From positions 1-64,000 of the forward strand of contig NZ_QTVN01000001.1 of the NCBI RefSeq assembly GCF_003460605.1: 64,000 nucleotides of DNA, given 5' to 3'. The translations under genes and the position numbers were made by a program. The notes under the pieces are model-generated. The model was given only the letters and a program-made list of their open reading frames with translations. It was not told the origin of the DNA and did not search any database. Shown here piece after piece: positions 1 to 64,000 of this stretch. The DNA comes from Ruminococcus sp. AF31-8BH (GTDB lineage Bacteria; Bacillota; Clostridia; Lachnospirales; Lachnospiraceae). Every line of letters starts with the position of its first letter. The first letter of the stretch is position 1.

Positions 1-24
1 CCACTGCCGCAAGGAGAAGTCAAG
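1..24 (-). promoter_or_regulatory. Possible leftward promoter at window edge
   Basis: On the minus strand a TTGACT box at 23-18 is followed by a partly dyad-symmetric spacer (CTTCTCC...GCAGTGG) of the kind seen in MerR-type promoters. The -10 box and any gene would lie outside the window, so this is only a suggestion. Confidence 0.2.
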
Positions 25-66
25 CACTTTTTACAAATAATTACATATTTTTTTGTGCAGGTTATA

Positions 67-100
67 GATATGGCAGGCGCGTCACCACGCCTGCCATATC
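67..100. terminator. 13-bp perfect hairpin, probable terminator
   Basis: GATATGGCAGGCG (67-79) and its exact complement (88-100) form a 13-bp stem with an 8-nt loop. On the plus strand it is followed by a T-rich run (TTCTTTTCTTT), which fits a factor-independent terminator for rightward transcription. It lies just after the spoIIID stop codon, so it may also end leftward transcripts, although the leftward side has no U-tract. Confidence 0.65.
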
Positions 101-109
101 TTCTTTTCT

Positions 110-263
110 TTATTCTAATTCTTTATGCTGGTGCAAATACTTTTCCCTGGTCGCAAGCCCGCCACGAATATGCCGCTCCGACTTATTCACATCCAACACC
201 TCCCGTGCCTGCCTGGCAAGCGCTGGATTCAGGCTCACAAGCCTGCTTGTTACGTCTTTATGT
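110..263 (-). pseudogene. spoIIID: spoIIID 3-prime part (gene split by a 14.15-kb element)
   Basis: Read on the minus strand from the shared core at 263, the frame gives KDVTSRL, NPALARQA, EVLDVNKSERHIRGG and KYLHQHKELE, then TAA at 112-110. This matches the C-terminal half of SpoIIID, the mother-cell regulator whose family shows KDxTERL, NPxLA and the strongly conserved RHxRGG. It supplies 49 codons. There is no start codon or ribosome site of its own. In the integrated state it is only the 3-prime tail of the recombinase transcript. Joined to 14413-14526 it restores an in-frame 87-residue SpoIIID. It is best described as half of a reversibly split gene, not as a decayed pseudogene. Confidence 0.93.
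247..263. other. attL: left junction of the spoIIID element
   Basis: 247-263 matches 14400-14416 at 14 of 17 bases: TTGTTAC, then an aligned TC (GA on the minus strand) at 255-256, then TATGT at 259-263. The recombinase stop codon (260-258) lies inside it. Crossover could be in TATGT or at the GA dinucleotide, which is the core reported for TnpX-type recombinases. Both choices keep spoIIID in frame. Confidence 0.85.
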
Positions 264-1793
264 TTGGTTGTCACTAATTAGAACGGTTTCATCTAAGCCT
301 AAATCACCGAAGATTCGTAAGTAAATATCTACGTTACCATCCTTGTCTACTTCAATTTTCTGGATAATCCGTTTAAGCTGTGCATTGGTCATCTGGTGAA
401 CATCGGAAATATCTTCAATCTCTTTAAACGTGCGATTCAAGATTGTTTCCAGTTGTTCACCTTTTGTCAGGTGATAAGCAACCATTTTCAACTCATTCTC
501 CAGACGCTCGATTTCCTGTTTTGTGCCGCCGATTTTTTCATTCAGTTCCTCACGTGTAATGAGGTCATCGGTGTACATATCCATGTATTTCTGACGCATT
601 TTTTGAAGCTTGTGAAGCTGTGCGTTCAATTCCTTTTCGTAATTCAGGTTCTCATCCTTGGCTTTGTAAACCCTCTGGAATTCGCCTGTTACGTGACGAA
701 TTACATTTTTCTTTGCTTTCAGCAGCTCGGAAAAGTATTCGGACAGAACTTCAATCAACTCTTCCTCGTCCACTGTCTGAGCATTCGGGCAGCTATCCGC
801 CCCACGTCCATTATGACCGGAACATACCCAGCGAATATAAGTATTCTTATAAGTACGAACAGTTCGTCGAAATGACCAGCCACATTCCTTACATTTAATC
901 AGAGTAGAAAACAAATACTTATTGCTCTGCCGTTCCTTTGTTAATTTAAAAGTCTTGCTTCTGCACTCCAAAATCTCCTGTGCCTTTTCATACATTTCCG
1001 GCTCAATAATCCGCAGTTCCGGACGTTCTGTTACCATCCACTCCGTTTCATCTTTTTCCGTTCTCTGTCCGGTCAGGAAGTCAGTTACTTCCTGCTTTCC
1101 ATTGATAATTTTTCCGGTATAAAGTTCATTCGTTAAAATCCGGCACGTCGCATTCTGGCTCCACTGACAATTACGCTTTGTTCGGATGCCTTTCGCATTC
1201 AGCATGTTTGCAATCTTGGCGGCACCATATCCTTCTTCGATATACCATTTATAAATCTGCCTGATAACAGCTGCTTCTTCCTCGTTGATTGCCAAATTAA
1301 AGTAATCTCCAATGGTTTTATCATATCCGTACACAATATTCGGAACTCGTCCTTTTTCAGCATTCATTTTCTTGCCGAATTTCACACGCTTTGAAGTATT
1401 GGCACTTTCTTCCTGCGCCAATGCACCGAAGATTGTCAGAACAAATTCACTGTTTCCCATGCTGGTCATGTTGGCCGTCAAAAACTGTGTCTCGATTCCT
1501 AATGCTTTCAGTTTGCGGACATTCTGCAGAAGGTCTACAGTATTTCTGGCAAAGCGAGAGATGTCCTTTACTACTACCATATCAAATAGTCCATGTTCAG
1601 CATCAGCCATCATGCGTAAAAATTCTTTTCGATTTTTTATTTTCGTGCCTGAAATACCCTCATCTGCATATAATCTAACTAAGTTGTCACCAGTACGCTG
1701 GGTGTACTCAGAGAAAAATTGCTTTTGAGCTTCCAGACTGTTGAGCTGATCAGCTTTATCAGTGGAGACACGACAATAAGCAGCTATATTCAT
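258..1793 (-). CDS. Large serine recombinase (TnpX/SpoIVCA type)
   Basis: This 511-aa site-specific recombinase probably integrates and excises the element. The resolvase domain (about residues 2-150) has the nucleophile Ser10 in YCRVS, plus RLYADEGISGT and DISRFARN. A Recombinase domain follows (about 155-265), then a zinc ribbon with Cys301, Cys304, Cys324 and Cys335, then a coiled coil (about 375-440), the usual plan of large serine recombinases. The ATG at 1793 is chosen because AGAAAGG lies just upstream; the 40 in-frame codons further upstream lie in leader DNA. The TAA stop lies inside attL. If crossover is in TATGT, the excised circle removes this stop and adds 14 codons (YGSNNIERFVWVIE). 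SpoIVCA, which excises skin in Bacillus, belongs to the same family. Confidence 0.93.
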   Translation of the reverse strand: MNIAAYCRVSTDKADQLNSLEAQKQFFSEYTQRTGDNLVRLYADEGISGTKIKNRKEFLRMMADAEHGLFDMVVVKDISRFARNTVDLLQNVRKLKALGIETQFLTANMTSMGNSEFVLTIFGALAQEESANTSKRVKFGKKMNAEKGRVPNIVYGYDKTIGDYFNLAINEEEAAVIRQIYKWYIEEGYGAAKIANMLNAKGIRTKRNCQWSQNATCRILTNELYTGKIINGKQEVTDFLTGQRTEKDETEWMVTERPELRIIEPEMYEKAQEILECRSKTFKLTKERQSNKYLFSTLIKCKECGWSFRRTVRTYKNTYIRWVCSGHNGRGADSCPNAQTVDEEELIEVLSEYFSELLKAKKNVIRHVTGEFQRVYKAKDENLNYEKELNAQLHKLQKMRQKYMDMYTDDLITREELNEKIGGTKQEIERLENELKMVAYHLTKGEQLETILNRTFKEIEDISDVHQMTNAQLKRIIQKIEVDKDGNVDIYLRIFGDLGLDETVLISDNQT

Positions 1794-1838
1794 ATCTAAT
1801 ACCTTTCTGTTATATTTAAGTCGTTCTGTTACAACTTT

Positions 1839-1866
1839 ATTGTACCATCTAAAATATAATTGTAAA
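1839..1866 (-). promoter_or_regulatory. Probable promoter of the recombinase gene
   Basis: On the minus strand TTTACA (1866-1861), a 16-bp spacer and TACAAT (1844-1839) match the housekeeping consensus at 5/6 in each box. The start codon lies 46 bp downstream of the -10 box. No good sigma-E pair was found here, although GGTACAAT partly resembles a sigma-E -10 box. Confidence 0.5.
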
Positions 1867-1875
1867 TAGCAAAAT

Positions 1876-1905
1876 AAGGAATACCCTTTCTTCAGAATAT
1901 TCCTT
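1876..1905 (-). terminator. Hairpin after the HEPN gene
   Basis: AAGGAATA (1876-1883) and TATTCCTT (1898-1905) form a perfect 8-bp stem just after the stop of the HEPN gene. It is followed leftward by ATTTT. This is a weak terminator candidate separating the cargo operon from the recombinase. Confidence 0.4.
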
Positions 1906-1912
1906 ATATGCA

Positions 1913-3637
1913 TTACTCTTCGATAAAAAAATTTTCTAACAATAGCATAATGGATTGTTCATCAACATTACCTGGTTCTTTTAAATTTTTTTTCTTTTTA
2001 TTCAATAACAAATATGTATCTGTAAAAACATCTTGTATCGTCCCAAGGCATTTATCTTTTGCTAATTTAACCATCAACTCAAGAATTACACGATCCACAT
2101 AGATATGCAAATGTTTTCCTAACATTTGTATTCGTTTATGGCTTTCCCCTGCATGAACAATAGCATTTCTAAGCCTATATAAGCGATAAAGATGCCATTC
2201 AATTCTTTGACAATACTTTTCGGAAAGATGCCATAATTTTTCGCGATTTTCTCTTTGCTCATATAAGTTATATATTTTATAACGTATATTGGGATAATAC
2301 TTAAGCTCATTCGCAAAATAATCTTCTCGATATTTCTCATATTTTTCAAGAAATATAAAGCCTGCGATTTTACAAATCTCTTTATCGAATTCTGTTATAT
2401 CTTTAAGCAACAAACTTACTTTTCGATTACCTAAATTATTTTTCAAATCGTCAAGTATATTAGAAAATATGCATTCGAAATAGTCATTTTGTAGAATGGA
2501 AACTATATTATCAGTAACGCTTTCAATTTTGGATTTTGAACTATCTGTAACACTTGCAACCTCCAACGCTGACCACAAATTAAGAAATGCATCATTTAAG
2601 TCTTGTTGATTTAATGCCGCATTATGCAAATCAACAATCTTATTAAGCTGAGAATAAGTTTCCTTTCCTTTTTCTTGGCATCCCAAAACAATTGTATCTA
2701 TTTCAGTTTTAAAATTTTCTCGTGGCTCAGGCTTGATACTTTTATACCCAAACGCTTTTACGGGAAGAATTATTCCCTCTTGGGTATCTTGTCGAATTAC
2801 CAATCCGTTTTTACCTATTACACTGATATTATCATTCAAAAAAACTTCTAAATATCTCAAAAAAATTTCTAATGCAGAATACGCTCGTTTCATTGCTGAA
2901 TAATTATCATATGCCTTTGTTTCCATAACCCCTATAAAGGACTTTTGCTTTCTTTTAATCTGTTTAAAGCAACCATCATCTTCAAACGAAATATGCAATC
3001 TTTCATTTAACAACTTTTGATATGGCTTTAATTTTTCATAAAAAACAAAGTACACTTTGTATTTACCAATTTCAAAATCAAACCTATTCAAAAAAATCTG
3101 TGCTTTTTTTTCTGGATCATTTATACTTTCCTCAAATATATTTCTCAGGAATCTATATATATATTCCGATGAATATCCATGCCATAGCAAAAAAGCAAGC
3201 CAAGCACGAAGTCCTTTTTCAATTTCTGTTTTACGGTTTGATTCCGACAAATTTTCTTTCAAGTATTTACAACATATTTCATAGTACTTTTTCTTTGGTA
3301 TCTTATTGAATATATAATGTACCGCTGTTCTTTGATCTTTATCTAAAAATTTTGCCATCTCTTCAATAACTTCATATTTATACAACTCTCGAACAATAAC
3401 GTCTGTCATTAAACTCGACTTAATCTCTTTTGCAATTATATCTAATTGATATTGCTTAATACTCCCTTTCACCACATCTTTTTCAGTATCAACATATTCT
3501 TCTAATAATGTTTGTGTATTATGAACAGGCGCTTTAACAATATCATCTGAATAATGAAACAACATTTCTTGTAGTCTTTGAACAAAAAATAAATATCCAT
3601 CCTTAGTAGATGTCCAATCTTGTGTAATATATTTCAT
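1913..3637 (-). CDS. HEPN-domain protein (Apea-like), putative RNase
   Basis: This 574-aa protein is very AT-rich compared with the flanking chromosome. Near the C-terminus RNAIVH (Arg490 to His495) is an R-x4-H motif, the catalytic signature of HEPN ribonucleases. It sits in a helix-rich block with LWSALEVAS (355-363), as in Apea-like HEPN domains. The N-terminal 350 residues are unrecognised and helix-rich. GAGGGGGAT precedes the ATG. The gene starts 27 bp after the stop of the AlbA_2 gene, so the two probably form one operon. HEPN proteins are common in toxin-antitoxin and phage-defence loci. An RNase-based defence role is an inference from motif and context. Confidence 0.65.
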   Translation of the reverse strand: MKYITQDWTSTKDGYLFFVQRLQEMLFHYSDDIVKAPVHNTQTLLEEYVDTEKDVVKGSIKQYQLDIIAKEIKSSLMTDVIVRELYKYEVIEEMAKFLDKDQRTAVHYIFNKIPKKKYYEICCKYLKENLSESNRKTEIEKGLRAWLAFLLWHGYSSEYIYRFLRNIFEESINDPEKKAQIFLNRFDFEIGKYKVYFVFYEKLKPYQKLLNERLHISFEDDGCFKQIKRKQKSFIGVMETKAYDNYSAMKRAYSALEIFLRYLEVFLNDNISVIGKNGLVIRQDTQEGIILPVKAFGYKSIKPEPRENFKTEIDTIVLGCQEKGKETYSQLNKIVDLHNAALNQQDLNDAFLNLWSALEVASVTDSSKSKIESVTDNIVSILQNDYFECIFSNILDDLKNNLGNRKVSLLLKDITEFDKEICKIAGFIFLEKYEKYREDYFANELKYYPNIRYKIYNLYEQRENREKLWHLSEKYCQRIEWHLYRLYRLRNAIVHAGESHKRIQMLGKHLHIYVDRVILELMVKLAKDKCLGTIQDVFTDTYLLLNKKKKNLKEPGNVDEQSIMLLLENFFIEE

Positions 3638-3664
3638 TTTTCATCCCCCTCGCATTTTTGTAAA

Positions 3665-5341
3665 TCAATCATTTTTTATCAAGTACCACTTTGCATACCT
3701 ATTAGTTCCTGTTGTAACAACAATTCCATCCTTTTTCATTGCCTGTAACAAATTAGAAACCTTCTTCGATTTCTGTTCATCGCTAAGTACTTCTGGCAAT
3801 GCTTTTTCCAGTACTTCCATTAAATCTCTTTTGCTGGCTTCTCCCATTGACTGAAGTGCTTTTATAATTAACTGCTTGCAAATATCATCATCTAACCCTT
3901 TATTTCGAACATAAGCAGCTTTCTGTCCGACAATATCTGCCACCTTGAAAGATACAAAAACATTAGGATAACGTCCTTCCACAAGACCTTTTTTCTTCAA
4001 ATCCTTAAAGCTTTCTTTAGAAACTACTTCCTGTTTCTGAACTTTATCCAACAAAAATACAGTTCTCATATCTAAATCTTCATTGGAATATAAAAGCTGA
4101 GTATAATTCTTATCCAATATCTTTCCGTACACAGTCACTGTAACTCTATTAATTGTGTTCAAATCATATGTCGGCAATGGGAAGCATTTATCACGCTGTA
4201 TCTGATACATCATTGGTATTCCCATTGAATTTGTATCAATCATATACAGATTTACCATTGCGTTACACAAAAACACATTTCGATAATACGGTGGTTTATA
4301 TCCCGGTTCCAGTGCTTGTTCAATAGTTTCTGGTATAAAAGCCCCCTCATTGATAAATACCAGTCTGTCCTCAAATTCCTCTACGTTGATTTTTCCACGC
4401 AAGCGATAGTCCTGATGAGCAATACAGTTATTAATAATCTCTTTGATCAGCTCTGGTTCATATTGATCTACTTCATCCGGAAACAAAGTCTGCTGTCCGG
4501 CAATATAACGATACTTTACATTTCTGATCCTGGAATATACCTTATCCACTGCCATTAACATCGGTATATCAAAATGTTCATAAGCTTTTACCGAATTATC
4601 TGCATTATAAAGTGTCCAGGTAATTCTAGGAATAAAGCCATCAAAGAAATATTTAGCCTCACTTTTTCCTAATAACAATAATGCCGTTCTGGTGATTTTT
4701 CCTTTTATTGTAATACCAGCTTTATTTAAAACCTCAATATCAGACAGTTTCTTTAAAACTTCCTGTGCTTTTTTTCGATCACTCTGACGTTTTGAGAAAA
4801 GTTCTCTTGCTCTTTTAATCGCTTCTTCATCCAAGTCTTCTATCGTTGCATCTTCTACAATTTCTTTTGACCAATCCATTCCTATTTGACTTCTAAGTAG
4901 ATCTACTTTATTCATCGGAAGCGGTGATATAGATTCATGTTCTCTGGCATACGCTGCCCCTTGCCATGTTGTCGGAATCCCCCTAATAGCTGGAGGAATT
5001 TGAAATGCTATCACTCGACATTTTTCCATTGTCAGTTCGTATATCTCCAGAAATGTCAATCGTTCATTGGTTCCATTTACGATTTCCTTTTTCAAACTTT
5101 GCAGACTTCCCTGTTTCCGAAATTCCGTTCCTACATATCGTTTATCATCCGAAATTCCGAAAATCAGCCACGCCTCCTGTAATCCCCGAAGATTTGCTTC
5201 ATTGCTAAGTGCAGAAAAATATTTACCAATGTCATTAAACGAATAATTTGTGCGTGCTTCTTTAAATTCTACAACTTCATTTTCAAAAGATTCTATCATG
5301 CGAACAATCTTTTCTTTTAATTGGCTATCCGTATATATCAT
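3665..5341 (-). CDS. AlbA_2/Schlafen domain protein with GHKL ATPase-like domain
   Basis: This 558-aa protein has an AlbA_2 (Schlafen) nucleic-acid-binding domain at about 18-140, with EVVEFKEAR, AWLIFGISDD and IPPAIRGIPT. A HATPase_c_4 region (about 295-395) contains EIINNCIAHQDY and VFINEGAF. A winged-helix-like C-terminal segment (about 485-558) follows. This is the COG2865 arrangement, often loosely annotated as a RecG-like regulator. AAGGCGG precedes the ATG. It is the first gene of a pair with the HEPN protein, and its leader carries tandem TAGTCATAG repeats. Related proteins act as regulators or in defence; the role here is unknown. Confidence 0.8.
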   Translation of the reverse strand: MIYTDSQLKEKIVRMIESFENEVVEFKEARTNYSFNDIGKYFSALSNEANLRGLQEAWLIFGISDDKRYVGTEFRKQGSLQSLKKEIVNGTNERLTFLEIYELTMEKCRVIAFQIPPAIRGIPTTWQGAAYAREHESISPLPMNKVDLLRSQIGMDWSKEIVEDATIEDLDEEAIKRARELFSKRQSDRKKAQEVLKKLSDIEVLNKAGITIKGKITRTALLLLGKSEAKYFFDGFIPRITWTLYNADNSVKAYEHFDIPMLMAVDKVYSRIRNVKYRYIAGQQTLFPDEVDQYEPELIKEIINNCIAHQDYRLRGKINVEEFEDRLVFINEGAFIPETIEQALEPGYKPPYYRNVFLCNAMVNLYMIDTNSMGIPMMYQIQRDKCFPLPTYDLNTINRVTVTVYGKILDKNYTQLLYSNEDLDMRTVFLLDKVQKQEVVSKESFKDLKKKGLVEGRYPNVFVSFKVADIVGQKAAYVRNKGLDDDICKQLIIKALQSMGEASKRDLMEVLEKALPEVLSDEQKSKKVSNLLQAMKKDGIVVTTGTNRYAKWYLIKND

Positions 5342-5364
5342 ATTCTTCCGCCTTTCAAAATTTT

Positions 5365-5407
5365 CTATGACTAAATTCTATGACTAATCTATGACTTTCT
5401 AGAACTA
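5365..5407. repeat. Four direct repeats (CTATGACTA) before the AlbA_2 gene
   Basis: CTATGACTA occurs at 5365-5373 and 5378-5386, CTATGACT at 5389-5396, and a variant CTAGAACTA at 5399-5407. Start-to-start spacing is 13, 11 and 10 bp, close to one helical turn. They lie 24-66 bp upstream of the start codon, which suits an operator array for a regulator of the AlbA_2-HEPN pair. Confidence 0.5.
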
Positions 5408-5445
5408 ATTTTAACTGATTTTCAGACAGAACACAAGCAATAGCA

Positions 5446-5483
5446 AAAAAATAAAAGGCATCCCACGCGCTACGCAGGACACC
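5446..5483 (-). terminator. Terminator of the replication operon
   Basis: On the minus strand an 11-bp stem with some G-T pairs (5483-5457, loop TAGCG) overlaps the stop of the 58-aa gene. TTTTATTTTTTT follows. It ends the relaxase-primase-helicase operon before the AlbA_2-HEPN pair. Confidence 0.75.
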
Positions 5484-5646
5484 CTCCATCATGTTTTGGT
5501 TCATTGGGAAGCTCATCCGCTGCTTCTTGTATTGCCTGTTCCACCTTACTTGCATTTGCTTCAATCAATATCTTTAACAGATAGTCGGCGGTTACTTCCG
5601 CAGTGTTTGGATTATGGAATCGATAATTAAGTTTTCTCTTTTTCAT
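5470..5646 (-). CDS. Small conserved element protein, 58 aa
   Basis: This 58-aa protein begins MKKRKLNYRFHNPNT and has no recognised domain. The ATG at 5646 is preceded by GGAGGAGGTGG, a very strong ribosome site. The open frame continues upstream without such a signal, so the short form is preferred. It lies after vapE and before the operon terminator. Short proteins in this position are common in Lachnospiraceae mobile elements, but no function is known to me. Confidence 0.6.
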   Translation of the reverse strand: MKKRKLNYRFHNPNTAEVTADYLLKILIEANASKVEQAIQEAADELPNEPKHDGGCPA

Positions 5647-5953
5647 AGCGGAATTTCCACCTCCTCCCGTATGTCTTTGTCCATAACTATGAAAATGTTT
5701 TTTGAAATAGTCCTGCCAAATGCCATTCCTGTTCAACTTAAATAGATGCCGGTCAAAGGGGCATCCCTGTTGTAAACCACCGCTGTAAACAAACTCCAAA
5801 AAATCTAATTCTTTTTGTTTTTTCAGTTTTCTTTCCTCAATACCAAATTACTCTTATATATCTGTTTACTGTTTACAAATTCTACAAGTCAAAGCAATAT
5901 CCATAGAAAAAAGTGTAAACAACACGCCAACTACCGTAAACCTGACTGGCATT
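5647..5953 (-). other. Gap between vapE and the 58-aa gene
   Basis: This 307-bp stretch has no gene I can support. The frame of the 58-aa protein extends into it without a good start. GTTTACA and GTAAACA motifs recur several times between about 5780 and 5945 and also in the 3-prime end of vapE. They could be iteron-like sites or chance in AT-rich DNA. Confidence 0.3.
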
Positions 5954-7360
5954 TTACTGGAAAGGTAACTCCACCTGCCGGGCTTCCTTCTCAGTAATCG
6001 GATGCCAGTCATTTTCATTTTTTAAGTCTTTTGCGTCTCGTTTACAGTTTTCGTTTACACATACCCACGAACGCTGTGTACCGTAATCCTTGAATCTTGT
6101 CATCGTCCCCTGTTTCCAACCCACAATGCTTGTATTCATGATTTCACAGATGCGGTCTGTCTCCGCCTTCTTCGGCTTTACATAAGGATTGTCCAGTGCC
6201 TCTTTAAAAAGCATCAATGAACAGACTTTTCTGTCTTCATGTTCATCCAGCCATGCCTGTATCATTCCGGCTTCCGTATCATCCGCCATGAACTCCTGCC
6301 GCAGTTTATCAAGCTGTGTTTCTGTTTCCTTTGAAAACGCCAGTTTAAAATTTCCATTACGGTACAACATCATTGCTTCCGCCCACACCTGATCAATATA
6401 CTGTCTGGATTCCTTCTCATTTTCGAGGATATGAACCTCCATCTCTGCCCGGTTCGTCTGAACCGGAACGAATCTTCGATTTCCGGTACGGTCAAACGGC
6501 AGGAATCGCTTAATATTGGATGTTCCTCCAAATACACATTGCCTCGGACGATCAAGAGCATATACTGCATAAGAATCCCGATAAGTCTCTTTCTGCCTGC
6601 TCAGAAAGCTCTTTGTTTCCTCAATACTCTTAGAGCGTGCCGTTGCGACCATTTCAGACATTTCAATCATCCAATGACCACGAAGCTGACAATAAACTTT
6701 TTCCGAATCCAGTTTGCCGATGTCATCAGTGAACCAGTCATCCTTTACTGCCATGAAACGAAAAAATGTAGATTTTCCCACGCCCTGACCCCCGACCAGA
6801 CAGAGCATATATTCAAACTTAATTCCGGGGCGGAACGCACGGGCAATAGCTCCCAGCAAAAACATTTTCATACTTTCATAGGTCAACTCATCCACAGGTG
6901 CACCAAGAAAATGATGCAGCACATAGCGGATACGTTCCTGCCCATCCCATTGCAGACTGTTCAAATAATCCCGGACAGGGTGATATTTGTTCCGATCTGC
7001 CTGATGGACAATACTTTTCTGCACAATCTTATCCATCGTCAGACCGTAAGTCTCTTCCAAATAAAGCATAATATAGTTCAAATCCATATCTGTGAATGCC
7101 GGGCTTATCCGTTCCCACCACACGGGTTTTACAATGTCTGTCTGCTCAGTCAAAATATTGTGCCGGAATACATCTTTTAACAGAGGATCATGTTCTAAAA
7201 TTAGCTTACAGTTATGCCGATTGTTTTTCACAGCACCCTTCTGTGTCATTTCCAGTTGTTCTCTGATTTCCTCTACTGTCAACTCCGTTTCCATTATATC
7301 CATTACTTCGCACAATTCCTGTCGTGTCTGTGGTGATAAAGTCTGAAATTCTCTGTTCAA
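5954..7360 (-). CDS. VapE/VirE-family superfamily 3 helicase-like protein
   Basis: This 468-aa protein has a Walker A motif GGQGVGKST at 190-198 and downstream acidic and arginine motifs (GKLDSEKVY, WMIEMSEM, RPRQCVFGGTSN, GNRRFVPV) typical of the virulence-associated E family, which acts as replicative helicase in phages and satellites. The start is TTG at 7360, set by GGAGGTGA seven bases upstream. It overlaps the 3-prime end of the primase gene by 149 bp, implying coupled translation. With the CHC2 primase it probably replicates the excised circle. Confidence 0.9.
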   Translation of the reverse strand: MNREFQTLSPQTRQELCEVMDIMETELTVEEIREQLEMTQKGAVKNNRHNCKLILEHDPLLKDVFRHNILTEQTDIVKPVWWERISPAFTDMDLNYIMLYLEETYGLTMDKIVQKSIVHQADRNKYHPVRDYLNSLQWDGQERIRYVLHHFLGAPVDELTYESMKMFLLGAIARAFRPGIKFEYMLCLVGGQGVGKSTFFRFMAVKDDWFTDDIGKLDSEKVYCQLRGHWMIEMSEMVATARSKSIEETKSFLSRQKETYRDSYAVYALDRPRQCVFGGTSNIKRFLPFDRTGNRRFVPVQTNRAEMEVHILENEKESRQYIDQVWAEAMMLYRNGNFKLAFSKETETQLDKLRQEFMADDTEAGMIQAWLDEHEDRKVCSLMLFKEALDNPYVKPKKAETDRICEIMNTSIVGWKQGTMTRFKDYGTQRSWVCVNENCKRDAKDLKNENDWHPITEKEARQVELPFQ

Positions 7361-7916
7361 TCGCTGTCACCTCCTTCCCATGAGCCACCACTACGGCAAC
7401 TCGTTCTTCTAATGTGCCTGATAATAATGTATCCAACAGGTACTCTGTTTCTGATATTTTTTCCAATGCCTCCATAAACAGCGGATGCCAGACATCTTCC
7501 ACCTGTTTCGGAGCACACTCTTCTTTCCACTGTTTCAACAAATGCAGGTAATCTGCCAGTGCACGGAAATATCTATTTTCTGCCTGCAGATACCTCTGTT
7601 CCTGTGTTAGCTGTCGTTTGATTTGTTTTCTCTGTGGCGGGCTGTGCCCCATGTTCTCATAATGTATAGAAAAATCTCTTGCCAATTTCTCTGCCGCCTC
7701 TTTTGGTTTTAAATTGTACAAGTGTGCCGTAAAATCAATCACATCCCCATCTGCCTGACATCCGAAACAATGAAAACGCCTGTCCACTTTCATGCTTGGA
7801 TTCTTGTCACGGTGAAATGGACAGACCGCCATTCCATTCTTGTTTACCCGTATTCCATAGCTTTCTGCAGCCTGCCGGGTAGTCACAGACTGTTTAACTG
7901 CTTCAAATATATTCAT
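7212..7916 (-). CDS. CHC2 zinc-finger DNA primase, short form
   Basis: This 234-aa protein has a DnaG-type CHC2 zinc finger at 32-53 (Cys32, His35, Cys50, Cys53; CPFH...CFGC) followed by GDVIDF. No TOPRIM domain is present, so it is a short primase or the DNA-binding half of one. The C-terminal part overlaps vapE in another frame and is low in recognisable motifs. It lies 21 bp after the relaxase gene and is probably co-transcribed with it. Confidence 0.85.
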   Translation of the reverse strand: MNIFEAVKQSVTTRQAAESYGIRVNKNGMAVCPFHRDKNPSMKVDRRFHCFGCQADGDVIDFTAHLYNLKPKEAAEKLARDFSIHYENMGHSPPQRKQIKRQLTQEQRYLQAENRYFRALADYLHLLKQWKEECAPKQVEDVWHPLFMEALEKISETEYLLDTLLSGTLEERVAVVVAHGKEVTAIEQRISDFITTDTTGIVRSNGYNGNGVDSRGNQRTTGNDTEGCCEKQSA

Positions 7917-7937
7917 CCTTTTCCTCTTTTCTTTACA

Positions 7938-9176
7938 TCACAACTCCATATCGTTCCTTCCCAATTTAGTTCTTCCTTCGTGTTCCCATCGCTCTCGGTT
8001 CTCCTGTTCCGCAGTAATTTTTGCTTTTGCCAGCCTATCCAGAATGGAACTTCTGGCTTTTTTCTTAATCTGTTCGGTATTCACCTTTTTGACTTCCGGT
8101 TTTATCAGCGTGGTCTGGATTGTTTTAACTGCTGTCTGCATAGCTTTTGTAATTTTGGTAATTACTCCGTCCAATCGACTTACAGCATAAGTTCTTTCTT
8201 TTTGGGAAGCCTTGCGCTCAGGGGAAAGCACCCACGCCTTTGACTGTTCTACCAGACGAATGTCTTCTTTATGGGTTTCCACTCTGACCTCATCCGTCAC
8301 AACCTCCACAGCTTTGTCGTAAGCAATATCTGAAACTTCATCGATCAAAGCTTCTACTTCTTCAATTTTCAAAGTAAGTGTATCCAGTATTTCTGTCTGG
8401 TTTTTCATCTGTTCCTTTTGCTTAAACAGGATATAATCCTGCTTTTCAAGATAATCTCGCCCTCCATAAGACGGTTCTTCTTCCAGATGCAACCCGTATT
8501 TTCGAGTTATATCAAAAAGCATTGTCCGGCAAATAGCATCAAAAGTCTGCTTTCGATTATTATTGCGGCCTTTAGGTTTATCCGGTTTTGGAAGTGCAAT
8601 CCCTAATTCTTCCAGTGCTTTTTCCTGCTGGGGACAGATTTCCCCGTACTTATTCTCACAATCAAAAACATGACGTTCATGAATGTGCGGCGTTCCTTCG
8701 TCCAAATGCAGTGCCCAGTCCAGAATATGGACATGAGAACCGAACCGATTTGTGAACTGCTTTGTAAAGTCCTGTACGACCGCAAGTAATATTTCATAGG
8801 AAACAGATTCTTCTACTGTTCCTATTTGAAAAATAGTTTCCTCTGGACAGGTTTTATTGTTCTTTAGTAAATCTTCCACAGATCGGTTACGCTCTGTATG
8901 ACGGGTTCTTGCATTTCTTTCATTCTGCGCTTCTATATATTTTCCATAATGTTCCTGATAAAAAGTACATTCAATTTTCTCAAAACTGATATCCTGAGAA
9001 TCTTCTTCCCTGTTCTGCATTGTGGTATAGCCACGGTAACAGTCCCAGTAAATATTTTCTCTGACTCTTCCAGCATCAATATGTTCACTGTTTTCCAAGT
9101 CGAAACGGCGATCATTATGCCTGGGATTATAAGTGCCATTTTTCCCGGAGCGTCCATTGTGTCTTGTTGCTTTCAA
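7938..9176 (-). CDS. MobV/Pre-type relaxase (Mob_Pre family)
   Basis: This 412-aa protein carries the relaxase metal motif HxDExxPHxH at 157-166 (HLDEGTPHIH), characteristic of MobV/Pre relaxases such as TnpZ of Tn4451. Coiled-coil-rich sequence follows from about residue 245. The start is TTG at 9176, with AAGGAGGGC upstream. It would nick at oriT so that the circular form can be mobilised by another conjugative system. No type IV secretion genes lie in the element, so it is mobilizable, not self-transmissible. Confidence 0.9.
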   Translation of the reverse strand: MKATRHNGRSGKNGTYNPRHNDRRFDLENSEHIDAGRVRENIYWDCYRGYTTMQNREEDSQDISFEKIECTFYQEHYGKYIEAQNERNARTRHTERNRSVEDLLKNNKTCPEETIFQIGTVEESVSYEILLAVVQDFTKQFTNRFGSHVHILDWALHLDEGTPHIHERHVFDCENKYGEICPQQEKALEELGIALPKPDKPKGRNNNRKQTFDAICRTMLFDITRKYGLHLEEEPSYGGRDYLEKQDYILFKQKEQMKNQTEILDTLTLKIEEVEALIDEVSDIAYDKAVEVVTDEVRVETHKEDIRLVEQSKAWVLSPERKASQKERTYAVSRLDGVITKITKAMQTAVKTIQTTLIKPEVKKVNTEQIKKKARSSILDRLAKAKITAEQENRERWEHEGRTKLGRNDMEL

Positions 9177-9235
9177 TAATTTTCTTGCCCTCCTTTTTCA
9201 CGTTTTTCCAAATTAAATAAGGCAGCGAAGCTGCA

Positions 9236-9299
9236 AACCTGCGTGAATTTGCGTCAGGTAATACCCAGTATGAGTAGACGCACGCATCAACTCACTGGG
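9236..9299. other. Candidate oriT region
   Basis: Upstream of the MobV gene are two dyads. One is ACCTG...CAGGT around GCGTGAATTTGCGTC (9236-9259). The other is CCCAGT-AT-GAGT (9264-9275) with ACTC-ACTGGG (9290-9299). MobV origins usually lie just upstream of mob and contain such inverted repeats. Position and structure are the only evidence. Confidence 0.35.
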
Positions 9300-9356
9300 C
9301 AATGGCTGCCGCCCTTAACCTGCACAAAAGACTTCGCTCTCCGCTCTGCTCCAGAT

Positions 9357-9581
9357 TTAGTTACTATTCTCCGGCACCCTTCCATTCCCCTTTGCCATCC
9401 ATTCGAAAAAAGCAATTTTACTAACCTTAATTAATCTGCCGCTTCGAAATGCCGGAAAACCGGGTGTATGAACCAGTTCATAAGCCGTTACTCTGGAAAT
9501 CCCCATAATCCGCTGAATATCAGCCACATCCAGTACAAGAGGCAGTTCATCATAATTGTTTAATCTCTTATTTTCACTCAT
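9357..9581 (-). CDS. Excisionase-like small helix-turn-helix protein
   Basis: This 74-aa protein has a MerR-type winged helix-turn-helix (DVADIQRIMGISRVTAYELV, then SGRLIKVSKIAFFEWM), the usual form of Xis and other excisionase-family DNA-binding proteins. It is encoded upstream of the relaxase gene on the same strand. It may set the direction of recombination, or may control the mob operon. Only the family is visible from sequence. Confidence 0.85.
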   Translation of the reverse strand: MSENKRLNNYDELPLVLDVADIQRIMGISRVTAYELVHTPGFPAFRSGRLIKVSKIAFFEWMAKGNGRVPENSN

Positions 9582-9897
9582 GTTGTTCCTCCATTTTTGA
9601 TCTCATTTTTTTAGCTTCTCATTGCCGTTTTCTCTTTCCTGTTTCCTGAGTCATACTGCTGTCAAGGCATACAACACGTCATCCATTCGGATGCGCTCAC
9701 TTCTTTTATCGAAGGTCATGGCGGTTTATCTCAGGTTAGACGGTCATAAAGTTGTCAAAGTACACTGCATAGTACGAAATTACCATTCAATCGTATCTTA
9801 TCAATCTCATCTTGACTTTTCAATACTTTCGCGATACCATAAATGTAACTAATATTATATTTTTTAAAATTACCATACAAAACAGGAGCAAATAGAA
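9582..9897 (+). promoter_or_regulatory. Divergent intergenic region with promoter for the DUF6076-like gene
   Basis: This 316-bp region separates the leftward Xis-like gene from the rightward gene at 9898. On the plus strand TTGACT (9822-9827), a 17-bp spacer and TACCAT (9845-9850) form a likely promoter, with AGGAGC before the start codon. No gene was seen in the rest. Confidence 0.5.
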
Positions 9898-10941
9898 ATG
9901 GCTTATCAATTTATAAGGCAAGAACCTTGCTACGACCACATCCTCTTCGTTCTGGCATTGGATAGAGACAAAATGAAGGAGCGAATTTTAATCGGAACGG
10001 AACAGCAAATCCGTTTTCGACTGGACGGAAATAAAGATAACGATGTCATATATGATATAACACGTCCTCTAGGACGTTTTCTGATAGATTTTGAATATGA
10101 TAAAGAAAAGAACTGGAATATATATGGACTTGCTCCCCTACGTGATGCATTGCACACTAACCGTTGGAAACAGCCTGCACTGGAACAGACTGCTGGTGAT
10201 TTTCTGGCAAAAAAATATCTCACCGGTGATCCGGTGAGAATGTATGCTACATTCCGTATTTGGAATGAATATCTTGTTACAAGGGAATATCGTGACCGTA
10301 ATACTGCCTGTGATCGTTTTATAGAAAAAATCCAAATTTTGACTCAGGCATTCCAAACAGAAAATGTCATGAATTTTAATTCTGATACCGGAAAACCAGA
10401 ACGTTTTCATACTGGCAGTCTTTATTTCCGCAACACTCCTGCTGAAATCACTCGACTTGAACTTTGGTTTCCGGATAATAGGCGCAGAACAGAATGCGTA
10501 GCTGCCTATAGCTCTTTTTATCCGCTTATCACTTATTACTTGAATCGACTGAATGACTGGGGCCTTTGTTTCCGTCAGTGCAAAGTCTGTGGAAAATATT
10601 TTCTGGCAAAAAGCCAGCGTTATGAACTGTGCAGTGATAAGTGCCGTAAAGCACAGGCACTTCAAAACAAAAGGGAGTTTGATGAACGAGCCAGAGAAAA
10701 TAACTATGATCTGCTTTATAAAAATGAATGCCAGAATTGGCGTAATAAAATCAATAAGTCCCAAAAAACTGCTAATTTTCCGATTGAACGCCTGGAAGAA
10801 ATGAAAAATGCGTTTGACCTTTTTAAGAAAGAAGCTCTGCAGCGTAAGAAAGCTGTAAAGGCAGGAGCAACCAGTCCGACAGAATTCACAGACTGGTTGT
10901 ATCAGCAGAGCAATATTATCTTAAAACTCAGCAAAATCTGA
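9898..10941 (+). CDS. DUF6076-like zinc-ribbon protein
   Basis: This 347-aa protein is the only rightward gene in the element. A zinc-ribbon-like motif (CKVCGKYFLAKSQRYELCSDKCR, about residues 224-246) is followed by a basic, helical C-terminus (KREFDERARENNYD). This pattern occurs in proteins annotated DUF6076 in Lachnospiraceae mobile elements; the family name is from memory. The zinc ribbon with a basic tail suggests nucleic-acid binding. Function is unknown. It is convergent with the winged-helix gene, with a shared hairpin between. Confidence 0.6.
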   Translation: MAYQFIRQEPCYDHILFVLALDRDKMKERILIGTEQQIRFRLDGNKDNDVIYDITRPLGRFLIDFEYDKEKNWNIYGLAPLRDALHTNRWKQPALEQTAGDFLAKKYLTGDPVRMYATFRIWNEYLVTREYRDRNTACDRFIEKIQILTQAFQTENVMNFNSDTGKPERFHTGSLYFRNTPAEITRLELWFPDNRRRTECVAAYSSFYPLITYYLNRLNDWGLCFRQCKVCGKYFLAKSQRYELCSDKCRKAQALQNKREFDERARENNYDLLYKNECQNWRNKINKSQKTANFPIERLEEMKNAFDLFKKEALQRKKAVKAGATSPTEFTDWLYQQSNIILKLSKI

Positions 10942-10960
10942 ATCCATCCCTGTAAAGGAA

Positions 10961-10984
10961 AGGCAGCGAATTTACTCGCTGCCT
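10961..10984. terminator. Bidirectional terminator hairpin
   Basis: AGGCAGCGA (10961-10969) and TCGCTGCCT (10976-10984) form a perfect 9-bp stem between convergent genes, overlapping the stop of the winged-helix gene. Flanks are pyrimidine-rich in both directions (GCCTTCTC rightward, TTCCTTT leftward). Confidence 0.65.
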
Positions 10985-11403
10985 GCCTTCTCATTGAACT
11001 TGTATCCTACACCCCAGACGGTTTGAATATATACCGGGTTACCCGGATCATCTTCTATTTTCTCACGAATATGACTGATATGGCTCATTACTATATTGTA
11101 ATCGCCAAAATAGGATTCTTTCCAGACTATATCATAAATCTGTTCTTTACTAAATACTCTTCCTGGATTTTGTGCTAATAACTGCAGGATTTCAAACTCG
11201 GTGTAAGTTAATTCTATTTTTCTATTATCACGAACGACTTCTCTCCGTTTCAAATCAATCGCTATACCCTTATGCCATATTTTCGATTGAAATTGTATTT
11301 CCTGAAAAAGAAATTTCTCTCTGCCGGAATCTAACACAGAAATAACAGAATTTACCAAATCTTCCTCAGCTCCCTCGAATGATACCAGCAATATTTTTCC
11401 CAC
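10972..11403 (-). CDS. OmpR-type winged-helix protein without receiver domain
   Basis: This 143-aa protein ends in an OmpR/PhoB winged helix (about 45-138; ELTYTEFEILQLLAQNPGRVFSKEQIYDIVW and VWGVGYKF). The N-terminal 45 residues are too short for a receiver, and no phospho-acceptor Asp pocket is seen. It is the third gene after blaI and blaR1, 30 bp downstream, so it probably belongs to their operon. It could be an orphan DNA-binding output protein or the remnant of a full response regulator. Confidence 0.8.
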   Translation of the reverse strand: MGKILLVSFEGAEEDLVNSVISVLDSGREKFLFQEIQFQSKIWHKGIAIDLKRREVVRDNRKIELTYTEFEILQLLAQNPGRVFSKEQIYDIVWKESYFGDYNIVMSHISHIREKIEDDPGNPVYIQTVWGVGYKFNEKAGSE

Positions 11404-11433
11404 CTAATCGTCCTCGTTTCATTTAATACTAAC

Positions 11434-13458
11434 TTAATGTTTCGCCTCTGAAGTATATCCATCAAATGTTTCCGCTTCCGGATTAAATTCAGTAAATAAT
11501 TCCTGCATTCTATTTTTGCTTACTTTTTGAAAGCTGCTGATCTTTCCACTTTTGTCTCTCGTTACTTCAATGTACATAGTTCCGTTGCTGTTAGAAAAGA
11601 TTCCCCTTCCCTCATCATATAAATCTGCTATAATCTTACCATTATAAACCCAGTTTCCTTGAGCATCACAAGATACTCCATAATCAGCATACTCCTGTGG
11701 AACAGCAATATTAAGACCTTTTCCCTCTTCACTGCTATATTCGCCCATGTCATCAGCCGCTATGTTCTCACTTCCTCCTTCTTCAAAAACAGATCCTTTC
11801 ATTTCATCTGCAGTTACAGCTTCTCCGCCGGAACTTTCAACCAATACTGCCGGTTCTGACCAAAAATCATCTGATAACGGTTCTGCCTTTACGTCTGTGA
11901 TGGTGCCATAGTTTTCCCTTTGCACTTCAACTCGAAGCGTACCTCCACGTTTGGAACTTATTGTATAAGTACCCGGCTTAAACTCATCCCGGAAATATCC
12001 AATGGTCTTTCCATCATACATCAGAAATCCTGTTTCTTTCTGGTAAGTTATTCCCGCTTTTGCATATTCAGAAAGCTGTTCTTCGCTGAATACATTTTCA
12101 TTACTGTCTTTATTTTCGGTGACCGTTTCTGCTTCCTGCTTCGCATATTCTATATTTTCCGGAGAATATGCCATTGTAATTCCCACTGCATCATCAGATG
12201 ATTTCGACAACTTCATCCCATCTTTTATTTTTTGAAGATTATCCTCATAAAGTGCAATCGTCTCATCTACCTTTTCCTGTGTCCATACAAACCATCCGTC
12301 GCCGCCTGTATAAGCTTTTTCACCAATCATAGACTGCAGAACTTCTTTTTCCTCGTCCAGCCATTTCGCATACTCTTCTGCTGTCCACCATTCCACATCC
12401 GAACTTGAAAGTGATTCATCTTCCCGGATATTCACTTCGTTTAAAGCAACTGTTGTTTCACCGTTTTCTTGCGCTGTCTCTGTCTTTTTCTCCAAGGATG
12501 ATGCGGAAGTTGCAAATCCACCTGTCACGCAAATTACCAATACTGCACTTATAATTACTGCAAACTTAGATGTCTTCTTTATCTTCATAATTGCTCTTAT
12601 CCTCTCTTCAATCGCATTTTTACTGAAACTGTTACATAATGGTGTCAGTCCGCTCTTTTTTTCTTCCATAGATATTAAAGCAGTTGCATATACCGACTTT
12701 ATATCCATTCCAAATCTACGGACTACGGTTTCGTCACAGGATAATTCCAAATCTCTGTTAAAAAGAATATACATTACCCACACAAGAGGATTAAACCAAT
12801 GAATGCATACTGCAGCAATCATTATCAGCTTTGTAAGCATATCAAGCCGTCTGATATGCACATATTCATGTTCCAACACATAACGAAGCTGATAAATATT
12901 TTTCCATTCTGTATTTTTCGGCATTAAAATAACTGGGCGAATCACACCATAAGAAAGTGGTGCAGCTATGGTTTCTGTCTGCCGGATGGATAGACTCCTT
13001 TTTAGTGGATGTTTTTCCTTCCATGCTTCCAAAATATCATTTTCAACAGGCAGCGAAAATCGAAATTCCCGATAACATTTTATATAGGAAACCGCAAAAA
13101 ATCCAAAACAAAGTAACAGACCTGCCAGCCATATTACACTCAAAATCGAAATGGATTCTGTTCTCTGTACCATAGCCTCTGATAATCCATTTGCTATCTC
13201 AGGCATATTCCCATGAATGGGTAAAAATGTTGTCGTTTGCGCCGTTCTCACTGGGTTTATATCAGAATAAATACTCTGCAACAGAGAATAAATACTTGTG
13301 ACTGATTTTATGGAAAATGGAACTAATAACCGTATTAATGCAATCCACCATAAAATCAAAAATGTTTTCTTCGGTAATCTGTTGATAAGCACAGCCCTTA
13401 ATACCACAATAAGTAAAATAATAACCGTTCCCAGAAAACTCATTTGCAGCAGGCTCAT
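11434..13458 (-). CDS. blaR1: BlaR1-type M56 metallopeptidase with non-beta-lactam sensor region
   Basis: This protein is about 674 aa from the ATG at 13458, chosen because GAGGTG lies six bases upstream; a GTG at 13482 would overlap blaI. An N-terminal membrane domain carries the zinc protease motif HEYVH with SCDE downstream, as in BlaR1/MecR1. A membrane segment (FAVIISAVLVICVTGGFATS) leads to a large outer region. Instead of a penicillin-binding domain, this region has two related segments (ITYQKETGFLMYDGKTIGYF... and VSCDAQGNWVYNGKIIADLY...). It should sense an unknown signal and cleave the BlaI-type repressor. Confidence 0.85.
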   Translation of the reverse strand: MSLLQMSFLGTVIILLIVVLRAVLINRLPKKTFLILWWIALIRLLVPFSIKSVTSIYSLLQSIYSDINPVRTAQTTTFLPIHGNMPEIANGLSEAMVQRTESISILSVIWLAGLLLCFGFFAVSYIKCYREFRFSLPVENDILEAWKEKHPLKRSLSIRQTETIAAPLSYGVIRPVILMPKNTEWKNIYQLRYVLEHEYVHIRRLDMLTKLIMIAAVCIHWFNPLVWVMYILFNRDLELSCDETVVRRFGMDIKSVYATALISMEEKKSGLTPLCNSFSKNAIEERIRAIMKIKKTSKFAVIISAVLVICVTGGFATSASSLEKKTETAQENGETTVALNEVNIREDESLSSSDVEWWTAEEYAKWLDEEKEVLQSMIGEKAYTGGDGWFVWTQEKVDETIALYEDNLQKIKDGMKLSKSSDDAVGITMAYSPENIEYAKQEAETVTENKDSNENVFSEEQLSEYAKAGITYQKETGFLMYDGKTIGYFRDEFKPGTYTISSKRGGTLRVEVQRENYGTITDVKAEPLSDDFWSEPAVLVESSGGEAVTADEMKGSVFEEGGSENIAADDMGEYSSEEGKGLNIAVPQEYADYGVSCDAQGNWVYNGKIIADLYDEGRGIFSNSNGTMYIEVTRDKSGKISSFQKVSKNRMQELFTEFNPEAETFDGYTSEAKH

Positions 13459-13468
13459 ATACATCACC

Positions 13469-13837
13469 TCATTCCAATTCACTGACGATCTGCTTCAGGT
13501 TCTTAATCTGCTCCATAGAAAGTTTTTTTCTGCCAAGAAGTGCCGCAAACAACTTGTCAACAGATCCATCATATATCTTATCAATAAGTTCATCTGTTTC
13601 CAGATCCTGTACCTGTTCTTTTGCTATAAGCGCATGGCACATAAATCCCGGTTCCGTTCGTTCAATCGCGCCTTTATTGATACACCGCTTAATCAATGTA
13701 TACGTTGTGTTTTTATTCCAGCCGACTTCTCTGTTTAAAGTATCTGCAACATATTTCGCTGGCACGTCACCATCCTTCCACAGAACATCCATTACCTTTA
13801 ATTCCGAATCAAAAAGTTTGATATTTTCCTCTGTCAC
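13469..13837 (-). CDS. blaI: BlaI/MecI-type repressor
   Basis: This 122-aa protein has the BlaI/MecI/CopY winged helix (ELKVMDVLWKDGDVPAKYVADTLN, then NKNTTYTLIKRCINKGAIER) and a C-terminal dimerisation helix (ALLGRKKLSMEQIKNLKQIVSELE). It is followed within 10 bp by blaR1, the standard repressor-protease order. Two dyads overlap its promoter, indicating autorepression. Confidence 0.92.
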   Translation of the reverse strand: MTEENIKLFDSELKVMDVLWKDGDVPAKYVADTLNREVGWNKNTTYTLIKRCINKGAIERTEPGFMCHALIAKEQVQDLETDELIDKIYDGSVDKLFAALLGRKKLSMEQIKNLKQIVSELE

Positions 13838-13854
13838 TTGTTTCGCCTCCTATA

Positions 13855-13910
13855 AGACTACAGTAGTCTGTTCTTGTTTTCAGACTACCACAGTCTTATA
13901 ACATTGTCAA
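13855..13910 (-). promoter_or_regulatory. blaI promoter with two BlaI-type operators
   Basis: On the minus strand TTGACA (13910-13905), a 17-bp spacer and TAGTCT (13887-13882) form the promoter. AGACTACAGTAGTCT (13855-13869) is a perfect 15-bp palindrome. A second, weaker copy AGACTACCACAGTCT (13882-13896) covers the -10 box. Centres are 27 bp apart. Confidence 0.8.
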
Positions 13911-13928
13911 TCATTTTCTGTCGCTAGG

Positions 13929-13959
13929 AAAAGAAAAACAGCCAGCCTTTCGGCTGACT
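13929..13959 (-). terminator. Terminator after tnpV
   Basis: On the minus strand AGTCAGCC, a GAAA tetraloop and GGCTGGCT (13959-13940) form an 8-bp stem, followed by GTTTTTCTTTT. It should stop transcripts that enter tnpV from the right, including any from the spoIIID sigma-E promoter. Confidence 0.85.
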
Positions 13960-13967
13960 GCTCCATA

Positions 13968-14345
13968 CTAAATATAAACCATTTCGTTCAGTACAATTTC
14001 TTCTGCTCTGTTTCTAATATTATTACACCGTTGTACCCAAAGCATAGCATCTTTCCGCTTCAATTCCTCCGTCACTCCCTCAGCCGCTTTCATCTGATCA
14101 ACAATACACGTAAACCGTTCCTCCGCTTGTTCGTCCAAATCCTCCAGATAGCTCCAAAGTTTTCCGGTCAGCAGTAAACTGGAATATCTACCGTAGCACT
14201 GCTTTTTCAGATACTCCCTGTGCATTCGTCCCCACTTACCGATAGATCGCTTTTCCTCCGGCAGCTTCAAGTCTGGGATATAATAATCCCCGACAAGTAC
14301 ATAATCAATGCCATTCTCCGTAATTCTTGTTTTCAAATCCTTCAT
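13968..14345 (-). CDS. tnpV: TnpV transposon-encoded protein
   Basis: This 125-aa protein matches the TnpV family of Tn4451-type transposons: YVLVGDYYIPDLKLPEE near the N-terminus, GKWGRMHREYLKK, and a helical C-terminus ending ALLWV-like QRCNNIRNRAEEIVLNEMVY. AAGGAGGAACG precedes the ATG at 14345; an upstream in-frame start is less likely. TnpV function is unsettled. It is the first element gene downstream of the spoIIID fragment, so the sigma-E promoter at 14557-14586 points straight into it. An inverted repeat brackets its leader. Confidence 0.85.
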   Translation of the reverse strand: MKDLKTRITENGIDYVLVGDYYIPDLKLPEEKRSIGKWGRMHREYLKKQCYGRYSSLLLTGKLWSYLEDLDEQAEERFTCIVDQMKAAEGVTEELKRKDAMLWVQRCNNIRNRAEEIVLNEMVYI

Positions 14346-14391
14346 GGTTCGTTCCTCCTTGGTTTTTCTTATTCTATTACCCAAACGAACC
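14346..14391. repeat. 8-bp inverted repeat around the tnpV leader
   Basis: GGTTCGTT (14346-14353) and AACGAACC (14384-14391) are exact complements 30 bp apart. In the tnpV transcript one arm lies between the ribosome site and the ATG, so a hairpin could limit translation. The pair could instead be a protein-binding dyad next to attR. Confidence 0.5.
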
Positions 14392-14394
14392 GTT

Positions 14395-14526
14395 CTATAT
14401 TGTTACTTCCATATGTACCGTGCTCTTACTAACCCCAAACTTTTTCGCTGTTTGTCTCACTGTTGCCTTCGTCTCAATAATATAGTTCCCAATTTCCACT
14501 GCCCGTTCTTCAATATATTCTTTCAA
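14395..14526 (-). pseudogene. spoIIID: spoIIID 5-prime part (gene split by the element)
   Basis: The minus-strand frame starts at TTG 14526 after GGAGGC and reads KEYIEERAVEIGNYI, TKATVRQTAKKFGVSKSTVH: the N-terminal half and helix-turn-helix of SpoIIID. Native sequence ends at His38 (14413). The element then supplies MEVTI and a TAG at 14397-14395, giving a 43-residue product that lacks the C-terminal DNA-contacting region. The continuation KDVTSRL... is found 14.15 kb away at 259. In the integrated state SpoIIID function should be absent, and late mother-cell gene control would depend on excision. Confidence 0.93.
14400..14416. other. attR: right junction of the spoIIID element
   Basis: TTGTTAC, an aligned TC at 14408-14409 and TATGT at 14412-14416 match attL at 14 of 17 bases. 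To the right lies spoIIID codon 38 (His); to the left is element DNA leading to tnpV. Confidence 0.85.
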
Positions 14527-14556
14527 AAGAAACGCCTCCGAAGACGTTGTTTTTAC

Positions 14557-14586
14557 AGTGTATGCAGAGGTGTTTCTATAATATGA
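14557..14586 (-). promoter_or_regulatory. Sigma-E promoter of spoIIID
   Basis: On the minus strand TCATATT (14586-14580), a 15-bp spacer and CATACACT (14564-14557) fit the sigma-E consensus KMATATT / CATACAHT at every position. spoIIID is a known sigma-E gene in Bacillus. Transcription from here crosses the truncated gene and enters tnpV. Confidence 0.85.
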
Positions 14587-14654
14587 AAGCAAATGAGCTG
14601 CGTTAACGTAATTTAGTGAATCAAGGCGGACGCCTCTGAACACCTGTTATTCCA

Positions 14655-14774
14655 CGCAGGTCGGTGCAACGCTCCGGTGAACTAACTGCTAACTACGGCT
14701 TAATCGTGAAGGCTCTCCTGAGATGTTTAGTCGCAGTTGACAGTTAGCTCGGCGAAGTGTTGCGACGACCTGCG
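14655..14774. repeat. 120-bp imperfect inverted repeat with 46-nt arms
   Basis: Arms 14655-14700 and 14729-14774 are complementary at 35 of 46 positions, with a 28-nt loop. Several mismatches become G-T pairs on one strand or the other, so a long structured hairpin is likely. It interrupts a small gene on one side and adjoins the spoIIID promoter region on the other. It could be a small non-autonomous transposon or a structured RNA. No flanking target duplication was evident. Confidence 0.6.
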
Positions 14775-14877
14775 ATGAATATAGCTTCCAACAGTCATTA
14801 TTCTCGCCGAAACCAATCATATTGTTGTAGCATTCTTCTGTCAGCAGCTGAAATTTTTTCCATTTTTTATTTTTCAT
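14689..14877 (-). pseudogene. Truncated small gene after the SEC-C gene
   Basis: The frame starts at ATG 14877 (GAAGGGGAC upstream) and reads MKNKKWKKFQ..., ECYNNMIGFGENNDCWK before running into the 46-nt inverted repeat at about 14774. The N-terminus looks like a real protein (29 bp after the SEC-C gene, normal codons). The rest of the frame is only the repeat. It appears to be the start of a longer gene broken by insertion or deletion. Confidence 0.45.
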
Positions 14878-14905
14878 AGCATTCTGTCCCCTTCGTAATC
14901 GTCTA

Positions 14906-16018
14906 TTATTTCCCGCAACATTTCTTATACTTCTTTCCAGAGCCGCAAGGGCAAGGATCATTTCTTCCTATTTTGGGACTTTCACGGATGAATGGAACCT
15001 GAGGTTTTGCGTTTATCCAAGGGAACATATTTTTCTCGTCAAACTCGTCATCATATTCCTCATCGAATGCGTCATACCGTCCCTGTAATCGATCTCTGAG
15101 TTTATCTGCCGCTGTTCTTCCAAAACTTGAACTGTTTTCCAGTTCTTTCAGCAAAGCTTCTGCTTCTGCCTCTTTTCCAAATGTAATACATGTATCGCAA
15201 AGCAAATATATGAATTCTTCTGAGCATACATTTTCCTGTTTTTTTAAGTTGAAAAGCCTTTGTATCTCATGGGATTCTCCAAATTCACAGGCATTATACA
15301 TCCATTCCTGAACACTTTTTGGGAATTCATACATGTGCAGTTTTTTATCGGAAAATACTGCCGCATGATTTGATACCATATCCACGCTCCAGGGCGACAT
15401 ATTTTTTTCTCTTGCATATTCTGTCCGGCTTCTTCCTTTTAGCATAGGCAATTCCAGTTCCAGCATAATTCCAGAAATTGCCATCCAGACTTCTGCATTT
15501 GCCGCAATGTCAGATTTCCCATTGCTCCATTCTGATATAGCCTCAAAAGCTTCCTCTAAAGTAGTTCCGTTCATTATACCGATTACAGTAGATATCAGAC
15601 ATCTCTCGGCTGCTTCCAGAGGTATGTTTATCTGATAACGCAGCTTTGAAAACAAAATATCAATCCATTCCGTTCTATTTGCCAGGTTTTCTGAAAGTAA
15701 ACGAATATCTTCTATGGAAAATGAAGCATAGTCCATATCTGCTGCATATTTTTCCTGCATGGCAATTACTTTCTGCGAATCAATATCTTCTATAAAAGAA
15801 AAACATCTTCCATCACCTGTATAAGCAGTTTTAAAAATACAGTTAAAGCTGCCATACCAGTAAACATATCTGTAGAACTCTGTTTTGTCCTGATTTTTGT
15901 CATACAATGTACAGTAAATTTTGTATGCATCCTCTAATTCCAGCATACCGTATACCCGCAGCATTGCCTCCATATTCTCGGAGAATTTCTTAATTCTACG
16001 ATAGATATCTTTTTGCAT
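14906..16018 (-). CDS. SEC-C motif protein of unknown function
   Basis: This 370-aa protein ends in a SEC-C metal-binding motif ([17 protein letters not shown], last 20 residues), as at the C-terminus of SecA and many unrelated proteins. The preceding region is helical, with an acidic stretch [11 protein letters not shown]. The N-terminal 300 residues match no family I recognise. It sits in a decayed neighbourhood between a truncated gene and a pRiA4b-like remnant. Confidence 0.75.
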
Positions 16019-16026
16019 TTTAGAGG

Positions 16027-16216
16027 TTATTTTTTTAATAGCGGCTTATTTTCTTTGTAACCTCCATAATTCCAGAAGTTATCCTCTCCAGTGTCCTGCT
16101 CAATCAAAATATCATCACTTGGAATTCGAAAATCATGCATGTGGTATCCATCCCAGTCAAACAGGATCTGAATAATTTCATGCAAATCATCAATCCAAAT
16201 ACTATATGGATATCAA
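16027..16216 (-). pseudogene. Remnant of a pRiA4b ORF-3-like gene
   Basis: One minus-strand frame from about 16216 to a TAA at 16029-16027 reads YSIWIDDLHEIIQILFDWDGYHMHDFRI..., EDNFWNYGGY. It resembles plasmid pRiA4b ORF-3 family proteins (W/F...H..H.F.I pattern). There is no start, and a stop codon lies just upstream, so only a fragment remains. It borders the 16217-16334 promoter region of the amylase gene. Confidence 0.45.
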
Positions 16217-16254
16217 AGTTATTCTTGCAAAAACAACACTATCGTCATATTTTT

Positions 16255-16290
16255 ATATAGAATAAATTCCCAAAATCTGCTATGATAAAA
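16255..16290 (+). promoter_or_regulatory. Promoter of the GH13 amylase gene
   Basis: An extended -10 element TGCTATGAT ends at 16286, with only a weak -35 (TAGAAT-like) 17 bp upstream. AGAGGTG follows before the start at 16335. Confidence 0.45.
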
Positions 16291-16334
16291 GACATTGAAC
16301 GTACAAATTTATTTAAACGACAGAGGTGTTAGAC

Positions 16335-18122
16335 ATGAGTTGGTATAACGAAGCAGTTTTTTATCACATTTATCCATTGGGTTTGACAGGTGCGCCGAAG
16401 CAGAATGCGTATGAGGAGCCGGTTCACAGGCTGAATACGCTTCTTCCCTGGATCGACCATATTAAGGAAATCGGATGCACCGCTTTATATATAGGTCCTT
16501 TATTTGAAAGTGTGGGACATGGTTACGAGACAACAGATTATAAGAAACTGGACTCCCGTCTGGGTGACAATGAGGATCTGAAGAATTTCGTAGCAGCATG
16601 TCATGAAAAAGGAATTAAAGTTATCTTCGACGGTGTATTTAACCACACCGGACGTGATTTTTTCGCATTTAAAGATATTCAGGAAAAGCACCAGAACTCA
16701 CCTTATGTAAACTGGTACTGCAACGTGAATTTCTCCGGAAATACCGAGTATAACGATGGATTTTCCTATGAGAACTGGGGCGGATACAACCTTCTGGTAA
16801 AATTAAACCAGCGCAATCCGGATGTACAGAACTATATCTGCGATGTGATCCGTTTCTGGGTTTCTGAGTTCGATGTGGATGGAATTCGTCTCGATGCTGC
16901 TGATGTTCTGGATTTTGATTTCATGAAACAGCTTCGCCGCACTGCTGAAGAAGTGAAACCGGATTTCTGGCTGATGGGCGAGGTAATCCACGGCGATTAC
17001 AGCCGCTGGGTAAATGGAAGCACCCTGCACAGCGTTACCAACTATGCCCTGCACAAGGCACTTTACAGCGGCCACAACGACCACAACTATTTCGAGATCG
17101 CACATACTGTGAAATATCTGCAGAACATGGGCGACCTGGATCTTTACAATTTCGTGGACAACCATGATGTGGAGCGTATTTACACCAAGCTTTCCAACAA
17201 AGCGCATTTTGCTCCGGTTCACGTACTGCTCTATACGCTTCCAGGCGTTCCAAGCATTTACTATGGTTCTGAATTTGGAATCGAAGGCCGCAAGGAAAGA
17301 ACCTCCGATGACAGCTTAAGGCCTGCATTGAATCTTGCGGACTACGCAGATGCCACTGAGAAAAATCCTTGCACCGCGCTTATTGCCGCTCTTGGAAAGG
17401 TTCGCCAGAATACGCCGGCACTTAACTATGGAAGCTATGCGGAGCTGATGCTGACCAACCGCCAGTATGCTTTCGCCCGTGACCTTGATGGAGTTCGCGT
17501 GATCGTAACTGTAAACAACGATGATAATGCCGCTTCCATGAATTTGCCAGCTGGAAATGCTGCTGAATATGTAGGCACACTTACCGGGGAAAAGGTTTCC
17601 GTGGAAAATGGCAGCATTAATGTAACCGTTGCTGGAAACAGCGGAAATATCTGGGTTGCGGCCGGGGACATGCCGGAGTATAAGCCAGTTGACATGGCTG
17701 CGAAAAAACCAGAGACAGCTTCCGAGAACAGTTCAGCGAATACAGCAAAAACAGAAGCCGCTTCTACAACTGAAGCAAAGGCTTCCAACTATAAATCAGA
17801 TGCTGAGCCAGCTGCTGAAAACACAGCTGCCTCTGAATCCGCTGTAAATCCCGCAGCTTCAGAAGTCGCAGCTTCCAACGATGTTTCTGCAGACAAAGAA
17901 GCCGCTGCCGACAATGAAGCTACTTCCCAGACAGCTTCCGAGAAATCCGAAGTAACCGTAGACTGGACCAAGTCACCGGAAGACATGACTGTGGAAGAAC
18001 TCCAGGCTGGCATCCTTGCCAAAATGGCAAACAACGGCCCGGTAACCGACCAGATGAAGAAAACCGTTTACGACAACATCTGGCATGATTCCTTGGTAAA
18101 CTGGCTCAAGAGCTTCCGTTAA
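16335..18122 (+). CDS. Alpha-amylase family (GH13) enzyme with Ala/Ser/Glu-rich tail
   Basis: This 595-aa protein has a GH13 barrel with the catalytic triad visible: Asp187 in GIRLDAA, Glu216 in LMGEV and Asp278 in VDNHD. The first conserved region is DGVFNHTGRD. It probably hydrolyses maltooligosaccharides or cyclodextrins in the cytoplasm, since there is no signal peptide. After the barrel and beta domain (to about 460) comes an 80-residue Ala/Ser/Glu/Thr-rich linker and a short folded-looking tail (MTVEELQAGILAKMAN...VNWLKSFR) that I do not recognise. The ATG at 16335 is set by AGAGGTG; a GTG nine bases earlier is part of the ribosome site. Confidence 0.9.
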   Translation: MSWYNEAVFYHIYPLGLTGAPKQNAYEEPVHRLNTLLPWIDHIKEIGCTALYIGPLFESVGHGYETTDYKKLDSRLGDNEDLKNFVAACHEKGIKVIFDGVFNHTGRDFFAFKDIQEKHQNSPYVNWYCNVNFSGNTEYNDGFSYENWGGYNLLVKLNQRNPDVQNYICDVIRFWVSEFDVDGIRLDAADVLDFDFMKQLRRTAEEVKPDFWLMGEVIHGDYSRWVNGSTLHSVTNYALHKALYSGHNDHNYFEIAHTVKYLQNMGDLDLYNFVDNHDVERIYTKLSNKAHFAPVHVLLYTLPGVPSIYYGSEFGIEGRKERTSDDSLRPALNLADYADATEKNPCTALIAALGKVRQNTPALNYGSYAELMLTNRQYAFARDLDGVRVIVTVNNDDNAASMNLPAGNAAEYVGTLTGEKVSVENGSINVTVAGNSGNIWVAAGDMPEYKPVDMAAKKPETASENSSANTAKTEAASTTEAKASNYKSDAEPAAENTAASESAVNPAASEVAASNDVSADKEAAADNEATSQTASEKSEVTVDWTKSPEDMTVEELQAGILAKMANNGPVTDQMKKTVYDNIWHDSLVNWLKSFR

Positions 18123-18234
18123 TGAACGTACCGCGCATAAATACGGCGAATGACTTCATGTAAGATCTGCTGCTGTCAATCCGCACCGCAGCATTTTATT
18201 CCATAAGCATGTATTTCATTCCCTGAAAATCAAA

Positions 18235-18260
18235 AACTGCTTTTTCTCATGCTATACTTA
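18235..18260 (+). promoter_or_regulatory. Promoter of the secreted protein gene
   Basis: An extended -10 TGCTATACT ends at 18258; the -35 is poor. A 5-bp GC-rich stem (GCTGC...GCAGC, about 18167-18194) followed by ATTTTATT may be the weak terminator of the amylase gene. Confidence 0.4.
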
Positions 18261-18299
18261 CTCCAACATAACATTTAACTGATAAAGGAGTATGAGCCT

Positions 18300-19904
18300 A
18301 TGAAGAAAAAGCAGTTTTTTAATACATTTGCAGCGGGAATTTTTGCAGCAGCGATATTGGCAGGCGGACTTGTTTCCAGCACGGTTCTGGTAAGCGCAAA
18401 CGAAGAATCGACCACTGAAGCCCCAGAAAATTCTGACACCGCACAAGACAACAATGCCAGCCAGCTTCAGACCCTTCTGGAAAACGAAGGCTTCTATGTT
18501 CAGCAGGGTTCCTTCTATGAACTGGACACATTAAAGGAGGCTTCCGCTGGCCGTCTTCTCAGCTGTTTCGGCAATAATGCAGGTTCCTCCTACATGGTCT
18601 TCAATCTTCCTGCCGCCCCGGAACAGGACAATGCCAAGGGAAATCCAGACTACAACTGGCCGGACGAGACAGCCACTCTCTATGATGACCCAAATGTAGA
18701 AAATGCTCCGGCGAATCCATATTTTGCCCCGGGCGGCTGGCAGTATAAGCTTGGACAGGACGAAGCTATCGTTCTGATCACGCAGCTTTCCCCCGAATGC
18801 AAGTACTATTCCTTCATCAATTACGTAATGTTTACCCAGCAAAAAGAGGGAAAGGATTACACCAACGAAAAGGCATTTTTCAGCGCAGGAAATGAGGAAA
18901 CCGGTCTGTATCACCCTATTTTCGGTTCCATCGGGGACTCTGTAAATATGGTAAATATCAAGCATGATGGAGACAGCGCATACGGTTCTCAGGCGGTTAT
19001 TGTAATCAGCGCCAACCAGACTGTAACCGAAAAAGTAACTGCACAGCTGACCGCTGCCGGCTACGATGAAAGCATGATCAATGTGATGCCGATTCCTGCA
19101 GACACCTATAATATGGGGCTGCAAAAAGGAGCCGACACCTTTAGTTTCCTCGGCCGCATTTCCCAGCCGACAGATCAGGACGCTTATGACAGCTACATAG
19201 AAAATCTTTCGGCAAACTCCGTTGTTTATCGTGTTTCTCCGCAAAAAGAGCTGGATGCAGATCCTTACGAAAACGCAGTTCTCACAGCCCGCGGAACTGG
19301 CGAACATGAAATTTCCAAATTGAAAAATGGCAGCCGGCATCTGGATGAAATTCGGGAAGCAATCATCTCCCAGTACGCAAATGAGTATGATTATGAAGAG
19401 CTCAGCACAGATATTGCGGTTCCGGAGGGACTTACTGCTTACCTGAATGACCGCAATGCACAGGGTGACAACCGGGATACCGCCTATGTGATGACAAAAG
19501 ATTTTACCTTAAATTCCGATGAGGATTTCGTTGTTGTTTACGGAGTCAATCACACACAGACCGGAAAGGCCCTATACTCCAACGCGGTTCTCTATGCCCG
19601 CCCTATGCTCAACGGCGTATGCAGCGTGTACGATTCCCTTTTCCCAGGCAGCGCGGCTTCCTATCTTGAGGAAGACTGCGACAATGCAGACGATTATTAT
19701 GTGTACAAAATGGCCCGTACCCAGATGGATGATTACACCTCCATCATCGAATATTCTACTGGAAATGAGAAGGGAAAATTCTATGGCGTAGACAATGGCG
19801 ATACCCTTCTTCTGGCCTTCCGTGCATATATGGATGAGAACAATGTAGGAGCTTCCTATTATGAAATCGTGTATGACCGGGCAATTGTGTTCCATAAAAA
19901 GTAA
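18300..19904 (+). CDS. Secreted protein of unknown function
   Basis: This 534-aa protein has a clear signal peptide (MKKKQFFNTF, hydrophobic core AAGIFAAAILAGGLV, cleavage near VSA-NEE). There is no lipobox Cys, no LPXTG and no second membrane segment, so it is probably released. The mature part is acidic with many Tyr and Asp. No domain was recognised. AAAGGAG precedes the ATG. It follows the amylase gene by 177 bp with its own promoter. Confidence 0.75.
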   Translation: MKKKQFFNTFAAGIFAAAILAGGLVSSTVLVSANEESTTEAPENSDTAQDNNASQLQTLLENEGFYVQQGSFYELDTLKEASAGRLLSCFGNNAGSSYMVFNLPAAPEQDNAKGNPDYNWPDETATLYDDPNVENAPANPYFAPGGWQYKLGQDEAIVLITQLSPECKYYSFINYVMFTQQKEGKDYTNEKAFFSAGNEETGLYHPIFGSIGDSVNMVNIKHDGDSAYGSQAVIVISANQTVTEKVTAQLTAAGYDESMINVMPIPADTYNMGLQKGADTFSFLGRISQPTDQDAYDSYIENLSANSVVYRVSPQKELDADPYENAVLTARGTGEHEISKLKNGSRHLDEIREAIISQYANEYDYEELSTDIAVPEGLTAYLNDRNAQGDNRDTAYVMTKDFTLNSDEDFVVVYGVNHTQTGKALYSNAVLYARPMLNGVCSVYDSLFPGSAASYLEEDCDNADDYYVYKMARTQMDDYTSIIEYSTGNEKGKFYGVDNGDTLLLAFRAYMDENNVGASYYEIVYDRAIVFHKK

Positions 19905-19950
19905 TAAATTCGCTGCCAATAGTTCTGTTAGCATTATCATATAAAAAATA

Positions 19951-20002
19951 TGCCAGAGAAAAAGCACTCTGCATCTATATGCAAATGTTTTTATCTCTGG
20001 CA
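19951..20002. terminator. Bidirectional terminator
   Basis: TGCCAGAGA (19951-19959) and TCTCTGGCA (19994-20002) form a perfect 9-bp stem, extended by AAAAGCA/TGTTTTT, between convergent genes. T-rich sequence follows on both sides. Confidence 0.7.
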
Positions 20003-20015
20003 TTTGTGATTTTTT

Positions 20016-20699
20016 CTATCGAAATCCTTTCAGATATTCCTTCTGCTCCGGTGTGATCCGGTAGCTCTCCACAGCTTTTTGAATGGTCTTTCTGTGTACC
20101 CAGTCTGGTAATTTATGGTGTTCAATATAAGGGACTGTGGCGTCCCACTGCTTGGCAAGAGCAGTGGCAAAATACCAGGCAATCATCATATTTACATAAT
20201 ACTCCTGGGATTGAACCGCTGCTGCCATTTCAAGATATTCCGAGGAAAAATCTTCGTCCAGGAAAAGGCGCATCAGCATACCGATTCCATAACGAATGAC
20301 ATAGGTTTCTCCTGAAGAAATCCATCTCTTTGCTTCCTCCAGCACCTGATCTTTATGCCTGGCAAAACACTTCGGTGCCGGGTAATCACAGGTTGCCCAG
20401 TTGTCAATACAGGGAAGAAATCTCTGAATCTCTTCCATACATTTCTCATAGTCCTTTATCCCCGTGATCAGCATCATGTGAAGATTATTTTCTTCATAAT
20501 ATCGGTGAGGAAGTTGCCGCAAAAACGCCTCTGCCTCCGAAGTCCCGGCGAATTCCTTTGCAAATTTCCGAAGGACTGGCGTACGGATTCCAATGACCGT
20601 TTCCTTGTCTGTTTCGGGCATTAATTTGCTGTGAAAATCACGGTATTTCAAATCCTGCAATTCAAATAACTGCTTCTGCAGTTTGGTCAACTCAGCCAT
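20016..20699 (-). CDS. DNA alkylation repair protein (AlkD-type glycosylase)
   Basis: This 227-aa all-helical protein matches the AlkD HEAT-repeat family (GIRTPVLRKFAKEF, ENNLHMMLITGI, DNWATCDYPAPK, MMIAWYFATALAK). Family members excise alkylated purines. The conserved Trp and Asp of NWATCD are present. It is the last gene of a run with the 99-aa protein and the jetABC genes; the 22-bp gap suggests co-transcription. Confidence 0.88.
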   Translation of the reverse strand: MAELTKLQKQLFELQDLKYRDFHSKLMPETDKETVIGIRTPVLRKFAKEFAGTSEAEAFLRQLPHRYYEENNLHMMLITGIKDYEKCMEEIQRFLPCIDNWATCDYPAPKCFARHKDQVLEEAKRWISSGETYVIRYGIGMLMRLFLDEDFSSEYLEMAAAVQSQEYYVNMMIAWYFATALAKQWDATVPYIEHHKLPDWVHRKTIQKAVESYRITPEQKEYLKGFR

Positions 20700-20721
20700 A
20701 TTTTTCTATTCTTCCATTTCT

Positions 20722-21021
20722 TTACTCCGCTTTCTCCGCTGCCTCCAGGCTTGCCATCAGCAGCTCGTAGAAATCATCTTCCCCTTCCAGCTTCGGAGAA
20801 TTCTCCCCTCCGCCGTTGGTACTGCGGCGCATGGTGGCGTAGAAATCCTCTCCTGCAGACACCAGATCCATCTCATACAATTCATAGCCAAGACTTCTGC
20901 ACAGCCTGCAGAAAACAGTGAGAGGATCCTTCTCCAAACGGGTTGCCAGAAGCTTTTTGCGAAGTTCTCCATCTTTCAGTGCATCGCCCTGCAGACGGTC
21001 CAGAATTTCCAGTGTAGTCAT
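20722..21021 (-). CDS. Small conserved protein of unknown function, 99 aa
   Basis: The ATG at 21021 is preceded by GAGGAGGTACC. The protein starts MTTLEILDRLQ, is acidic, and carries RSTNGGGENSPKLEGEDDFYE near the C-terminus. The N-terminal half (helical, ...ELRKKLL...DPLTVFCRLCRSLGYEL) vaguely resembles Nif11-type leader peptides, but no modifying enzymes are nearby. It lies between jetC and the AlkD gene. Confidence 0.6.
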   Translation of the reverse strand: MTTLEILDRLQGDALKDGELRKKLLATRLEKDPLTVFCRLCRSLGYELYEMDLVSAGEDFYATMRRSTNGGGENSPKLEGEDDFYELLMASLEAAEKAE

Positions 21022-21102
21022 ATGCGGTACCTCCTCTGCGTTATTTTCATCTATTTTAACGCGTAATCTGTCACTGTGCAACTGTGAATTGTGAATGTTT
21101 TT

Positions 21103-24100
21103 TTACACCGCGTTATGGTATTCCTCCACATAACTCCGCTTCTGATCTGTCATAACCAGCATGATCTCATCCATAGCCGGACCGATATACTGAATCTTAT
21201 CCGGCGGAGCCGCGATGATCAGCTGCAATGGCAGGCGGCGAAGGAATTCCAGTACGCCGCCAATTCTCTCATCATCCATGTTGTTGAACGCCTCATCAAA
21301 CAGCACCAGTCCAGCCGCCTCTCCTCCAATATTGTTGCTGTAAAGCTGTACGAAAGAAGCTGCCACGGTCACATAGAACGGGGTCTGTGTCTCACCGCCG
21401 CTCTTTTCCTCGCATACCTTGGAATAGTAAGAATAGGTGCCGTCATCATGTATGATCTTAATATCATAATCCATATAAGTACGGTAATCCGTAAACTCCT
21501 CCAGAGTCTGCGTGCTGTTTTCACCGCCTACAGAAAGCCGTTCAAACAGCTCCTCAATCACATCCTTATGAGCCTCATGGAACATTCCGGAAAACAGGGA
21601 TTCCCCTTGAATTACATTGAAATCGTCCATGATCATTTCATAATAGCTGCGGTATTTCTTGCTTGGCATAAACTGGAATTCATAGCGCTCACTGCTGAAG
21701 TCAATCCCCTTTAAAGCCTTGTTCAGCTCCTTAAATTCCCCTTGCGCCAGCTTCATATTCTCCTGAAGCTTTGCAAGAAACTGCTCCTGGAACTCTGTTT
21801 CCGCAGCATGTCGGGCAGACTGTACTTTCTCCTCATAATCCAAAAGCTCGGAATTTTTCAGTCTGTCATATACAGCTTGAAACTCAGAAAAACCTTCCAG
21901 GCTGGCAGCTGCACCGAAATCATGCTCTGTCTTGTATTCCACCATGGCATTTATCATCTGGTCTTTGATTTTTTCCCACCTGTCACTGTTGTTTCTTCGT
22001 TTGCCAAGATACTCATTCTGGAACTGCTCCACCGGACGTTTTCCAAGCGCTTCCTCGTACTCCTGATTCCAGGAATTTAAGACATCCCCAGCTGCCTCTC
22101 CCAGGGAAAAGACCTTCCCCTTCTCTGTCATCTCGTTCTCCAGAAAGGCCTGTTTTCTGGTAATCAGATCCTGAATTCTAGTTCGTATTCCGCCGATTTT
22201 CTCCGTATCAGAATTCACAGAAGCATCCAGCCCACGCAGCACTTTTTCCAGTTCTTCCAGCTGAATCTGCTTCTCAATCAATGTAGAATTTTCCTTCAGC
22301 TTCTGGATGTTTTCCTGGCATTTGGCAATGGCCCTGTCCACGGTTCCAAGAGTATGAAGCACATCCAGGCGGTACTTGATATCCACATCACTGTCTGTGG
22401 AAAGAAGACCCAGAATTTCATTCATCCCGGCCAGTTGCTTCTCCTGATTTTCCAGAAGCTCATTCATCTTCTGGTACTCCTCCTCTGCCTGAACCAGCTG
22501 AACGGTAAAGGCATTTTTGCCGATAAACGGCACTCGGAATACCTCTGGCTTGATGGCGCTTGCCACCCGGTTCTGGTAGCGCATACAGCCCTTTGTAATG
22601 GAAATGGGGTACTTTTTCAGGTCCTCGTAACGCTCGCACATCTGCACTTTTCCCAGGATCATGTTGCTGTACTGGCGGGCATATTGATTCTGGGAAGTTA
22701 CAACGGAAGCCAAAGTTCCTGCAGGAGCAGTATCATAATTTCCCAAATCTCTGGTATTGATCAGACCCACGCCGTAGACCTTTTTCTCCTTGCGAAGGCG
22801 GTCATAGATTCCAAGTGCAATGTCGAAATTCTCCGGCTCCACAAGCACATAAAAACGCTGTGTATTCAGATATCCTTCTACTGCATTTCGCCATTCTTCA
22901 TCCTGGATTTCCAGCATTTCGCAGAGAACTCCCGGCTGGATTTCCCGTCCCAGGCTGGCAAATTCCTCCTGTATAGTTTCTGTAAGGAGTTCTACTCCTG
23001 ATGGATAGGTAAGCTTTTTACGCTTCAGTTTGCTGATCTTTTTGTTCAGCTTTTCCCGTTCTGCGTGATTCTGTTTCAGCTGGATCTGCAGCTTGGCAAG
23101 CTCTCCCTGAAGTCCTGCAAAATACTTCTGCTTGCAGTGGATCACATCGTCTGTCAGGCTTTTCAGTGCTGCTACATTGGCCTCAGAATCCAGTTTCTGC
23201 AGCTGTGTGCGGTATTCCCGGACGCAGGATATCAGTTTCTGGGAATCACCGCCTGCATCCTTAACGCCCATGAGAAGCCGCTCGCTGTCTTTCGCCGCCT
23301 TTGCAACACTTTTCTTCAGTTCCGATTCATCCTGCAGTGCATTTCTACGCTTTTCCAGCTGTCTTTCCAGCTCTTTTTTCTCTTCCTCAAGAGCTACAAA
23401 TTCCTGATTATGGCGCAGTTCTACCCGTAGATTGGTGGCAATTTCCTGCTTCTCGGCACGTTCCTTCTGCAGCATTTCCAGCTGGACTTTGGTCTGTTCC
23501 AGACGGACTTCCTCGTTCTTTTTGGCTGCATCTATGCTTCTTATTTTGCCTTCCACAAGGTCCAGGTCACTGCGTTTCAGGAAATATTCATACATCTGAT
23601 CCCGTTCCATCCGCTCCTGCAGGCGCTGATGCAGTTCCTGAATCTTTTCCAGCTTTTTCATCCGCTTTTTCACATTATCCAGGGTGCGCTCCATATCCTG
23701 ATAGGTGCGCACATTTTCCCGGAGAACCTCAATATTAACCTCTTTTTCATCCAGCACATAGGAGTAAACAAAGTCCTTGATATCATCAATAGGCTTAAAT
23801 GCAAGAGCTTTCGGAATCAGACGGAAGAACTTGTCTTCGATTCTTCCAAGCCTTGCTGTGACCATTTTTCGCGCTTCCACATTGGTCTTGCACCACTGGC
23901 GAATATCAATGTTGGAGCCTCGGAATTCTGCAATGGATTTCACCTGATTTCCGTAAAGAAACAGGTCATCGGAAAGTCTGGTGTTCTCCATCAGATAACG
24001 GACGGTCGTTTCCTGCCCCTCAGAAGCAGAGTCTACCACCGCGCCGATAATGAAATACTTATCCTTGCTTTCCTCATAAAATTCCAGCGCAACATGGGCA

Positions 24101-24363
24101 CTGATCTCCCCGGTGCGCTCATAAGGCTGATTCTCTTTTCCGGTTTTGCAGCGGATATAGCCGGTCAGCTTTCGCTTGCCGTTTTCGTGGGCGGCCTTGT
24201 TGAAATACCCGGTGGAACAGATGATCACGAACTGGATTGCATCCAGAAGAGTGGATTTTCCAGCGCCGTTTTCACCGGACAAAAGAGTGGAATCTCCAAA
24301 ATCTATGGTACAGTTGTTGAACCTGTGCCAGTTAATCAGCTTCATCCTCGTCAGTTTCTTCAT
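21103..24363 (-). CDS. jetC: JetC-like condensin ATPase (SMC/MukB type, Wadjet family)
   Basis: This 1086-aa protein has Walker A GENGAGKST at 30-38, long coiled coils on both sides of a central hinge-like region (about 430-650), an ABC signature SGGE at 988-991 and Walker B LVLFDE at about 1019-1024. This is the JetC/MksB architecture. In Wadjet systems JetABC extrude DNA loops and JetD cuts small circular DNA. The start overlaps jetB by 32 bp. No jetD follows; downstream genes are a 99-aa protein and an AlkD protein. Confidence 0.88.
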   Translation of the reverse strand: MKKLTRMKLINWHRFNNCTIDFGDSTLLSGENGAGKSTLLDAIQFVIICSTGYFNKAAHENGKRKLTGYIRCKTGKENQPYERTGEISAHVALEFYEESKDKYFIIGAVVDSASEGQETTVRYLMENTRLSDDLFLYGNQVKSIAEFRGSNIDIRQWCKTNVEARKMVTARLGRIEDKFFRLIPKALAFKPIDDIKDFVYSYVLDEKEVNIEVLRENVRTYQDMERTLDNVKKRMKKLEKIQELHQRLQERMERDQMYEYFLKRSDLDLVEGKIRSIDAAKKNEEVRLEQTKVQLEMLQKERAEKQEIATNLRVELRHNQEFVALEEEKKELERQLEKRRNALQDESELKKSVAKAAKDSERLLMGVKDAGGDSQKLISCVREYRTQLQKLDSEANVAALKSLTDDVIHCKQKYFAGLQGELAKLQIQLKQNHAEREKLNKKISKLKRKKLTYPSGVELLTETIQEEFASLGREIQPGVLCEMLEIQDEEWRNAVEGYLNTQRFYVLVEPENFDIALGIYDRLRKEKKVYGVGLINTRDLGNYDTAPAGTLASVVTSQNQYARQYSNMILGKVQMCERYEDLKKYPISITKGCMRYQNRVASAIKPEVFRVPFIGKNAFTVQLVQAEEEYQKMNELLENQEKQLAGMNEILGLLSTDSDVDIKYRLDVLHTLGTVDRAIAKCQENIQKLKENSTLIEKQIQLEELEKVLRGLDASVNSDTEKIGGIRTRIQDLITRKQAFLENEMTEKGKVFSLGEAAGDVLNSWNQEYEEALGKRPVEQFQNEYLGKRRNNSDRWEKIKDQMINAMVEYKTEHDFGAAASLEGFSEFQAVYDRLKNSELLDYEEKVQSARHAAETEFQEQFLAKLQENMKLAQGEFKELNKALKGIDFSSERYEFQFMPSKKYRSYYEMIMDDFNVIQGESLFSGMFHEAHKDVIEELFERLSVGGENSTQTLEEFTDYRTYMDYDIKIIHDDGTYSYYSKVCEEKSGGETQTPFYVTVAASFVQLYSNNIGGEAAGLVLFDEAFNNMDDERIGGVLEFLRRLPLQLIIAAPPDKIQYIGPAMDEIMLVMTDQKRSYVEEYHNAV

Positions 24364-24949
24364 TGCTTATGTTCTTTCCCTTTCTGTATGTTTCCAGTTT
24401 CTCAAATGCAGCTTTAATGTCTTCCACGCGTACAGCCATCAGGATGGAATCATAGATCAGAACCCTTGATTCCTCATCCCCCAGGTCCCGGTCCAGAAGT
24501 TCTACGATCTGGTATCTGCGGAACAGGCTCAACGCATTTCGCATGGTTGTTTTGTCGATTATTTTGTCACGGATATTTAAGCTGAGGAAGCGGTCCTGAA
24601 TTTCCCCAAGGGTGACGATCACCTCTTCCACTGCCGAAAGCTGCCGTTTCTTTTCATCATAAAGGATCCGAAGAATCAAAAGCACAATGGAATCGTAAAG
24701 CTTCAGATTCATGCGGTTGATTCCCCGGGGGCTGGTCAGCTGAACCACGCCATATTCCTCGTTAATCTCCAGGCGGTAGCCCAGTACCCCTAAGTATTCC
24801 TTAAATTCCTTGCGGTATTTCAGCACGAAATAATAGTCCGGTCTGGTATTCTGGTTTCCTTTGCACAAAAAGCAGGTTCCCAGAAGACGGTTGCAGACTC
24901 TGCCGAAATTATCCTTCTCTTTTTGAAGCAATCCCTCCAGATATTCCAT
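24332..24949 (-). CDS. jetB: JetB-like condensin subunit (DUF4194, MukE/KITE type)
   Basis: This 205-aa protein has tandem winged-helix character (LYDSIVLLILRILYDEKKRQL, KTTMRNALSLFRRYQIVELLDRD), as in JetB/MksE. The ATG at 24949 is set by GGAGGA. It overlaps the end of jetA by 41 bp and the start of jetC by 32 bp, so the three genes form a translationally coupled operon. Confidence 0.85.
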   Translation of the reverse strand: MEYLEGLLQKEKDNFGRVCNRLLGTCFLCKGNQNTRPDYYFVLKYRKEFKEYLGVLGYRLEINEEYGVVQLTSPRGINRMNLKLYDSIVLLILRILYDEKKRQLSAVEEVIVTLGEIQDRFLSLNIRDKIIDKTTMRNALSLFRRYQIVELLDRDLGDEESRVLIYDSILMAVRVEDIKAAFEKLETYRKGKNISNEETDEDEAD

Positions 24950-26327
24950 TCTCTCTCCTCCGTATCCGAAAATCTTTGAAACGGTAGCCGTTCGCTTCCC
25001 GTTCTTCCATTGTCTCAATTGTATATCCCATATTTTTCCGCTGTCCGTAAAGCCTGGTGTAGATCAGCTTAATAAAATCATCTTCATTGGCAAGGGGCAG
25101 CTGGCTGGCGTTCATCTCATCCACATTTCCAAGCTGCTGATCCACATAGTCCTGGATTTTTTCCACGCTGACCACCTTCTGGATCTTCTCAGCCATCCTC
25201 CGCATTTTTTCCCGGCGCAGTTCTTCGTCCGGCTCTTTCTCATCCAGGCTTGCAGGAGTAAATTCCCGCTTGCCTTCCACTGCAAGATACAGGGAACTTT
25301 GTTCCAGGATGGAGCACTGGTAGATCTGCACCAGGTCATCCAGGAAATCAATGCGGTAGATGCCGCCTAGGTCCATGTTCTCCCGGTTGATCTCTTCGTT
25401 GATTCCCATAAGGATCTCTTTTAGCTGACCTCGCACATCCTCGTTTCCTGCAAGAAGAAACTTGGCGCGCCCTATGGCAGCTCTCTGGTACTGGGTGTTT
25501 TTCTGATTGATCTCCTGGAGAATATCGTCCATGCCGCGGAAAGCTTCTATAATCTCATGTAGATAGCGGTAAATCAGCTCCCTTCCCTCTTCCACAGAAA
25601 CTTCCCGAATAGATGCGATCTCCCTTGCCGCCTCTTCCAGAAACGCCTCCTCATGACTTTTCTCTTCCAGTCGGGAGATGATCTCCGGCCGGAATTTGGA
25701 CACGTTGTCAGAAGTAAGAAGGCGGTGGTAGGCCTTATCTACAATGTTGGTAATATAATCATTAAACAGGGCATCCATAATCTCTGCCACTGTGCTGTGT
25801 TTGGTCAGTTCGTCAATGTAATGCTTGATGTTGGAATTCAGATTCTTCAGGCCGGTGATCAGAAGATCCGTGTTTTCCCAGATCTGCATCAGCACGATTC
25901 CCGGCTTGTCCATGGTTCCAGTCACAAGGCTGTATATGGTATAAATGTAGCCCTGGTACTCGATCTGTTTGCCGTCTGCAATGTCCAGCAGCGTCTTAAT
26001 CACCTTCACTGCATACTCTTTGAAATTCACTCTCTGCACATAGCTTTTGTCTGTCTCCACTTCGATCCAGCCGTAATATTCCAGACGGCGCAGGATTCCG
26101 TTGGCGCGGCTCCGGCTGTCATATGCCTGGAATTCCTCTTCCACCAGCTGGGCTGCGTTTTCCTGGTTAAAATAAAATTCCAGTTCATCTGCCAGCACCT
26201 CTCTTTCCACTCCAAAGGAAAGCTGATGTTCCATGATGGAAAAAAGCCGGCTGATACATTCCCAGTATACAATTCGGTTGGGTGAGGACAATGGGACGAA
26301 AAAATTTCCCGGAATTACATGAAACAT
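24909..26327 (-). CDS. jetA: JetA-like condensin subunit (DUF5716, kleisin type)
   Basis: This 472-aa protein from the ATG at 26327 (AAAGGAC upstream) starts MFHVIPGNFFVPLSSPNR, the usual N-terminus of JetA proteins. It has an N-terminal winged helix (ANGILRRLEYYGWIEVE) and long helices, as expected for the kleisin of a MukBEF-like complex. It is the first gene of the jetABC operon and follows the traX terminator. Confidence 0.85.
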   Translation of the reverse strand: MFHVIPGNFFVPLSSPNRIVYWECISRLFSIMEHQLSFGVEREVLADELEFYFNQENAAQLVEEEFQAYDSRSRANGILRRLEYYGWIEVETDKSYVQRVNFKEYAVKVIKTLLDIADGKQIEYQGYIYTIYSLVTGTMDKPGIVLMQIWENTDLLITGLKNLNSNIKHYIDELTKHSTVAEIMDALFNDYITNIVDKAYHRLLTSDNVSKFRPEIISRLEEKSHEEAFLEEAAREIASIREVSVEEGRELIYRYLHEIIEAFRGMDDILQEINQKNTQYQRAAIGRAKFLLAGNEDVRGQLKEILMGINEEINRENMDLGGIYRIDFLDDLVQIYQCSILEQSSLYLAVEGKREFTPASLDEKEPDEELRREKMRRMAEKIQKVVSVEKIQDYVDQQLGNVDEMNASQLPLANEDDFIKLIYTRLYGQRKNMGYTIETMEEREANGYRFKDFRIRRRENGISGGIASKREG

Positions 26328-26352
26328 AGAATATGTCCTTTCTCTAAAAGTT

Positions 26353-26381
26353 AAAATGAGGGGCAAATTCCTTTGCCCCTC
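26353..26381 (-). terminator. Hairpin between traX and jetA
   Basis: GAGGGGCAAA (26358-26367) and TTTGCCCCTC (26372-26381) form a perfect 10-bp stem with a 4-nt loop. On the minus strand ATTTTAACTTTT follows, a moderate terminator for traX. On the plus strand TTGTTTTATTTT follows slightly further away. Confidence 0.65.
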
Positions 26382-26411
26382 GAATCTTGTTTTATTTTAG
26401 CATATTCTATT

Positions 26412-27170
26412 TTATTGCGCAAGCCGCAGCAGTCCCAGAATCAGCAGATGTGCCGGGTAAAAAATGTAGAAAAACCATTTGGAAAAGGTTCTGTACTTTT
26501 TCCCCTGCTGTCCGTTGTACAGATAAATAATGCAGACTGCGGAAAGGAAAATTCCAGCCACAGCGCCAAGAGAACGCAAGATGCTCATTCCTGGCGACAT
26601 GGTCTCTATGTTTTCTGCCAGATTGACCAGCCCGAAAAGCAACATGGCGTTTCCAAACACCTTCCACAGCTTCTTTCGCCGCTGCGCAGTGAAATCCTCT
26701 GCTATTTTGCCTTGTGCATCCGTCAGTCCGCAGGTGGCAAACCACAGCGTAAACAAAGGAGCCAGCAGCGCCCAGTCGCTATATATGGAAAGAACCACAA
26801 GCACGATTATGCAGGCATTCCGCCTCCAGTCTGCCTGGACCTTTTCCCGGACCACAAGGATCAGGAAGCACAGGAAAAGGGTAAACATCATATTCATATT
26901 TACGAAGCTGATGGTTCCCTCCTCTGTAAATGCCAGGCAGAAGGGGATTTCGGAAATCGCCGCAAACAGAAGCAGACGCTTTCCATATTTCTCTTTGGAC
27001 CTGGTGTAGCCATAGCCCTCTACCAGGAAGTAGCACATAGTAATGGCTGTGAAATATCCCACATCTACAAAAATCTCAAACAGAAGGGTTCCCGGCTCTA
27101 AGAAAATATTTGCGATATGATTCAGCAGCATGGTAAACATGGCGATGTATTTTATTTCGTCTCGATTCAT
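26412..27170 (-). CDS. TraX-family membrane protein
   Basis: This 252-aa protein has about seven to eight membrane segments. It begins KYIAMFTMLLNHIANIF and ends FYIFYPAHLLILGLLRL, both hallmarks of the TraX family, named from the F-pilin acetylase. In Lachnospiraceae it is a chromosomal gene with unknown substrate. The ATG at 27170 is chosen because GAGAGG lies six bases upstream. It lies 63 bp after the transglutaminase-like gene. Confidence 0.88.
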   Translation of the reverse strand: MNRDEIKYIAMFTMLLNHIANIFLEPGTLLFEIFVDVGYFTAITMCYFLVEGYGYTRSKEKYGKRLLLFAAISEIPFCLAFTEEGTISFVNMNMMFTLFLCFLILVVREKVQADWRRNACIIVLVVLSIYSDWALLAPLFTLWFATCGLTDAQGKIAEDFTAQRRKKLWKVFGNAMLLFGLVNLAENIETMSPGMSILRSLGAVAGIFLSAVCIIYLYNGQQGKKYRTFSKWFFYIFYPAHLLILGLLRLAQ

Positions 27171-27233
27171 CTTCGTCCTCTCCCGCCTTCCCGACAACTT
27201 ACGTGCGCATCATATCCTGCCTGCACAATGGAA

Positions 27234-29711
27234 TCACACATGGAAAATCCGCAGCAGCATATCCGCCATACCAACAGAATATCCCACAGACGCAAACATT
27301 CCCTGGCACGCTCCATCCGTCACAACCATCAGCGGCAGCTTTTCAGAATCCACGTACATGCGGCGCGCTGTCATCTCTTTATCTTTGCCGAAGTCATGGA
27401 AAAATACCTGAATCTTTGGCAGCATCTCCAGACATCTGCAAAGAGTCGCGTTCTTCAGTGCATCCTCATTTCTTAAAATAAACACAAGGTTCTGCTGGAT
27501 TTTTTCATATTTTTCCTTCAAATCCATAATCTCGTTGAGGATATGCTCCGTAGGCTCACGGCCTTCCTCCAGCCAGAAGAAAATCTTACGCTGGACGCCA
27601 TCGCCGTGTTCCAGATTTTCATCCGCGCACGGTGTACCTGTCACCTGCGAAATCAACACTACCTCACCATCTTTATTTCTAAGCCTGGAATCCGGAATAG
27701 AATGCCGATTCAGCATTTCCTCCAGGCTGTACTCCCGAAGCTCCAGCTCCACCTTCTTGGTCTCGTCTTTTTCAATATGGAAGTCATACCGCTTGCCAAG
27801 AATATTTCCGTTTGGCAGACGATTTCCTGTCAGAATCCGGTAATCCCCAGGCATAATATCCAGCTCAAGCTTTCCGTTTTCCCATTTGCTTCCGCTGAAA
27901 TCAAGAGTCAGATAGCCCTTTCCATCTGTCACAGAAATGGTCCAGTTCTGGTAGTAATTCCAGTTCTCATTCTCCCCGGCCAGAACAGTAAGGTGAGCTT
28001 CCTTGCGGCTCTCTTCCAGCACCGGAACGAACTTTATGCCATCCCAGTACTCAATGGCACCATCTGTAGGATTCAGCCTGGACGGAATTCCAAGGGTTCT
28101 TGCAATGGCAACAAACAATACTTTATGGGATTTCTCCCCTGCAATCTTAAGATCCAGCGCTGCACCAGGAGTGGTGTAAGCCGTCAGACGCTCCCTGTCA
28201 TTGCGAACAGAAATATTTTCCTTGATCCAGGTCCAGATCCGCTTAGGATCAGACTCGAAGGCATCCCTCTGTTTCTTATCGAAATAACCCAGAATCTTCT
28301 TTCTCCATTTCGTGAGAACCTCGTTCTCTACTCTTGGATTCCACACATAAGGAATATAGATCTCGTCCGGATTAAATTCCCGGTAAACAGAAGCCTCCTG
28401 ATAGTGGCCTTCCAGCACCTCCGGAAAAGCATCCCTTCTGTCCTTCTCAGACAGAACTGCCATCATCGGCTCCACCTCTTCCATGGTGTGTCCATACAGG
28501 CAGCGCTTCCACAGAGGCTGGAATTTGGCAATCTTGCGGCGGCAGTGCTCGCCTTCCTCTGCAATTCTTCTGTTATTTTCCTCTTCCTGTTCTTTGGAAA
28601 TATTCCACTTGGTCCGGCCTGTATCTTCTGGGGCGATCATATCGAAATCCACCCACAGCTCGTCCTCATATTCCTCTCCCAGGGTGCAGACAAATTCATC
28701 TCCATCTCTGGTGTCGATCACCCGCTCGCCGTAAGTGCCCTCATAAACTGCACAGATCAGCAAACTTCCAAGGCCTGTGACAAAAGAAATGCATCCGTTT
28801 TCATCAGCGCTTATCTTCGCCACTGGGGAAAACTCCCCGTAATTCATAACCTCGGCCTGCACCCTTGCGCCGCCAGCCGGGGTTCCTTCCAGATCTTCTA
28901 CCCGGATGGTGATCCGCTTGGTCTTTGCATATTTGCCAAGAAGATTGATGATCCTGTTCATTCCGTCTTTTCCAATGACATCTTCGTCCGGCATGGCACG
29001 GTCGTACCATCTGGAACCGATCATCATTGCTCTGGATGCAGCGTTGGTAAACCAGCCCTTATCCAGAACTGCTTCCGGCTCACAGGCTCCCAGGTAATGC
29101 CAGTCGCCGTCGCACCAGACCTCCACCCAGGCGTGGTTGTCGTCACAGTGGGACCATCTTGGCACATATACTGGTCTCGCAGGGATTCCTGCACTTCGCA
29201 GCACATTTACCACAAAAACCGCTTCCTCACCGCAGCGTCCCACACCGCTTCTGTAGATTTCCAGAGCAGAGCCGGTACGCATATCCGTTCCCTGATACAT
29301 CACTTCGCCAGCGCACCAGTGGTTGATCTCCAGCACAGCTTCCATCATGCTCATGCCCTGGATCCGGTCCTTTATTTTTTCCCAGAAATAAGTACGGCAG
29401 GGTTTAATTTCTTCATCATTAGTTCGATGAAAAAGCACATAGTTCAGAAAATAAAGCTCCGGGTATTTCTTCACATAAGGGGAATTTTCCCAAAGCCAGA
29501 TTCCCTGCTGGACATAATCCAGATAGGTGTCAAATGTGTAATTTCCCACATCGCTGTAAGGCATGTTGCTGTACAGATACTTCATTCCAATCACAATATC
29601 TGCATTTAAGGTTTCCATTCTTTTCTCGATTTCTTCTGCTTTTCCTGGAAGTTCCCTGGAAAAATCCTCAAAGTCTTTCTCTATCCGGTCCCTGTTTTTT
29701 TCAAGAAACAT
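27234..29711 (-). CDS. Transglutaminase-like cysteine protein
   Basis: This 825-aa protein has a transglutaminase-like core at about 150-260, with catalytic Cys in GRCGEEAVF and His in DNHAWVEVW. A second, related segment (about 540-570, SHKVLFVAIARTLGIPSRLNP) has Ser/His where the Cys is expected, so it looks like a degenerate duplicate. Beta-rich domains lie between and a thioredoxin-like C-terminus is possible. No signal peptide is present, which is unusual for a large transglutaminase-like protein. GAAGGAGA precedes the start. Confidence 0.8.
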   Translation of the reverse strand: MFLEKNRDRIEKDFEDFSRELPGKAEEIEKRMETLNADIVIGMKYLYSNMPYSDVGNYTFDTYLDYVQQGIWLWENSPYVKKYPELYFLNYVLFHRTNDEEIKPCRTYFWEKIKDRIQGMSMMEAVLEINHWCAGEVMYQGTDMRTGSALEIYRSGVGRCGEEAVFVVNVLRSAGIPARPVYVPRWSHCDDNHAWVEVWCDGDWHYLGACEPEAVLDKGWFTNAASRAMMIGSRWYDRAMPDEDVIGKDGMNRIINLLGKYAKTKRITIRVEDLEGTPAGGARVQAEVMNYGEFSPVAKISADENGCISFVTGLGSLLICAVYEGTYGERVIDTRDGDEFVCTLGEEYEDELWVDFDMIAPEDTGRTKWNISKEQEEENNRRIAEEGEHCRRKIAKFQPLWKRCLYGHTMEEVEPMMAVLSEKDRRDAFPEVLEGHYQEASVYREFNPDEIYIPYVWNPRVENEVLTKWRKKILGYFDKKQRDAFESDPKRIWTWIKENISVRNDRERLTAYTTPGAALDLKIAGEKSHKVLFVAIARTLGIPSRLNPTDGAIEYWDGIKFVPVLEESRKEAHLTVLAGENENWNYYQNWTISVTDGKGYLTLDFSGSKWENGKLELDIMPGDYRILTGNRLPNGNILGKRYDFHIEKDETKKVELELREYSLEEMLNRHSIPDSRLRNKDGEVVLISQVTGTPCADENLEHGDGVQRKIFFWLEEGREPTEHILNEIMDLKEKYEKIQQNLVFILRNEDALKNATLCRCLEMLPKIQVFFHDFGKDKEMTARRMYVDSEKLPLMVVTDGACQGMFASVGYSVGMADMLLRIFHV

Positions 29712-29725
29712 CTTTAATCTCCTTC

Positions 29726-30118
29726 TTATCCAATGTCTAACATATTCATAATGTTGCCATAGCCAGCGTCCTGGGCCAGCTGCTGCAGGCCATCCTTAAT
29801 CTCTTCCAAAGAGTAGTTGTGGGCTTCCAGGAATTCATCCCCTTTGGATGCTGCATACTCGTAGAAAAACATGGCTTCTGCCAGGTCTTCCTTGTCAGAA
29901 TAATCGATTCTGTCCAGAAGCTCGTTCTCCGCCTCGTTGATTTCCCCATTGTCCACCATTGTTTTCAGATGGTGAAGCTTATCACCGGAAATCTGGTATT
30001 TGGATTCTACCGGGAGCTCTACCTGCACATATTTTTTTCCAAGCATTACGCTTGCCAGCACACGAGCTACTTCTTTAATGATACGCATAAGGTAATCTTT
30101 TTCGTCATCTGTAAACAT
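29726..30118 (-). CDS. DUF6483 family protein
   Basis: This 130-aa acidic helical protein starts MFTDDEKDYLMRIIKEVARVLASVMLGKK, as in DUF6483 proteins of Lachnospiraceae. CAGGAGGAAAAC gives a clear start at 30118. It is probably co-transcribed with the transglutaminase-like gene (14-bp gap). Function is unknown. Confidence 0.7.
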   Translation of the reverse strand: MFTDDEKDYLMRIIKEVARVLASVMLGKKYVQVELPVESKYQISGDKLHHLKTMVDNGEINEAENELLDRIDYSDKEDLAEAMFFYEYAASKGDEFLEAHNYSLEEIKDGLQQLAQDAGYGNIMNMLDIG

Positions 30119-30134
30119 GTTTTCCTCCTGTAGA

Positions 30135-30179
30135 CAAAAAGGTCCTGTCATGACAGCTGTGTGCGTCTTGACAGAACCT
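30135..30179 (-). terminator. Terminator after the cytidylate-kinase-like gene
   Basis: On the minus strand AGGTTCTGTCA (30179-30169) pairs with TGACAGGACCT (30150-30140), followed by TTTTT. An internal ACAGCTGT dyad sits in the loop. Confidence 0.8.
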
Positions 30180-30187
30180 CTGACCAT

Positions 30188-30796
30188 TTATTTCATTCTC
30201 GCTGTTCGTTTGTCAATATATTCAGACAGGAAATCAACGCTTCCTTCAATACCAAGTGTACTGCTGTTCAGGCTCAGATCATAGGTATGAGTCTCAGACC
30301 ATTTGGTCTTGCAGTGACTGTCATGATATTTCTTTCTCTTTCTGTCTTTCTCTTTGATAAAACGTTCTGCTTCTTTTTCTGTTTTTCCATAAAGACGGGA
30401 AATACGGGCGATTTTGTCTTCCATATTTCCAAGAACGAAAATGGAAATCAGTCCCGGATAGTCCTTCAGGATGGTCTCAGAGCAGCGTCCTACTACTACG
30501 AAGGATTCGCCTTTCTCTGCTTTTTCCCGAAGGAAATTGAACTGCATGAGGGCAACGTTGTCTGCTGGAGAACTGCTCATTCCCTTAACGGTACGGTAAA
30601 GGAATTTGTTGTGCTTCATCTCGTCGAAGATCTCAAGCTCCTCGCTGCTTACGTTGTGGCTGTCTGCCACCTCTCTCAAAAGGTTGTGATCATATAAGGA
30701 AAGTCCATAGCGCTTGGCGATTCGCTCTGCGATCTCATGTCCCGCACTTCCGAACTCTCGTCCGATGGAAATGATCACCTGTTTCTGTGTTTTCAT
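30188..30796 (-). CDS. Cytidylate kinase-like protein
   Basis: This 202-aa protein of the cytidylate-kinase-like family has a nucleotide-binding start ISIGREFGSAGHEIAERIAKR, YDHNLL, and an arginine-rich lid SRLYGKTEKEAERFIKEKDRKRKKYH. The family resembles CMP kinase, but its true substrate is unproven. AAAAGGAGGGGAT precedes the ATG. It is a single-gene unit with its own terminator. Confidence 0.85.
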   Translation of the reverse strand: MKTQKQVIISIGREFGSAGHEIAERIAKRYGLSLYDHNLLREVADSHNVSSEELEIFDEMKHNKFLYRTVKGMSSSPADNVALMQFNFLREKAEKGESFVVVGRCSETILKDYPGLISIFVLGNMEDKIARISRLYGKTEKEAERFIKEKDRKRKKYHDSHCKTKWSETHTYDLSLNSSTLGIEGSVDFLSEYIDKRTARMK

Positions 30797-30872
30797 GGTA
30801 TCCCCTCCTTTTCCATAGTTTCATGCCGCGGATTGCGGACCAGCTGAGCTGCTTCCGCAATCCAATCTGGCA

Positions 30873-32222
30873 TTATAAATATCTTGCATAGATCATAAAC
30901 ATTGATACAAAGATTACGATGATCGTAGCCGGTGCCATAGTTTTGCAGTATCTGCCCCACTTAATCATGTGGCCGCTCTTGGCTGCGGTAGCGATTCCTA
31001 CTACGTTTGCAGAAGCTCCGATTGGGGTTGCGCTTCCGCCGATATCAGTACCCATTGCAAGAGCCCATGCAAGAATGGAAATATCGATTCCCTGTGCTGC
31101 TGCCAGGCTGTCGATAACCGGAATCATGGTAGCTGCAAACGGAATGTTGTCAATAAATGCACTTGCAACTGCAGATACCCAGATGATGATTGCGATCATT
31201 ACCTTCAGGTTTCCGCCGCTTACCTTGCCGATAAATCCAGCCAGGATAGTAAGGATGCCAGTCTGCTCAAGACCGCCTACTACTACGAAAAGTCCGACAA
31301 AGAACAACAGGGTCTTATAGTCAACCTTTTTCAGAAGCTCCAGTGCATCCTTGCCGGCTGTGATCAGTGTCACTGCTGCAATAAATACACCGATGCAGGA
31401 TACGGTAAGTCCTGTCTGTGAATGGCTTACCAGCAGAACAACTGCGCAGAGGAAGATGATCCAGCTGATGATAAAACCTCTCTTGTCTGTAATTGCTTCA
31501 GAAGGATCCGGCAGAGTAGACGGATCGATCTTGCCTGCATTCTCTGTAAGCTCCTTGCGGAAAACAAAGTAGAAATAAATTACTACCAGAACCAGTGCGA
31601 TAAATGCGATCAAACCGGTGTTTGTTACAAAGTCTGCAAAGGAAAATCCAAGGGATGTTCCAATGATAATGTTCGGCGGGTCTCCGCACATAGTTGCGGA
31701 TCCACCAAGGTTTGCGCAGAAAATTTCTGCCAGGATCATCGGTACCGGATTGAATTTCAACAGCTGTGAAAGCTCTACGGTAACTGCTGCCAGAAACAGG
31801 ATAACGGTAATACTGTCAATAAACATTGCCAGTACAAAGGACAGGAGCATAAATGTGATAAAGATCGGGATGATCTGGTATTTTACCAGTTTCGCGATCT
31901 TCATGCATAACCAGCGGAAAAATCCGGATTTTGCCATACCTTCTACCATGATCATCATACCAGCGATGAACACGATAGTCTCCCAGTTGATTCCGGCGGA
32001 AGCTTCGCTTGCTTCCCCTGCGGTGTGCCAGAATCCCGACGAGAAAATACTATGTATGTTCAGTGTTTCAATAATTGCTGAGGGACTGTGCATACAAAGG
32101 CCAAATACAAGAACCAGTGTAAGGAGCGCACATCCCAGAGTAACAATGTGTCTTTCCCAGATTTCTGTGATGATCAGAATGAACATCGCCAGGAAAATAA
32201 TTACTGCTAAAATCTGTGCCAT
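30873..32222 (-). CDS. ArsB/NhaD-family ion transporter
   Basis: This 449-aa protein has about 12 membrane helices and the paired motifs of the ion transporter superfamily: LGGSATMCGDPPNIIIG in the first half and TDIGGSATPIGASANVVG in the second. It could exchange Na+/H+ or carry an oxyanion or dicarboxylate; sequence alone does not decide. GGAGGAAAG precedes the ATG at 32222. The start overlaps the stop of a 31-codon membrane-peptide gene (TAATG), so translation is coupled. Confidence 0.85.
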   Translation of the reverse strand: MAQILAVIIFLAMFILIITEIWERHIVTLGCALLTLVLVFGLCMHSPSAIIETLNIHSIFSSGFWHTAGEASEASAGINWETIVFIAGMMIMVEGMAKSGFFRWLCMKIAKLVKYQIIPIFITFMLLSFVLAMFIDSITVILFLAAVTVELSQLLKFNPVPMILAEIFCANLGGSATMCGDPPNIIIGTSLGFSFADFVTNTGLIAFIALVLVVIYFYFVFRKELTENAGKIDPSTLPDPSEAITDKRGFIISWIIFLCAVVLLVSHSQTGLTVSCIGVFIAAVTLITAGKDALELLKKVDYKTLLFFVGLFVVVGGLEQTGILTILAGFIGKVSGGNLKVMIAIIIWVSAVASAFIDNIPFAATMIPVIDSLAAAQGIDISILAWALAMGTDIGGSATPIGASANVVGIATAAKSGHMIKWGRYCKTMAPATIIVIFVSMFMIYARYL

Positions 32223-32317
32223 TATTTCTTTCCTCCATGACTGTCGAACCATGCCATCCAGAGTCCCACTCCAATGGCTGCCACAATCATTATTCCTATA
32301 AATATATTAAGTAACAT
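32222..32317 (-). CDS. 31-aa single-span membrane peptide
   Basis: The ATG at 32317 follows GGAGGTAAAACTAT. The peptide reads MLLNIFIGIMIVAAIGVGLW, then MAWFDSHGGKK, a single membrane helix with a short charged tail. Its TAA overlaps the ATG of the transporter. Strong ribosome site, coupling and hydrophobic design suggest a real small subunit of the transporter, similar in concept to KdpF. No homologue is known to me. Confidence 0.6.
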   Translation of the reverse strand: MLLNIFIGIMIVAAIGVGLWMAWFDSHGGKK

Positions 32318-32402
32318 ATAGTTTTACCTCCGATCATATCTGTGTTTACATGGAAAATGATCACTGCGAGTCCTGCAGCAATCAAACAACAGAATATGGT
32401 CT

Positions 32403-32807
32403 TCAGTGTTTCTGCCCGTCCTGGTGGTGGATGTAACAGATAATAAATCTTCTTCCATCCGCGTCATTTATGGTAAGCAGACGTTTCTTTTCTTTATAAA
32501 ATACGGTATTCGCCAGCAGAACTGCAAGCATGATGATCACCAGCTCTGTTCCTGTCATCCCCTTCTGCCGAAGGCGCTGGTCCGCCTCCAGTCTCACAGA
32601 CACCTGCCTGATTCCTGTCAGTTCTTCGGCACTGGTGTGGGTACTTCTGGAAAACTCCGGTGATATCAAAGAAGCGGAGGCCGGGATCAGATCAGAAACA
32701 TGCAGAATGCTCTTCGCCTCCATGCTGGCGAAAAAGATACATAAAACCGCCAGTATCATGCCAAGAAAAAGGCAGATATAGCGATTTTTCCATTCATTTT
32801 TCTTCAA
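32403..32807 (-). CDS. Small membrane protein of unknown function
   Basis: This 134-aa protein has an N-terminal membrane helix (YICLFLGMILAVLCIFFASM), a 60-residue exposed segment and a second hydrophobic helix (MTGTELVIIMLAVLLANTVFY), then a basic tail. No family was recognised. In the 85 bp before the 31-aa peptide another hydrophobic frame (TIFCCLIAAGLAVIIF) exists without a good start codon and was not called. The gene may form an operon with the transporter. Confidence 0.55.
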   Translation of the reverse strand: MKKNEWKNRYICLFLGMILAVLCIFFASMEAKSILHVSDLIPASASLISPEFSRSTHTSAEELTGIRQVSVRLEADQRLRQKGMTGTELVIIMLAVLLANTVFYKEKKRLLTINDADGRRFIICYIHHQDGQKH

Positions 32808-32885
32808 TAGGCCTCACCTCGATACCTGAAAAAATTCGTCTCTATAATAGCAGATTTTCAGCGCTTTTTCAACTGTTTTTACACG

Positions 32886-32932
32886 GGGAAAAACAGACTG
32901 GAATACACCTGTTTTACAGGGATTCCAGTCTG
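32886..32932 (-). terminator. Terminator after metQ
   Basis: CAGACTGGAAT (32894-32904) pairs with ATTCCAGTCTG (32922-32932), with an inner CCTGT/ACAGG stem. On the minus strand TTTTTCCCC follows. Confidence 0.8.
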
Positions 32933-32980
32933 CCTGCGCTTCATTTCTTATTATGGAAAATACTCTGTAACGGAAGCGGA

Positions 32981-33910
32981 TTATTCAGCGTCTGTTGCTT
33001 CTGCATCAGCTTCTGCATCAGCCTCTGCGTCATCTCCGTCAGCCTCCGCATCTGTGCTTTCCTCTGCGTCAGCTTCATCTGCTGCGTCCTCGCTGTCATC
33101 AAATGGGATAACTGCGCCGTCATATTTCTCGTTGATGAAGTCTTTGATCTCGTCAGATTTTAATACGTCTACAAGAGCTTTGATCTTGTCGCTGTTCTCA
33201 TTTCCTTCTTTTACTGCGATTACGTTTACATAGGTTTTTGCTGCTTCGGAATCAGAGGTCTCGTATGCAAGTGCATCTTTGGATACAGAGTAGCCAGCCT
33301 GAAGAGCATAGTTTCCGTTCAGGACAATGTAAGCAGTCTCTTCTGCAACACGTGCTACCTGCTCTGCTGCAAGCTCAACGATCTCTACGTTGTATGGGTT
33401 CTCCTCAATGTCGTTTACAGTTGCCTCAAGACCAACGCCATCTTTCAGAGTGATGATTCCGTTGTCCTGAAGAAGGAGAAGCGCTCTTGCCTCGTTTGTG
33501 GTGTCGTTCGGTACTGCGATTGTGTCGCCGTCTGCGATATCATCAAGGCTGGATTTTGTTCCCGGGTAAATTCCGAATGGCTCATAGTGGATTCCGCCTG
33601 CGTTTACAAGGTGGGTTCCTTTCTCCTCATTGAAGCTGTTCAGATATGGAATGTGCTGGAAGTAGTTTGCATCGAAATCTCCGCTCTCTACAACTTCGTT
33701 TGGCTGTACATAATCATCAAATACAGTTACCTCAAGGTCATATCCCTCTTCCTCAAGAATTGGCTTTGCTGCCTCAAGAATCTCAGAATGAGGTGTCTCG
33801 GAAGCTGCTACTGTGATGGTTTTGTCGTCATCTGCTGCGAATACAACGGATGTTCCAACGGTTCCAAGTACAAGTGCTCCTGTGAGTGCTGCTGCGATTA
33901 ATTTTTTCAT
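32981..33910 (-). CDS. metQ: MetQ-like methionine-binding protein with acidic tail
   Basis: This 309-aa protein is a NlpA/MetQ-type substrate-binding protein (HSEILEAAKPILEEEGYDLEV, DDYVQPNEVV, ANYFQHIPYLN, PNDTTNEARALLLLQ). It would bind methionine for the MetNI importer. MetQ is normally a lipoprotein, but here the signal peptide ends VVFAA-DDD with no Cys, so there is no lipid anchor. The last 35 residues are an Asp/Glu/Ala-rich tail (ADAEESTDAEADGDD...). How it stays near the transporter is unclear. It lies 150 bp after metI. Confidence 0.9.
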   Translation of the reverse strand: MKKLIAAALTGALVLGTVGTSVVFAADDDKTITVAASETPHSEILEAAKPILEEEGYDLEVTVFDDYVQPNEVVESGDFDANYFQHIPYLNSFNEEKGTHLVNAGGIHYEPFGIYPGTKSSLDDIADGDTIAVPNDTTNEARALLLLQDNGIITLKDGVGLEATVNDIEENPYNVEIVELAAEQVARVAEETAYIVLNGNYALQAGYSVSKDALAYETSDSEAAKTYVNVIAVKEGNENSDKIKALVDVLKSDEIKDFINEKYDGAVIPFDDSEDAADEADAEESTDAEADGDDAEADAEADAEATDAE

Positions 33911-34060
33911 AATAAACTTCCTCCTTGTTTTTTGAAAAATATATTTAGTTTCTACATTACAATCATTTTTTATAATAAACAGGGGCTACTAAAAACTCCT
34001 GTCAATTATCGATTTTGGTTACTGCTCACAGATACCATTTCTTATAAAATAATCTGTGGC
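33911..34060 (-). other. metI-metQ spacer
   Basis: The 150-bp spacer starts with a CACAGAT...ATCTGTG dyad just after metI and contains a minus-strand TTGACA with TATTAT further down at a non-ideal 22-bp spacing. It may hold a processing hairpin and a secondary promoter for metQ, which usually needs higher expression than the transporter genes. Confidence 0.3.
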
Positions 34061-34720
34061 TTATTTTCTTTTATCCAGCTTGTTGGCTATGAACATACCA
34101 ATTGTCTGGAAAATCTGTACCAGTACTACCAGAAGGATAACGGTCACCAGCATGATGTCCGTCTGCCAGCGGTTGTATCCGTAACGTACTGCAATGTCTC
34201 CAAGTCCGCCTCCTCCTACGGTTCCTGCCATTGCGGAGTAACCAAGGATAGTTCCTGTTACAATGGTAGCTCCTGAGATCAGGGATGTTCTTGCTTCTAC
34301 CAGCATTACCCTAAATACGATCTGAAGATTGCTTGCTCCCATGGATCTTGCAGCCTCGATAACTCCCGGGTCTACCTCATTTAAGGAAGACTCTACCATT
34401 CGTCCGATAAAAGGGATTGCCGCAATGGTAAGGGGTACGATGGTGGCTGTGGTTCCATAGCTTTTTCCTACCAGAAATCTGGTGAATGGAATAAGCAGGA
34501 TCAACAGGATCAGGAATGGGATGCTTCGGAAAATGTTTGCTATCACATCCAGAATCTTATATAGTACTGCGTTTGGCCGCAGACCCTCTTTGTCGGATAC
34601 TTTCAGCAGGATTCCAAGAGGCATTCCAAATACATATCCGAAGAAGGTGGAAAACAGGGTCATATATAATGTTTCCCCTACACCTGCGATTATCATATCG
34701 GTTACTTGTTTCGTCCACAT
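34061..34720 (-). CDS. metI: Methionine ABC transporter permease MetI
   Basis: This 219-aa protein has five to six membrane helices and the EAA-type motif EAARSMGASNLQIVFRVML. It matches MetI (VGETLYMTLFSTFFGYVFGMPLGILL). It starts 2 bp after the metN stop, with GGGGAGG inside the end of metN. Confidence 0.94.
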   Translation of the reverse strand: MWTKQVTDMIIAGVGETLYMTLFSTFFGYVFGMPLGILLKVSDKEGLRPNAVLYKILDVIANIFRSIPFLILLILLIPFTRFLVGKSYGTTATIVPLTIAAIPFIGRMVESSLNEVDPGVIEAARSMGASNLQIVFRVMLVEARTSLISGATIVTGTILGYSAMAGTVGGGGLGDIAVRYGYNRWQTDIMLVTVILLVVLVQIFQTIGMFIANKLDKRK

Positions 34721-34722
34721 AA

Positions 34723-35742
34723 TCAGTTCGCCTCCCCTATCTCAAGTCCACGTTCTGTAAGGAATTTCTTCATCTCCGGTACATTGGTACTGTCACTCAT
34801 GAACTGGAGGATCATTTCTCCTTTGGCTACACCGCCTACGTTTTTGGTGTTTGCCTTCAGAATGTTTACAGGTTCGTGGAAGGTTAATATAAGGTTTGCG
34901 ATTACTGGTTCGAATGCGGAGTTCTCAGAGAATACGATTCGAACGATTTCGCCGTCCTGGATTTCTGACTGGGTAAGCTTTTTGCTTTCTACATCGTTTC
35001 CAGAATCCTTGCTGATCAGTTCTTTGGCTACCTGTGATTTCGGGTGGCTGAAGATTTCTTCTACAAGGCCTTGTTCTTTTACTTCACCGTCTTTCATAAT
35101 TGCCACATGAGTACAAATCTCACGGACAACTGACATCTGGTGGGTAATGATCACAATGGTGATTCCGAATTTCTGATTGATGTCCTGCAAAAGTTCAAGT
35201 ATGGAGGATGTGGTCTGGGGATCCAGGGCGCTTGTGGCTTCGTCACAGAGCAGGATCTGTGGATCGGAGGCCAGGGCTCTGGCGATTGCCACTCTTTGTT
35301 TCTGTCCACCGGAGAGCTGTGCGGGATATGCTTTCGCTCTGTCTGCCAGTCCTACGATTTCCAGAAGCTCCAGGGCTTTTGCTCTTGCTTCGGCTTTTTT
35401 CTTCCCCTGGATGTACAGTGGGAAGCAGACGTTTTCCAGTACGTTTTTCTGCATAAGCAGGTTAAAATGCTGGAAAATCATTCCTATTTTCTCTCGCTCT
35501 TTGCGGAGTTCTTTTGGGGAAAATTCGCTGAGGGATTTTCCGTCTATTAATACTTTTCCTTCGGATGGTACTTCCAGAAAGTTCATACAGCGTACCAGGG
35601 TACTTTTTCCTGCACCGGACATTCCGATGATTCCGTAGATGTCTCCGGTTTCAATGGAGAGGCTTACGTGGTTCAGGGCTTGTACGGAACCGTCTTTGGT
35701 TTCGAAGGTTTTGCTCACATCTTGGATTAATATTGAAGACAT
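34723..35742 (-). CDS. metN: Methionine ABC transporter ATPase MetN
   Basis: This 339-aa ATPase has Walker A GMSGAGKST, signature LSGGQKQRVAIARAL, Walker B ILLCDEATSALD and a C-terminal NIL regulatory domain (about 265-335), which binds methionine in MetN. The ATG at 35742 follows GAGGAAAGAC. It is first in the metNIQ operon. Confidence 0.95.
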   Translation of the reverse strand: MSSILIQDVSKTFETKDGSVQALNHVSLSIETGDIYGIIGMSGAGKSTLVRCMNFLEVPSEGKVLIDGKSLSEFSPKELRKEREKIGMIFQHFNLLMQKNVLENVCFPLYIQGKKKAEARAKALELLEIVGLADRAKAYPAQLSGGQKQRVAIARALASDPQILLCDEATSALDPQTTSSILELLQDINQKFGITIVIITHQMSVVREICTHVAIMKDGEVKEQGLVEEIFSHPKSQVAKELISKDSGNDVESKKLTQSEIQDGEIVRIVFSENSAFEPVIANLILTFHEPVNILKANTKNVGGVAKGEMILQFMSDSTNVPEMKKFLTERGLEIGEAN

Positions 35743-35787
35743 GTCTTTCCTCTTTCCTTTAAGTGGTGTTTCATCGTCGATATGGTT

Positions 35788-35859
35788 ACTATAACACAAT
35801 TGGAGTAAAAGTGTTAATTCTTAAAAGTTAGGGCTAGTTATAGGATAAAACTATAGCTA
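35788..35859 (-). promoter_or_regulatory. metN promoter with LysR-type dyad
   Basis: On the minus strand TTAACA (35817-35812), an 18-bp spacer and TATAGT (35793-35788) form a good promoter. A dyad TAGTTATAG (35835-35843) / CTATAGCTA (35851-35859), 8 of 9 bp matched, sits just upstream of the -35 box, the usual place for a LysR-type activator site. No SAM riboswitch was found. Confidence 0.65.
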
Positions 35860-35942
35860 AGGTGGACGCCAGCGGGGGGTGTAGTGGGTGGGTGGTTAGG
35901 TTCAGCTTTAGTTGCAAATGGAAGTTTGCGTAAGTGAGTGGA

Positions 35943-36854
35943 TTATCGTAATGCTTTGTCTTTGTATTTGGCAATTTCCTCCAGATATTTCTGCCCTAAT
36001 TTACTAATCGTGGTGCCCTTCCTAGCGAGGTAGCCGATGGTCATGACCTCGTCGGAGTCTAGCTTCACGGCGCAGTAGTCGGAGCCGTTTAGTTCTTCGC
36101 AGATGATTCCGGAGCAGAGGGTGTAGCCGTTGAGGCCTACCATTAGGTTCAGGAGGGTGGCACGGTCGTTGGCTTTGATGAGGCGTTTGTATTCGTAGGT
36201 GCTCAGAACTTCTTCGGCGAAGTAGAAGGAGTTGTAGGTGCCCTGCTCGAAGGAGAGGCAGGGGTACTCGCGCAGGTCCTCCAGGGTGATCAGATCGCGG
36301 TCGGCCAGGGGATGCCCTTTCCACATGTAGACGTAGATGCTGCATTCCAGGATGGGATGGAATTCCAGGTTGGACTCGTGGAAAATCTTCTCCAGGACTT
36401 TGCGGTTGAAATCATTGAGGTACAGGATTCCAATCTCACTTTTGAAATCCTTTACATCGGTAATAATGTCATAGGTCCTGGTTTCGTGGACCGCGAACTC
36501 ATACTCATCCATTCCGAACTGCTTGACCATTTCCACGAAGGCATTGACCGCGAAGGTATAATGCTGCATGGAAACACTGAATTTCTTCTTGGTTTGTTCC
36601 TTGGAAATATATTTGGATTCGATCAGGGCGTACTGTTCTACCACCTGACGGGCGTAGCCTAAAAATTCCTCCCCCTCAGGAGTTACCGAAATTCCACGGT
36701 TGGTCCTTCGAAAAAGCTCCACCCCAATTTCCTCCTCCAACTCCCGTATCGCCGACGAAAGACTTGGCTGTGAAATAAAAAGTGTACGCGCTGCCTCATT
36801 CATAGAATTTGAATTCGCTACGGTAATCGCATAGCGAAGCTGTGCCAGGGTCAT
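35943..36854 (-). CDS. LysR-type regulator, probably of metNIQ
   Basis: This 303-aa protein has an N-terminal LysR winged helix (LRYAITVANSNSMNEAARTLFISQPSLSSAIRELEEEIG) and a C-terminal effector domain. It lies directly upstream of metN on the same strand, with a dyad between. That placement makes metNIQ the likely target, with a sulfur metabolite as effector, but this is inference. The C-terminal half (about 36020-36345) is more GC-rich than its surroundings. Confidence 0.88.
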   Translation of the reverse strand: MTLAQLRYAITVANSNSMNEAARTLFISQPSLSSAIRELEEEIGVELFRRTNRGISVTPEGEEFLGYARQVVEQYALIESKYISKEQTKKKFSVSMQHYTFAVNAFVEMVKQFGMDEYEFAVHETRTYDIITDVKDFKSEIGILYLNDFNRKVLEKIFHESNLEFHPILECSIYVYMWKGHPLADRDLITLEDLREYPCLSFEQGTYNSFYFAEEVLSTYEYKRLIKANDRATLLNLMVGLNGYTLCSGIICEELNGSDYCAVKLDSDEVMTIGYLARKGTTISKLGQKYLEEIAKYKDKALR

Positions 36855-36922
36855 ACGGATTCCTCTTTTCTATACTGTACTTGACAAATGTCGTTTATAC
36901 ACGTCGTATCAATTAACAGAGA

Positions 36923-38095
36923 TTACTCCAACGCTTGCTCATAGTCATCATAGTCATCATGTTCACTGCTCTCACCGCCCATTCTCACGCGAATGCCGTT
37001 GATCTCCACATCTTCCATGGGGATTACCAGGCATTTGCGGCCGTCGATGATGCGGGTTTCGACCAGTTCTACTTTCTCAGGCTCAACGTGGATGACAACG
37101 TCCGGGGTTTTGATCTCGAACTTGCGGGTGTTGGTGATGTTGGAGGCAACCATGGTGGCTTTTTCTCCGGCTGCCACGTCATACTGGTCATCGAAGGTTT
37201 CCAGCTTTTCCTCTTCTACGCCGCAGTCCTCAAAAAGGCGCTTCACCTCGGATTTGGTAAGTACCACCGGATCCGGAGAATCCTTCTGGGCTTCGATGAT
37301 CTCGTTCAGCTTCTCATGAATGTTCACAACTGTATCGTACTGGCAGTCCTCGCCAAGAGTTTCCTCCACAAGCAGGTTAAAGGAATCTCTCTGTCCGCCA
37401 GCTGACAGCGGCGCTGTGCATCCGAACATCTCGTCCACAAAAACATCATGGAGCTGCTCTGCATTCTTGGCGTAATAGAGCATTCCGTGAATGTCTGTGC
37501 TTCTGTCATTAAACACCGGGAAAAGAAATCCATTTTCCGGCATTTCCACGATCCAGTCGCGGATACGGTCCTGGATCAGGTTTGCTTCCGCATTATAGCA
37601 AAGTCCCGCCTTGGACAGCTTCACCGGGCAGATGCTGCAAAGAATGTGCTCGTAGATTTCCTCGGAAGCGTCGTCCATCTCAATGCCGTCAGAGGTTTTT
37701 CCCGGAATATCGTATACGGCATGGACAAGGATTATGTAATAATTCTCCGGGTAGTCATAGTTCTCGATAATTTTGTCGTAAAAGCTTTCGATCAGCTGGT
37801 CATCCTTTAACTTGCTTTTGCGAAGCTTCATGAGGAATTCGTGCTTGCCGCCCTCTTTTTCCTCCTCTAATGGAAACTCCATATTCATCAGGTTCTTTCC
37901 CAGTGTACCGGAAAGTGTTTTCTTGAAAATCTCAAAATATTTGAACATCTCTTCCTCGGAAAGGGAAAGAAATGCTTCTTTCAGCTCTGTCTTTTTATTT
38001 TTCTCAGCATCTACATAGCAGCCGCAAATGCGGGTAATGTCGCAGTTGGCTGGTGTAAACTGCTTCTTGATTTCGGAAATCTCTTTTTTGTTCAT
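36923..38095 (-). CDS. DUF4317 family protein
   Basis: This 390-aa acidic protein matches DUF4317 proteins, widespread in Lachnospiraceae (MNKKEISEIKKQFTP, CDITRICGCYVD, YYIILVHAVYDIPGK, GFLFPVFNDRSTDIH). AGAAGGAGC gives the start. Function is unknown. It lies 15 bp after the asparaginase gene and may share its transcript. Confidence 0.88.
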   Translation of the reverse strand: MNKKEISEIKKQFTPANCDITRICGCYVDAEKNKKTELKEAFLSLSEEEMFKYFEIFKKTLSGTLGKNLMNMEFPLEEEKEGGKHEFLMKLRKSKLKDDQLIESFYDKIIENYDYPENYYIILVHAVYDIPGKTSDGIEMDDASEEIYEHILCSICPVKLSKAGLCYNAEANLIQDRIRDWIVEMPENGFLFPVFNDRSTDIHGMLYYAKNAEQLHDVFVDEMFGCTAPLSAGGQRDSFNLLVEETLGEDCQYDTVVNIHEKLNEIIEAQKDSPDPVVLTKSEVKRLFEDCGVEEEKLETFDDQYDVAAGEKATMVASNITNTRKFEIKTPDVVIHVEPEKVELVETRIIDGRKCLVIPMEDVEINGIRVRMGGESSEHDDYDDYEQALE

Positions 38096-38110
38096 GTGTA
38101 TAAGCTCCTT

Positions 38111-39112
38111 CTATAAAAATAGCAGATCATGATTAATCGTCGTATAAAACAGTTCCTTAAATTTCTCCATATCCCGTGTCTGCCCAAGCGCCCACATCAT
38201 CTTCGTCACAGACGCCTCCAGAGTCATGTCATAGGACTCCAGCACCGGGAAACGCTCCTTGATGATTTTTCCCACCTGGTAAACTTCCATATCACTGCCC
38301 TCATGGGTAACCTGGGTCGCCATGCACACCGGCTTCCCAGCCTCGATCCAGTGCCCGATTGCCTCCATGAAATCGTCATTTTCATAATGAGGCAGCCCGC
38401 CCACACCGAAGGACTCAATGATCAGCCCGTCATAAGCCGGGAAAAGGGCATCCAGCACCTTCCCGTCAATTCCAGGTATCAGCTTCAGAAGAAAAATCTT
38501 CTGGTTCATCTCATGGTAAAACACCAGTGGTTTGGTAGACTGGTCCTTGTCATCAATGTAGAAAATAATTTTCTGATCATGGATGGACGCAATATCCGGA
38601 TAATTAATGCTGTAAAAAGCATTATAGCTTTTGGAAAATTCCTTCTTCGCCCGGGTACCTGCGATCACCTTGCCTCCAAACACAATGGAAATTCCATGGG
38701 CCCGGTCATGGGAAGCAAACCGCAGACTGTCCATCAGATTAGACCTTGCATCTGTAATTGCCAGATCAATAGGCTTCTGCGCTCCGGTAATTACAATGGG
38801 CCTGCGGTTATTCTGAATAAGATAAGACAAAGCCGCAGCTGTATATGCCATGGTATCGGTTCCATGGCATAGCACAAACCCGTCATAAAATTCATATTTC
38901 GACTCAATCAGTCTCGCCAGCTTCAGCCAGTGATCTGCACACACATTGGTGCTGTCCAGGGCAAAGGGCTGCACCGTATCAATGGTACAGAATTCTTTCG
39001 CCTCCGGAATATATTCCAGCAATTCCTCCGCCGAAATCTGCGGTGCCAGTCCATCTGCTGTATATTTAGATGCAATGGTACCTCCGGTAGCAATGAGAAG
39101 TATTTTTTTCAT
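38111..39112 (-). CDS. L-asparaginase
   Basis: This 333-aa protein has both asparaginase signatures: LLIATGGTIAS with catalytic Thr near the N-terminus and FVLCHGTDTMAYTA further in, with ITGAQKPI and DARSNLMDS. It deamidates asparagine to aspartate. There is no signal peptide, so it is the cytoplasmic type. AAGGAG precedes the ATG at 39112; the longer frame lacks a ribosome site. Confidence 0.92.
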   Translation of the reverse strand: MKKILLIATGGTIASKYTADGLAPQISAEELLEYIPEAKEFCTIDTVQPFALDSTNVCADHWLKLARLIESKYEFYDGFVLCHGTDTMAYTAAALSYLIQNNRRPIVITGAQKPIDLAITDARSNLMDSLRFASHDRAHGISIVFGGKVIAGTRAKKEFSKSYNAFYSINYPDIASIHDQKIIFYIDDKDQSTKPLVFYHEMNQKIFLLKLIPGIDGKVLDALFPAYDGLIIESFGVGGLPHYENDDFMEAIGHWIEAGKPVCMATQVTHEGSDMEVYQVGKIIKERFPVLESYDMTLEASVTKMMWALGQTRDMEKFKELFYTTINHDLLFL

Positions 39113-39179
39113 GCGTTTCTCCTTCATTTGATATTTGAACATCAACTCTTGGCAACTCGTCTGGCGCTGCACCATCTGC

Positions 39180-39214
39180 CAAAAAAGCCCGCCCGAATCT
39201 TCCCCAGGCAGGCT
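39180..39214 (-). terminator. Terminator after the PrsA-like gene
   Basis: On the minus strand AGCCTGCC (39214-39207) pairs with GGCGGGCT (39193-39186), followed by TTTTTT. Confidence 0.8.
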
Positions 39215-39287
39215 CTTTTATCATGTTATCCAACTTATGCAGTTCTCATTCGTTTACCTAAGAACTTCAATTATCGTTTAGCGATTC

Positions 39288-40580
39288 TTAGTTTTCCTCA
39301 GTTGTTTCCTCGGCAGTATCAGCAGAATCTGTACTTGCAGTCTCGCTGTCGGCACTCTCGTCTGCAGCAGTCTCATCGGTGCTGTCTGTACTCTCCGCTG
39401 CATCTGTCTCTTCTGTATCATCAGCTGCAGTCGTGTCCTCGCTGCTGTCAGCTGCCTCGCTGTCCTCAGAATCAGCTGCTTCACTGGTATCTGCTGCAGT
39501 ATCTGTGCCTGCATCCTCGCTTGTATCAGCGGTGGTATCCTTGATTGTGAAGCTGTGGTCATCTGTAATTGTCAAAGTAGCAAGCACCTTATCATTCACA
39601 GTGATCTCTGCATCATCCAGCCACTGCTGGGTTGTCTCAGAATAATAGTTGCTGCGCTTGGTATTCTCAAGGGATTCCTTCTTGGAAGCAGTTGCATCCT
39701 CATCATTTACCTTGTCCATACGAAGAACATATACGTTGGTATCTGTCTCAACCAGCTCATCATAAACCTCTCCGTCCTTCAGAGTTCTAAGAGCCTCAAC
39801 AACTGCATCATCATAGGAATTGGAAATATCCTCGTCATCACTGTCATTTGTGAAAATAGTTCCGGTCAGTCCGCTGTAAGTATCATCAACAGCCTTGGCT
39901 GTCTCGCCCATATCTGCTGTCGGATCCTCTTTCATCTTATCCAGGATCTCCTGTGCCTGCTCCTTGCGGGTAGCAATATCATCATCGGTAAGGTCATCTC
40001 CACTGATGGAAATACTTACATAGCTGAAAGAAGACTGCTGTGCCTCCTCATCCGTTATGTTAACCTCAGCCTCGTTGCGGATCGGATCGTAAATTCTCTG
40101 TCGGTAAGTCTCAAGCTCCAGAAGAGTCTTAACCTGATCTTCGGAAACAGCAAGCTCCTTCATAGTGTCCTCGTCATTGTCCTGCATAAACTGTGCTGCT
40201 GCATCTGCAATAGCAGTCTCATCATCAGAAGTAACCTCAACGCCATAGTCTGCAGCCTTCTCCTTCATGATGTACATCAGCTCAACCTGCCCCAGGAACT
40301 GTCCTACAGCCTGCTCGCCGTATGTAGTGCCAGCATCTTCGTCTACAACCTGGCTCCAGATATTTCCAGCACTTCCCATAAAGCTCTTATACATGGCAAC
40401 CGTCTGTGCCTGTGACTCACGTGCGTACAGACTTACAACCCCCATAGGAATGTCTGTGCCATCCACAGTTGCAACGGTCTTCTCTCCATCTATAGACTTA
40501 CTTCCACATCCGGAAAGCATTCCAATTGCCATTACGCCACTTAATGCCACTACGGTTGTGTTCTTCACGATTTTCTTCAT
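39288..40580 (-). CDS. PrsA/SurA-like lipoprotein foldase with acidic tail
   Basis: This 430-aa lipoprotein has a signal peptide ending MLSGC-GSK and a SurA_N-type helical domain (ATVDGTDIPMGVVSLYAR, GQFLGQVELMYIMKEKA). The central region holds a parvulin-like segment (FSYVSISISG...LTGTIFTND...ALRTLKDGEV) that may be degenerate. The last 85 residues are almost only Thr, Ser, Asp, Glu and Ala. It probably helps fold exported proteins. The ATG at 40580 follows GGTGATC. Confidence 0.82.
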   Translation of the reverse strand: MKKIVKNTTVVALSGVMAIGMLSGCGSKSIDGEKTVATVDGTDIPMGVVSLYARESQAQTVAMYKSFMGSAGNIWSQVVDEDAGTTYGEQAVGQFLGQVELMYIMKEKAADYGVEVTSDDETAIADAAAQFMQDNDEDTMKELAVSEDQVKTLLELETYRQRIYDPIRNEAEVNITDEEAQQSSFSYVSISISGDDLTDDDIATRKEQAQEILDKMKEDPTADMGETAKAVDDTYSGLTGTIFTNDSDDEDISNSYDDAVVEALRTLKDGEVYDELVETDTNVYVLRMDKVNDEDATASKKESLENTKRSNYYSETTQQWLDDAEITVNDKVLATLTITDDHSFTIKDTTADTSEDAGTDTAADTSEAADSEDSEAADSSEDTTAADDTEETDAAESTDSTDETAADESADSETASTDSADTAEETTEEN

Positions 40581-40703
40581 ATTGATCACCAATTACCCTT
40601 TCACTGATGTGCCACTGAGTCACCACGCACAGCCGGCATGATCCCCCAATGCGGACACGCTAATAAGAGTATAAAACTTTTTTCCCATGAGGGCAAGTAG
40701 AAA

Positions 40704-40759
40704 GGGGAAAATCTGATAGAATTCACACAATTTTCGCGAATTTCCATCGGATTTTCCCC
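40704..40759 (-). terminator. Long hairpin after mfd
   Basis: GGGGAAAATC (40704-40713) and GATTTTCCCC (40750-40759) form a perfect 10-bp stem with further pairing inside. On the minus strand it is followed by TTTCT, a moderate terminator for mfd. Confidence 0.55.
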
Positions 40760-40813
40760 ACCCAAAGCCTACTTTAAATCAAAATATCCGAAAGCATTCA
40801 ACAGCCCAGCCGT

Positions 40814-43800
40814 CTACTGCTTTTCGCTCTTTCCTTCCTCTTCCACCAGTTCCATCAGTTCCTTCGCAAACACCGTCAGTGCCTGCACAATATCCCCCAC
40901 CGGCGCAAACAGGAATTTCGGCTCTTTGTCCGGCTTGAACTGCAGCTGTCTGCGGTATTTGGCAACCAGCGGCGGAATTCCCTCCGGGTTCAGCTTTGCA
41001 CTTTCATAAAGGGTAATGCGGATTTCCTTTTGCAGCTGCTTGATTTCTGTAATATATCCCTGATGAGCCACAGCCTTCAGTCTTGCAATGGCAAGCAGAT
41101 TCAAAACAGCTTTCGGCGGCTCACCAAAACGATCGATCAGCTCCTCCAGCATATCATCATACTCCTGCTGGGACTCAATTCCCGCAATACGCTTGTAAAT
41201 GTCCAGCTTCTGGAACTCATTGCTGATATAAGTATCCGGGATAAACGCATCCATATTCAGATCAATGGTGGTCTCGAAATCCTCCATTGTGTGAATGCCC
41301 TTCGCCTCTTTGACCGCCTCGCTGAGCATTTTGCAGTACAGGTCATAACCCACTGCATTCATGTGTCCATGCTGCTGCGCTCCCAGCAGATTTCCTGCGC
41401 CGCGAAGCTCCAGGTCACGCATTGCGATCTTAAACCCGCTTCCAAGATCTGTAAATTCCCGGATCGCAGAAAGACGTTTCTCCGCCACTTCCCGCAGCAT
41501 GGTATTTCTCCTGTACATAAGGAAGGCATAGGCCGTCCTGTTGGAGCGCCCGATTCGTCCTCTTAACTGGTAAAGCTGGGAAAGTCCGTATTTGTCAGAA
41601 TCATGGATGATCATGGTATTTACATTGGAAATATCCAGCCCAGTCTCAATAATCGTGGTAGAAACCAGCACATCAATATCCCCATTGATAAAGTCATACA
41701 TTACCCGTTCCAGTTCCCGCTCGCTCATCTGTCCATGAGCAAAATCCACCCTGGCTTCCGGAACCAGCTTGCTGATCCGAAGGGCAACCTCGTCAATATC
41801 TGTCACCCGGTTATAAACGTAATAAACCTGTCCTCCTCGCCGAAGCTCTCTTCCGATTGCCTCGCGAACGGTCTCCTCGTCATACTCCATAACATAAGTC
41901 TGAATAGGCATACGGTCCATAGGCGGCTCCTCCAGCACGCTCATGTCACGGATTCCGATCATGCTCATATGGAGGGTTCTGGGAATCGGCGTTGCAGTCA
42001 GGGTAAGCACATCAATATCCTTTTTCAGCTGCTTGATCTTCTCCTTATGGGTAACGCCGAAACGCTGCTCCTCATCAATGATCAAAAGCCCCAGATTCCG
42101 GTACTCCACATCCTTGGAAAGCACTCTGTGGGTACCGATCACAATGTCCACCTGGCCCTTTTTCAGATCCTGGATGGTCTTTTTCTGCTGGGCAGAAGTT
42201 CGGAAACGGCAGAGAAGATCCACTCGCACCGGGAACTCCTTCATTCTCTGGATAAATGTGTTGTAAACCTGCTGGGCCAAAATGGTGGTAGGCACAAGAT
42301 ACACAACCTGTCTGCTCTCCTGCACTTCCTTAAAGGCAGCGCGAAGGGCAACCTCCGTTTTGCCATAGCCAACGTCACCGCAAACCAGACGGTCCATGAT
42401 CTTGGTGCTCTCCATATCCCGCTTGGTATCCTCAATGGCATTCAGCTGATCCTCGGTTTCCTCATAAGGGAACATTTCCTCAAACTCACGCTGCCATACG
42501 GTATCTGGTCCGCATACATATCCCTCTTTTTCCTGGCGCACCGCATAAAGCTTCACCAGCTCTTTGGCGATATTTTTGACCGCGCCCTTTACCTTTGACT
42601 TGGTGCGGTTCCACTCCTGGTTTCCAAGCTTATTCAGCTTCGGCGTCTTGGCAGTGTCCGCGCCAGAATATTTCTGCAGGGCATCCAGCTGGGTTGCCAG
42701 AATATACAGATTGCTTCCGTCCCGGTACTCGATCTTGATGTAGTCCTTGACAACTTTGTCCACTTCCACCTTCTCGATTCCCCGGTAAATTCCAAGTCCA
42801 TGCTTCTCATGAACCACATAATCCCCGATGGAAAGCTCTGCAAAATCCTGGATTCGCTTTCCATTGTAGGTTTTCTTCTTTTTCTTTTTTTTCTGCTCCT
42901 GACCGAAAATATCTGTTTCCGTGATCACCGCAAACTTGATCAGCGGATACTCAAAGCCTTTCCGGGCATGACCGTACATTACCATAATCTCGCCTGGATG
43001 AATCTGGCGGTCATAGTCCTGTCCGTAAAAAGCATTCAGGTCATTTTCCCGAAGGTCCTTCGCCAGTCGTTCCGCCCTGGTACGAGAACCAGAAAGCAGG
43101 GCAATCTGGTAACCCTGTTTCTTATATTTCTTCAGATCCTCCACAAGAAGCTCGAAGCTGCTGTTGTAGGAGGTCACGCTCTGCACGGTCAGATTAAATT
43201 TCTCCGGAGCAAAATTCCACTCCACAGCCCGCGGTTCCAGTGCAGACAAAGAAACTGCCCTGCACTTATTCAATTCTTTTTGCACTTTGGAAAATTCACA
43301 CAGCCACTGTACCGGAAGATCCTGCTCCCCCTTTTCCTCCCTGTGCATACGGCTCTGGCGGTACTCTTCCTCTACGCCAAGTCCGTTTTCCAGAATACGG
43401 TTGGGCTCATCCAGAAACAGCAGTGTTTTTTCCCTGGGAAAATAATCCGGGAAGGATACCAGCCTTTTGCCGCTGGTCCATTCCACTGCCGGATAGATGG
43501 CGATCTCGTCCAGGTTTTCCAGGGACCTCTGGCTCTCCGCGTCAAAGCTTCGAATGGAATCTACTTCGTCTCCCCACAGCTCGATTCGCCAGGGATTCTC
43601 TTCTGTCAGGCAGTAAATATCCACAATTCCGCCCCGCACGGAAAACTGTCCCGGCATTTCCACCTGGCCTACCCGCTCGTAGCCCAGATCCACCAGCGCC
43701 TTTTTCAAAAGATCCATATTGATAACGCTGTCCCCGTAAAAATGCAGTACTTTTTTGCCGATTTCTTCCAGGGGCATCAGGTAGTCCATACAGCCGTCAA

Positions 43801-44155
43801 TGCTTGTGACAACAGTCAGGTCCTCCTGCTCCAGAAGCGCCTTTACCACACACATTCTCTGGCGAATCAGCAGATTTCCCTGAATATCTGCCTGGAAAAA
43901 CAAAAGATCCTTCGCCGGATAAAACAGGGTATCCTTATTATAAAAGCGCAGGTCCTCGAAGGTTTCCTTCGCCTGGCGCTCATCTCCTGCGATTACAAGG
44001 CGCAAGGGTGCTTTGCCGGAAAGTCCATGGATCAGGTGCGCCTTCTGGGACTCCAGACAGCCTGTGATCTGAACAATTCCCTGGTTCTTCTCAAGGCTTT
44101 TTTCTATTTCTTCAAATTCTGCCATCCCCTTCAGGGGCTGGGTAAATGAAAGCAT
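40814..44155 (-). CDS. mfd: Transcription-repair coupling factor Mfd
   Basis: This 1113-aa protein has a UvrB-like N-terminus, an RNA-polymerase-interaction domain (IGDYVVHEKHGLGIYRGIEKV), a translocase with Walker A CGDVGYGKTE and DEEQ box, and a C-terminal TRCF domain (TISNEFQKLDIYKRIA). It removes stalled polymerase and recruits UvrA. Length is typical. A lysine run (KKKKKK, about residue 430) interrupts a loop before the polymerase-interaction domain. Confidence 0.97.
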   Translation of the reverse strand: MLSFTQPLKGMAEFEEIEKSLEKNQGIVQITGCLESQKAHLIHGLSGKAPLRLVIAGDERQAKETFEDLRFYNKDTLFYPAKDLLFFQADIQGNLLIRQRMCVVKALLEQEDLTVVTSIDGCMDYLMPLEEIGKKVLHFYGDSVINMDLLKKALVDLGYERVGQVEMPGQFSVRGGIVDIYCLTEENPWRIELWGDEVDSIRSFDAESQRSLENLDEIAIYPAVEWTSGKRLVSFPDYFPREKTLLFLDEPNRILENGLGVEEEYRQSRMHREEKGEQDLPVQWLCEFSKVQKELNKCRAVSLSALEPRAVEWNFAPEKFNLTVQSVTSYNSSFELLVEDLKKYKKQGYQIALLSGSRTRAERLAKDLRENDLNAFYGQDYDRQIHPGEIMVMYGHARKGFEYPLIKFAVITETDIFGQEQKKKKKKKTYNGKRIQDFAELSIGDYVVHEKHGLGIYRGIEKVEVDKVVKDYIKIEYRDGSNLYILATQLDALQKYSGADTAKTPKLNKLGNQEWNRTKSKVKGAVKNIAKELVKLYAVRQEKEGYVCGPDTVWQREFEEMFPYEETEDQLNAIEDTKRDMESTKIMDRLVCGDVGYGKTEVALRAAFKEVQESRQVVYLVPTTILAQQVYNTFIQRMKEFPVRVDLLCRFRTSAQQKKTIQDLKKGQVDIVIGTHRVLSKDVEYRNLGLLIIDEEQRFGVTHKEKIKQLKKDIDVLTLTATPIPRTLHMSMIGIRDMSVLEEPPMDRMPIQTYVMEYDEETVREAIGRELRRGGQVYYVYNRVTDIDEVALRISKLVPEARVDFAHGQMSERELERVMYDFINGDIDVLVSTTIIETGLDISNVNTMIIHDSDKYGLSQLYQLRGRIGRSNRTAYAFLMYRRNTMLREVAEKRLSAIREFTDLGSGFKIAMRDLELRGAGNLLGAQQHGHMNAVGYDLYCKMLSEAVKEAKGIHTMEDFETTIDLNMDAFIPDTYISNEFQKLDIYKRIAGIESQQEYDDMLEELIDRFGEPPKAVLNLLAIARLKAVAHQGYITEIKQLQKEIRITLYESAKLNPEGIPPLVAKYRRQLQFKPDKEPKFLFAPVGDIVQALTVFAKELMELVEEEGKSEKQ

Positions 44156-44216
44156 GGCTTTCCTCCTTTATCGATTTTTGCCGCCCCAGGAGCATATTGA
44201 AAAAAAGTTCCAGGGG

Positions 44217-44247
44217 CAAAAGAAGCCCAGCTTACTGACTGGACTTC
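44217..44247 (-). terminator. Terminator after pth
   Basis: On the minus strand GAAGTCCAG (44247-44239) pairs with CTGGGCTTC (44230-44222) and is followed by TTTT. Confidence 0.7.
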
Positions 44248-44293
44248 CTTCATTACTGTTTTCTATGCATCACGAAGTATATTGCTGAGCTAA

Positions 44294-44872
44294 CTACTCA
44301 GTAACCCTCTTTCGATTATATTCATTCATGGCCGCATCCGGACCATCTGTGATGATTTTTTCTACTGCATCTGCGGCAAGCTCAATGGCCTCATCCACAA
44401 GCTTGCGGTCATCTGCTGAAAAACGTCCAAGCACATGATCAGCAAGATCCCATCCCTTTGGCTTAGCGCCTACGCCGACCTTCACACGCATAAACTTCTG
44501 TGTGCACAGTCTGCCGATGATATCCTTCAGGCCATTGTGGCCTCCTGCGCTGCCCTGCTTGCGGATGCGAAGCTGTCCTGGCTCCAGGTCAATGTCATCC
44601 TGGATGATGATCAGCTCGCTCTCCGGATCAATCTTGAAATATGCTGCCATCTCCTGCACCGGACCGCCGCTGAGATTCATGAAAGACAAAGGCTTCATGA
44701 AAATCACCTTCTCGCCGCCGATAAAGCCGGAGCCATACATGGCATTAAATTTTACGCCGCCCTGTGGAATCTTATGACGCTCCACAAGCACGTCAATTGT
44801 ATCAAAACCCATATTGTGGCGGGTCGCCTCATACTGCTTCCCGGGGTTTCCCAGTCCAACAACTAAATACAT
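44294..44872 (-). CDS. pth: Peptidyl-tRNA hydrolase
   Basis: This 192-aa protein is a bacterial Pth: VVGLGNPGKQYEATRHNMGF with catalytic His in TRHN, KPLSFMNLSG, and DDIDLEPGQLRIRKQGSAGGHNGLKDI. It recycles peptidyl-tRNA dropped from ribosomes. It shares orientation with mfd downstream, a common pairing, but a terminator intervenes. Confidence 0.96.
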   Translation of the reverse strand: MYLVVGLGNPGKQYEATRHNMGFDTIDVLVERHKIPQGGVKFNAMYGSGFIGGEKVIFMKPLSFMNLSGGPVQEMAAYFKIDPESELIIIQDDIDLEPGQLRIRKQGSAGGHNGLKDIIGRLCTQKFMRVKVGVGAKPKGWDLADHVLGRFSADDRKLVDEAIELAADAVEKIITDGPDAAMNEYNRKRVTE

Positions 44873-44893
44873 AATCTACAATCCTTATATTCA

Positions 44894-45844
44894 TCAGTTA
44901 AAGTAAACCATTTCATCTGCCAGCGGCTCGCATGGAGTTACATTCTCTGCATAGAGCACGATTCCCTCGCCCTGGTATTCTGAACGGTTCTCAAACGCAA
45001 CCTTGGCAGTTACCTCTACCCATTCGCCTGGCTTCAGCTTCGGCGCATAAGCACTCTTGCAGATATAGCCAAGGAAAGAAGTGTCATCTGCACAGCAGGT
45101 CATAGCAGTACGTCCTGGAATAAAGAACTTGCTTCCCATTCCTCTCGGGCGTCTTGCACGGGCCTTGAAGCGCAGTGTTTTACCAACGTAACGATCTGGA
45201 TGATCCATGGCATCCACAAACCAGATACCGTAATCTTCCGGCGGAATATCCACGATATCTGCATCCAGGTCAAATGGCATCTGATCTGCGAAGATATCTG
45301 TCATCTCCCCTTCTTCATCCTCAAAAATAACCTCGGCACTTGGGTTTACCACTTTAATGCTTCTGCGGAAATTGGAAAGAGGATATTCCATCTTGCTGCG
45401 GTTGAACACTACCATATCCGCATTGCGGACCATATCCATGAAAAGGGATTTCATGTTCTGCATGTAAACCTGAAATGTGCTTGCATCCACACAGGTGATG
45501 TGCTGCTCAATGCCCCAGCCCTGGGGAAGGCGCATTTCCTCAAATTTGCTTACCAGCCACATTCCATTGTATTCCATAACCACACGCTCCGGCTGGTGGA
45601 TAATATCAAGAGCCTGGAGACGCTCCGGTGTAAACTCTTCTTCCTTCTCAATAACCTCTATGACAACATTGTCCTTTGCAAGGGCATCCTCATCATATTC
45701 TTCCTCACCCTCTTCGCAGAGAATAAGAAGTGTTTTGCCCTCTGTGCGAAAATAATCCTGCTGCAGGGTAAAGCTGAGGAAAGAGGTCTTGCCGCTTTCC
45801 AGGAATCCGGTTATGAGATAAATCGGTACTGTAATTTCATCCAT
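44894..45844 (-). CDS. CobW-type GTPase fused to a YcgQ-like domain
   Basis: This 316-aa protein has an N-terminal G3E/CobW P-loop domain (YLITGFLESGKTSF, Walker A) and a C-terminal domain (about 195-316) resembling the soluble part of YcgQ/TIGR03943 proteins (RYVGKTLRFKARARRP, FIPGRTAMTCCADDTSFLGYICKS). The usual CxCC metal motif of CobW is absent here (ILCEEGEEEYDED). It lies just downstream of the His-rich CobW gene and is likely co-expressed for zinc or other metal handling. The fusion makes it notable. Confidence 0.78.
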   Translation of the reverse strand: MDEITVPIYLITGFLESGKTSFLSFTLQQDYFRTEGKTLLILCEEGEEEYDEDALAKDNVVIEVIEKEEEFTPERLQALDIIHQPERVVMEYNGMWLVSKFEEMRLPQGWGIEQHITCVDASTFQVYMQNMKSLFMDMVRNADMVVFNRSKMEYPLSNFRRSIKVVNPSAEVIFEDEEGEMTDIFADQMPFDLDADIVDIPPEDYGIWFVDAMDHPDRYVGKTLRFKARARRPRGMGSKFFIPGRTAMTCCADDTSFLGYICKSAYAPKLKPGEWVEVTAKVAFENRSEYQGEGIVLYAENVTPCEPLADEMVYFN

Positions 45845-45877
45845 GTTACAGAAACCTCCCTGTATTTTTTACTGTCA

Positions 45878-47131
45878 TTATGCTACGCCGAAAAGTTCAG
45901 CCAGCTTGTCTTCCTTCAGTTTGGAACCGATCACGCAGAGACGTCCTGTGTACTCCGGTGATCCCTCACGGATCTCAGTTTCTTCCGGAACCATATCAAA
46001 GTAGATCCAGGTTCCATCCTCTGCCGGAAGCATTCCCTTTGCACGGAGAATTACGCCATATTCCTCTGAAGTGGAAAGGCTTTCAAGCATCTTCTCAAGA
46101 CCTTCTCGTGTGAATTTCTTGATTGTCTCACGTCCCCAGCTTGTGAATACTTCGTCTGCGTGATGATGGTGATGATCATGATGATGTCCGCAGCCGCACT
46201 CCTCATCGTGATCGTGGTGATGATGCTCGTGATCATGGTCATGTCCACAGCCGCACTCCTCATCATGGTCGTGGTGATGATGCTCGTGATCGTGGTCATG
46301 TCCGCAGCCGCACTCTTCATCATGGTCGTGGTGATGATGTTCGTGATCGTGGTCATGTCCGCAGCCGCACTCCTCGTCATGGTCGTGATGATGATGCTCA
46401 TGATCGTGGTCGCACTCTTCATCATGGTCATGGTGATGCTCGTGATCATGGTCATGTCCGCAGCCGCACTCCTCATCGTGATCGTGGTGATGATGGTGCT
46501 CATGCTCTTCCTTCAGAAGTTCATCTGCCAGGGAAACCGGATGCTCCATAACCTCAAGGATCTTCTTGCCGTCCAGCTTCTCAATTGGAGTAGTGATGAT
46601 AGCAGCCTTCTCATTGATGGAACGAAGAAGCTCCATAGACTCCATAGCTTTCTTCTCATCTACAATATCGGTACGGCTCATGATAATAGCGCCGGCATAC
46701 TGTACCTGGTTGTCAAAGAACTCGCCGAAGTTTCTCATATACATCTTGCATTTCTTTGCATCCACTACTGTGGTGTAGCTGTTCAGCTGGATGTCTACAT
46801 CTTCCTCAACACCCTGTACAGCCTTGATCACGTCGGAAAGCTTACCTACGCCTGATGGCTCGATCAGGATACGGTCCGGATGATATTTCTCTACAACTTC
46901 CTTCAGAGAAGCACCGAAATCACCTACCAGAGAGCAGCAGATACATCCGGAATTCATCTCACGAATCTCAATACCTGCATCCTTCAGGAAACCGCCGTCA
47001 ATACCAATCTCACCAAACTCATTCTCGATCAGTACTACCTGCTCGCCTTCAAAAGCCTCTTTCAGAAGCTTCTTGATCAGTGTTGTTTTACCGGCTCCAA
47101 GGAAACCGGAGATAATGTCAATCTTTACCAT
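45878..47131 (-). CDS. CobW/ZNG1-type metal GTPase with His-rich repeat
   Basis: This 417-aa protein has a G3E P-loop (GFLGAGKTTLIKKLL), the metal motif GCICCSL, a switch ESSGVG-like EPSGVGKLSD, and a C-terminal CobW domain. Between them (about residues 210-325) lies a His/Asp/Glu/Cys-rich repeat with six copies of about 19 residues (HEHHHHDHDEECGCGHDHD). That is a large metal store, likely for zinc, nickel or cobalt. Such proteins deliver metal to client enzymes. No Zur site was identified upstream. Confidence 0.9.
   Translation of the reverse strand: MVKIDIISGFLGAGKTTLIKKLLKEAFEGEQVVLIENEFGEIGIDGGFLKDAGIEIREMNSGCICCSLVGDFGASLKEVVEKYHPDRILIEPSGVGKLSDVIKAVQGVEEDVDIQLNSYTTVVDAKKCKMYMRNFGEFFDNQVQYAGAIIMSRTDIVDEKKAMESMELLRSINEKAAIITTPIEKLDGKKILEVMEHPVSLADELLKEEHEHHHHHDHDEECGCGHDHDHEHHHDHDEECDHDHEHHHHDHDEECGCGHDHDHEHHHHDHDEECGCGHDHDHEHHHHDHDEECGCGHDHDHEHHHHDHDEECGCGHHHDHHHHHADEVFTSWGRETIKKFTREGLEKMLESLSTSEEYGVILRAKGMLPAEDGTWIYFDMVPEETEIREGSPEYTGRLCVIGSKLKEDKLAELFGVA
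46156..46503 (-). repeat. 57-bp tandem repeat coding for the His-rich region
   Basis: Six copies, mostly 57 bp and one shorter (42 bp), encode HEHHHHDHDEECGCGHDHD. Copies are near-identical at DNA level, so copy number may vary between strains. The shorter copy lacks the CGCG block. Confidence 0.9.
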
Positions 47132-47335
47132 TTTGTATTTCCCCTTTCTATTCTACGGGGCACCAGATTCGCATCTTCAGAATTTTTTTTCAAAAAATTC
47201 CAAGAATGCTTTATTCGGCACCGGGATTTTCGCATAACATGTTTTGACCAGGAAGCATAAATACCCCCTGGTTCTTTGCCTCTTGGCAGGGCTAGAGCAT
47301 GTTTGAAAAAGGCCCTAGTTTGCCCTACCTGTCAG

Positions 47336-47364
47336 AAAAGGGGACATGACAATGTCACATCCCC
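47336..47364 (-). terminator. Terminator after the 77-aa gene
   Basis: A 25-nt hairpin (47340-47364; GGGG...CCCC outer stem, GTGACA/TGTCAT inner) is followed on the minus strand by TTTT. The rest of the 270-bp gap up to 47131 holds no gene I can support and presumably contains the promoter of the His-rich GTPase. Confidence 0.7.
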
Positions 47365-47401
47365 CCTGATATATTATCCCAAATTCACAGATTTATGCAG
47401 A

Positions 47402-47635
47402 TCAGCCGTTGATCATGAAGTGCATAAGCTTATCAATGTCTTCTTTCTCATATGCAACAATCTCAAGCTCCGGAATCTCACCGTTGGAGAAGATGTTTGC
47501 AAGAGATACATACTGTGATAATTTAGATTTCAGGTTCAGTCTGTCTCCTTCGCCAGTTACCAGCTCTACTTTACCTGCACAGCTGTCTACTACACTAAAA
47601 AATTTCTCAATGTCTTTAATATTAGATACCTTCAT
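47402..47635 (-). CDS. Small conserved protein, 77 aa
   Basis: This 77-aa protein begins MKVSNIKDIEKFFSVVDSCAGKVELVTGEGDRLNLKSKLSQY. No domain is recognised. A ribosome site (AAAGGAG) and its own terminator support it as real. It is expressed as a single gene between glgB and the metal GTPases. Confidence 0.7.
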   Translation of the reverse strand: MKVSNIKDIEKFFSVVDSCAGKVELVTGEGDRLNLKSKLSQYVSLANIFSNGEIPELEIVAYEKEDIDKLMHFMING

Positions 47636-47826
47636 GTCAATATTCTCCTTTCAACATGTAACACTTTTTTCCATTTCTTTTCGTCGGGCTCATTATAGCG
47701 CAACTTTTCCCAAATTTCAACAGATTTTTGGGCTTGTGAGAAAAATCCCCAACAGTCACAAACAAAGCCTGATTTTGCCCGGTTCTTTAGGCATTTTTAT
47801 TACGGATTCTCTGATTACAGAATGTT

Positions 47827-49710
47827 TTAATACTGGAAGATCGCCACTCCGTAAGCTGGAAGGGGATATGCAAAGGAAAACGGACGGTTGTCGCATTCCT
47901 GTTTCTCTGCCTTAAATACCTTCTTCGCTGTCATGCCGTTCTCATCCAGAAGCTGCGTGTACTGTTTCTTCTTGGGAACGCCAACCCGGTAGTCCGGACG
48001 GTCCATAGGGGTGAAGTTGCAGATCACCAGAAGATTATTTCTTCCTGTAGGAGACTTCCTTACAAAGCTGTAGATGCTTCTGTCCCCGTCATCTGCATTG
48101 ATCCACTCGAATCCGGAAGGATCTGTATCCATTCCGTAAAGTGCCGGATACTTGCGGTACATCTTCAGAAGAGCCTTCACGAAATCCTTCAGGTCGCGAT
48201 GCTTCTCTTCTCCCAGAAGGAACCAGTCAAGTTCTCTCTCCTCGCTCCACTCACGAAGCTGACCGAATTCCTGTCCCATGAACAGAAGCTTCTTGCCAGG
48301 GTGGCAGAACATAAAGGTATAAGCAGCCTTCAGGTTCTTAAACTTGTCATCCGGCTCTCCCGGCATTTTCTCCAGCATGGATTTCTTCAGATGCACAACC
48401 TCATCATGGGAAATGACCAGAACATATTTCTCACTGTATGCGTAGGTCATGGAGAATGTCATCTTATTATGATTAAACTTACGGAAATAAGGATCCAGCT
48501 TCATGTATTCCAGGAAATCATTCATCCAGCCCATGTTCCATTTCAGGGAAAATCCAAGTCCGTCATCCTCAGCCTTACCTGTAACCTTCGGCCATGCAGT
48601 AGACTCTTCTGCGATCATGACCGTTCCATGATTTCTTCCCAGGACAACCGTATTCAGGTGCTTGAAAAACTCGATTGCTTCCAGGTTCTGGTTTCCACCA
48701 TATTTATTTGCTACCCACTGGCCGTCATTTTTGCCATAGTCCAGATACAGCATGGACGCAACTGCATCCACACGCAGTCCGTCTACATGGCATTCCTCGA
48801 TCCAGAACAGGGCATTGGCAATGAGGAAGTTCTTAACTTCCGGTCTGCCATAGTTGTATATCTTGGTTCCCCAGTCCGGGTGCTCGCCCTGTCTCGGGTC
48901 TGCATGCTCATAAACCGCTGTGCCGTCAAAATTAGCAAGACCGTGTGCATCCTTGGGGAAATGGGCAGGTACCCAGTCCAGGATAACACCAATCTTCTGT
49001 CTGTGAAGATAATCTACCAGATATTTAAAATCCTGTGGAGTACCATAGCGGGATGTAGGCGCATAATATCCAGTTACCTGGTAGCCCCAGGAGCCGTCAA
49101 ATGGATGCTCTGCAATTCCCATCAGTTCCACATGTGTGTAGCCCATATCCTTTACATACTGAGCCAGCTTCACTGCCAGTTCTCTGTAATTGTAAAAGCC
49201 CTTCTCGTCCTCTTCGGTAGCCGGATGCTTCATCCAGGAGCCTGGATGCACTTCATAAATGGACATGGCATTCTTGGTCTCATCGAACTTCTGGCGGTTC
49301 TTCATCCAGGTTCCGTCTTTCCACTTAAAGTCGCGGATGTCTGTAATTCTGGATGCAGTTCCCGGTCTTAATTCTGCCTCATTGGCATAAGGGTCTGCTT
49401 TGTAAATGTGCTCCCCGTTCATTCCAATAATAAAGAACTTATACAGCTGGCCAATCTTCGCGCCTGGAACAAATGTTTCAAATACACCGATCGGGCCTGC
49501 CTTCGTCATGGGGTTCGCCTGTTCATCCCATTCATTAAATTCTCCAATTACCGAGACCCCCTGTGCATTGGGTGCCCATACTGCAAAATAGACGCCCTCT
49601 TCATCACCATCCTTCACAGGATGTGCTCCAAGCTTTCTGTAAATATCATAATGGGTTCCCTGTCCAAACAGGTACTGATCGAGTTCTGTAAACTGTAATT
49701 TCTCTCCCAT
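47827..49710 (-). CDS. glgB: 1,4-alpha-glucan branching enzyme
   Basis: This 627-aa protein has an N-terminal CBM48 domain (AVWAPNAQGVSVIGEFNEW) and a GH13 barrel with catalytic Asp in GLRVDAVASMLYLDY, Glu in IAEEST and Asp in SHDEVVH. It makes alpha-1,6 branches in glycogen. No other glycogen genes are adjacent, so it is a stand-alone gene here. Confidence 0.96.
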   Translation of the reverse strand: MGEKLQFTELDQYLFGQGTHYDIYRKLGAHPVKDGDEEGVYFAVWAPNAQGVSVIGEFNEWDEQANPMTKAGPIGVFETFVPGAKIGQLYKFFIIGMNGEHIYKADPYANEAELRPGTASRITDIRDFKWKDGTWMKNRQKFDETKNAMSIYEVHPGSWMKHPATEEDEKGFYNYRELAVKLAQYVKDMGYTHVELMGIAEHPFDGSWGYQVTGYYAPTSRYGTPQDFKYLVDYLHRQKIGVILDWVPAHFPKDAHGLANFDGTAVYEHADPRQGEHPDWGTKIYNYGRPEVKNFLIANALFWIEECHVDGLRVDAVASMLYLDYGKNDGQWVANKYGGNQNLEAIEFFKHLNTVVLGRNHGTVMIAEESTAWPKVTGKAEDDGLGFSLKWNMGWMNDFLEYMKLDPYFRKFNHNKMTFSMTYAYSEKYVLVISHDEVVHLKKSMLEKMPGEPDDKFKNLKAAYTFMFCHPGKKLLFMGQEFGQLREWSEERELDWFLLGEEKHRDLKDFVKALLKMYRKYPALYGMDTDPSGFEWINADDGDRSIYSFVRKSPTGRNNLLVICNFTPMDRPDYRVGVPKKKQYTQLLDENGMTAKKVFKAEKQECDNRPFSFAYPLPAYGVAIFQY

Positions 49711-49876
49711 CAGAAAGTTACCTCCCTAAACTTTCATTCATGAATATTTCTGTACAAACAGTCATATTCTTTTCGTAAAAATCCTTACGCACATTATAAC
49801 ATACTCTTTTCCTCCACGCCACAATTAAATTGTCTATTATTCCCAAAAACATCATACCAAAATCGAGCTTTCCTGT

Positions 49877-49923
49877 AAAAAAATACGCCTGTACTTTCGA
49901 AATTCCTTCTAAAGTACAAGCGT
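49877..49923 (-). terminator. Terminator after the deacetylase gene
   Basis: ACGCCTGTACTTT (49885-49897) pairs with AAAGTACAAGCGT (49911-49923). On the minus strand ATTTTTTT follows. Strong terminator. Confidence 0.85.
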
Positions 49924-49938
49924 TATTTTCGTTAAATA

Positions 49939-51189
49939 TTATTCGCTGGAATTGCTTCCATCTTCACTGCCGTCGGAATAGTCTTCACTGCCGTCGCTGC
50001 CGCTTCCATCCTCAGAACCATCGCTGGAATCTTCTGTACCGTCAGAAGTATCTGCATCAGAGGTACTATTTCCTGCATAACCAGGTACCAGCCCCTGATC
50101 CAGGATATCCTGCCAGAAGTTGTTGTAAGAAGCATTCTGAAGAGTAACATTCTTGGCCTCTGCCATCTCGCTTACGGTAACAAGCTTGAAGCCCATATTA
50201 ATCAGCTCCGGAATAATCCTCTCTGCAGCTTTCACAGAAGGCTCATGAATATCATGCATCAGAATAATGGTACCGTCTTTGATCACACTGCTGTTATCCT
50301 GCATAATGGATTTGTAGTCAAGATCCACATCCTTATACTTCCAGTCAAGGGAATCCAGAGACCACATGAAGAACGGTTTCCCCACCGCATTCATAATGTC
50401 CTCGTTGGCATTTCCGTAAGGAGCTCTCACTACAGTAGAAGCCTGACCGCAGGCATCGATCAACGCCTGGTCTGCATCATTAAACTCCTTCACTACACTG
50501 TCCAGGCTCAATTCATACATATTGGCATGATCCCAGGAATGGTTGCCGATCTCGCAGCCAAGCTCCAGCATTCTCTTCACGTCATCCTGATAGTTCTGAA
50601 CATTCTGGCCAAGCATGAAGAAGGTTGCGTGTGCATTATTTTCTTCCAGGCAGTCCAGAAGCTCAGAGGTATACTCTCCCGGGCCATCATCAAATGTCAG
50701 TGCAATCATCGGACGCTTCTCAGAAGCATTATAGGAACCATCGTCGTTAAAGTAATAATCCTGTGATCCCTTTGTCACCCACCCGGTCTGCATATAGCCA
50801 TTGTCATCAAAGGCATATGTCACACCGTCAATTTCTGCAAAACCACCTGTATAATATGTACCGTCTGCATTCTGATACCAGCGGCCGTTGTCATCCTCAT
50901 GCCATCCCGGTGTAAGGGTGGAAACCTTAGTCAGATCGCTCTGCCCTTTCAGAGGCTGCCGCTGTGCAGCTGTAGGATCCGCGGTCTGCTCCGCATCTGC
51001 CTGCACCTGCTGGGACTCCCCGGTACTCTTCCCTCCAATGCGGCTCACAATAGGAAAAATCACCCCGCGTATTACAAATATGACGGCAAGTACCATAGCC
51101 ACCACATAAGTAATCAGCTTAATGATCTTCCTTCGTCGTATCTGGCGCTGCTTTTTACGCATTCTTTCGCGTATAACACTTCTATCCAT
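49939..51189 (-). CDS. Membrane-anchored polysaccharide deacetylase
   Basis: This 416-aa protein has a basic N-terminus, one membrane helix (about 24-45), a choline-binding-like repeat segment (about 95-150; GWHEDDNGRWYQNADG, GGFAEIDGVTYAFDDNGYMQTGW) and a NodB deacetylase domain from about 160: TFDDGP (165-170), HSWDH (217-221), RAPYG and LMHD. It probably deacetylates peptidoglycan or another wall glycan outside the cell. The C-terminus is a Ser/Asp/Gly-rich tail. Confidence 0.92.
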   Translation of the reverse strand: MDRSVIRERMRKKQRQIRRRKIIKLITYVVAMVLAVIFVIRGVIFPIVSRIGGKSTGESQQVQADAEQTADPTAAQRQPLKGQSDLTKVSTLTPGWHEDDNGRWYQNADGTYYTGGFAEIDGVTYAFDDNGYMQTGWVTKGSQDYYFNDDGSYNASEKRPMIALTFDDGPGEYTSELLDCLEENNAHATFFMLGQNVQNYQDDVKRMLELGCEIGNHSWDHANMYELSLDSVVKEFNDADQALIDACGQASTVVRAPYGNANEDIMNAVGKPFFMWSLDSLDWKYKDVDLDYKSIMQDNSSVIKDGTIILMHDIHEPSVKAAERIIPELINMGFKLVTVSEMAEAKNVTLQNASYNNFWQDILDQGLVPGYAGNSTSDADTSDGTEDSSDGSEDGSGSDGSEDYSDGSEDGSNSSE

Positions 51190-51227
51190 CTATACTTCCC
51201 TCTTTATCCGTTGTTGCAAAAAATCCC

Positions 51228-52331
51228 TTATAATACTTTTTTCAGCTCCAGATCATCTGTTACCAGCAGAATGTCAGCCTCTTTTCCCACAGAAAGAGAA
51301 CCAACCTCATCGTAAATGCCAATGCTCTTAGCCGGGTTTCTTGTAGCCGAAAAAACAGCTTCCTCCACAGGCACACCGAAAGAAACTACCTTGCGCATGC
51401 AGTCATACAGGTTAGTAGCGGAGCCTGCAATGGTACCGTCCTTTAGGGTAGCCTTGCAGTCCTTCATGGTTACTTCCTGTCCGCCCAGCTGGTAGGTTCC
51501 ATTCTCCATACCAGTGGCCATCATGGAATCACTGATCAGTACAATTCTCTCCGGTCCGAACATTCTAAAGGTTCCACGGATTACAGAAGGATGGATATGA
51601 ATTCCGTCACAGATCATTTCCACCATGCACTGCTCATCATCAGAGGCTGCACCGATCAGTCCCGGTGCTCTGTGAGCCAGCGGCTGCATGGCATTATAAA
51701 GATGGGTCACATGATGCGCGCCTCTTCTCATTGCCTCAGATGCCGTCTCATAGTCTGCACCTGTATGTCCAAGGGAAATACAAACCTCGTTATGTACTTC
51801 GTCAATAAACTCCATAGCCCCTTCTACATTCGGAGCCAGAGTCACAAGCTTCACCATATTGCCGGAATAAGCATTCAGCTCACGGAAAAATTCTGCGTCC
51901 GGTTTGCGGATATAGCCTTCTACATGGGCACCTTTTTTCTTCGGGTCCAGGAACGGTCCCTCCATATTAATGCCTCTTACTGTAGCACCTTCCGGGAAAT
52001 CTCCTACTGTCTTTATGGTTGCGAAGATTTCCTTCAGTTCCTCTGCCGGAAGTGTCATGGAGGTCGGACAATAGGAAGTCACTCCATGGCTCTTCTCATA
52101 TTTCAGAATAATCTTAAGCCCCTCCGGGTCTGCATCGGAAAAGTCGTGGCCAAATGCACCGTGGCTGTGTACATCCACCAGTCCTGGAAGCACCTTCAGT
52201 CCTTTGGCATCTATTACAGTCTTGTCTGTAACCTCTGCCTCAGTGGCTACGATCTTATGATTCTCTACATATAAATCCTGTATCTGAAAACTTCCATCTT
52301 CCTGAAATACTTCTCCATTTTTAATGATCAT
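51228..52331 (-). CDS. nagA: N-acetylglucosamine-6-phosphate deacetylase
   Basis: This 367-aa amidohydrolase has VDVHSHGAFGHD, NMEGPFLDPKKKGAH, SLGHTGADYE, HVTHLYNAMQPLAHRAPG and VLISDSMMATG, all of NagA. It converts GlcNAc-6-P to GlcN-6-P. It begins 2 bp after the stop of the FKBP lipoprotein gene. nagB is not adjacent. Confidence 0.95.
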   Translation of the reverse strand: MIIKNGEVFQEDGSFQIQDLYVENHKIVATEAEVTDKTVIDAKGLKVLPGLVDVHSHGAFGHDFSDADPEGLKIILKYEKSHGVTSYCPTSMTLPAEELKEIFATIKTVGDFPEGATVRGINMEGPFLDPKKKGAHVEGYIRKPDAEFFRELNAYSGNMVKLVTLAPNVEGAMEFIDEVHNEVCISLGHTGADYETASEAMRRGAHHVTHLYNAMQPLAHRAPGLIGAASDDEQCMVEMICDGIHIHPSVIRGTFRMFGPERIVLISDSMMATGMENGTYQLGGQEVTMKDCKATLKDGTIAGSATNLYDCMRKVVSFGVPVEEAVFSATRNPAKSIGIYDEVGSLSVGKEADILLVTDDLELKKVL

Positions 52332-52333
52332 GA

Positions 52334-53662
52334 TTATTCTGCCCCCTCCTGGGATGAATCTTCTGTATTGGTATCCTGTGCATCTGCATTACTGTCAGCT
52401 TTCTCGCTGTCTGCACCGTCATTTGCAGTATCCTGTTTCTCTTCCTCTGTTTCACCAGCGGCTGTCTGCTCTTCACCAGCCTCATCTGTGGTCTGTCCCT
52501 CTTCGGTATCTGCTGCCTCTGCATCTTCTCCTGCAGTCTGGTCATAGTTTGCATTTGCAATAATAAAATCTTCAACTCGCATCAGGCCAATCGTCTCATC
52601 TACTGCAACCTGACCATAAGTGTCAATCAGTGCAGCAAGATCACCGGATGCATACTGCTCAACCAGCTGGTCCTGAATAGCAAGGCACTCCTCATCATCC
52701 AAAGTCATGCCCTCTGCATCCATAATTCCCTGAATGATCAGATTCTGTTTTACCTTCGCCTGTGCATACTGCTGGCACTGCGCTTCGAAATCATCCATAG
52801 ACACTCCCTGGGACTCTACAAAGTCTTCCAGTTCCATATCTGCCTGCTTCGCATATGCCTCCGCCTGCTTTTTAAAGGTCTCCACAGCATCATTTACATC
52901 CTCCTCCGGGTATTCCACAACCTCAGAATTGGTATATACGGTATTCCATGCAGTGCTTCTAAGGCTGTTCTCCGCCTGCTCCTGGTTCTCCTGCTCAAGC
53001 TCACTGCGCACAGATTCTTTGTACTCATCAGTATTCTGATAATCTGTATTGGCAGTTACCCAGCCGTCGGTCAGTTCCGGCGGACGCTTAAAGCTCTGCA
53101 CCGTAATCTGGAATACGGCTTCCTGTCCTGCCAGGTCTGAATTTCTGTAGCTCTCTGGGAAAGTGACGGTGACATCCTTGGTCTCGCCCTTCTTCATTCC
53201 CACGATTCCTTCCTCAAATCCCGGGATCATGGTGCCGCTTCCGATCACAAGATCGTAATTATTGGCAGTTCCGCCCTCAAATGCCTCGCCGTCCTTAGTT
53301 CCTACAAAATTAATGGTAGCGGTATCGCCGTTCTGAATAACTGCATCTGCATCATTCACTGTTTCTGATTTATTCTGGAGGTTCTCGGCAACACGATTGT
53401 CTATATCTGTGTCTGTAACCTCCTGTACGGTATTGTCCAGGGTGATTCCCTTATAATCTGCAATCGTGACGTACTTCTCAACACTGTCAACGGAAACCAG
53501 GCGGGTGTTGCCCTCAGAATCCGTCTTGGATGATAAGGTATCTGCCTCCTGCTCAGTAGCCTGTGCGTCACTTGAGTCTGCCTCGCTTTTATTATTTCCA
53601 CAGCCATTCACGGCAAGTGCCATGCACATCACCAGCGCTGCAAGATATGCTTTTCTTTTCAT
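52334..53662 (-). CDS. FKBP-type peptidyl-prolyl isomerase lipoprotein (trigger-factor-like)
   Basis: This 442-aa lipoprotein has a signal peptide ending AVNGC-GNN and an FKBP domain (about 120-205; GDTATINFVGTKDGEAFEGG, IPGFEEGIVGMKKGETKDVTVTFPESY), followed by a trigger-factor C-terminal-like helical region. The last 70 residues are Asp/Glu/Ala/Thr-rich. It probably acts as an extracellular foldase. The ATG at 53662 follows GGGAG. Confidence 0.88.
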   Translation of the reverse strand: MKRKAYLAALVMCMALAVNGCGNNKSEADSSDAQATEQEADTLSSKTDSEGNTRLVSVDSVEKYVTIADYKGITLDNTVQEVTDTDIDNRVAENLQNKSETVNDADAVIQNGDTATINFVGTKDGEAFEGGTANNYDLVIGSGTMIPGFEEGIVGMKKGETKDVTVTFPESYRNSDLAGQEAVFQITVQSFKRPPELTDGWVTANTDYQNTDEYKESVRSELEQENQEQAENSLRSTAWNTVYTNSEVVEYPEEDVNDAVETFKKQAEAYAKQADMELEDFVESQGVSMDDFEAQCQQYAQAKVKQNLIIQGIMDAEGMTLDDEECLAIQDQLVEQYASGDLAALIDTYGQVAVDETIGLMRVEDFIIANANYDQTAGEDAEAADTEEGQTTDEAGEEQTAAGETEEEKQDTANDGADSEKADSNADAQDTNTEDSSQEGAE

Positions 53663-53772
53663 ACTAAATAAACTCCCTTCAGTTTCTCTTCTATTAAAAC
53701 TAACATATTTTCTTCCAAAAAGAAAGCCTGCCAGCACATTTCATTTTTTCTTAAGAATTAGAGGCTTTCTGA

Positions 53773-55605
53773 TCAGCCGCCGTTCATAGGCGGTACCGGA
53801 GTCGGTCTGGAAGAATCAAATACTTCACTTGCGTCAAACAGATCCGCCAGCAGATCCGGATTGTAATACATTCGGTATCCGTCCACATTTCTTCTTCCCA
53901 TGCGGAAATATTCGTCTGTGATCTGTACAAAATATTTATTGGAATCCACATTGCAGTAATAATCATAGCCCTGTGACTTCAGATAATTAAACTTCTCATC
54001 TCCTGTGTAAGCGCCTCCATTATTAATGTCCGCGCCAAATGCAAAGATGATAATGTCTGTTCCTCCAATAAGCGGATCCACATTTTCCTTGAAATTGGTA
54101 GTATCGGTCTGGAGACGTTCCATGGAAACCGTGGACATATTCTTGTGCCCCCATGTGTGGCTGGCAAAAGTCCAGCCCTCTTTTTTCATGGCATCTGCAA
54201 CCTTCTTGGCTCCTGCCCGCTCTGTTTCCAGGTCAAAATCCGGGTGCGCATTCAGCCATGCAAGCTTGTCATCATTCAGATCATCCGGTCTTGTCTGGTA
54301 GCTGATATCCGTGCGATAGCCCAGAATACCGTTATATCCGGTCAGTGCCACAATTCCCTTATGTCCGTGATATGCAAAATCCGGATGCGCTTCCACAAAG
54401 CGGTCGATCAGCGGCACAACATCATAGTCGCCCACCACAGTGCTTCCATCATCCTGCACATACTCATTGCGCACCTTGCCGTCCTCATCTACGACAAGCT
54501 TAGTGGCAATTCCGTCTCCGTCCTGGGAATGATAGTAGCACACATCATCCTGTGATAATACAAAGGGTGTCTTGCCCTCAGGCAGATAAACGGTCTTGGC
54601 TTTCATATTGCCGTCATCATCAAGTCTTGCCAGGTCATAGAGATTCACCATAACATACCCTTCCTCATACATGGTCTGGGTAATCTTGTTAAACTCATCC
54701 AGCGTGGTCATTACCTGATTATAGCCATCCTGCTTGTAGTCCCCGTCAAATGCCTTGGAGGTGTCTACAATAAGAGAATGGTAAAAAATATGTGTCACCT
54801 GCTCCGGGGACCAGGCTACGCAATTGTCTTTTTCTTTTTTGTATTTCTTCGCTGCATTCTGAAAATGCACATTATATTGATATGCATTGTCATTTTTCAA
54901 AAGCTTGATGGCTCCGTCATAATCGTACTGGGCTGCCTTATTCTTGGCAGTGGTCAGAACCTTCTTCTCATGGCGAACCTGTCTGTGGATAAAACCTGCT
55001 CCTGCTGCGGCTGCCTGGGGCATGAAATCTGCCTCTGCTTTCACCGGAGCCTGTGTCACAGTAGGATCTGCTGTTTTATTTTCCTCAGAATCTGCTTCTT
55101 CGTCATCCGCATTTTCTGAATCATCTGGATTCTCTGCTTCCTTTGAGTCTTCGGATTCAGCTGAATCCGCCGGATCTGTCGTCTCTTTGGAATCTTCCGT
55201 CTCATTCTGCTCTTCCGATTCTTTCTCCGGAACAGGCGTTGCCGTAGCTTCCGCTGTTTCTGTATCTTCTTTCTTCTCAGGAATCAAAGCTTTCGCACGG
55301 GTTACAAGGGTCTCCACACCATCCTTCAGTCCGATCTGATCACCCCAGAAATATCCTGCTCCTCCAAGGAGTATCAAAACAGTAACAATAAGAGCCAGAT
55401 TACGATTCCGCATCTGCCTCTTCTTTCTCTGAAGATTACGCTGGTGTCTCTCTTTCCGCCGCTCTTCATAATACGCTTCTTCCTGCTTACTCTCCTTGTC
55501 TAATTCCTGTAATTCTTTATCAAGCGTCCCTTCCGTATTGCTGTCGGGGGCTTGTTTTTCTTCCAGAACAGAAGTCTCCTGCTGTTCTGTATCCGTTTTC
55601 TTCAT
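53773..55605 (-). CDS. Membrane-anchored polysaccharide deacetylase-like protein
   Basis: This 610-aa protein has a charged cytoplasmic N-terminus (about 1-68), a membrane helix (70-86), a Glu/Asp/Thr/Pro-rich linker (about 105-180) and a deacetylase-like domain. HTWGHKN provides the metal histidines, but the TFDDGP signature is replaced by ALTGYNGILGYRTD, so metal binding or activity may differ. IFYHSLIVD and IIIFAFGADINNGG are other conserved blocks. It lies 111 bp upstream of the FKBP lipoprotein gene. Its target is probably a wall glycan. Confidence 0.8.
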   Translation of the reverse strand: MKKTDTEQQETSVLEEKQAPDSNTEGTLDKELQELDKESKQEEAYYEERRKERHQRNLQRKKRQMRNRNLALIVTVLILLGGAGYFWGDQIGLKDGVETLVTRAKALIPEKKEDTETAEATATPVPEKESEEQNETEDSKETTDPADSAESEDSKEAENPDDSENADDEEADSEENKTADPTVTQAPVKAEADFMPQAAAAGAGFIHRQVRHEKKVLTTAKNKAAQYDYDGAIKLLKNDNAYQYNVHFQNAAKKYKKEKDNCVAWSPEQVTHIFYHSLIVDTSKAFDGDYKQDGYNQVMTTLDEFNKITQTMYEEGYVMVNLYDLARLDDDGNMKAKTVYLPEGKTPFVLSQDDVCYYHSQDGDGIATKLVVDEDGKVRNEYVQDDGSTVVGDYDVVPLIDRFVEAHPDFAYHGHKGIVALTGYNGILGYRTDISYQTRPDDLNDDKLAWLNAHPDFDLETERAGAKKVADAMKKEGWTFASHTWGHKNMSTVSMERLQTDTTNFKENVDPLIGGTDIIIFAFGADINNGGAYTGDEKFNYLKSQGYDYYCNVDSNKYFVQITDEYFRMGRRNVDGYRMYYNPDLLADLFDASEVFDSSRPTPVPPMNGG

Positions 55606-55944
55606 ATTGTGTATAACTCCTTATTTGTCCTGTCAGCTCCCCCCGTTGATCTGTTATGGGAAACAGCATGGAACATATCTGTCTTGCTCATAACAGGCTG
55701 TCACAAACTGATTCGACAGCGATTCTGACATTAACATTTTAACCATATCAGATAAAACTATCCATTTTGTAACCGCTGTTTTCCATTATACATGATATTT
55801 ATATGAATTACCACCTATTTTACCACAATTCTTCCCTGCCATATCTTGTCAGGATGCCGATTTTTTAATTGCCTTTTCTATAAAACAATGGTAAAATAGA
55901 GTTTATGTAAGCAATAAGAAACTTTTTATGGTAGGAGGATAAGT
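55606..55944 (+). promoter_or_regulatory. Divergent gap with promoter for the gene at 55945
   Basis: In this 339-bp gap TTGCCT (55869-55874), a 17-bp spacer and TAAAAT (55892-55897) precede the rightward gene, with GTAGGAGGAT before its ATG. The left half presumably holds the promoter of the deacetylase-like gene. No gene was seen. Confidence 0.5.
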
Positions 55945-56442
55945 ATGCATCCAGTAACAATTGTCCTTCTGGTGATTCTCGTAATCCTCATCGGATTACT
56001 GATTGGTTTGTATTTCTTTGGCAAGAAGACCCAGAAGAAACAGGAAGAACAGCAGGCACAGATCGAAGCAAGCAAACAGACCGTTTCCATGCTCGTTATT
56101 GATAAGAAGAGAATGCCACTTAAGGAATCCGGTCTCCCACAGATGGTCATTGACCAGACTCCCAAGCTTCTTCGCCGTTCCAAGCTTCCCATCGTTAAGG
56201 CTAAGGTTGGTCCGAAGATTTCCATTCTTATCGCAGATGAGAAGGTATTCGACCTGATCCCGGTGAAGAAAGAGATCAAGGCAGAGGTCAGCGGACTTTA
56301 CATAGTCGGTGTCAAAGGCATCCGCGGCAATCTGGAAGCCCCGGCCAAGAAGAAAAAAGGCTTCTTCGCCCGCTTTAAGAAATCTGCAGAGGAAGCTCAG
56401 GCAGCCCAGACCGAGACCAAGAAATCCAAGAAGAAAAAATAA
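55945..56442 (+). CDS. Small single-span membrane protein
   Basis: This 165-aa protein has an N-terminal membrane helix (IVLLVILVILIGLLIGLYFF), a soluble middle domain (MLVIDKKRMPLKESGLPQMVI, ILIADEKVFDLIPVKKEIKAEVSGLYIVGVKGIRG) and a Lys-rich tail. No family name was recognised, but the middle domain looks well folded. It is a single-gene unit with strong signals on both ends. Confidence 0.75.
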   Translation: MHPVTIVLLVILVILIGLLIGLYFFGKKTQKKQEEQQAQIEASKQTVSMLVIDKKRMPLKESGLPQMVIDQTPKLLRRSKLPIVKAKVGPKISILIADEKVFDLIPVKKEIKAEVSGLYIVGVKGIRGNLEAPAKKKKGFFARFKKSAEEAQAAQTETKKSKKKK

Positions 56443-56450
56443 TTCAAAAA

Positions 56451-56480
56451 TGCCCTGCATCGCTGCGGGGTGTTTTTTTA
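56451..56480. terminator. Bidirectional terminator
   Basis: CCCTGCA (56453-56459) and TGCGGGG (56464-56470) form a 7-bp stem. TGTTTTTTT follows rightward and CATTTTTG leftward. It serves both the 165-aa gene and the convergent kinase gene, whose stop overlaps it. Confidence 0.85.
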
Positions 56481-57806
56481 TCGTTTCATAGGAATCAAAA
56501 TCTTCAGTTCAAACCAGTTATCCGTCTTGCCGGCAACCACAGAGCCGCCGTATTTTTCCACAATCTTCTTCATGCTCTTCATTCCATAACCATGGAAACG
56601 TTTATCTGCCTTGGTTGTGATCGGAAGTCCGTCCTGAAACTGAATGTCCTCCTCGCAGTAATTCTCTGTACGGATACGGATAAACTGTCTGTCCTGAATT
56701 ACGTGAAGGGCAATCAGCCGCTTCTCCCGCTCTTTGATCTTCACCACGCTCTCAATGGCATTGTCCAGCATGTTTCCAAAAAGTGCACTGATATCCATAT
56801 CCTCCATAAAATTCAGGAGCTGGCCTTCACCTATGAATTTCAGCTCAATGCCATGCCTCTGGCAATGCATGCTCTTGCTTGTAAGAATGGTATCCAGAAC
56901 CTTATTGCCTGTCTTGTTCTGTGTCTCATAAATCTTGATCTCGCGCTCCATCTGCGCCAGATATTCCCCGGATTTCTCAGAATCCGCGCCGCTTTTCAGC
57001 AGATTGATCTGGTGCTTCAGATCGTGATATTTCTGATTTACAATGTCAATGCTCTCCTTGGAAAGCTTATAATTGCTGTACTGCATGTTCATAATATTCC
57101 GAAGGGTATCCTTCTCGAATCTTAGCTGAATCTCCTTCACCTGGATATGATATGCATAAAGCACCGCCATACCGCTTAAGTCTGCCAGGGTACGGATAAT
57201 GAAAATATCCATAGCAGTTCCGCCGCTGAAAAGACTGTTTGCATCTACATAGCTGAGATTGCTGATGCCGTATACAATTGCGGTCACAATGCAGGCAACG
57301 ATCATCTCCCGTCTGGTAATCTGCAGTTCCTCAATATCTTTTTTCAGATAGCGCTCAATAAAATAAATGATTGCGTAAATTACCGCATAAATCAATACCA
57401 TGTGAACACAGCTCCAGATCAGCTGCTTCATATTTCCACTTTCAACAGCAGGGAAATCGCCTGTATAAAAATAAATAATCTGCCAGCAAAGAGAAGCCGC
57501 AAATTCTGCGCTGATAAACGCCTTTGCACAGAAGAACCCGGTCTCCCGCCAGGACAGTTCCCCTGCCATTTTAATATACAGAAGCATCAGGCCAAACACA
57601 CAAAGCATAAGAGGGATAAAGAAAATCTGCTTAATCCCGTCCGTGAAAAACATTACCAGGAAAATACTGATAAAGCTGAGCACGCTGTACAGATATTTCC
57701 ACCAGTCCTTTTTTCCACGACCTTCTACAATTACCATTACAAAAGCAGAGAGCCAGTAAGAAATGGCATAATAATAACCGGGTGTATTCACTACTGTACT
57801 GCTCAT
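56478..57806 (-). CDS. AgrC-like sensor histidine kinase (GHKL type)
   Basis: This 442-aa protein has about six to seven N-terminal membrane helices (to about 235), an H-box YHDLKHQINLL and a GHKL ATPase domain with N-box LFGNMLDNAIESV and GYGMKSMKKIVEKYGG. This is the peptide-sensing AgrC/ComD class. The start overlaps the response regulator stop by 4 bp (ATGA). No AgrB/AgrD-type signal genes are in the window. Confidence 0.9.
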   Translation of the reverse strand: MSSTVVNTPGYYYAISYWLSAFVMVIVEGRGKKDWWKYLYSVLSFISIFLVMFFTDGIKQIFFIPLMLCVFGLMLLYIKMAGELSWRETGFFCAKAFISAEFAASLCWQIIYFYTGDFPAVESGNMKQLIWSCVHMVLIYAVIYAIIYFIERYLKKDIEELQITRREMIVACIVTAIVYGISNLSYVDANSLFSGGTAMDIFIIRTLADLSGMAVLYAYHIQVKEIQLRFEKDTLRNIMNMQYSNYKLSKESIDIVNQKYHDLKHQINLLKSGADSEKSGEYLAQMEREIKIYETQNKTGNKVLDTILTSKSMHCQRHGIELKFIGEGQLLNFMEDMDISALFGNMLDNAIESVVKIKEREKRLIALHVIQDRQFIRIRTENYCEEDIQFQDGLPITTKADKRFHGYGMKSMKKIVEKYGGSVVAGKTDNWFELKILIPMKR

Positions 57807-58513
57807 TTTCCCACCTCATTCATATATTCATTCAGGGCATCCAGAAATGGCTTGCGCCTGCTGCGGCTTACCTGAATGGTATCGCCGTTTACCATAATGT
57901 CACTGCCCTGATAGGTCTCCACAAATTCCAGATTCACAAGATAACAGCGGTTGCACCGGAAATATCGCTTGGGGTTGAACTGATTGTCCGTATCCCGCAT
58001 AGTTCCCTTTGTCTCAAAATCCCCGTCCAGGGTGTGGTAGATCAGCACATGATCCTGCACCTCTACATAGCAGATCCGTGCTACATCCAGCTTCTTCTTG
58101 CCGCCCTTTAAGACAATGGTAATGTATTCCTTCTCAGGAGCCTTCACCTTGGACAGCGCCCTTGCCATGCTCTCGGAAAAAGAGAAGTAGGAAATGGGCT
58201 TGAGAATATAGTCCAGCGCATTGACCTTGTACCCCTGAATGGCGTACTGGGGCATATTTGTGATAAAAATAATAATCACGTTGGTATCCAGCTCGCGTAT
58301 TTTTTCCGCTGCCTTCATTCCGTTGAGAAAAGCCATCTCGATGTCAAGAATAATCAGATCGTAGCTGGCTGTATAGTCAGTCACAATGTCCTCTCCGTCC
58401 TGAAATTCCGTAAGAGAAAATTTCACCTGATTTTCTTTTTCGTATCTGCTCAGACATTTCTTCAAAGCTTCCCGGTCATGCCGGTCATCTTCCACAATCG
58501 CAATTCTTACCAT
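57803..58513 (-). CDS. LytTR-type response regulator
   Basis: This 236-aa protein has a receiver domain with phospho-acceptor Asp57 (LIILDIEM) and a C-terminal LytTR DNA-binding domain (about 130-232; RICYVEVQDHVLIYHT, RYFRCNRCYLVNLEFV). It is the partner of the AgrC-like kinase in one operon. Targets are unknown. Confidence 0.93.
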   Translation of the reverse strand: MVRIAIVEDDRHDREALKKCLSRYEKENQVKFSLTEFQDGEDIVTDYTASYDLIILDIEMAFLNGMKAAEKIRELDTNVIIIFITNMPQYAIQGYKVNALDYILKPISYFSFSESMARALSKVKAPEKEYITIVLKGGKKKLDVARICYVEVQDHVLIYHTLDGDFETKGTMRDTDNQFNPKRYFRCNRCYLVNLEFVETYQGSDIMVNGDTIQVSRSRRKPFLDALNEYMNEVGK

Positions 58514-58629
58514 AGTTGTTCCTCACCCGTTCCGTAATATCTCTCTAATATGAAAACCAGCTGCGTCCGCCTGCGTTTCACAGTATTTCCATTCCCCCTC
58601 TGAATTTCCATACTGCTGGTACTTTTCAT

Positions 58630-58673
58630 AAAAAACGGCCCTCCGGTACAGTGATCACTGCGCCAGAGAGCCG
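58630..58673 (-). terminator. Terminator after the symporter gene
   Basis: On the minus strand CGGCTCTCTGG...CCGGAGGGCCG with an inner CAGTGATCACTG palindrome (58673-58636) is followed by TTTTTT. Strong terminator for the sugar symporter gene. Confidence 0.85.
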
Positions 58674-58736
58674 AATCACTTATACTTGCTTAATAAGCAT
58701 AGTATAACAGGAATCAGGTTCTGAAACAATTATATT

Positions 58737-60311
58737 TTATTTTTTAAGGGCTGCCTTTTTCTGGTTTTCCTTGATAGTCTTCTGATCCTCCTCGATGTGC
58801 TTCTCCACATCCAGGCGGCTCATAAGGATAATAACAACGGCATAAGTAATCACATCCGCAGCCAGGAACGCAAACGCAAGCACCTGCTCCACGCCGCCCA
58901 TCTGGCGGTAAACCACCTGGCCGGTGTAATTTGCCACATTTTCAATGATCTCCAGTGTCTGCGGGTTGCATGCAATACCAGTGTTGCTGTAGCCTGCAAA
59001 TGTGAGAAGGCTGTTCAGTACACCGATGCAAAGTCCGCTAAGACCAACCATAATGGAGCTGTAAACAGACATAGTAAATCCGTCGCTTCGGAAACCGTTT
59101 TTCGCTTCCAGGTGATCCAGTACATCAGAAAGAAGTGCCATAGTGACATACACTGCCGGAATACTTCCGATTCCCTTCAGTACCATACTGGTTGCAACCA
59201 TTCCAAAGCTGTGTACATTTAAGAAGCAAACCAGTCCGCCTACAACGGAGAAGCACAGTCCTGAAACAACGGCTCTCTTTTTACCAAGCTTACGGGCAAT
59301 GGGCCATGCCACTACCATACCAACCGCAGTTGGGATTCCGCCAACCAGACCAAGTGTTGACATCAGTACTCCGGAAGTCTGCTCCGGATTGGAAGAATTG
59401 ATAACGCTATCAAACATCCATCTTACATAGAAACTCATGGAGCTGTTCTTGATCAGCTGACCAAACTGGAAGATCAGGAAGTAAAGAATGATGATCCACC
59501 AGTATTTATTGTGGATACAGCCTTCCAGCTGTTTCTTCAGCGGAAGCTTCTCTTCCTTTACATTCAGGTTTGCTGTCTCTTCTGTAATACGCTCTCTTGT
59601 AAAATAGTACTCCAGCATACAGCCAAATGCACTTACTAGGCAAAGCACGATGGAAATGATTCTCCAGTGCGCATAGCTGGCATCCACATCAATTCCGCCG
59701 TCCTTTGTCACAAACAGGAAGCTCTGCAGAAGGATCGGCACAAGAATGCTGGCTCCAACTCCTGCGGATGCAACCATTGCTGCATTTGACAGGGTTGCCA
59801 GAAGTCCGCGGCTCTCAGAATTTCTGGTGGAAAGAGAAACCATGGAGCTGTGTGCGCAGTAAAAGCACGGATATGCAAGCGCATAGTACAGATTGTAGGA
59901 AACTGCGATCCAGATCATCTGCATAGCATTGCTTCCCTTGTTTGGTGTCATAAACATAAGGATAATTGCCACGATCAGCATAGGAGCTGCAAGAATCAGG
60001 TACGGTCTTGCTTTTCCCTGTGTGGATCTGGTGTTGTCGATCCACTGTCCAATCATCAGGTTTCCGAGAACTACGAAGATCACGGATACGATTGGAAGAA
60101 GTGTAGCAAATGCTCCGAATTTTGTCCAGCCAAGTACATCCACATAATAACGGTTCAGATATGCACCAAAGATGGAGTTGGCAAACATGGCACAGAATGG
60201 AGCCAGAAAATAACCGATGATCATTTCCGGGATTTTCACCTCATCAGACTTGATCCTGGTTTTGAAAACCGGCTTTTCTGCAACTTTTTTTGCAAAATTA
60301 GTAATGTTCAA
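58737..60311 (-). CDS. GPH-family sugar:cation symporter
   Basis: This 524-aa protein has 12 membrane helices and the glycoside-pentoside-hexuronide motif GQWIDNTRSTQGKARPYLI in the first half. Located just downstream of a GH43 gene, it probably imports the oligosaccharides or pentosides released by the GH43 enzymes (110-bp gap, same strand). The long N- and C-terminal tails are cytoplasmic. Confidence 0.9.
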   Translation of the reverse strand: MNITNFAKKVAEKPVFKTRIKSDEVKIPEMIIGYFLAPFCAMFANSIFGAYLNRYYVDVLGWTKFGAFATLLPIVSVIFVVLGNLMIGQWIDNTRSTQGKARPYLILAAPMLIVAIILMFMTPNKGSNAMQMIWIAVSYNLYYALAYPCFYCAHSSMVSLSTRNSESRGLLATLSNAAMVASAGVGASILVPILLQSFLFVTKDGGIDVDASYAHWRIISIVLCLVSAFGCMLEYYFTRERITEETANLNVKEEKLPLKKQLEGCIHNKYWWIIILYFLIFQFGQLIKNSSMSFYVRWMFDSVINSSNPEQTSGVLMSTLGLVGGIPTAVGMVVAWPIARKLGKKRAVVSGLCFSVVGGLVCFLNVHSFGMVATSMVLKGIGSIPAVYVTMALLSDVLDHLEAKNGFRSDGFTMSVYSSIMVGLSGLCIGVLNSLLTFAGYSNTGIACNPQTLEIIENVANYTGQVVYRQMGGVEQVLAFAFLAADVITYAVVIILMSRLDVEKHIEEDQKTIKENQKKAALKK

Positions 60312-60420
60312 GTGTTTCGCCTCCTGGGTTTATTTGACTCTTAAGATAAACTCTTTTCCCTTTTATTTAAACTTTGTCTGCTATTAGCAGATAAAGTATT
60401 TCTTGCTTTTTAAGGCGTTT

Positions 60421-61872
60421 TTACTTCAGGTCAAAGGACATAAAGTCAAACGCACCAGTTCCCTTGTAGCTGAAATACAGTGCCTCTTTCTCGCCAAGTC
60501 CGCTTAAATCAGCCGCAAAGCCATGCTGCTCTTTGCAAGGTTTCACCTGGATCTTTGCCACTGGCTTGCCGCCTTCCTCTGTGGTCACATAAACAACTCC
60601 AGTTGCTTTTCCCTTAATGTTAATGCGAACCTTTGAGGTCTCACGCAGGTCAAAATATTTGAAACCTGCCACTGCTCCGTCGCACATATTTGCCACATAC
60701 TGGTCAGAGCCCTGTTCACGGTCTTTTCCCTCCTGTGTCAGATATGGATGACCAGACTTGAAATGCTTGATCATGCTCAGGAAACGGGTTCCCTTTTTGC
60801 CATATACGTTGCAGGCGATGTAGGAAGGATAGTTTCCTTTTCCCTTAAGCGGTCCGTCATTCAGACCACAGGAGGTCATCTCTGCCTGATAGAATTTGCC
60901 ATTCTCGAAGCGGATGCGCTCTGCACAAGCCTGACGGGAAGACTGCTTACGGTTACTGTGTCTGTGATAGAAAACATAATAGCTTCCATTAATCTCGATC
61001 AGGCTTCCGTGAGTGTTTCCGGTACAGTTTCTTGCATTTTTTACATCTGTGATTCCAGGAAGGCCGATGTCCCCGTTGCTGACCAGAACACCACCAAACT
61101 CAAAGCCCTCTGTAGGGTTATCGCTTGTTGCATAGCAAAGCTCATGGCTGTTCAGGGAGCTGTAGATGAAGTAATAGGTTCCATTGAATTTACGCATGGA
61201 GCTTGCCTCCAGGAAGGGATGCCCCTCATAAGAACTTCCTGGTGCTTCTTTCTCACTGGCAATTCCAATGTATTTCGGTCCCATTTTTACAGTAAGCATA
61301 TCTGCGGGGTCCAGCTCGAAGCACATTGCACCGTGCTCAGTCGGCTTGGAGCCATCAAGCAGAAGGGGATTTCCTTGAAGGGCAAAGCCTGTGTAAAGAT
61401 ACAGCTTTCCATCGTCATCCATAAAAATGCCCGGGTCAAACTGCAGTGGCTCCTCTTTCTTTCCAATAGGAGTGCCGTCTGCATATTTTACATAACCATA
61501 GAATTCATATTTGCCTGCCGGCTTGTCACAGACAGCCACAGAGATCATCTTGGTGCCGCCCATGAAATAATAAAGATAAAATCTTCCGTCCGATCCCTGG
61601 ATCATATCCGGTGCTGCCAGACCATTTGTAAGACGGATCTTCGGCGCTGCCGGATCCTGCTCTCTTTTGAAAATAACACCCTCATAACGCCAGTTGCCAA
61701 GATCGTCTACCGGTGCTGACCAGCATACATAGTCTCCAAGACAGAAATTCAAGCCGTTAAAAAGATCATGAGAACCATATATGTATACACGTCCGTCCAC
61801 AATATGCGGCTCCGCATCCGGCACGTATTCCCAGCTTGGCAAATACGGATTTACAGCCTGCTTTGTTTTCAT
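60421..61872 (-). CDS. Glycoside hydrolase family 43 enzyme, cytoplasmic
   Basis: This 483-aa protein is a GH43 five-bladed propeller: WEYVPDAEPHIVDGRVYIYGSHD carries the catalytic-base Asp, FDPGIFMDDDGKLYLY the pKa-modulating Asp, and EGHPFLEASSMRKFNG the acid Glu. A CBM6-like beta domain follows from about 375. There is no signal peptide. Likely substrates are arabino- or xylo-oligosaccharides. GGAGGATGAAGT precedes the start. Confidence 0.92.
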   Translation of the reverse strand: MKTKQAVNPYLPSWEYVPDAEPHIVDGRVYIYGSHDLFNGLNFCLGDYVCWSAPVDDLGNWRYEGVIFKREQDPAAPKIRLTNGLAAPDMIQGSDGRFYLYYFMGGTKMISVAVCDKPAGKYEFYGYVKYADGTPIGKKEEPLQFDPGIFMDDDGKLYLYTGFALQGNPLLLDGSKPTEHGAMCFELDPADMLTVKMGPKYIGIASEKEAPGSSYEGHPFLEASSMRKFNGTYYFIYSSLNSHELCYATSDNPTEGFEFGGVLVSNGDIGLPGITDVKNARNCTGNTHGSLIEINGSYYVFYHRHSNRKQSSRQACAERIRFENGKFYQAEMTSCGLNDGPLKGKGNYPSYIACNVYGKKGTRFLSMIKHFKSGHPYLTQEGKDREQGSDQYVANMCDGAVAGFKYFDLRETSKVRINIKGKATGVVYVTTEEGGKPVAKIQVKPCKEQHGFAADLSGLGEKEALYFSYKGTGAFDFMSFDLK

Positions 61873-61954
61873 ACTTCATCCTCCATTTACTATTTTTGCT
61901 TTGCTGCCCGCGCTTAAACATAAGCTTCCCAATCAGCAGACAGCATGTTTTATT

Positions 61955-61990
61955 TTATGCAAGTATTATAGCATCTGAATTTTCCCGTAC
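61955..61990 (-). promoter_or_regulatory. Promoter of the GH43-symporter operon
   Basis: An extended -10 TGCTATAAT (minus strand, TATAAT at 61970-61965) has a poor -35 box, which suggests activator control, as expected for sugar-induced genes. Confidence 0.5.
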
Positions 61991-62082
61991 CCGTTTTTAG
62001 CGCAAAGTGTATGAAATTTATCGCAAGTAGTACAAAACCGATGCGCAGCTTGCAGGACGGGCTGCTACTCCTTCACAGTTAT

Positions 62083-62127
62083 GCACAAAAAAGGCACTGC
62101 GAAAATGTGCAATTCTCACAATGCCTT
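62083..62127 (-). terminator. Terminator after the large GH43 gene
   Basis: On the minus strand AAGGCATTG (62127-62119) pairs with the CAGTGCCTT side (62099-62091), followed by TTTTTTGTG. Confidence 0.75.
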
Positions 62128-62137
62128 TCTTTATTCC

Positions 62138-64000
62138 TTAATTTCTCTCAAATCCAAACTGGTCAAAGCTGCAGATCATCTTGCCTTCCTCACCGTGGAA
62201 AACGAAGTATACTGCATGGACACCGGAGATTTCCTGCTGGCAGTCTGCCTTAAGCCAGCTCCAGGAGGTTTCGTTGGAGCCATCCTCTTTATTCTGGGCA
62301 TTTTCTACTGCGTCAGCGGTCAGCTCCAGAGTTCCTGCAAGAGTTCCTCCCTGGTCTTCTGACGGTGCATCCAGATAAAGGTCAACAGAACCATCTGCAC
62401 AGTCTGCAGTTTTGGAAACCAGCATTTTCAGAGTATCTGTTCCGGCATCACCGAAATCAAGATATTTGTAGCCTACAATATTACCGTCCTTCAGATTTGT
62501 TACACAGGTAGTGTGAACGGCATCCTGGTCACGGTCTGCCACAACATATGGTCCGTTTACAAGGCAGTCACTGTGCACGTTGTCCCCTTCTGTGGATGGT
62601 GCCGGGTGATCCACTGCCTCAAGAAGATAGGTTGTGGTATTTGCATTCCATGTGGAAAATGCATCCATGCTGTCAGCTGCACCGCAGGAGGTAAGTTCCA
62701 TTGGAGTGATTACCGGGCTGCCGTCTTCTGCAGGGCCAACGCCGATCTGACCGACAATTGCCTGTCTGGAAGCGTTGCTTGCATTTGTCTGGCGATGTCC
62801 GAAGAAATACCATTTTCCGTTTACCTTTGCCATTCCGCCGTGGTTGTTTCCACTGATATAAGTTGCAAAATCCGTAAACTCCATCTCGCCTGTTTCCTGA
62901 TTTTTCACATAGCGTCCGCTGGTATCGGAGATTACATTTCCGTGATCGCCGCTGACAAGAACGCTGGTGTCATAGCCTACAACATCATTGTCAATTCCGT
63001 TGGAACCATAGTGCCAGGTGCCGTTCATCAGGTCATCGGTCCATACGTAAGAGATTGCAGAATTGTAGAACGCTCCGTCTGCGCCAACCTCGTAGCTTAC
63101 ATAGAGAAGCACATAAGCGCCAAGCTCATCCACATAACCAGTCAGGGACGGTCCTTCAAAAATCGGAAGGAAACCACGCTCATCGGTTGGGCACCAGGTG
63201 GTTTCTGCAATTTCATATCCGTCATCTGCATTTCCGTCCAGCTTGTAGATAGAAGCCACATGCTTCATGCCGGTTGTGTAATTGTCTTCTTCTACCATTT
63301 TGCTGATTTCTTCGTTATCCGCATAACCGGAGGTCATGTTGGAAACTGCCATGTAAATGGTTCCGTCTTCAATGTAAAGGCTTGGGTCATAGCTGTTCTT
63401 AATCGGAATGGTGAGAAGTGCCTGATCCGGATCCCATGGGCCTGCCGGGCTTGTGGAAGAACGAAGGACAGAGTTCTCAAATACCTGACTGGATACCATA
63501 TAATAAGTATCTGTGGTCACATCATACTCTGCATCCGGAGCAAACAGCATGTTTCCGCCGTAAGTATTTCCCTCGGAAATATCCAGGATCACGCCCTCAT
63601 ATCTCCAGTCGCTTAAATCATAGACAGGCGCAGACCACAGAACCTGCTCGGCACTGCACATGCTTTTCCCCTCTTTGTCGTGGGAACCGTAGAGATATAC
63701 TCGCCACTCTTCATCATCTCTGGACCAGAATACGTGGGGTTCTCCATCCGGCACATACTCCCAGGATGGAAGCAGCGGATTGCTGGAACCAGACTGGTCT
63801 GCCGGCTCTCCGGTTTTCGGGTTTGTTTCATATACAAGGGGATCTGTCTGGTAAGAATACTCTGCGCCGCACTCGCTGCACACATAATGACGAAGACCTC
63901 CTTCCGTATCTGTGGCCTCATGGCTGTCCTCTGCCAGCTTGTAGCTGTTGGTGTGCTCGCAGGCACGGTATGGGGAAATCTCGTCATCGGATACAGCATC
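62138..64000 (-). CDS. GH43-like enzyme with CxxC domain (5-prime end outside window)
   Basis: At least 621 codons are present and the frame is open to the window edge, so the start is missing. From the edge come HTNSYKLAEDS and YVCSECGAEYSY (a small CxxC zinc-ribbon-like unit), a linker, a GH43 propeller beginning LPSWEYVPDGEPHVFW, and a CBM6-like C-terminus. EGPSLTGYVDE and HGGMAKVNGKWYFFGHRQ are conserved GH43 blocks. It resembles the shorter GH43 protein downstream. Surface location is likely from the added domains but cannot be confirmed without the N-terminus. Confidence 0.88.
   Translation of the reverse strand, partial: DAVSDDEISPYRACEHTNSYKLAEDSHEATDTEGGLRHYVCSECGAEYSYQTDPLVYETNPKTGEPADQSGSSNPLLPSWEYVPDGEPHVFWSRDDEEWRVYLYGSHDKEGKSMCSAEQVLWSAPVYDLSDWRYEGVILDISEGNTYGGNMLFAPDAEYDVTTDTYYMVSSQVFENSVLRSSTSPAGPWDPDQALLTIPIKNSYDPSLYIEDGTIYMAVSNMTSGYADNEEISKMVEEDNYTTGMKHVASIYKLDGNADDGYEIAETTWCPTDERGFLPIFEGPSLTGYVDELGAYVLLYVSYEVGADGAFYNSAISYVWTDDLMNGTWHYGSNGIDNDVVGYDTSVLVSGDHGNVISDTSGRYVKNQETGEMEFTDFATYISGNNHGGMAKVNGKWYFFGHRQTNASNASRQAIVGQIGVGPAEDGSPVITPMELTSCGAADSMDAFSTWNANTTTYLLEAVDHPAPSTEGDNVHSDCLVNGPYVVADRDQDAVHTTCVTNLKDGNIVGYKYLDFGDAGTDTLKMLVSKTADCADGSVDLYLDAPSEDQGGTLAGTLELTADAVENAQNKEDGSNETSWSWLKADCQQEISGVHAVYFVFHGEEGKMICSFDQFGFERN

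Follow-up and report, generated by a model that had tools for sequence, protein, structure and literature searches.

A probable skin-like intervening element with its own serine recombinase splits spoIIID in Ruminococcus sp. AF31-8BH and related genomes

We found that spoIIID of Ruminococcus sp. AF31-8BH is interrupted after the residues STVH by a 14,153-bp element. Our best reading, held at a probability of about 0.8 and drawn from sequence comparison, is that this element and its relatives are skin-like spoIIID-intervening elements that are excised in the mother cell. A mother-cell role of spoIIID is established in B. subtilis and C. difficile. As in other skin-like elements, a sporulation coding region is interrupted, precise excision would restore its frame, and the element encodes its own recombinase with matching att sites.

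Results

The halves of spoIIID rejoin in frame

The window, by which we mean the whole 64,000-nt stretch of DNA analysed, carries the following parts of the gene:

14557..14586, minus strand: sigma-E-type promoter of spoIIID, TCATATT-N15-CATACACT, read against the sigma-E consensus
14412..14526, minus strand: 5' half of spoIIID, 38 codons from a TTG start at 14526, ending in the attR core (14412-14416)
110..263, minus strand: 3' half of spoIIID, from the attL core (259-263) to the stop codon (110-112)

The 5' half matches the Pfam family SpoIIID (PF12116, E 8.6e-19, profile positions 1-41). Both halves contain the core TATGT on the plus strand (ACATA on the minus strand), offset by 14,153 bp, and fusion at ACATA joins ...GVSKSTVH to KDVTSRL...RHIRGG... 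without a gap, giving 87 residues. The first-pass annotation had described two same-strand halves at this distance, meeting in frame at TATGT to give an 87-residue protein with RHIRGG; the coordinates, the joined translation and the uninterrupted computed fusion all agree with it. Eight related split genomes, each assembled into roughly ten contigs at most, showed no second full spoIIID.

The same codon is broken in other genomes

Both halves lie on one contig in 32 other genomes. The window and 28 of these 32 gave the 29 elements that we read. All 29 break spoIIID at this codon, which makes the split more than a chance event, and their cargo is very different. Schaedlerella arabinosiphila DSM 106076 is a further named carrier of the element, whereas Extibacter muris DSM 28560 showed the 3' half of spoIIID only. 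The 32 pairs include G488 (120 kb), where the 7 kb inspected from each end contain no related recombinase. Left out of the proven splits were G589, whose adjacent halves probably reflect a frameshift, G586, whose halves are on opposite strands, single halves, and halves on separate contigs. In the family sample, 28 of 255 genomes with SpoIIID gave partial best matches only, some of which may be contig breaks.

Many of the genomes are metagenome-assembled, as would suit an assembly chimera or a mixed-strain artefact. This explanation is nevertheless extremely improbable, given that the single-contig genomes G068, G087, G282, G488 and G651 carry both halves in the right order and that the named strains B. 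schinkii MSK.6.26 and B. massiliensis GD8 have both on one contig.

Rejoined spoIIID was free of stop codons in 44/44 computed genes (42 distinct). Pooled pN/pS was 0.170 for split spoIIID, slightly above the 0.122 of intact genes, with median ratios of 0.120 versus 0.057. The open halves could also reflect recent arrival of the element.

The crossover is probably centred on CA

The limits of the element and its att sites were placed as follows:

262..14414, minus strand: intervening element, 14,153 bp, with its limits at the probable crossover dinucleotide CA
261..286, minus strand: attL, element arm CCGTTCTAATTAGTGACAACCAAACA
14390..14413, minus strand: attR, element arm TATGGAAGTAACAATATAGAACGG, which repeats the attL arm imperfectly and in inverted orientation

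A further in-register common word, the 7-bp TTGTTAC, lies 12 bp away, and the crossover is therefore not fixed by the window alone. CA is common to 29/29 elements and ACA to 27/29. Natural attP sites were found in four viral contigs, with two distinct sequences whose symmetry is centred on CA. CA is thus probably the central dinucleotide of the spoIIID attB. Patterns for attP, the excised form, matched 0/68 assemblies and no viral contig; the one applied to the viral contigs proved too stringent to catch the attP sites that later turned up there.

A dedicated recombinase accompanies the split gene

Two features describe the recombinase in the window:

258..1793, minus strand: large serine recombinase of 511 aa, counted from MNIAAYCRVS, with its stop codon inside the att core
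1835..1866, minus strand: sigma-A-like promoter of the recombinase, TTTACA and TACAAT, read by eye from an alignment

The protein has the Pfam domains Resolvase, Recombinase and Zn ribbon, and a recombinase is present in 29/29 elements. Among the 64 Blautia-genus genomes searched, it occurred in 13/13 with a split or half spoIIID, always at spoIIID, and in 0/51 others. When the best 80 of 433 recombinase relatives were located, 75 adjoined a spoIIID 3' half and 3 lay elsewhere; the association extends to recombinases only 45% identical to that of the window. Some relatives sit in phage contigs. We also noted a second element type, with a cluster of three serine recombinases, that breaks spoIIID two codons away.

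The window element differs from a Blautia schinkii element at 3 of 14,153 positions while the spoIIID genes of the two hosts are only 69.6% identical, so the element moves between species and is still mobile. A plasmid search for the element gave no match, and a phage search gave one 4.4-kb faecal scaffold with matching replication genes.

The cargo of the window element is of the mobilizable-element type and not prophage-like:

1913..3637, minus strand: 574-aa protein, no family above cut-off
3665..5341, minus strand: Schlafen/AlbA_2 and HATPase_c_4 protein, domain match
5954..7360, minus strand: VapE-like protein, domain match
7212..7916, minus strand: CHC2 zinc-finger (primase-type) protein, domain match
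7938..9176, minus strand: relaxase-like protein on inspection by eye, unmatched in Pfam and NCBIfam
9357..9581, minus strand: HTH_17 protein, domain match
9898..10941, plus strand: DUF6076 protein, in opposite orientation
10972..11403, minus strand: protein with response-regulator DNA-binding domain, domain match
11434..13482, minus strand: BlaR1-type M56 peptidase, under the NCBIfam BlaR1 cut-offs
13469..13837, minus strand: BlaI-type penicillinase repressor, domain match
13968..14384, minus strand: TnpV protein, domain match

The combination of TnpV with a large serine recombinase resembles Tn4451-type elements (TnpX, TnpV), and the recombinase matches TnpX in the PDB weakly (E 1.5e-8). Tn4451 uses several chromosomal targets and a GA core; in contrast, the spoIIID element has one dedicated chromosomal target, with 75 of the 80 best relatives (out of 433) at spoIIID, and the core CA. 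The SCC recombinases CcrB and CcrC were rejected (158.5 and 133 bits, NCBIfam cut-off 900). XisF, the serine recombinase that excises the Anabaena fdxN element during development of a terminal cell, was likewise rejected (121.6 bits, NCBIfam cut-off 375), its gene and organism being unrelated.

A small gene with a sigma-E-type promoter recurs in the elements

A second group of features in the window concerns a candidate recombination directionality factor (RDF):

5470..5646, minus strand: candidate RDF, 58-aa protein MKKRKLNYRFHNPNT...
5681..5712, minus strand: promoter of sigma-E type for the candidate RDF gene, GACTATT-N14-CATAGTTAT, low matrix score
5671..5683, minus strand: possible SpoIIID box, TGGACAAAGACAT directly 3' of the RDF -10 (also GGACAAAG)

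This gene, whose product we call the FHNPNT protein, is present in 29/29 elements (two assignments are weak) and in 11/13 split versus 0/51 other Blautia-genus genomes. It is often next to the recombinase gene and lies kilobases away in some elements. No known family covers the protein, which we infer to be the RDF.

The candidate RDF promoters have a common 14-nt spacing and a CATA -10. The sigma-E consensus KMATATT-N14/15-CATA comes from work in B. subtilis, and the host promoters match it in spacing and -10. With this motif, in a test devised after the motif had been seen, a match with at most one mismatch preceded the candidate RDF gene in 20/29 elements versus 2/330 other genes; 9/29 elements had none. 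The test was then repeated on new loci. Of 68 with the gene, 11 repeated members of the first set and 4 scored low or sat near a contig start; these were removed, and 34/53 of the remainder (21/38 non-redundant) matched, versus 3/606 other genes. We sorted the elements into 16 non-redundant ones by judgement. Scored with a matrix built from host spoIIID promoters and consensus pseudocounts, RDF regions as a set exceeded other genes (median 0.7 versus -2.8, p 1.6e-6), although only 6/29 RDF regions, versus 4/330 controls, reached 8. The window promoter itself scored -0.9, under the 95th percentile of other genes (5.4), and its -35 GACTATT and the end of its -10 deviate from the consensus. Taken as a set, the promoters suggest that sigma-E drives the candidate RDF gene.

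The possible SpoIIID box was identified by the box consensus, and GGACAA occurs there in 18/29 elements, a count without a control. The putative box differs from the C. difficile SpoIIID box TGTAACAAT given in PMC5025042.

Alternatively, excision might be tied to development yet depend on a different sigma factor (sigma-K or one acting early) or on the host, with the FHNPNT protein serving transfer or regulation and not acting as RDF. The deviating -35, the low matrix score, the lack of a known family and the distance from the recombinase in some elements all speak for such a driver, but we consider it quite unlikely: the small gene recurs in every element, often beside the recombinase, tracks split genomes, and has the common spacing and CATA -10. 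In known systems SpoIIID is needed for sigK; if this holds here, control of excision by sigma-K would be circular.

Carriers retain other sporulation genes

spoIVA was full-length in 13/13 split Blautia-genus genomes versus 3/26 genomes lacking spoIIID, and sigK was near-full-length in the same 13/13. For yabG, no match exceeded the cut-off in 64 genomes, which is uninformative. Our literature search turned up no split strain that had been tested for spores.

These counts bear on the view that a selfish integrative element merely landed in spoIIID, leaving carriers asporogenous until rare spontaneous loss, with no developmental excision. Such an element would fit its apparent youth here, with three mismatches to a copy in another species, and the lack of an excised form in assemblies or viral contigs. 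It is unlikely in the face of the retained spoIVA, the 44/44 open rejoined genes, the sigma-E-type promoter that independent sets of loci show ahead of the small gene, and an association with spoIIID that reaches down to 45% identical recombinases. The asporogenous strain offered as an alternative in the first-pass annotation is disfavoured on the same grounds and by the retained sigK, though not disproven. Its comparison with the sigK skin arrangement gains support, short of proof, from the fixed codon, the stop-free rejoined genes, spoIVA and sigK, and the RDF promoter.

Discussion

We propose that a dedicated large serine recombinase, made from a housekeeping-type promoter, would integrate the element at a single attB in spoIIID, cutting after STVH. 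Excision would be delayed until the 58-aa RDF is made, whose promoter, like that of spoIIID, appears to be of the mother-cell sigma-E type. In the sporulating mother cell, sigma-E would transcribe truncated spoIIID and turn on the RDF, the element would exit as a circle, and spoIIID would be rejoined in frame. SpoIIID may then silence the RDF via the box beside the RDF promoter. The forespore would retain the integrated element.

Comparisons with known systems are by description. C. difficile skin, in sigK, has a constitutive large serine recombinase, CD1231, and a sigma-E-controlled 72-aa RDF, CD1234 (PMC5025042). It resembles the spoIIID element in its large serine recombinase, small RDF and mother-cell gene rejoined by excision; it differs in its target and in an RDF that also requires SpoIIID (PMC5025042), a dependence impossible for an element in spoIIID. 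In B. subtilis, excision of skin (SpoIVCA) or of SP-beta from spsM likewise rejoins a mother-cell gene by means of a recombinase and an RDF (PMC6957869), and the skin recombinase is itself sporulation-specific (PMC5595907). Unlike the spoIIID element, these are prophage-derived and interrupt other genes. Prophage-like content is frequent among skin-like elements but no prerequisite, being absent from gin. The gin element of Bacillus cereus is non-prophage, has mobile-element cargo and three serine recombinases, and interrupts the mother-cell regulator gene gerE (PMC5595907); the second spoIIID element type is like it, by description, in having three serine recombinases, whereas the target gerE, the sporulation-specific GirC and the Bacillus host set gin apart (PMC5595907). 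Finally, yin in yabG of Clostridium botulinum shares a serine recombinase and a small putative RDF whose promoter is of sporulation type, but is described from one strain only, is prophage-like and has a different target (PMC10747680).

The first-pass annotation knew of no intervening element in spoIIID, and we found no paper on one in the open-licence PMC literature. The annotation had also considered a new class of rearrangement; we would rather speak of spoIIID as a new target gene, and of the elements as a new widespread family within a known kind of rearrangement. A wider and much less likely reading is that spoIIID is a convergent safe harbour for mobile DNA of gut Clostridia (two recombinase systems and free phages), wired to the mother-cell programme. 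On this reading the circle would be freed in a mother cell close to lysis. Sporulation may then both repair the gene and spread the element, and SpoIIID would complete the circuit through repression of the RDF.

Elements that intervene in spoIIID may be common in Lachnospiraceae, and methods for annotation and for predicting sporulation could count split strains as lacking spoIIID. With their fixed attB, the recombinases are candidates for use as genetic tools, and the wiring of mobile elements into a developmental programme becomes testable in this system.

A constant break in spoIIID across related families

The first-pass annotation had proposed that spoIIID of the window is split by a serine-recombinase element of about 14.15 kb, whose excision would restore the gene in frame. 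Both gene halves, a repeated core and the recombinase are present:

14586-14557, minus strand: spoIIID promoter, TCATATT-N15-CATACACT
start TTG 14526, minus strand: SpoIIID 5' part, first 38 codons
14416-14412, minus strand: att core ACATA at the 5' half
between the two ACATA cores, read on the minus strand: element, 14,153 bp
263-259, minus strand: second ACATA core, at the 3' half
to stop 112-110, minus strand: SpoIIID remainder, 3' part

When the halves are joined computationally at the ACATA core, a single uninterrupted SpoIIID of 87 residues results, and both parts of the proposal stand. The minus-strand genes of the element begin with TnpV and a BlaI/BlaR1-type pair, and further encode a response-regulator domain protein, an HTH_17 protein, a relaxase-like protein (assigned by eye; unmatched in Pfam), a CHC2 primase-type protein, a VapE-like protein and a 58-aa protein, followed by a Schlafen/AlbA protein, a 574-aa protein and, as the final gene directed into the spoIIID 3' half, a large serine recombinase. 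A DUF6076 gene runs opposite to the rest. The host is probably a Blautia, its GlgB being 100% identical to proteins labelled Blautia acetigignens and Blautia sp.; the window has a 22% word share with G001, which roughly corresponds to the length of the element. A 4.4-kb faecal 'Bacteriophage sp.' scaffold (L072, MT839285.1) is 98.9% identical to window positions 5849-8623, which hold the replication genes of the element.

Among the 64 genomes searched in the Blautia genus, spoIIID was intact in 25, in halves in 13 and without a match above cut-off in 26. The halves lay on one contig in nine of the 13 and on two contigs in two, while two had the 3' half only. SpoIIID exceeded the cut-off in 255 of 396 genomes sampled from the family, 28 of the 255 having partial best matches only. 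Elsewhere in the order, members of four families (f5, f11, f16, f17) carry both halves on one contig, and single halves were seen in f7 and f19. Altogether 32 genomes have both halves on the same contig and strand, with 3.5 to 120 kb between them; 28 of these elements (3,527 to 19,387 bp) were read end to end, giving 29 with that of the window. All 29 break the gene after ST(V/I)H and share the crossover dinucleotide CA (ACA in 27/29), and the arms at the two element ends are imperfect inverted copies of each other. No second full spoIIID was found in eight split genomes that each consist of at most about ten contigs (G005, G068, G087, G282, G488, G553, G610, G651).

In the single-contig genome G488 the halves (L065, L066) are 120 kb apart, and a related recombinase is absent from the 7 kb read at each end. 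At L062 (G013) an extra spoIIID 5' half lies directly upstream of an intact spoIIID (297-423 and 645-888); it terminates in an arm like that of attR, one of the element ends beside the gene halves, and may be the trace of an element since lost.

A recombinase dedicated to spoIIID

By clustering, the recombinase is the sole gene common to all 29 elements. At a threshold of E up to 1e-120 it was found in 13/13 Blautia-genus genomes whose spoIIID is split or present as a half, always located at that gene, and in 0/51 others (Fisher 8e-14). Named genomes yielded 433 confirmed relatives; of the best 80 of these, 75 lie immediately before a spoIIID 3' half, two at a contig end and three elsewhere. 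Hosts of the 75 include Blautia schinkii, B. massiliensis, B. glucerasea, Extibacter muris, Schaedlerella arabinosiphila, Pseudoflavonifractor phocaeensis, Flavonifractor sp. An82, Angelakisella massiliensis and Agathobaculum butyriciproducens. Identity to the recombinase of the window ranges from 45 to 100% among the spoIIID recombinases, which cluster with two viral-contig relatives in a midpoint-rooted tree.

Seven viral contigs were found, and four of them (L193-L196, 50 to 119 kb; recombinase 71-73% identical) carry a complete attP, the circle junction, after the recombinase, which means that they are not integrated at that point. Two distinct attP sequences occur, L194-L196 having an identical att sequence; one example reads CTCCTGTA-CA-TACAGGAG, suggesting that CA is the central dinucleotide. 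L196 also has matches to a phage-type DNA polymerase, a ribonucleotide reductase and an endolysin. Computed for 26 elements, the stop codon of the recombinase falls inside the att core in 22, where host CATAA completes it (window att regions 258-286 and 14390-14416). In the circle the recombinase frame would extend in 21 of those 22, usually by 14-18 residues, and the natural attP of L196 has such an extended frame (525 aa).

A candidate directionality factor with a sigma-E-type promoter

A small protein with an FHNPNT motif, our candidate recombination directionality factor (RDF), is present in 29/29 elements (37 to 78 residues, starts uncertain). It scores strongly in 27 and weakly in L042 and L052, where it adjoins the recombinase. 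It occurs in 11/13 split Blautia-genus genomes and 0/51 others; in the two split genomes without it (G015, G034) the contig stops within or soon after the recombinase. It was also present at 68 of the 80 named loci (best 80 of 433). The 58-aa protein of the window matches no family in Pfam, NCBIfam or PHROGs. Relatives without a name or annotated as hypothetical number 1775 at E up to 1e-3; the best 120 of these were examined.

Judged by eye, the recombinase promoter is sigma-A-like. The small gene is preceded by GACTATT-N14-CATAG(T/A)(T/A)ATGGACAAAG or a variant of it. The B. subtilis-type sigma-E consensus, against which we scored, is KMATATT, 14-15 nt, CATA. It was matched with at most one mismatch by 20/29 small genes (10/16 non-redundant) vs 2/330 other genes of the same elements, and with two mismatches by 25/29 vs 29/330. 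Loci outside motif discovery gave 34/53 (21/38 non-redundant) vs 3/606, and most host spoIIID promoters have the same spacing and CATA. A stricter matrix test favoured the RDF regions taken together; it did not favour the variant of the window.

GGACAA, which we take to resemble the B. subtilis SpoIIID box, follows a CATA in 18/29, a count made without a control set; it is unlike the C. difficile box TGTAACAAT. SpoIIID, once rejoined, may repress the RDF gene through this box near its promoter. We infer that the small protein acts as RDF, depends on sigma-E and is subject to SpoIIID feedback. In the C. difficile skin element the recombinase is expressed constitutively, and a 72-aa RDF is under sigma-E control and also needs SpoIIID (PMC5025042). 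This is a close parallel, except that SpoIIID cannot be needed here.

Mobile elements in hosts that retain sporulation genes

Over 14,153 positions the elements of the window and of B. schinkii show 3 differences, while their rejoined spoIIID genes are 69.6% identical; L038 and L040 are 100.0% identical across 88% of the element, with spoIIID at 79.7%. Cargo varies widely outside a group of six related elements and a few smaller ones. By these sequence comparisons, spoIIID elements are still mobile.

In the Blautia genus SpoIVA was full length in 13/13 split, 21/25 intact and 3/26 spoIIID-less genomes. A near full-length sigK-type match (E 1e-82 or better) occurred in 13/13 split and 6/26 spoIIID-less genomes, the sigK model's own cut-off being passed by just one of the 64. 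No YabG match exceeded its cut-off in any of the 64, even those with full spoIVA. None of the 44 rejoined spoIIID genes computed, 42 of them distinct, contains a stop (29 elements and a further 15 named loci); pooled pN/pS was 0.170 (13 rejoined pairs) vs 0.122 (14 intact-gene pairs). The retained markers and open rejoined genes speak against decay. They do not prove excision, because a recent arrival of the element would leave the same picture. No excised junction was found in 68 assemblies or, under a strict attP pattern, in viral contigs, and the open-licence papers searched describe no spore assay on a split strain.

Other insertions and relation to known elements

Three tandem serine recombinases precede the spoIIID 3' half in G149 (L079), G200 (L083), G231 (L106) and G618 (L098), and G377 (L087) has a similar element end at spoIIID. 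In G149 and G200, for which the 5' half was read as well, the break lies two codons further on, with ends GGCGTCATAAT / ATTATGACGCC in G149; over aligned parts, the three recombinases of G231 share 22 to 27% identity with that of the window. Two distinct recombinase systems have therefore settled within the same few spoIIID codons.

Split sigK was also seen in Blautia-genus genomes, with 8.4 kb (G078, L200) and 14.6 kb (G035, L201) between halves and, in G030, halves on contigs C96 and C11. The two split-sigK recombinases compared share only about 25-26% identity with the one at spoIIID.

The yin paper names sigK, spsM, spoVFB and gerE as intervening-element targets in its introduction and adds yabG; spoIIID is not mentioned in its main text (PMC10747680). 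Our search of open-licence papers found no paper on a spoIIID-intervening element. The first-pass annotation had considered a new class of rearrangement; the kind of element is already known, and what is new here, within that kind, is the target gene and the broad element family.
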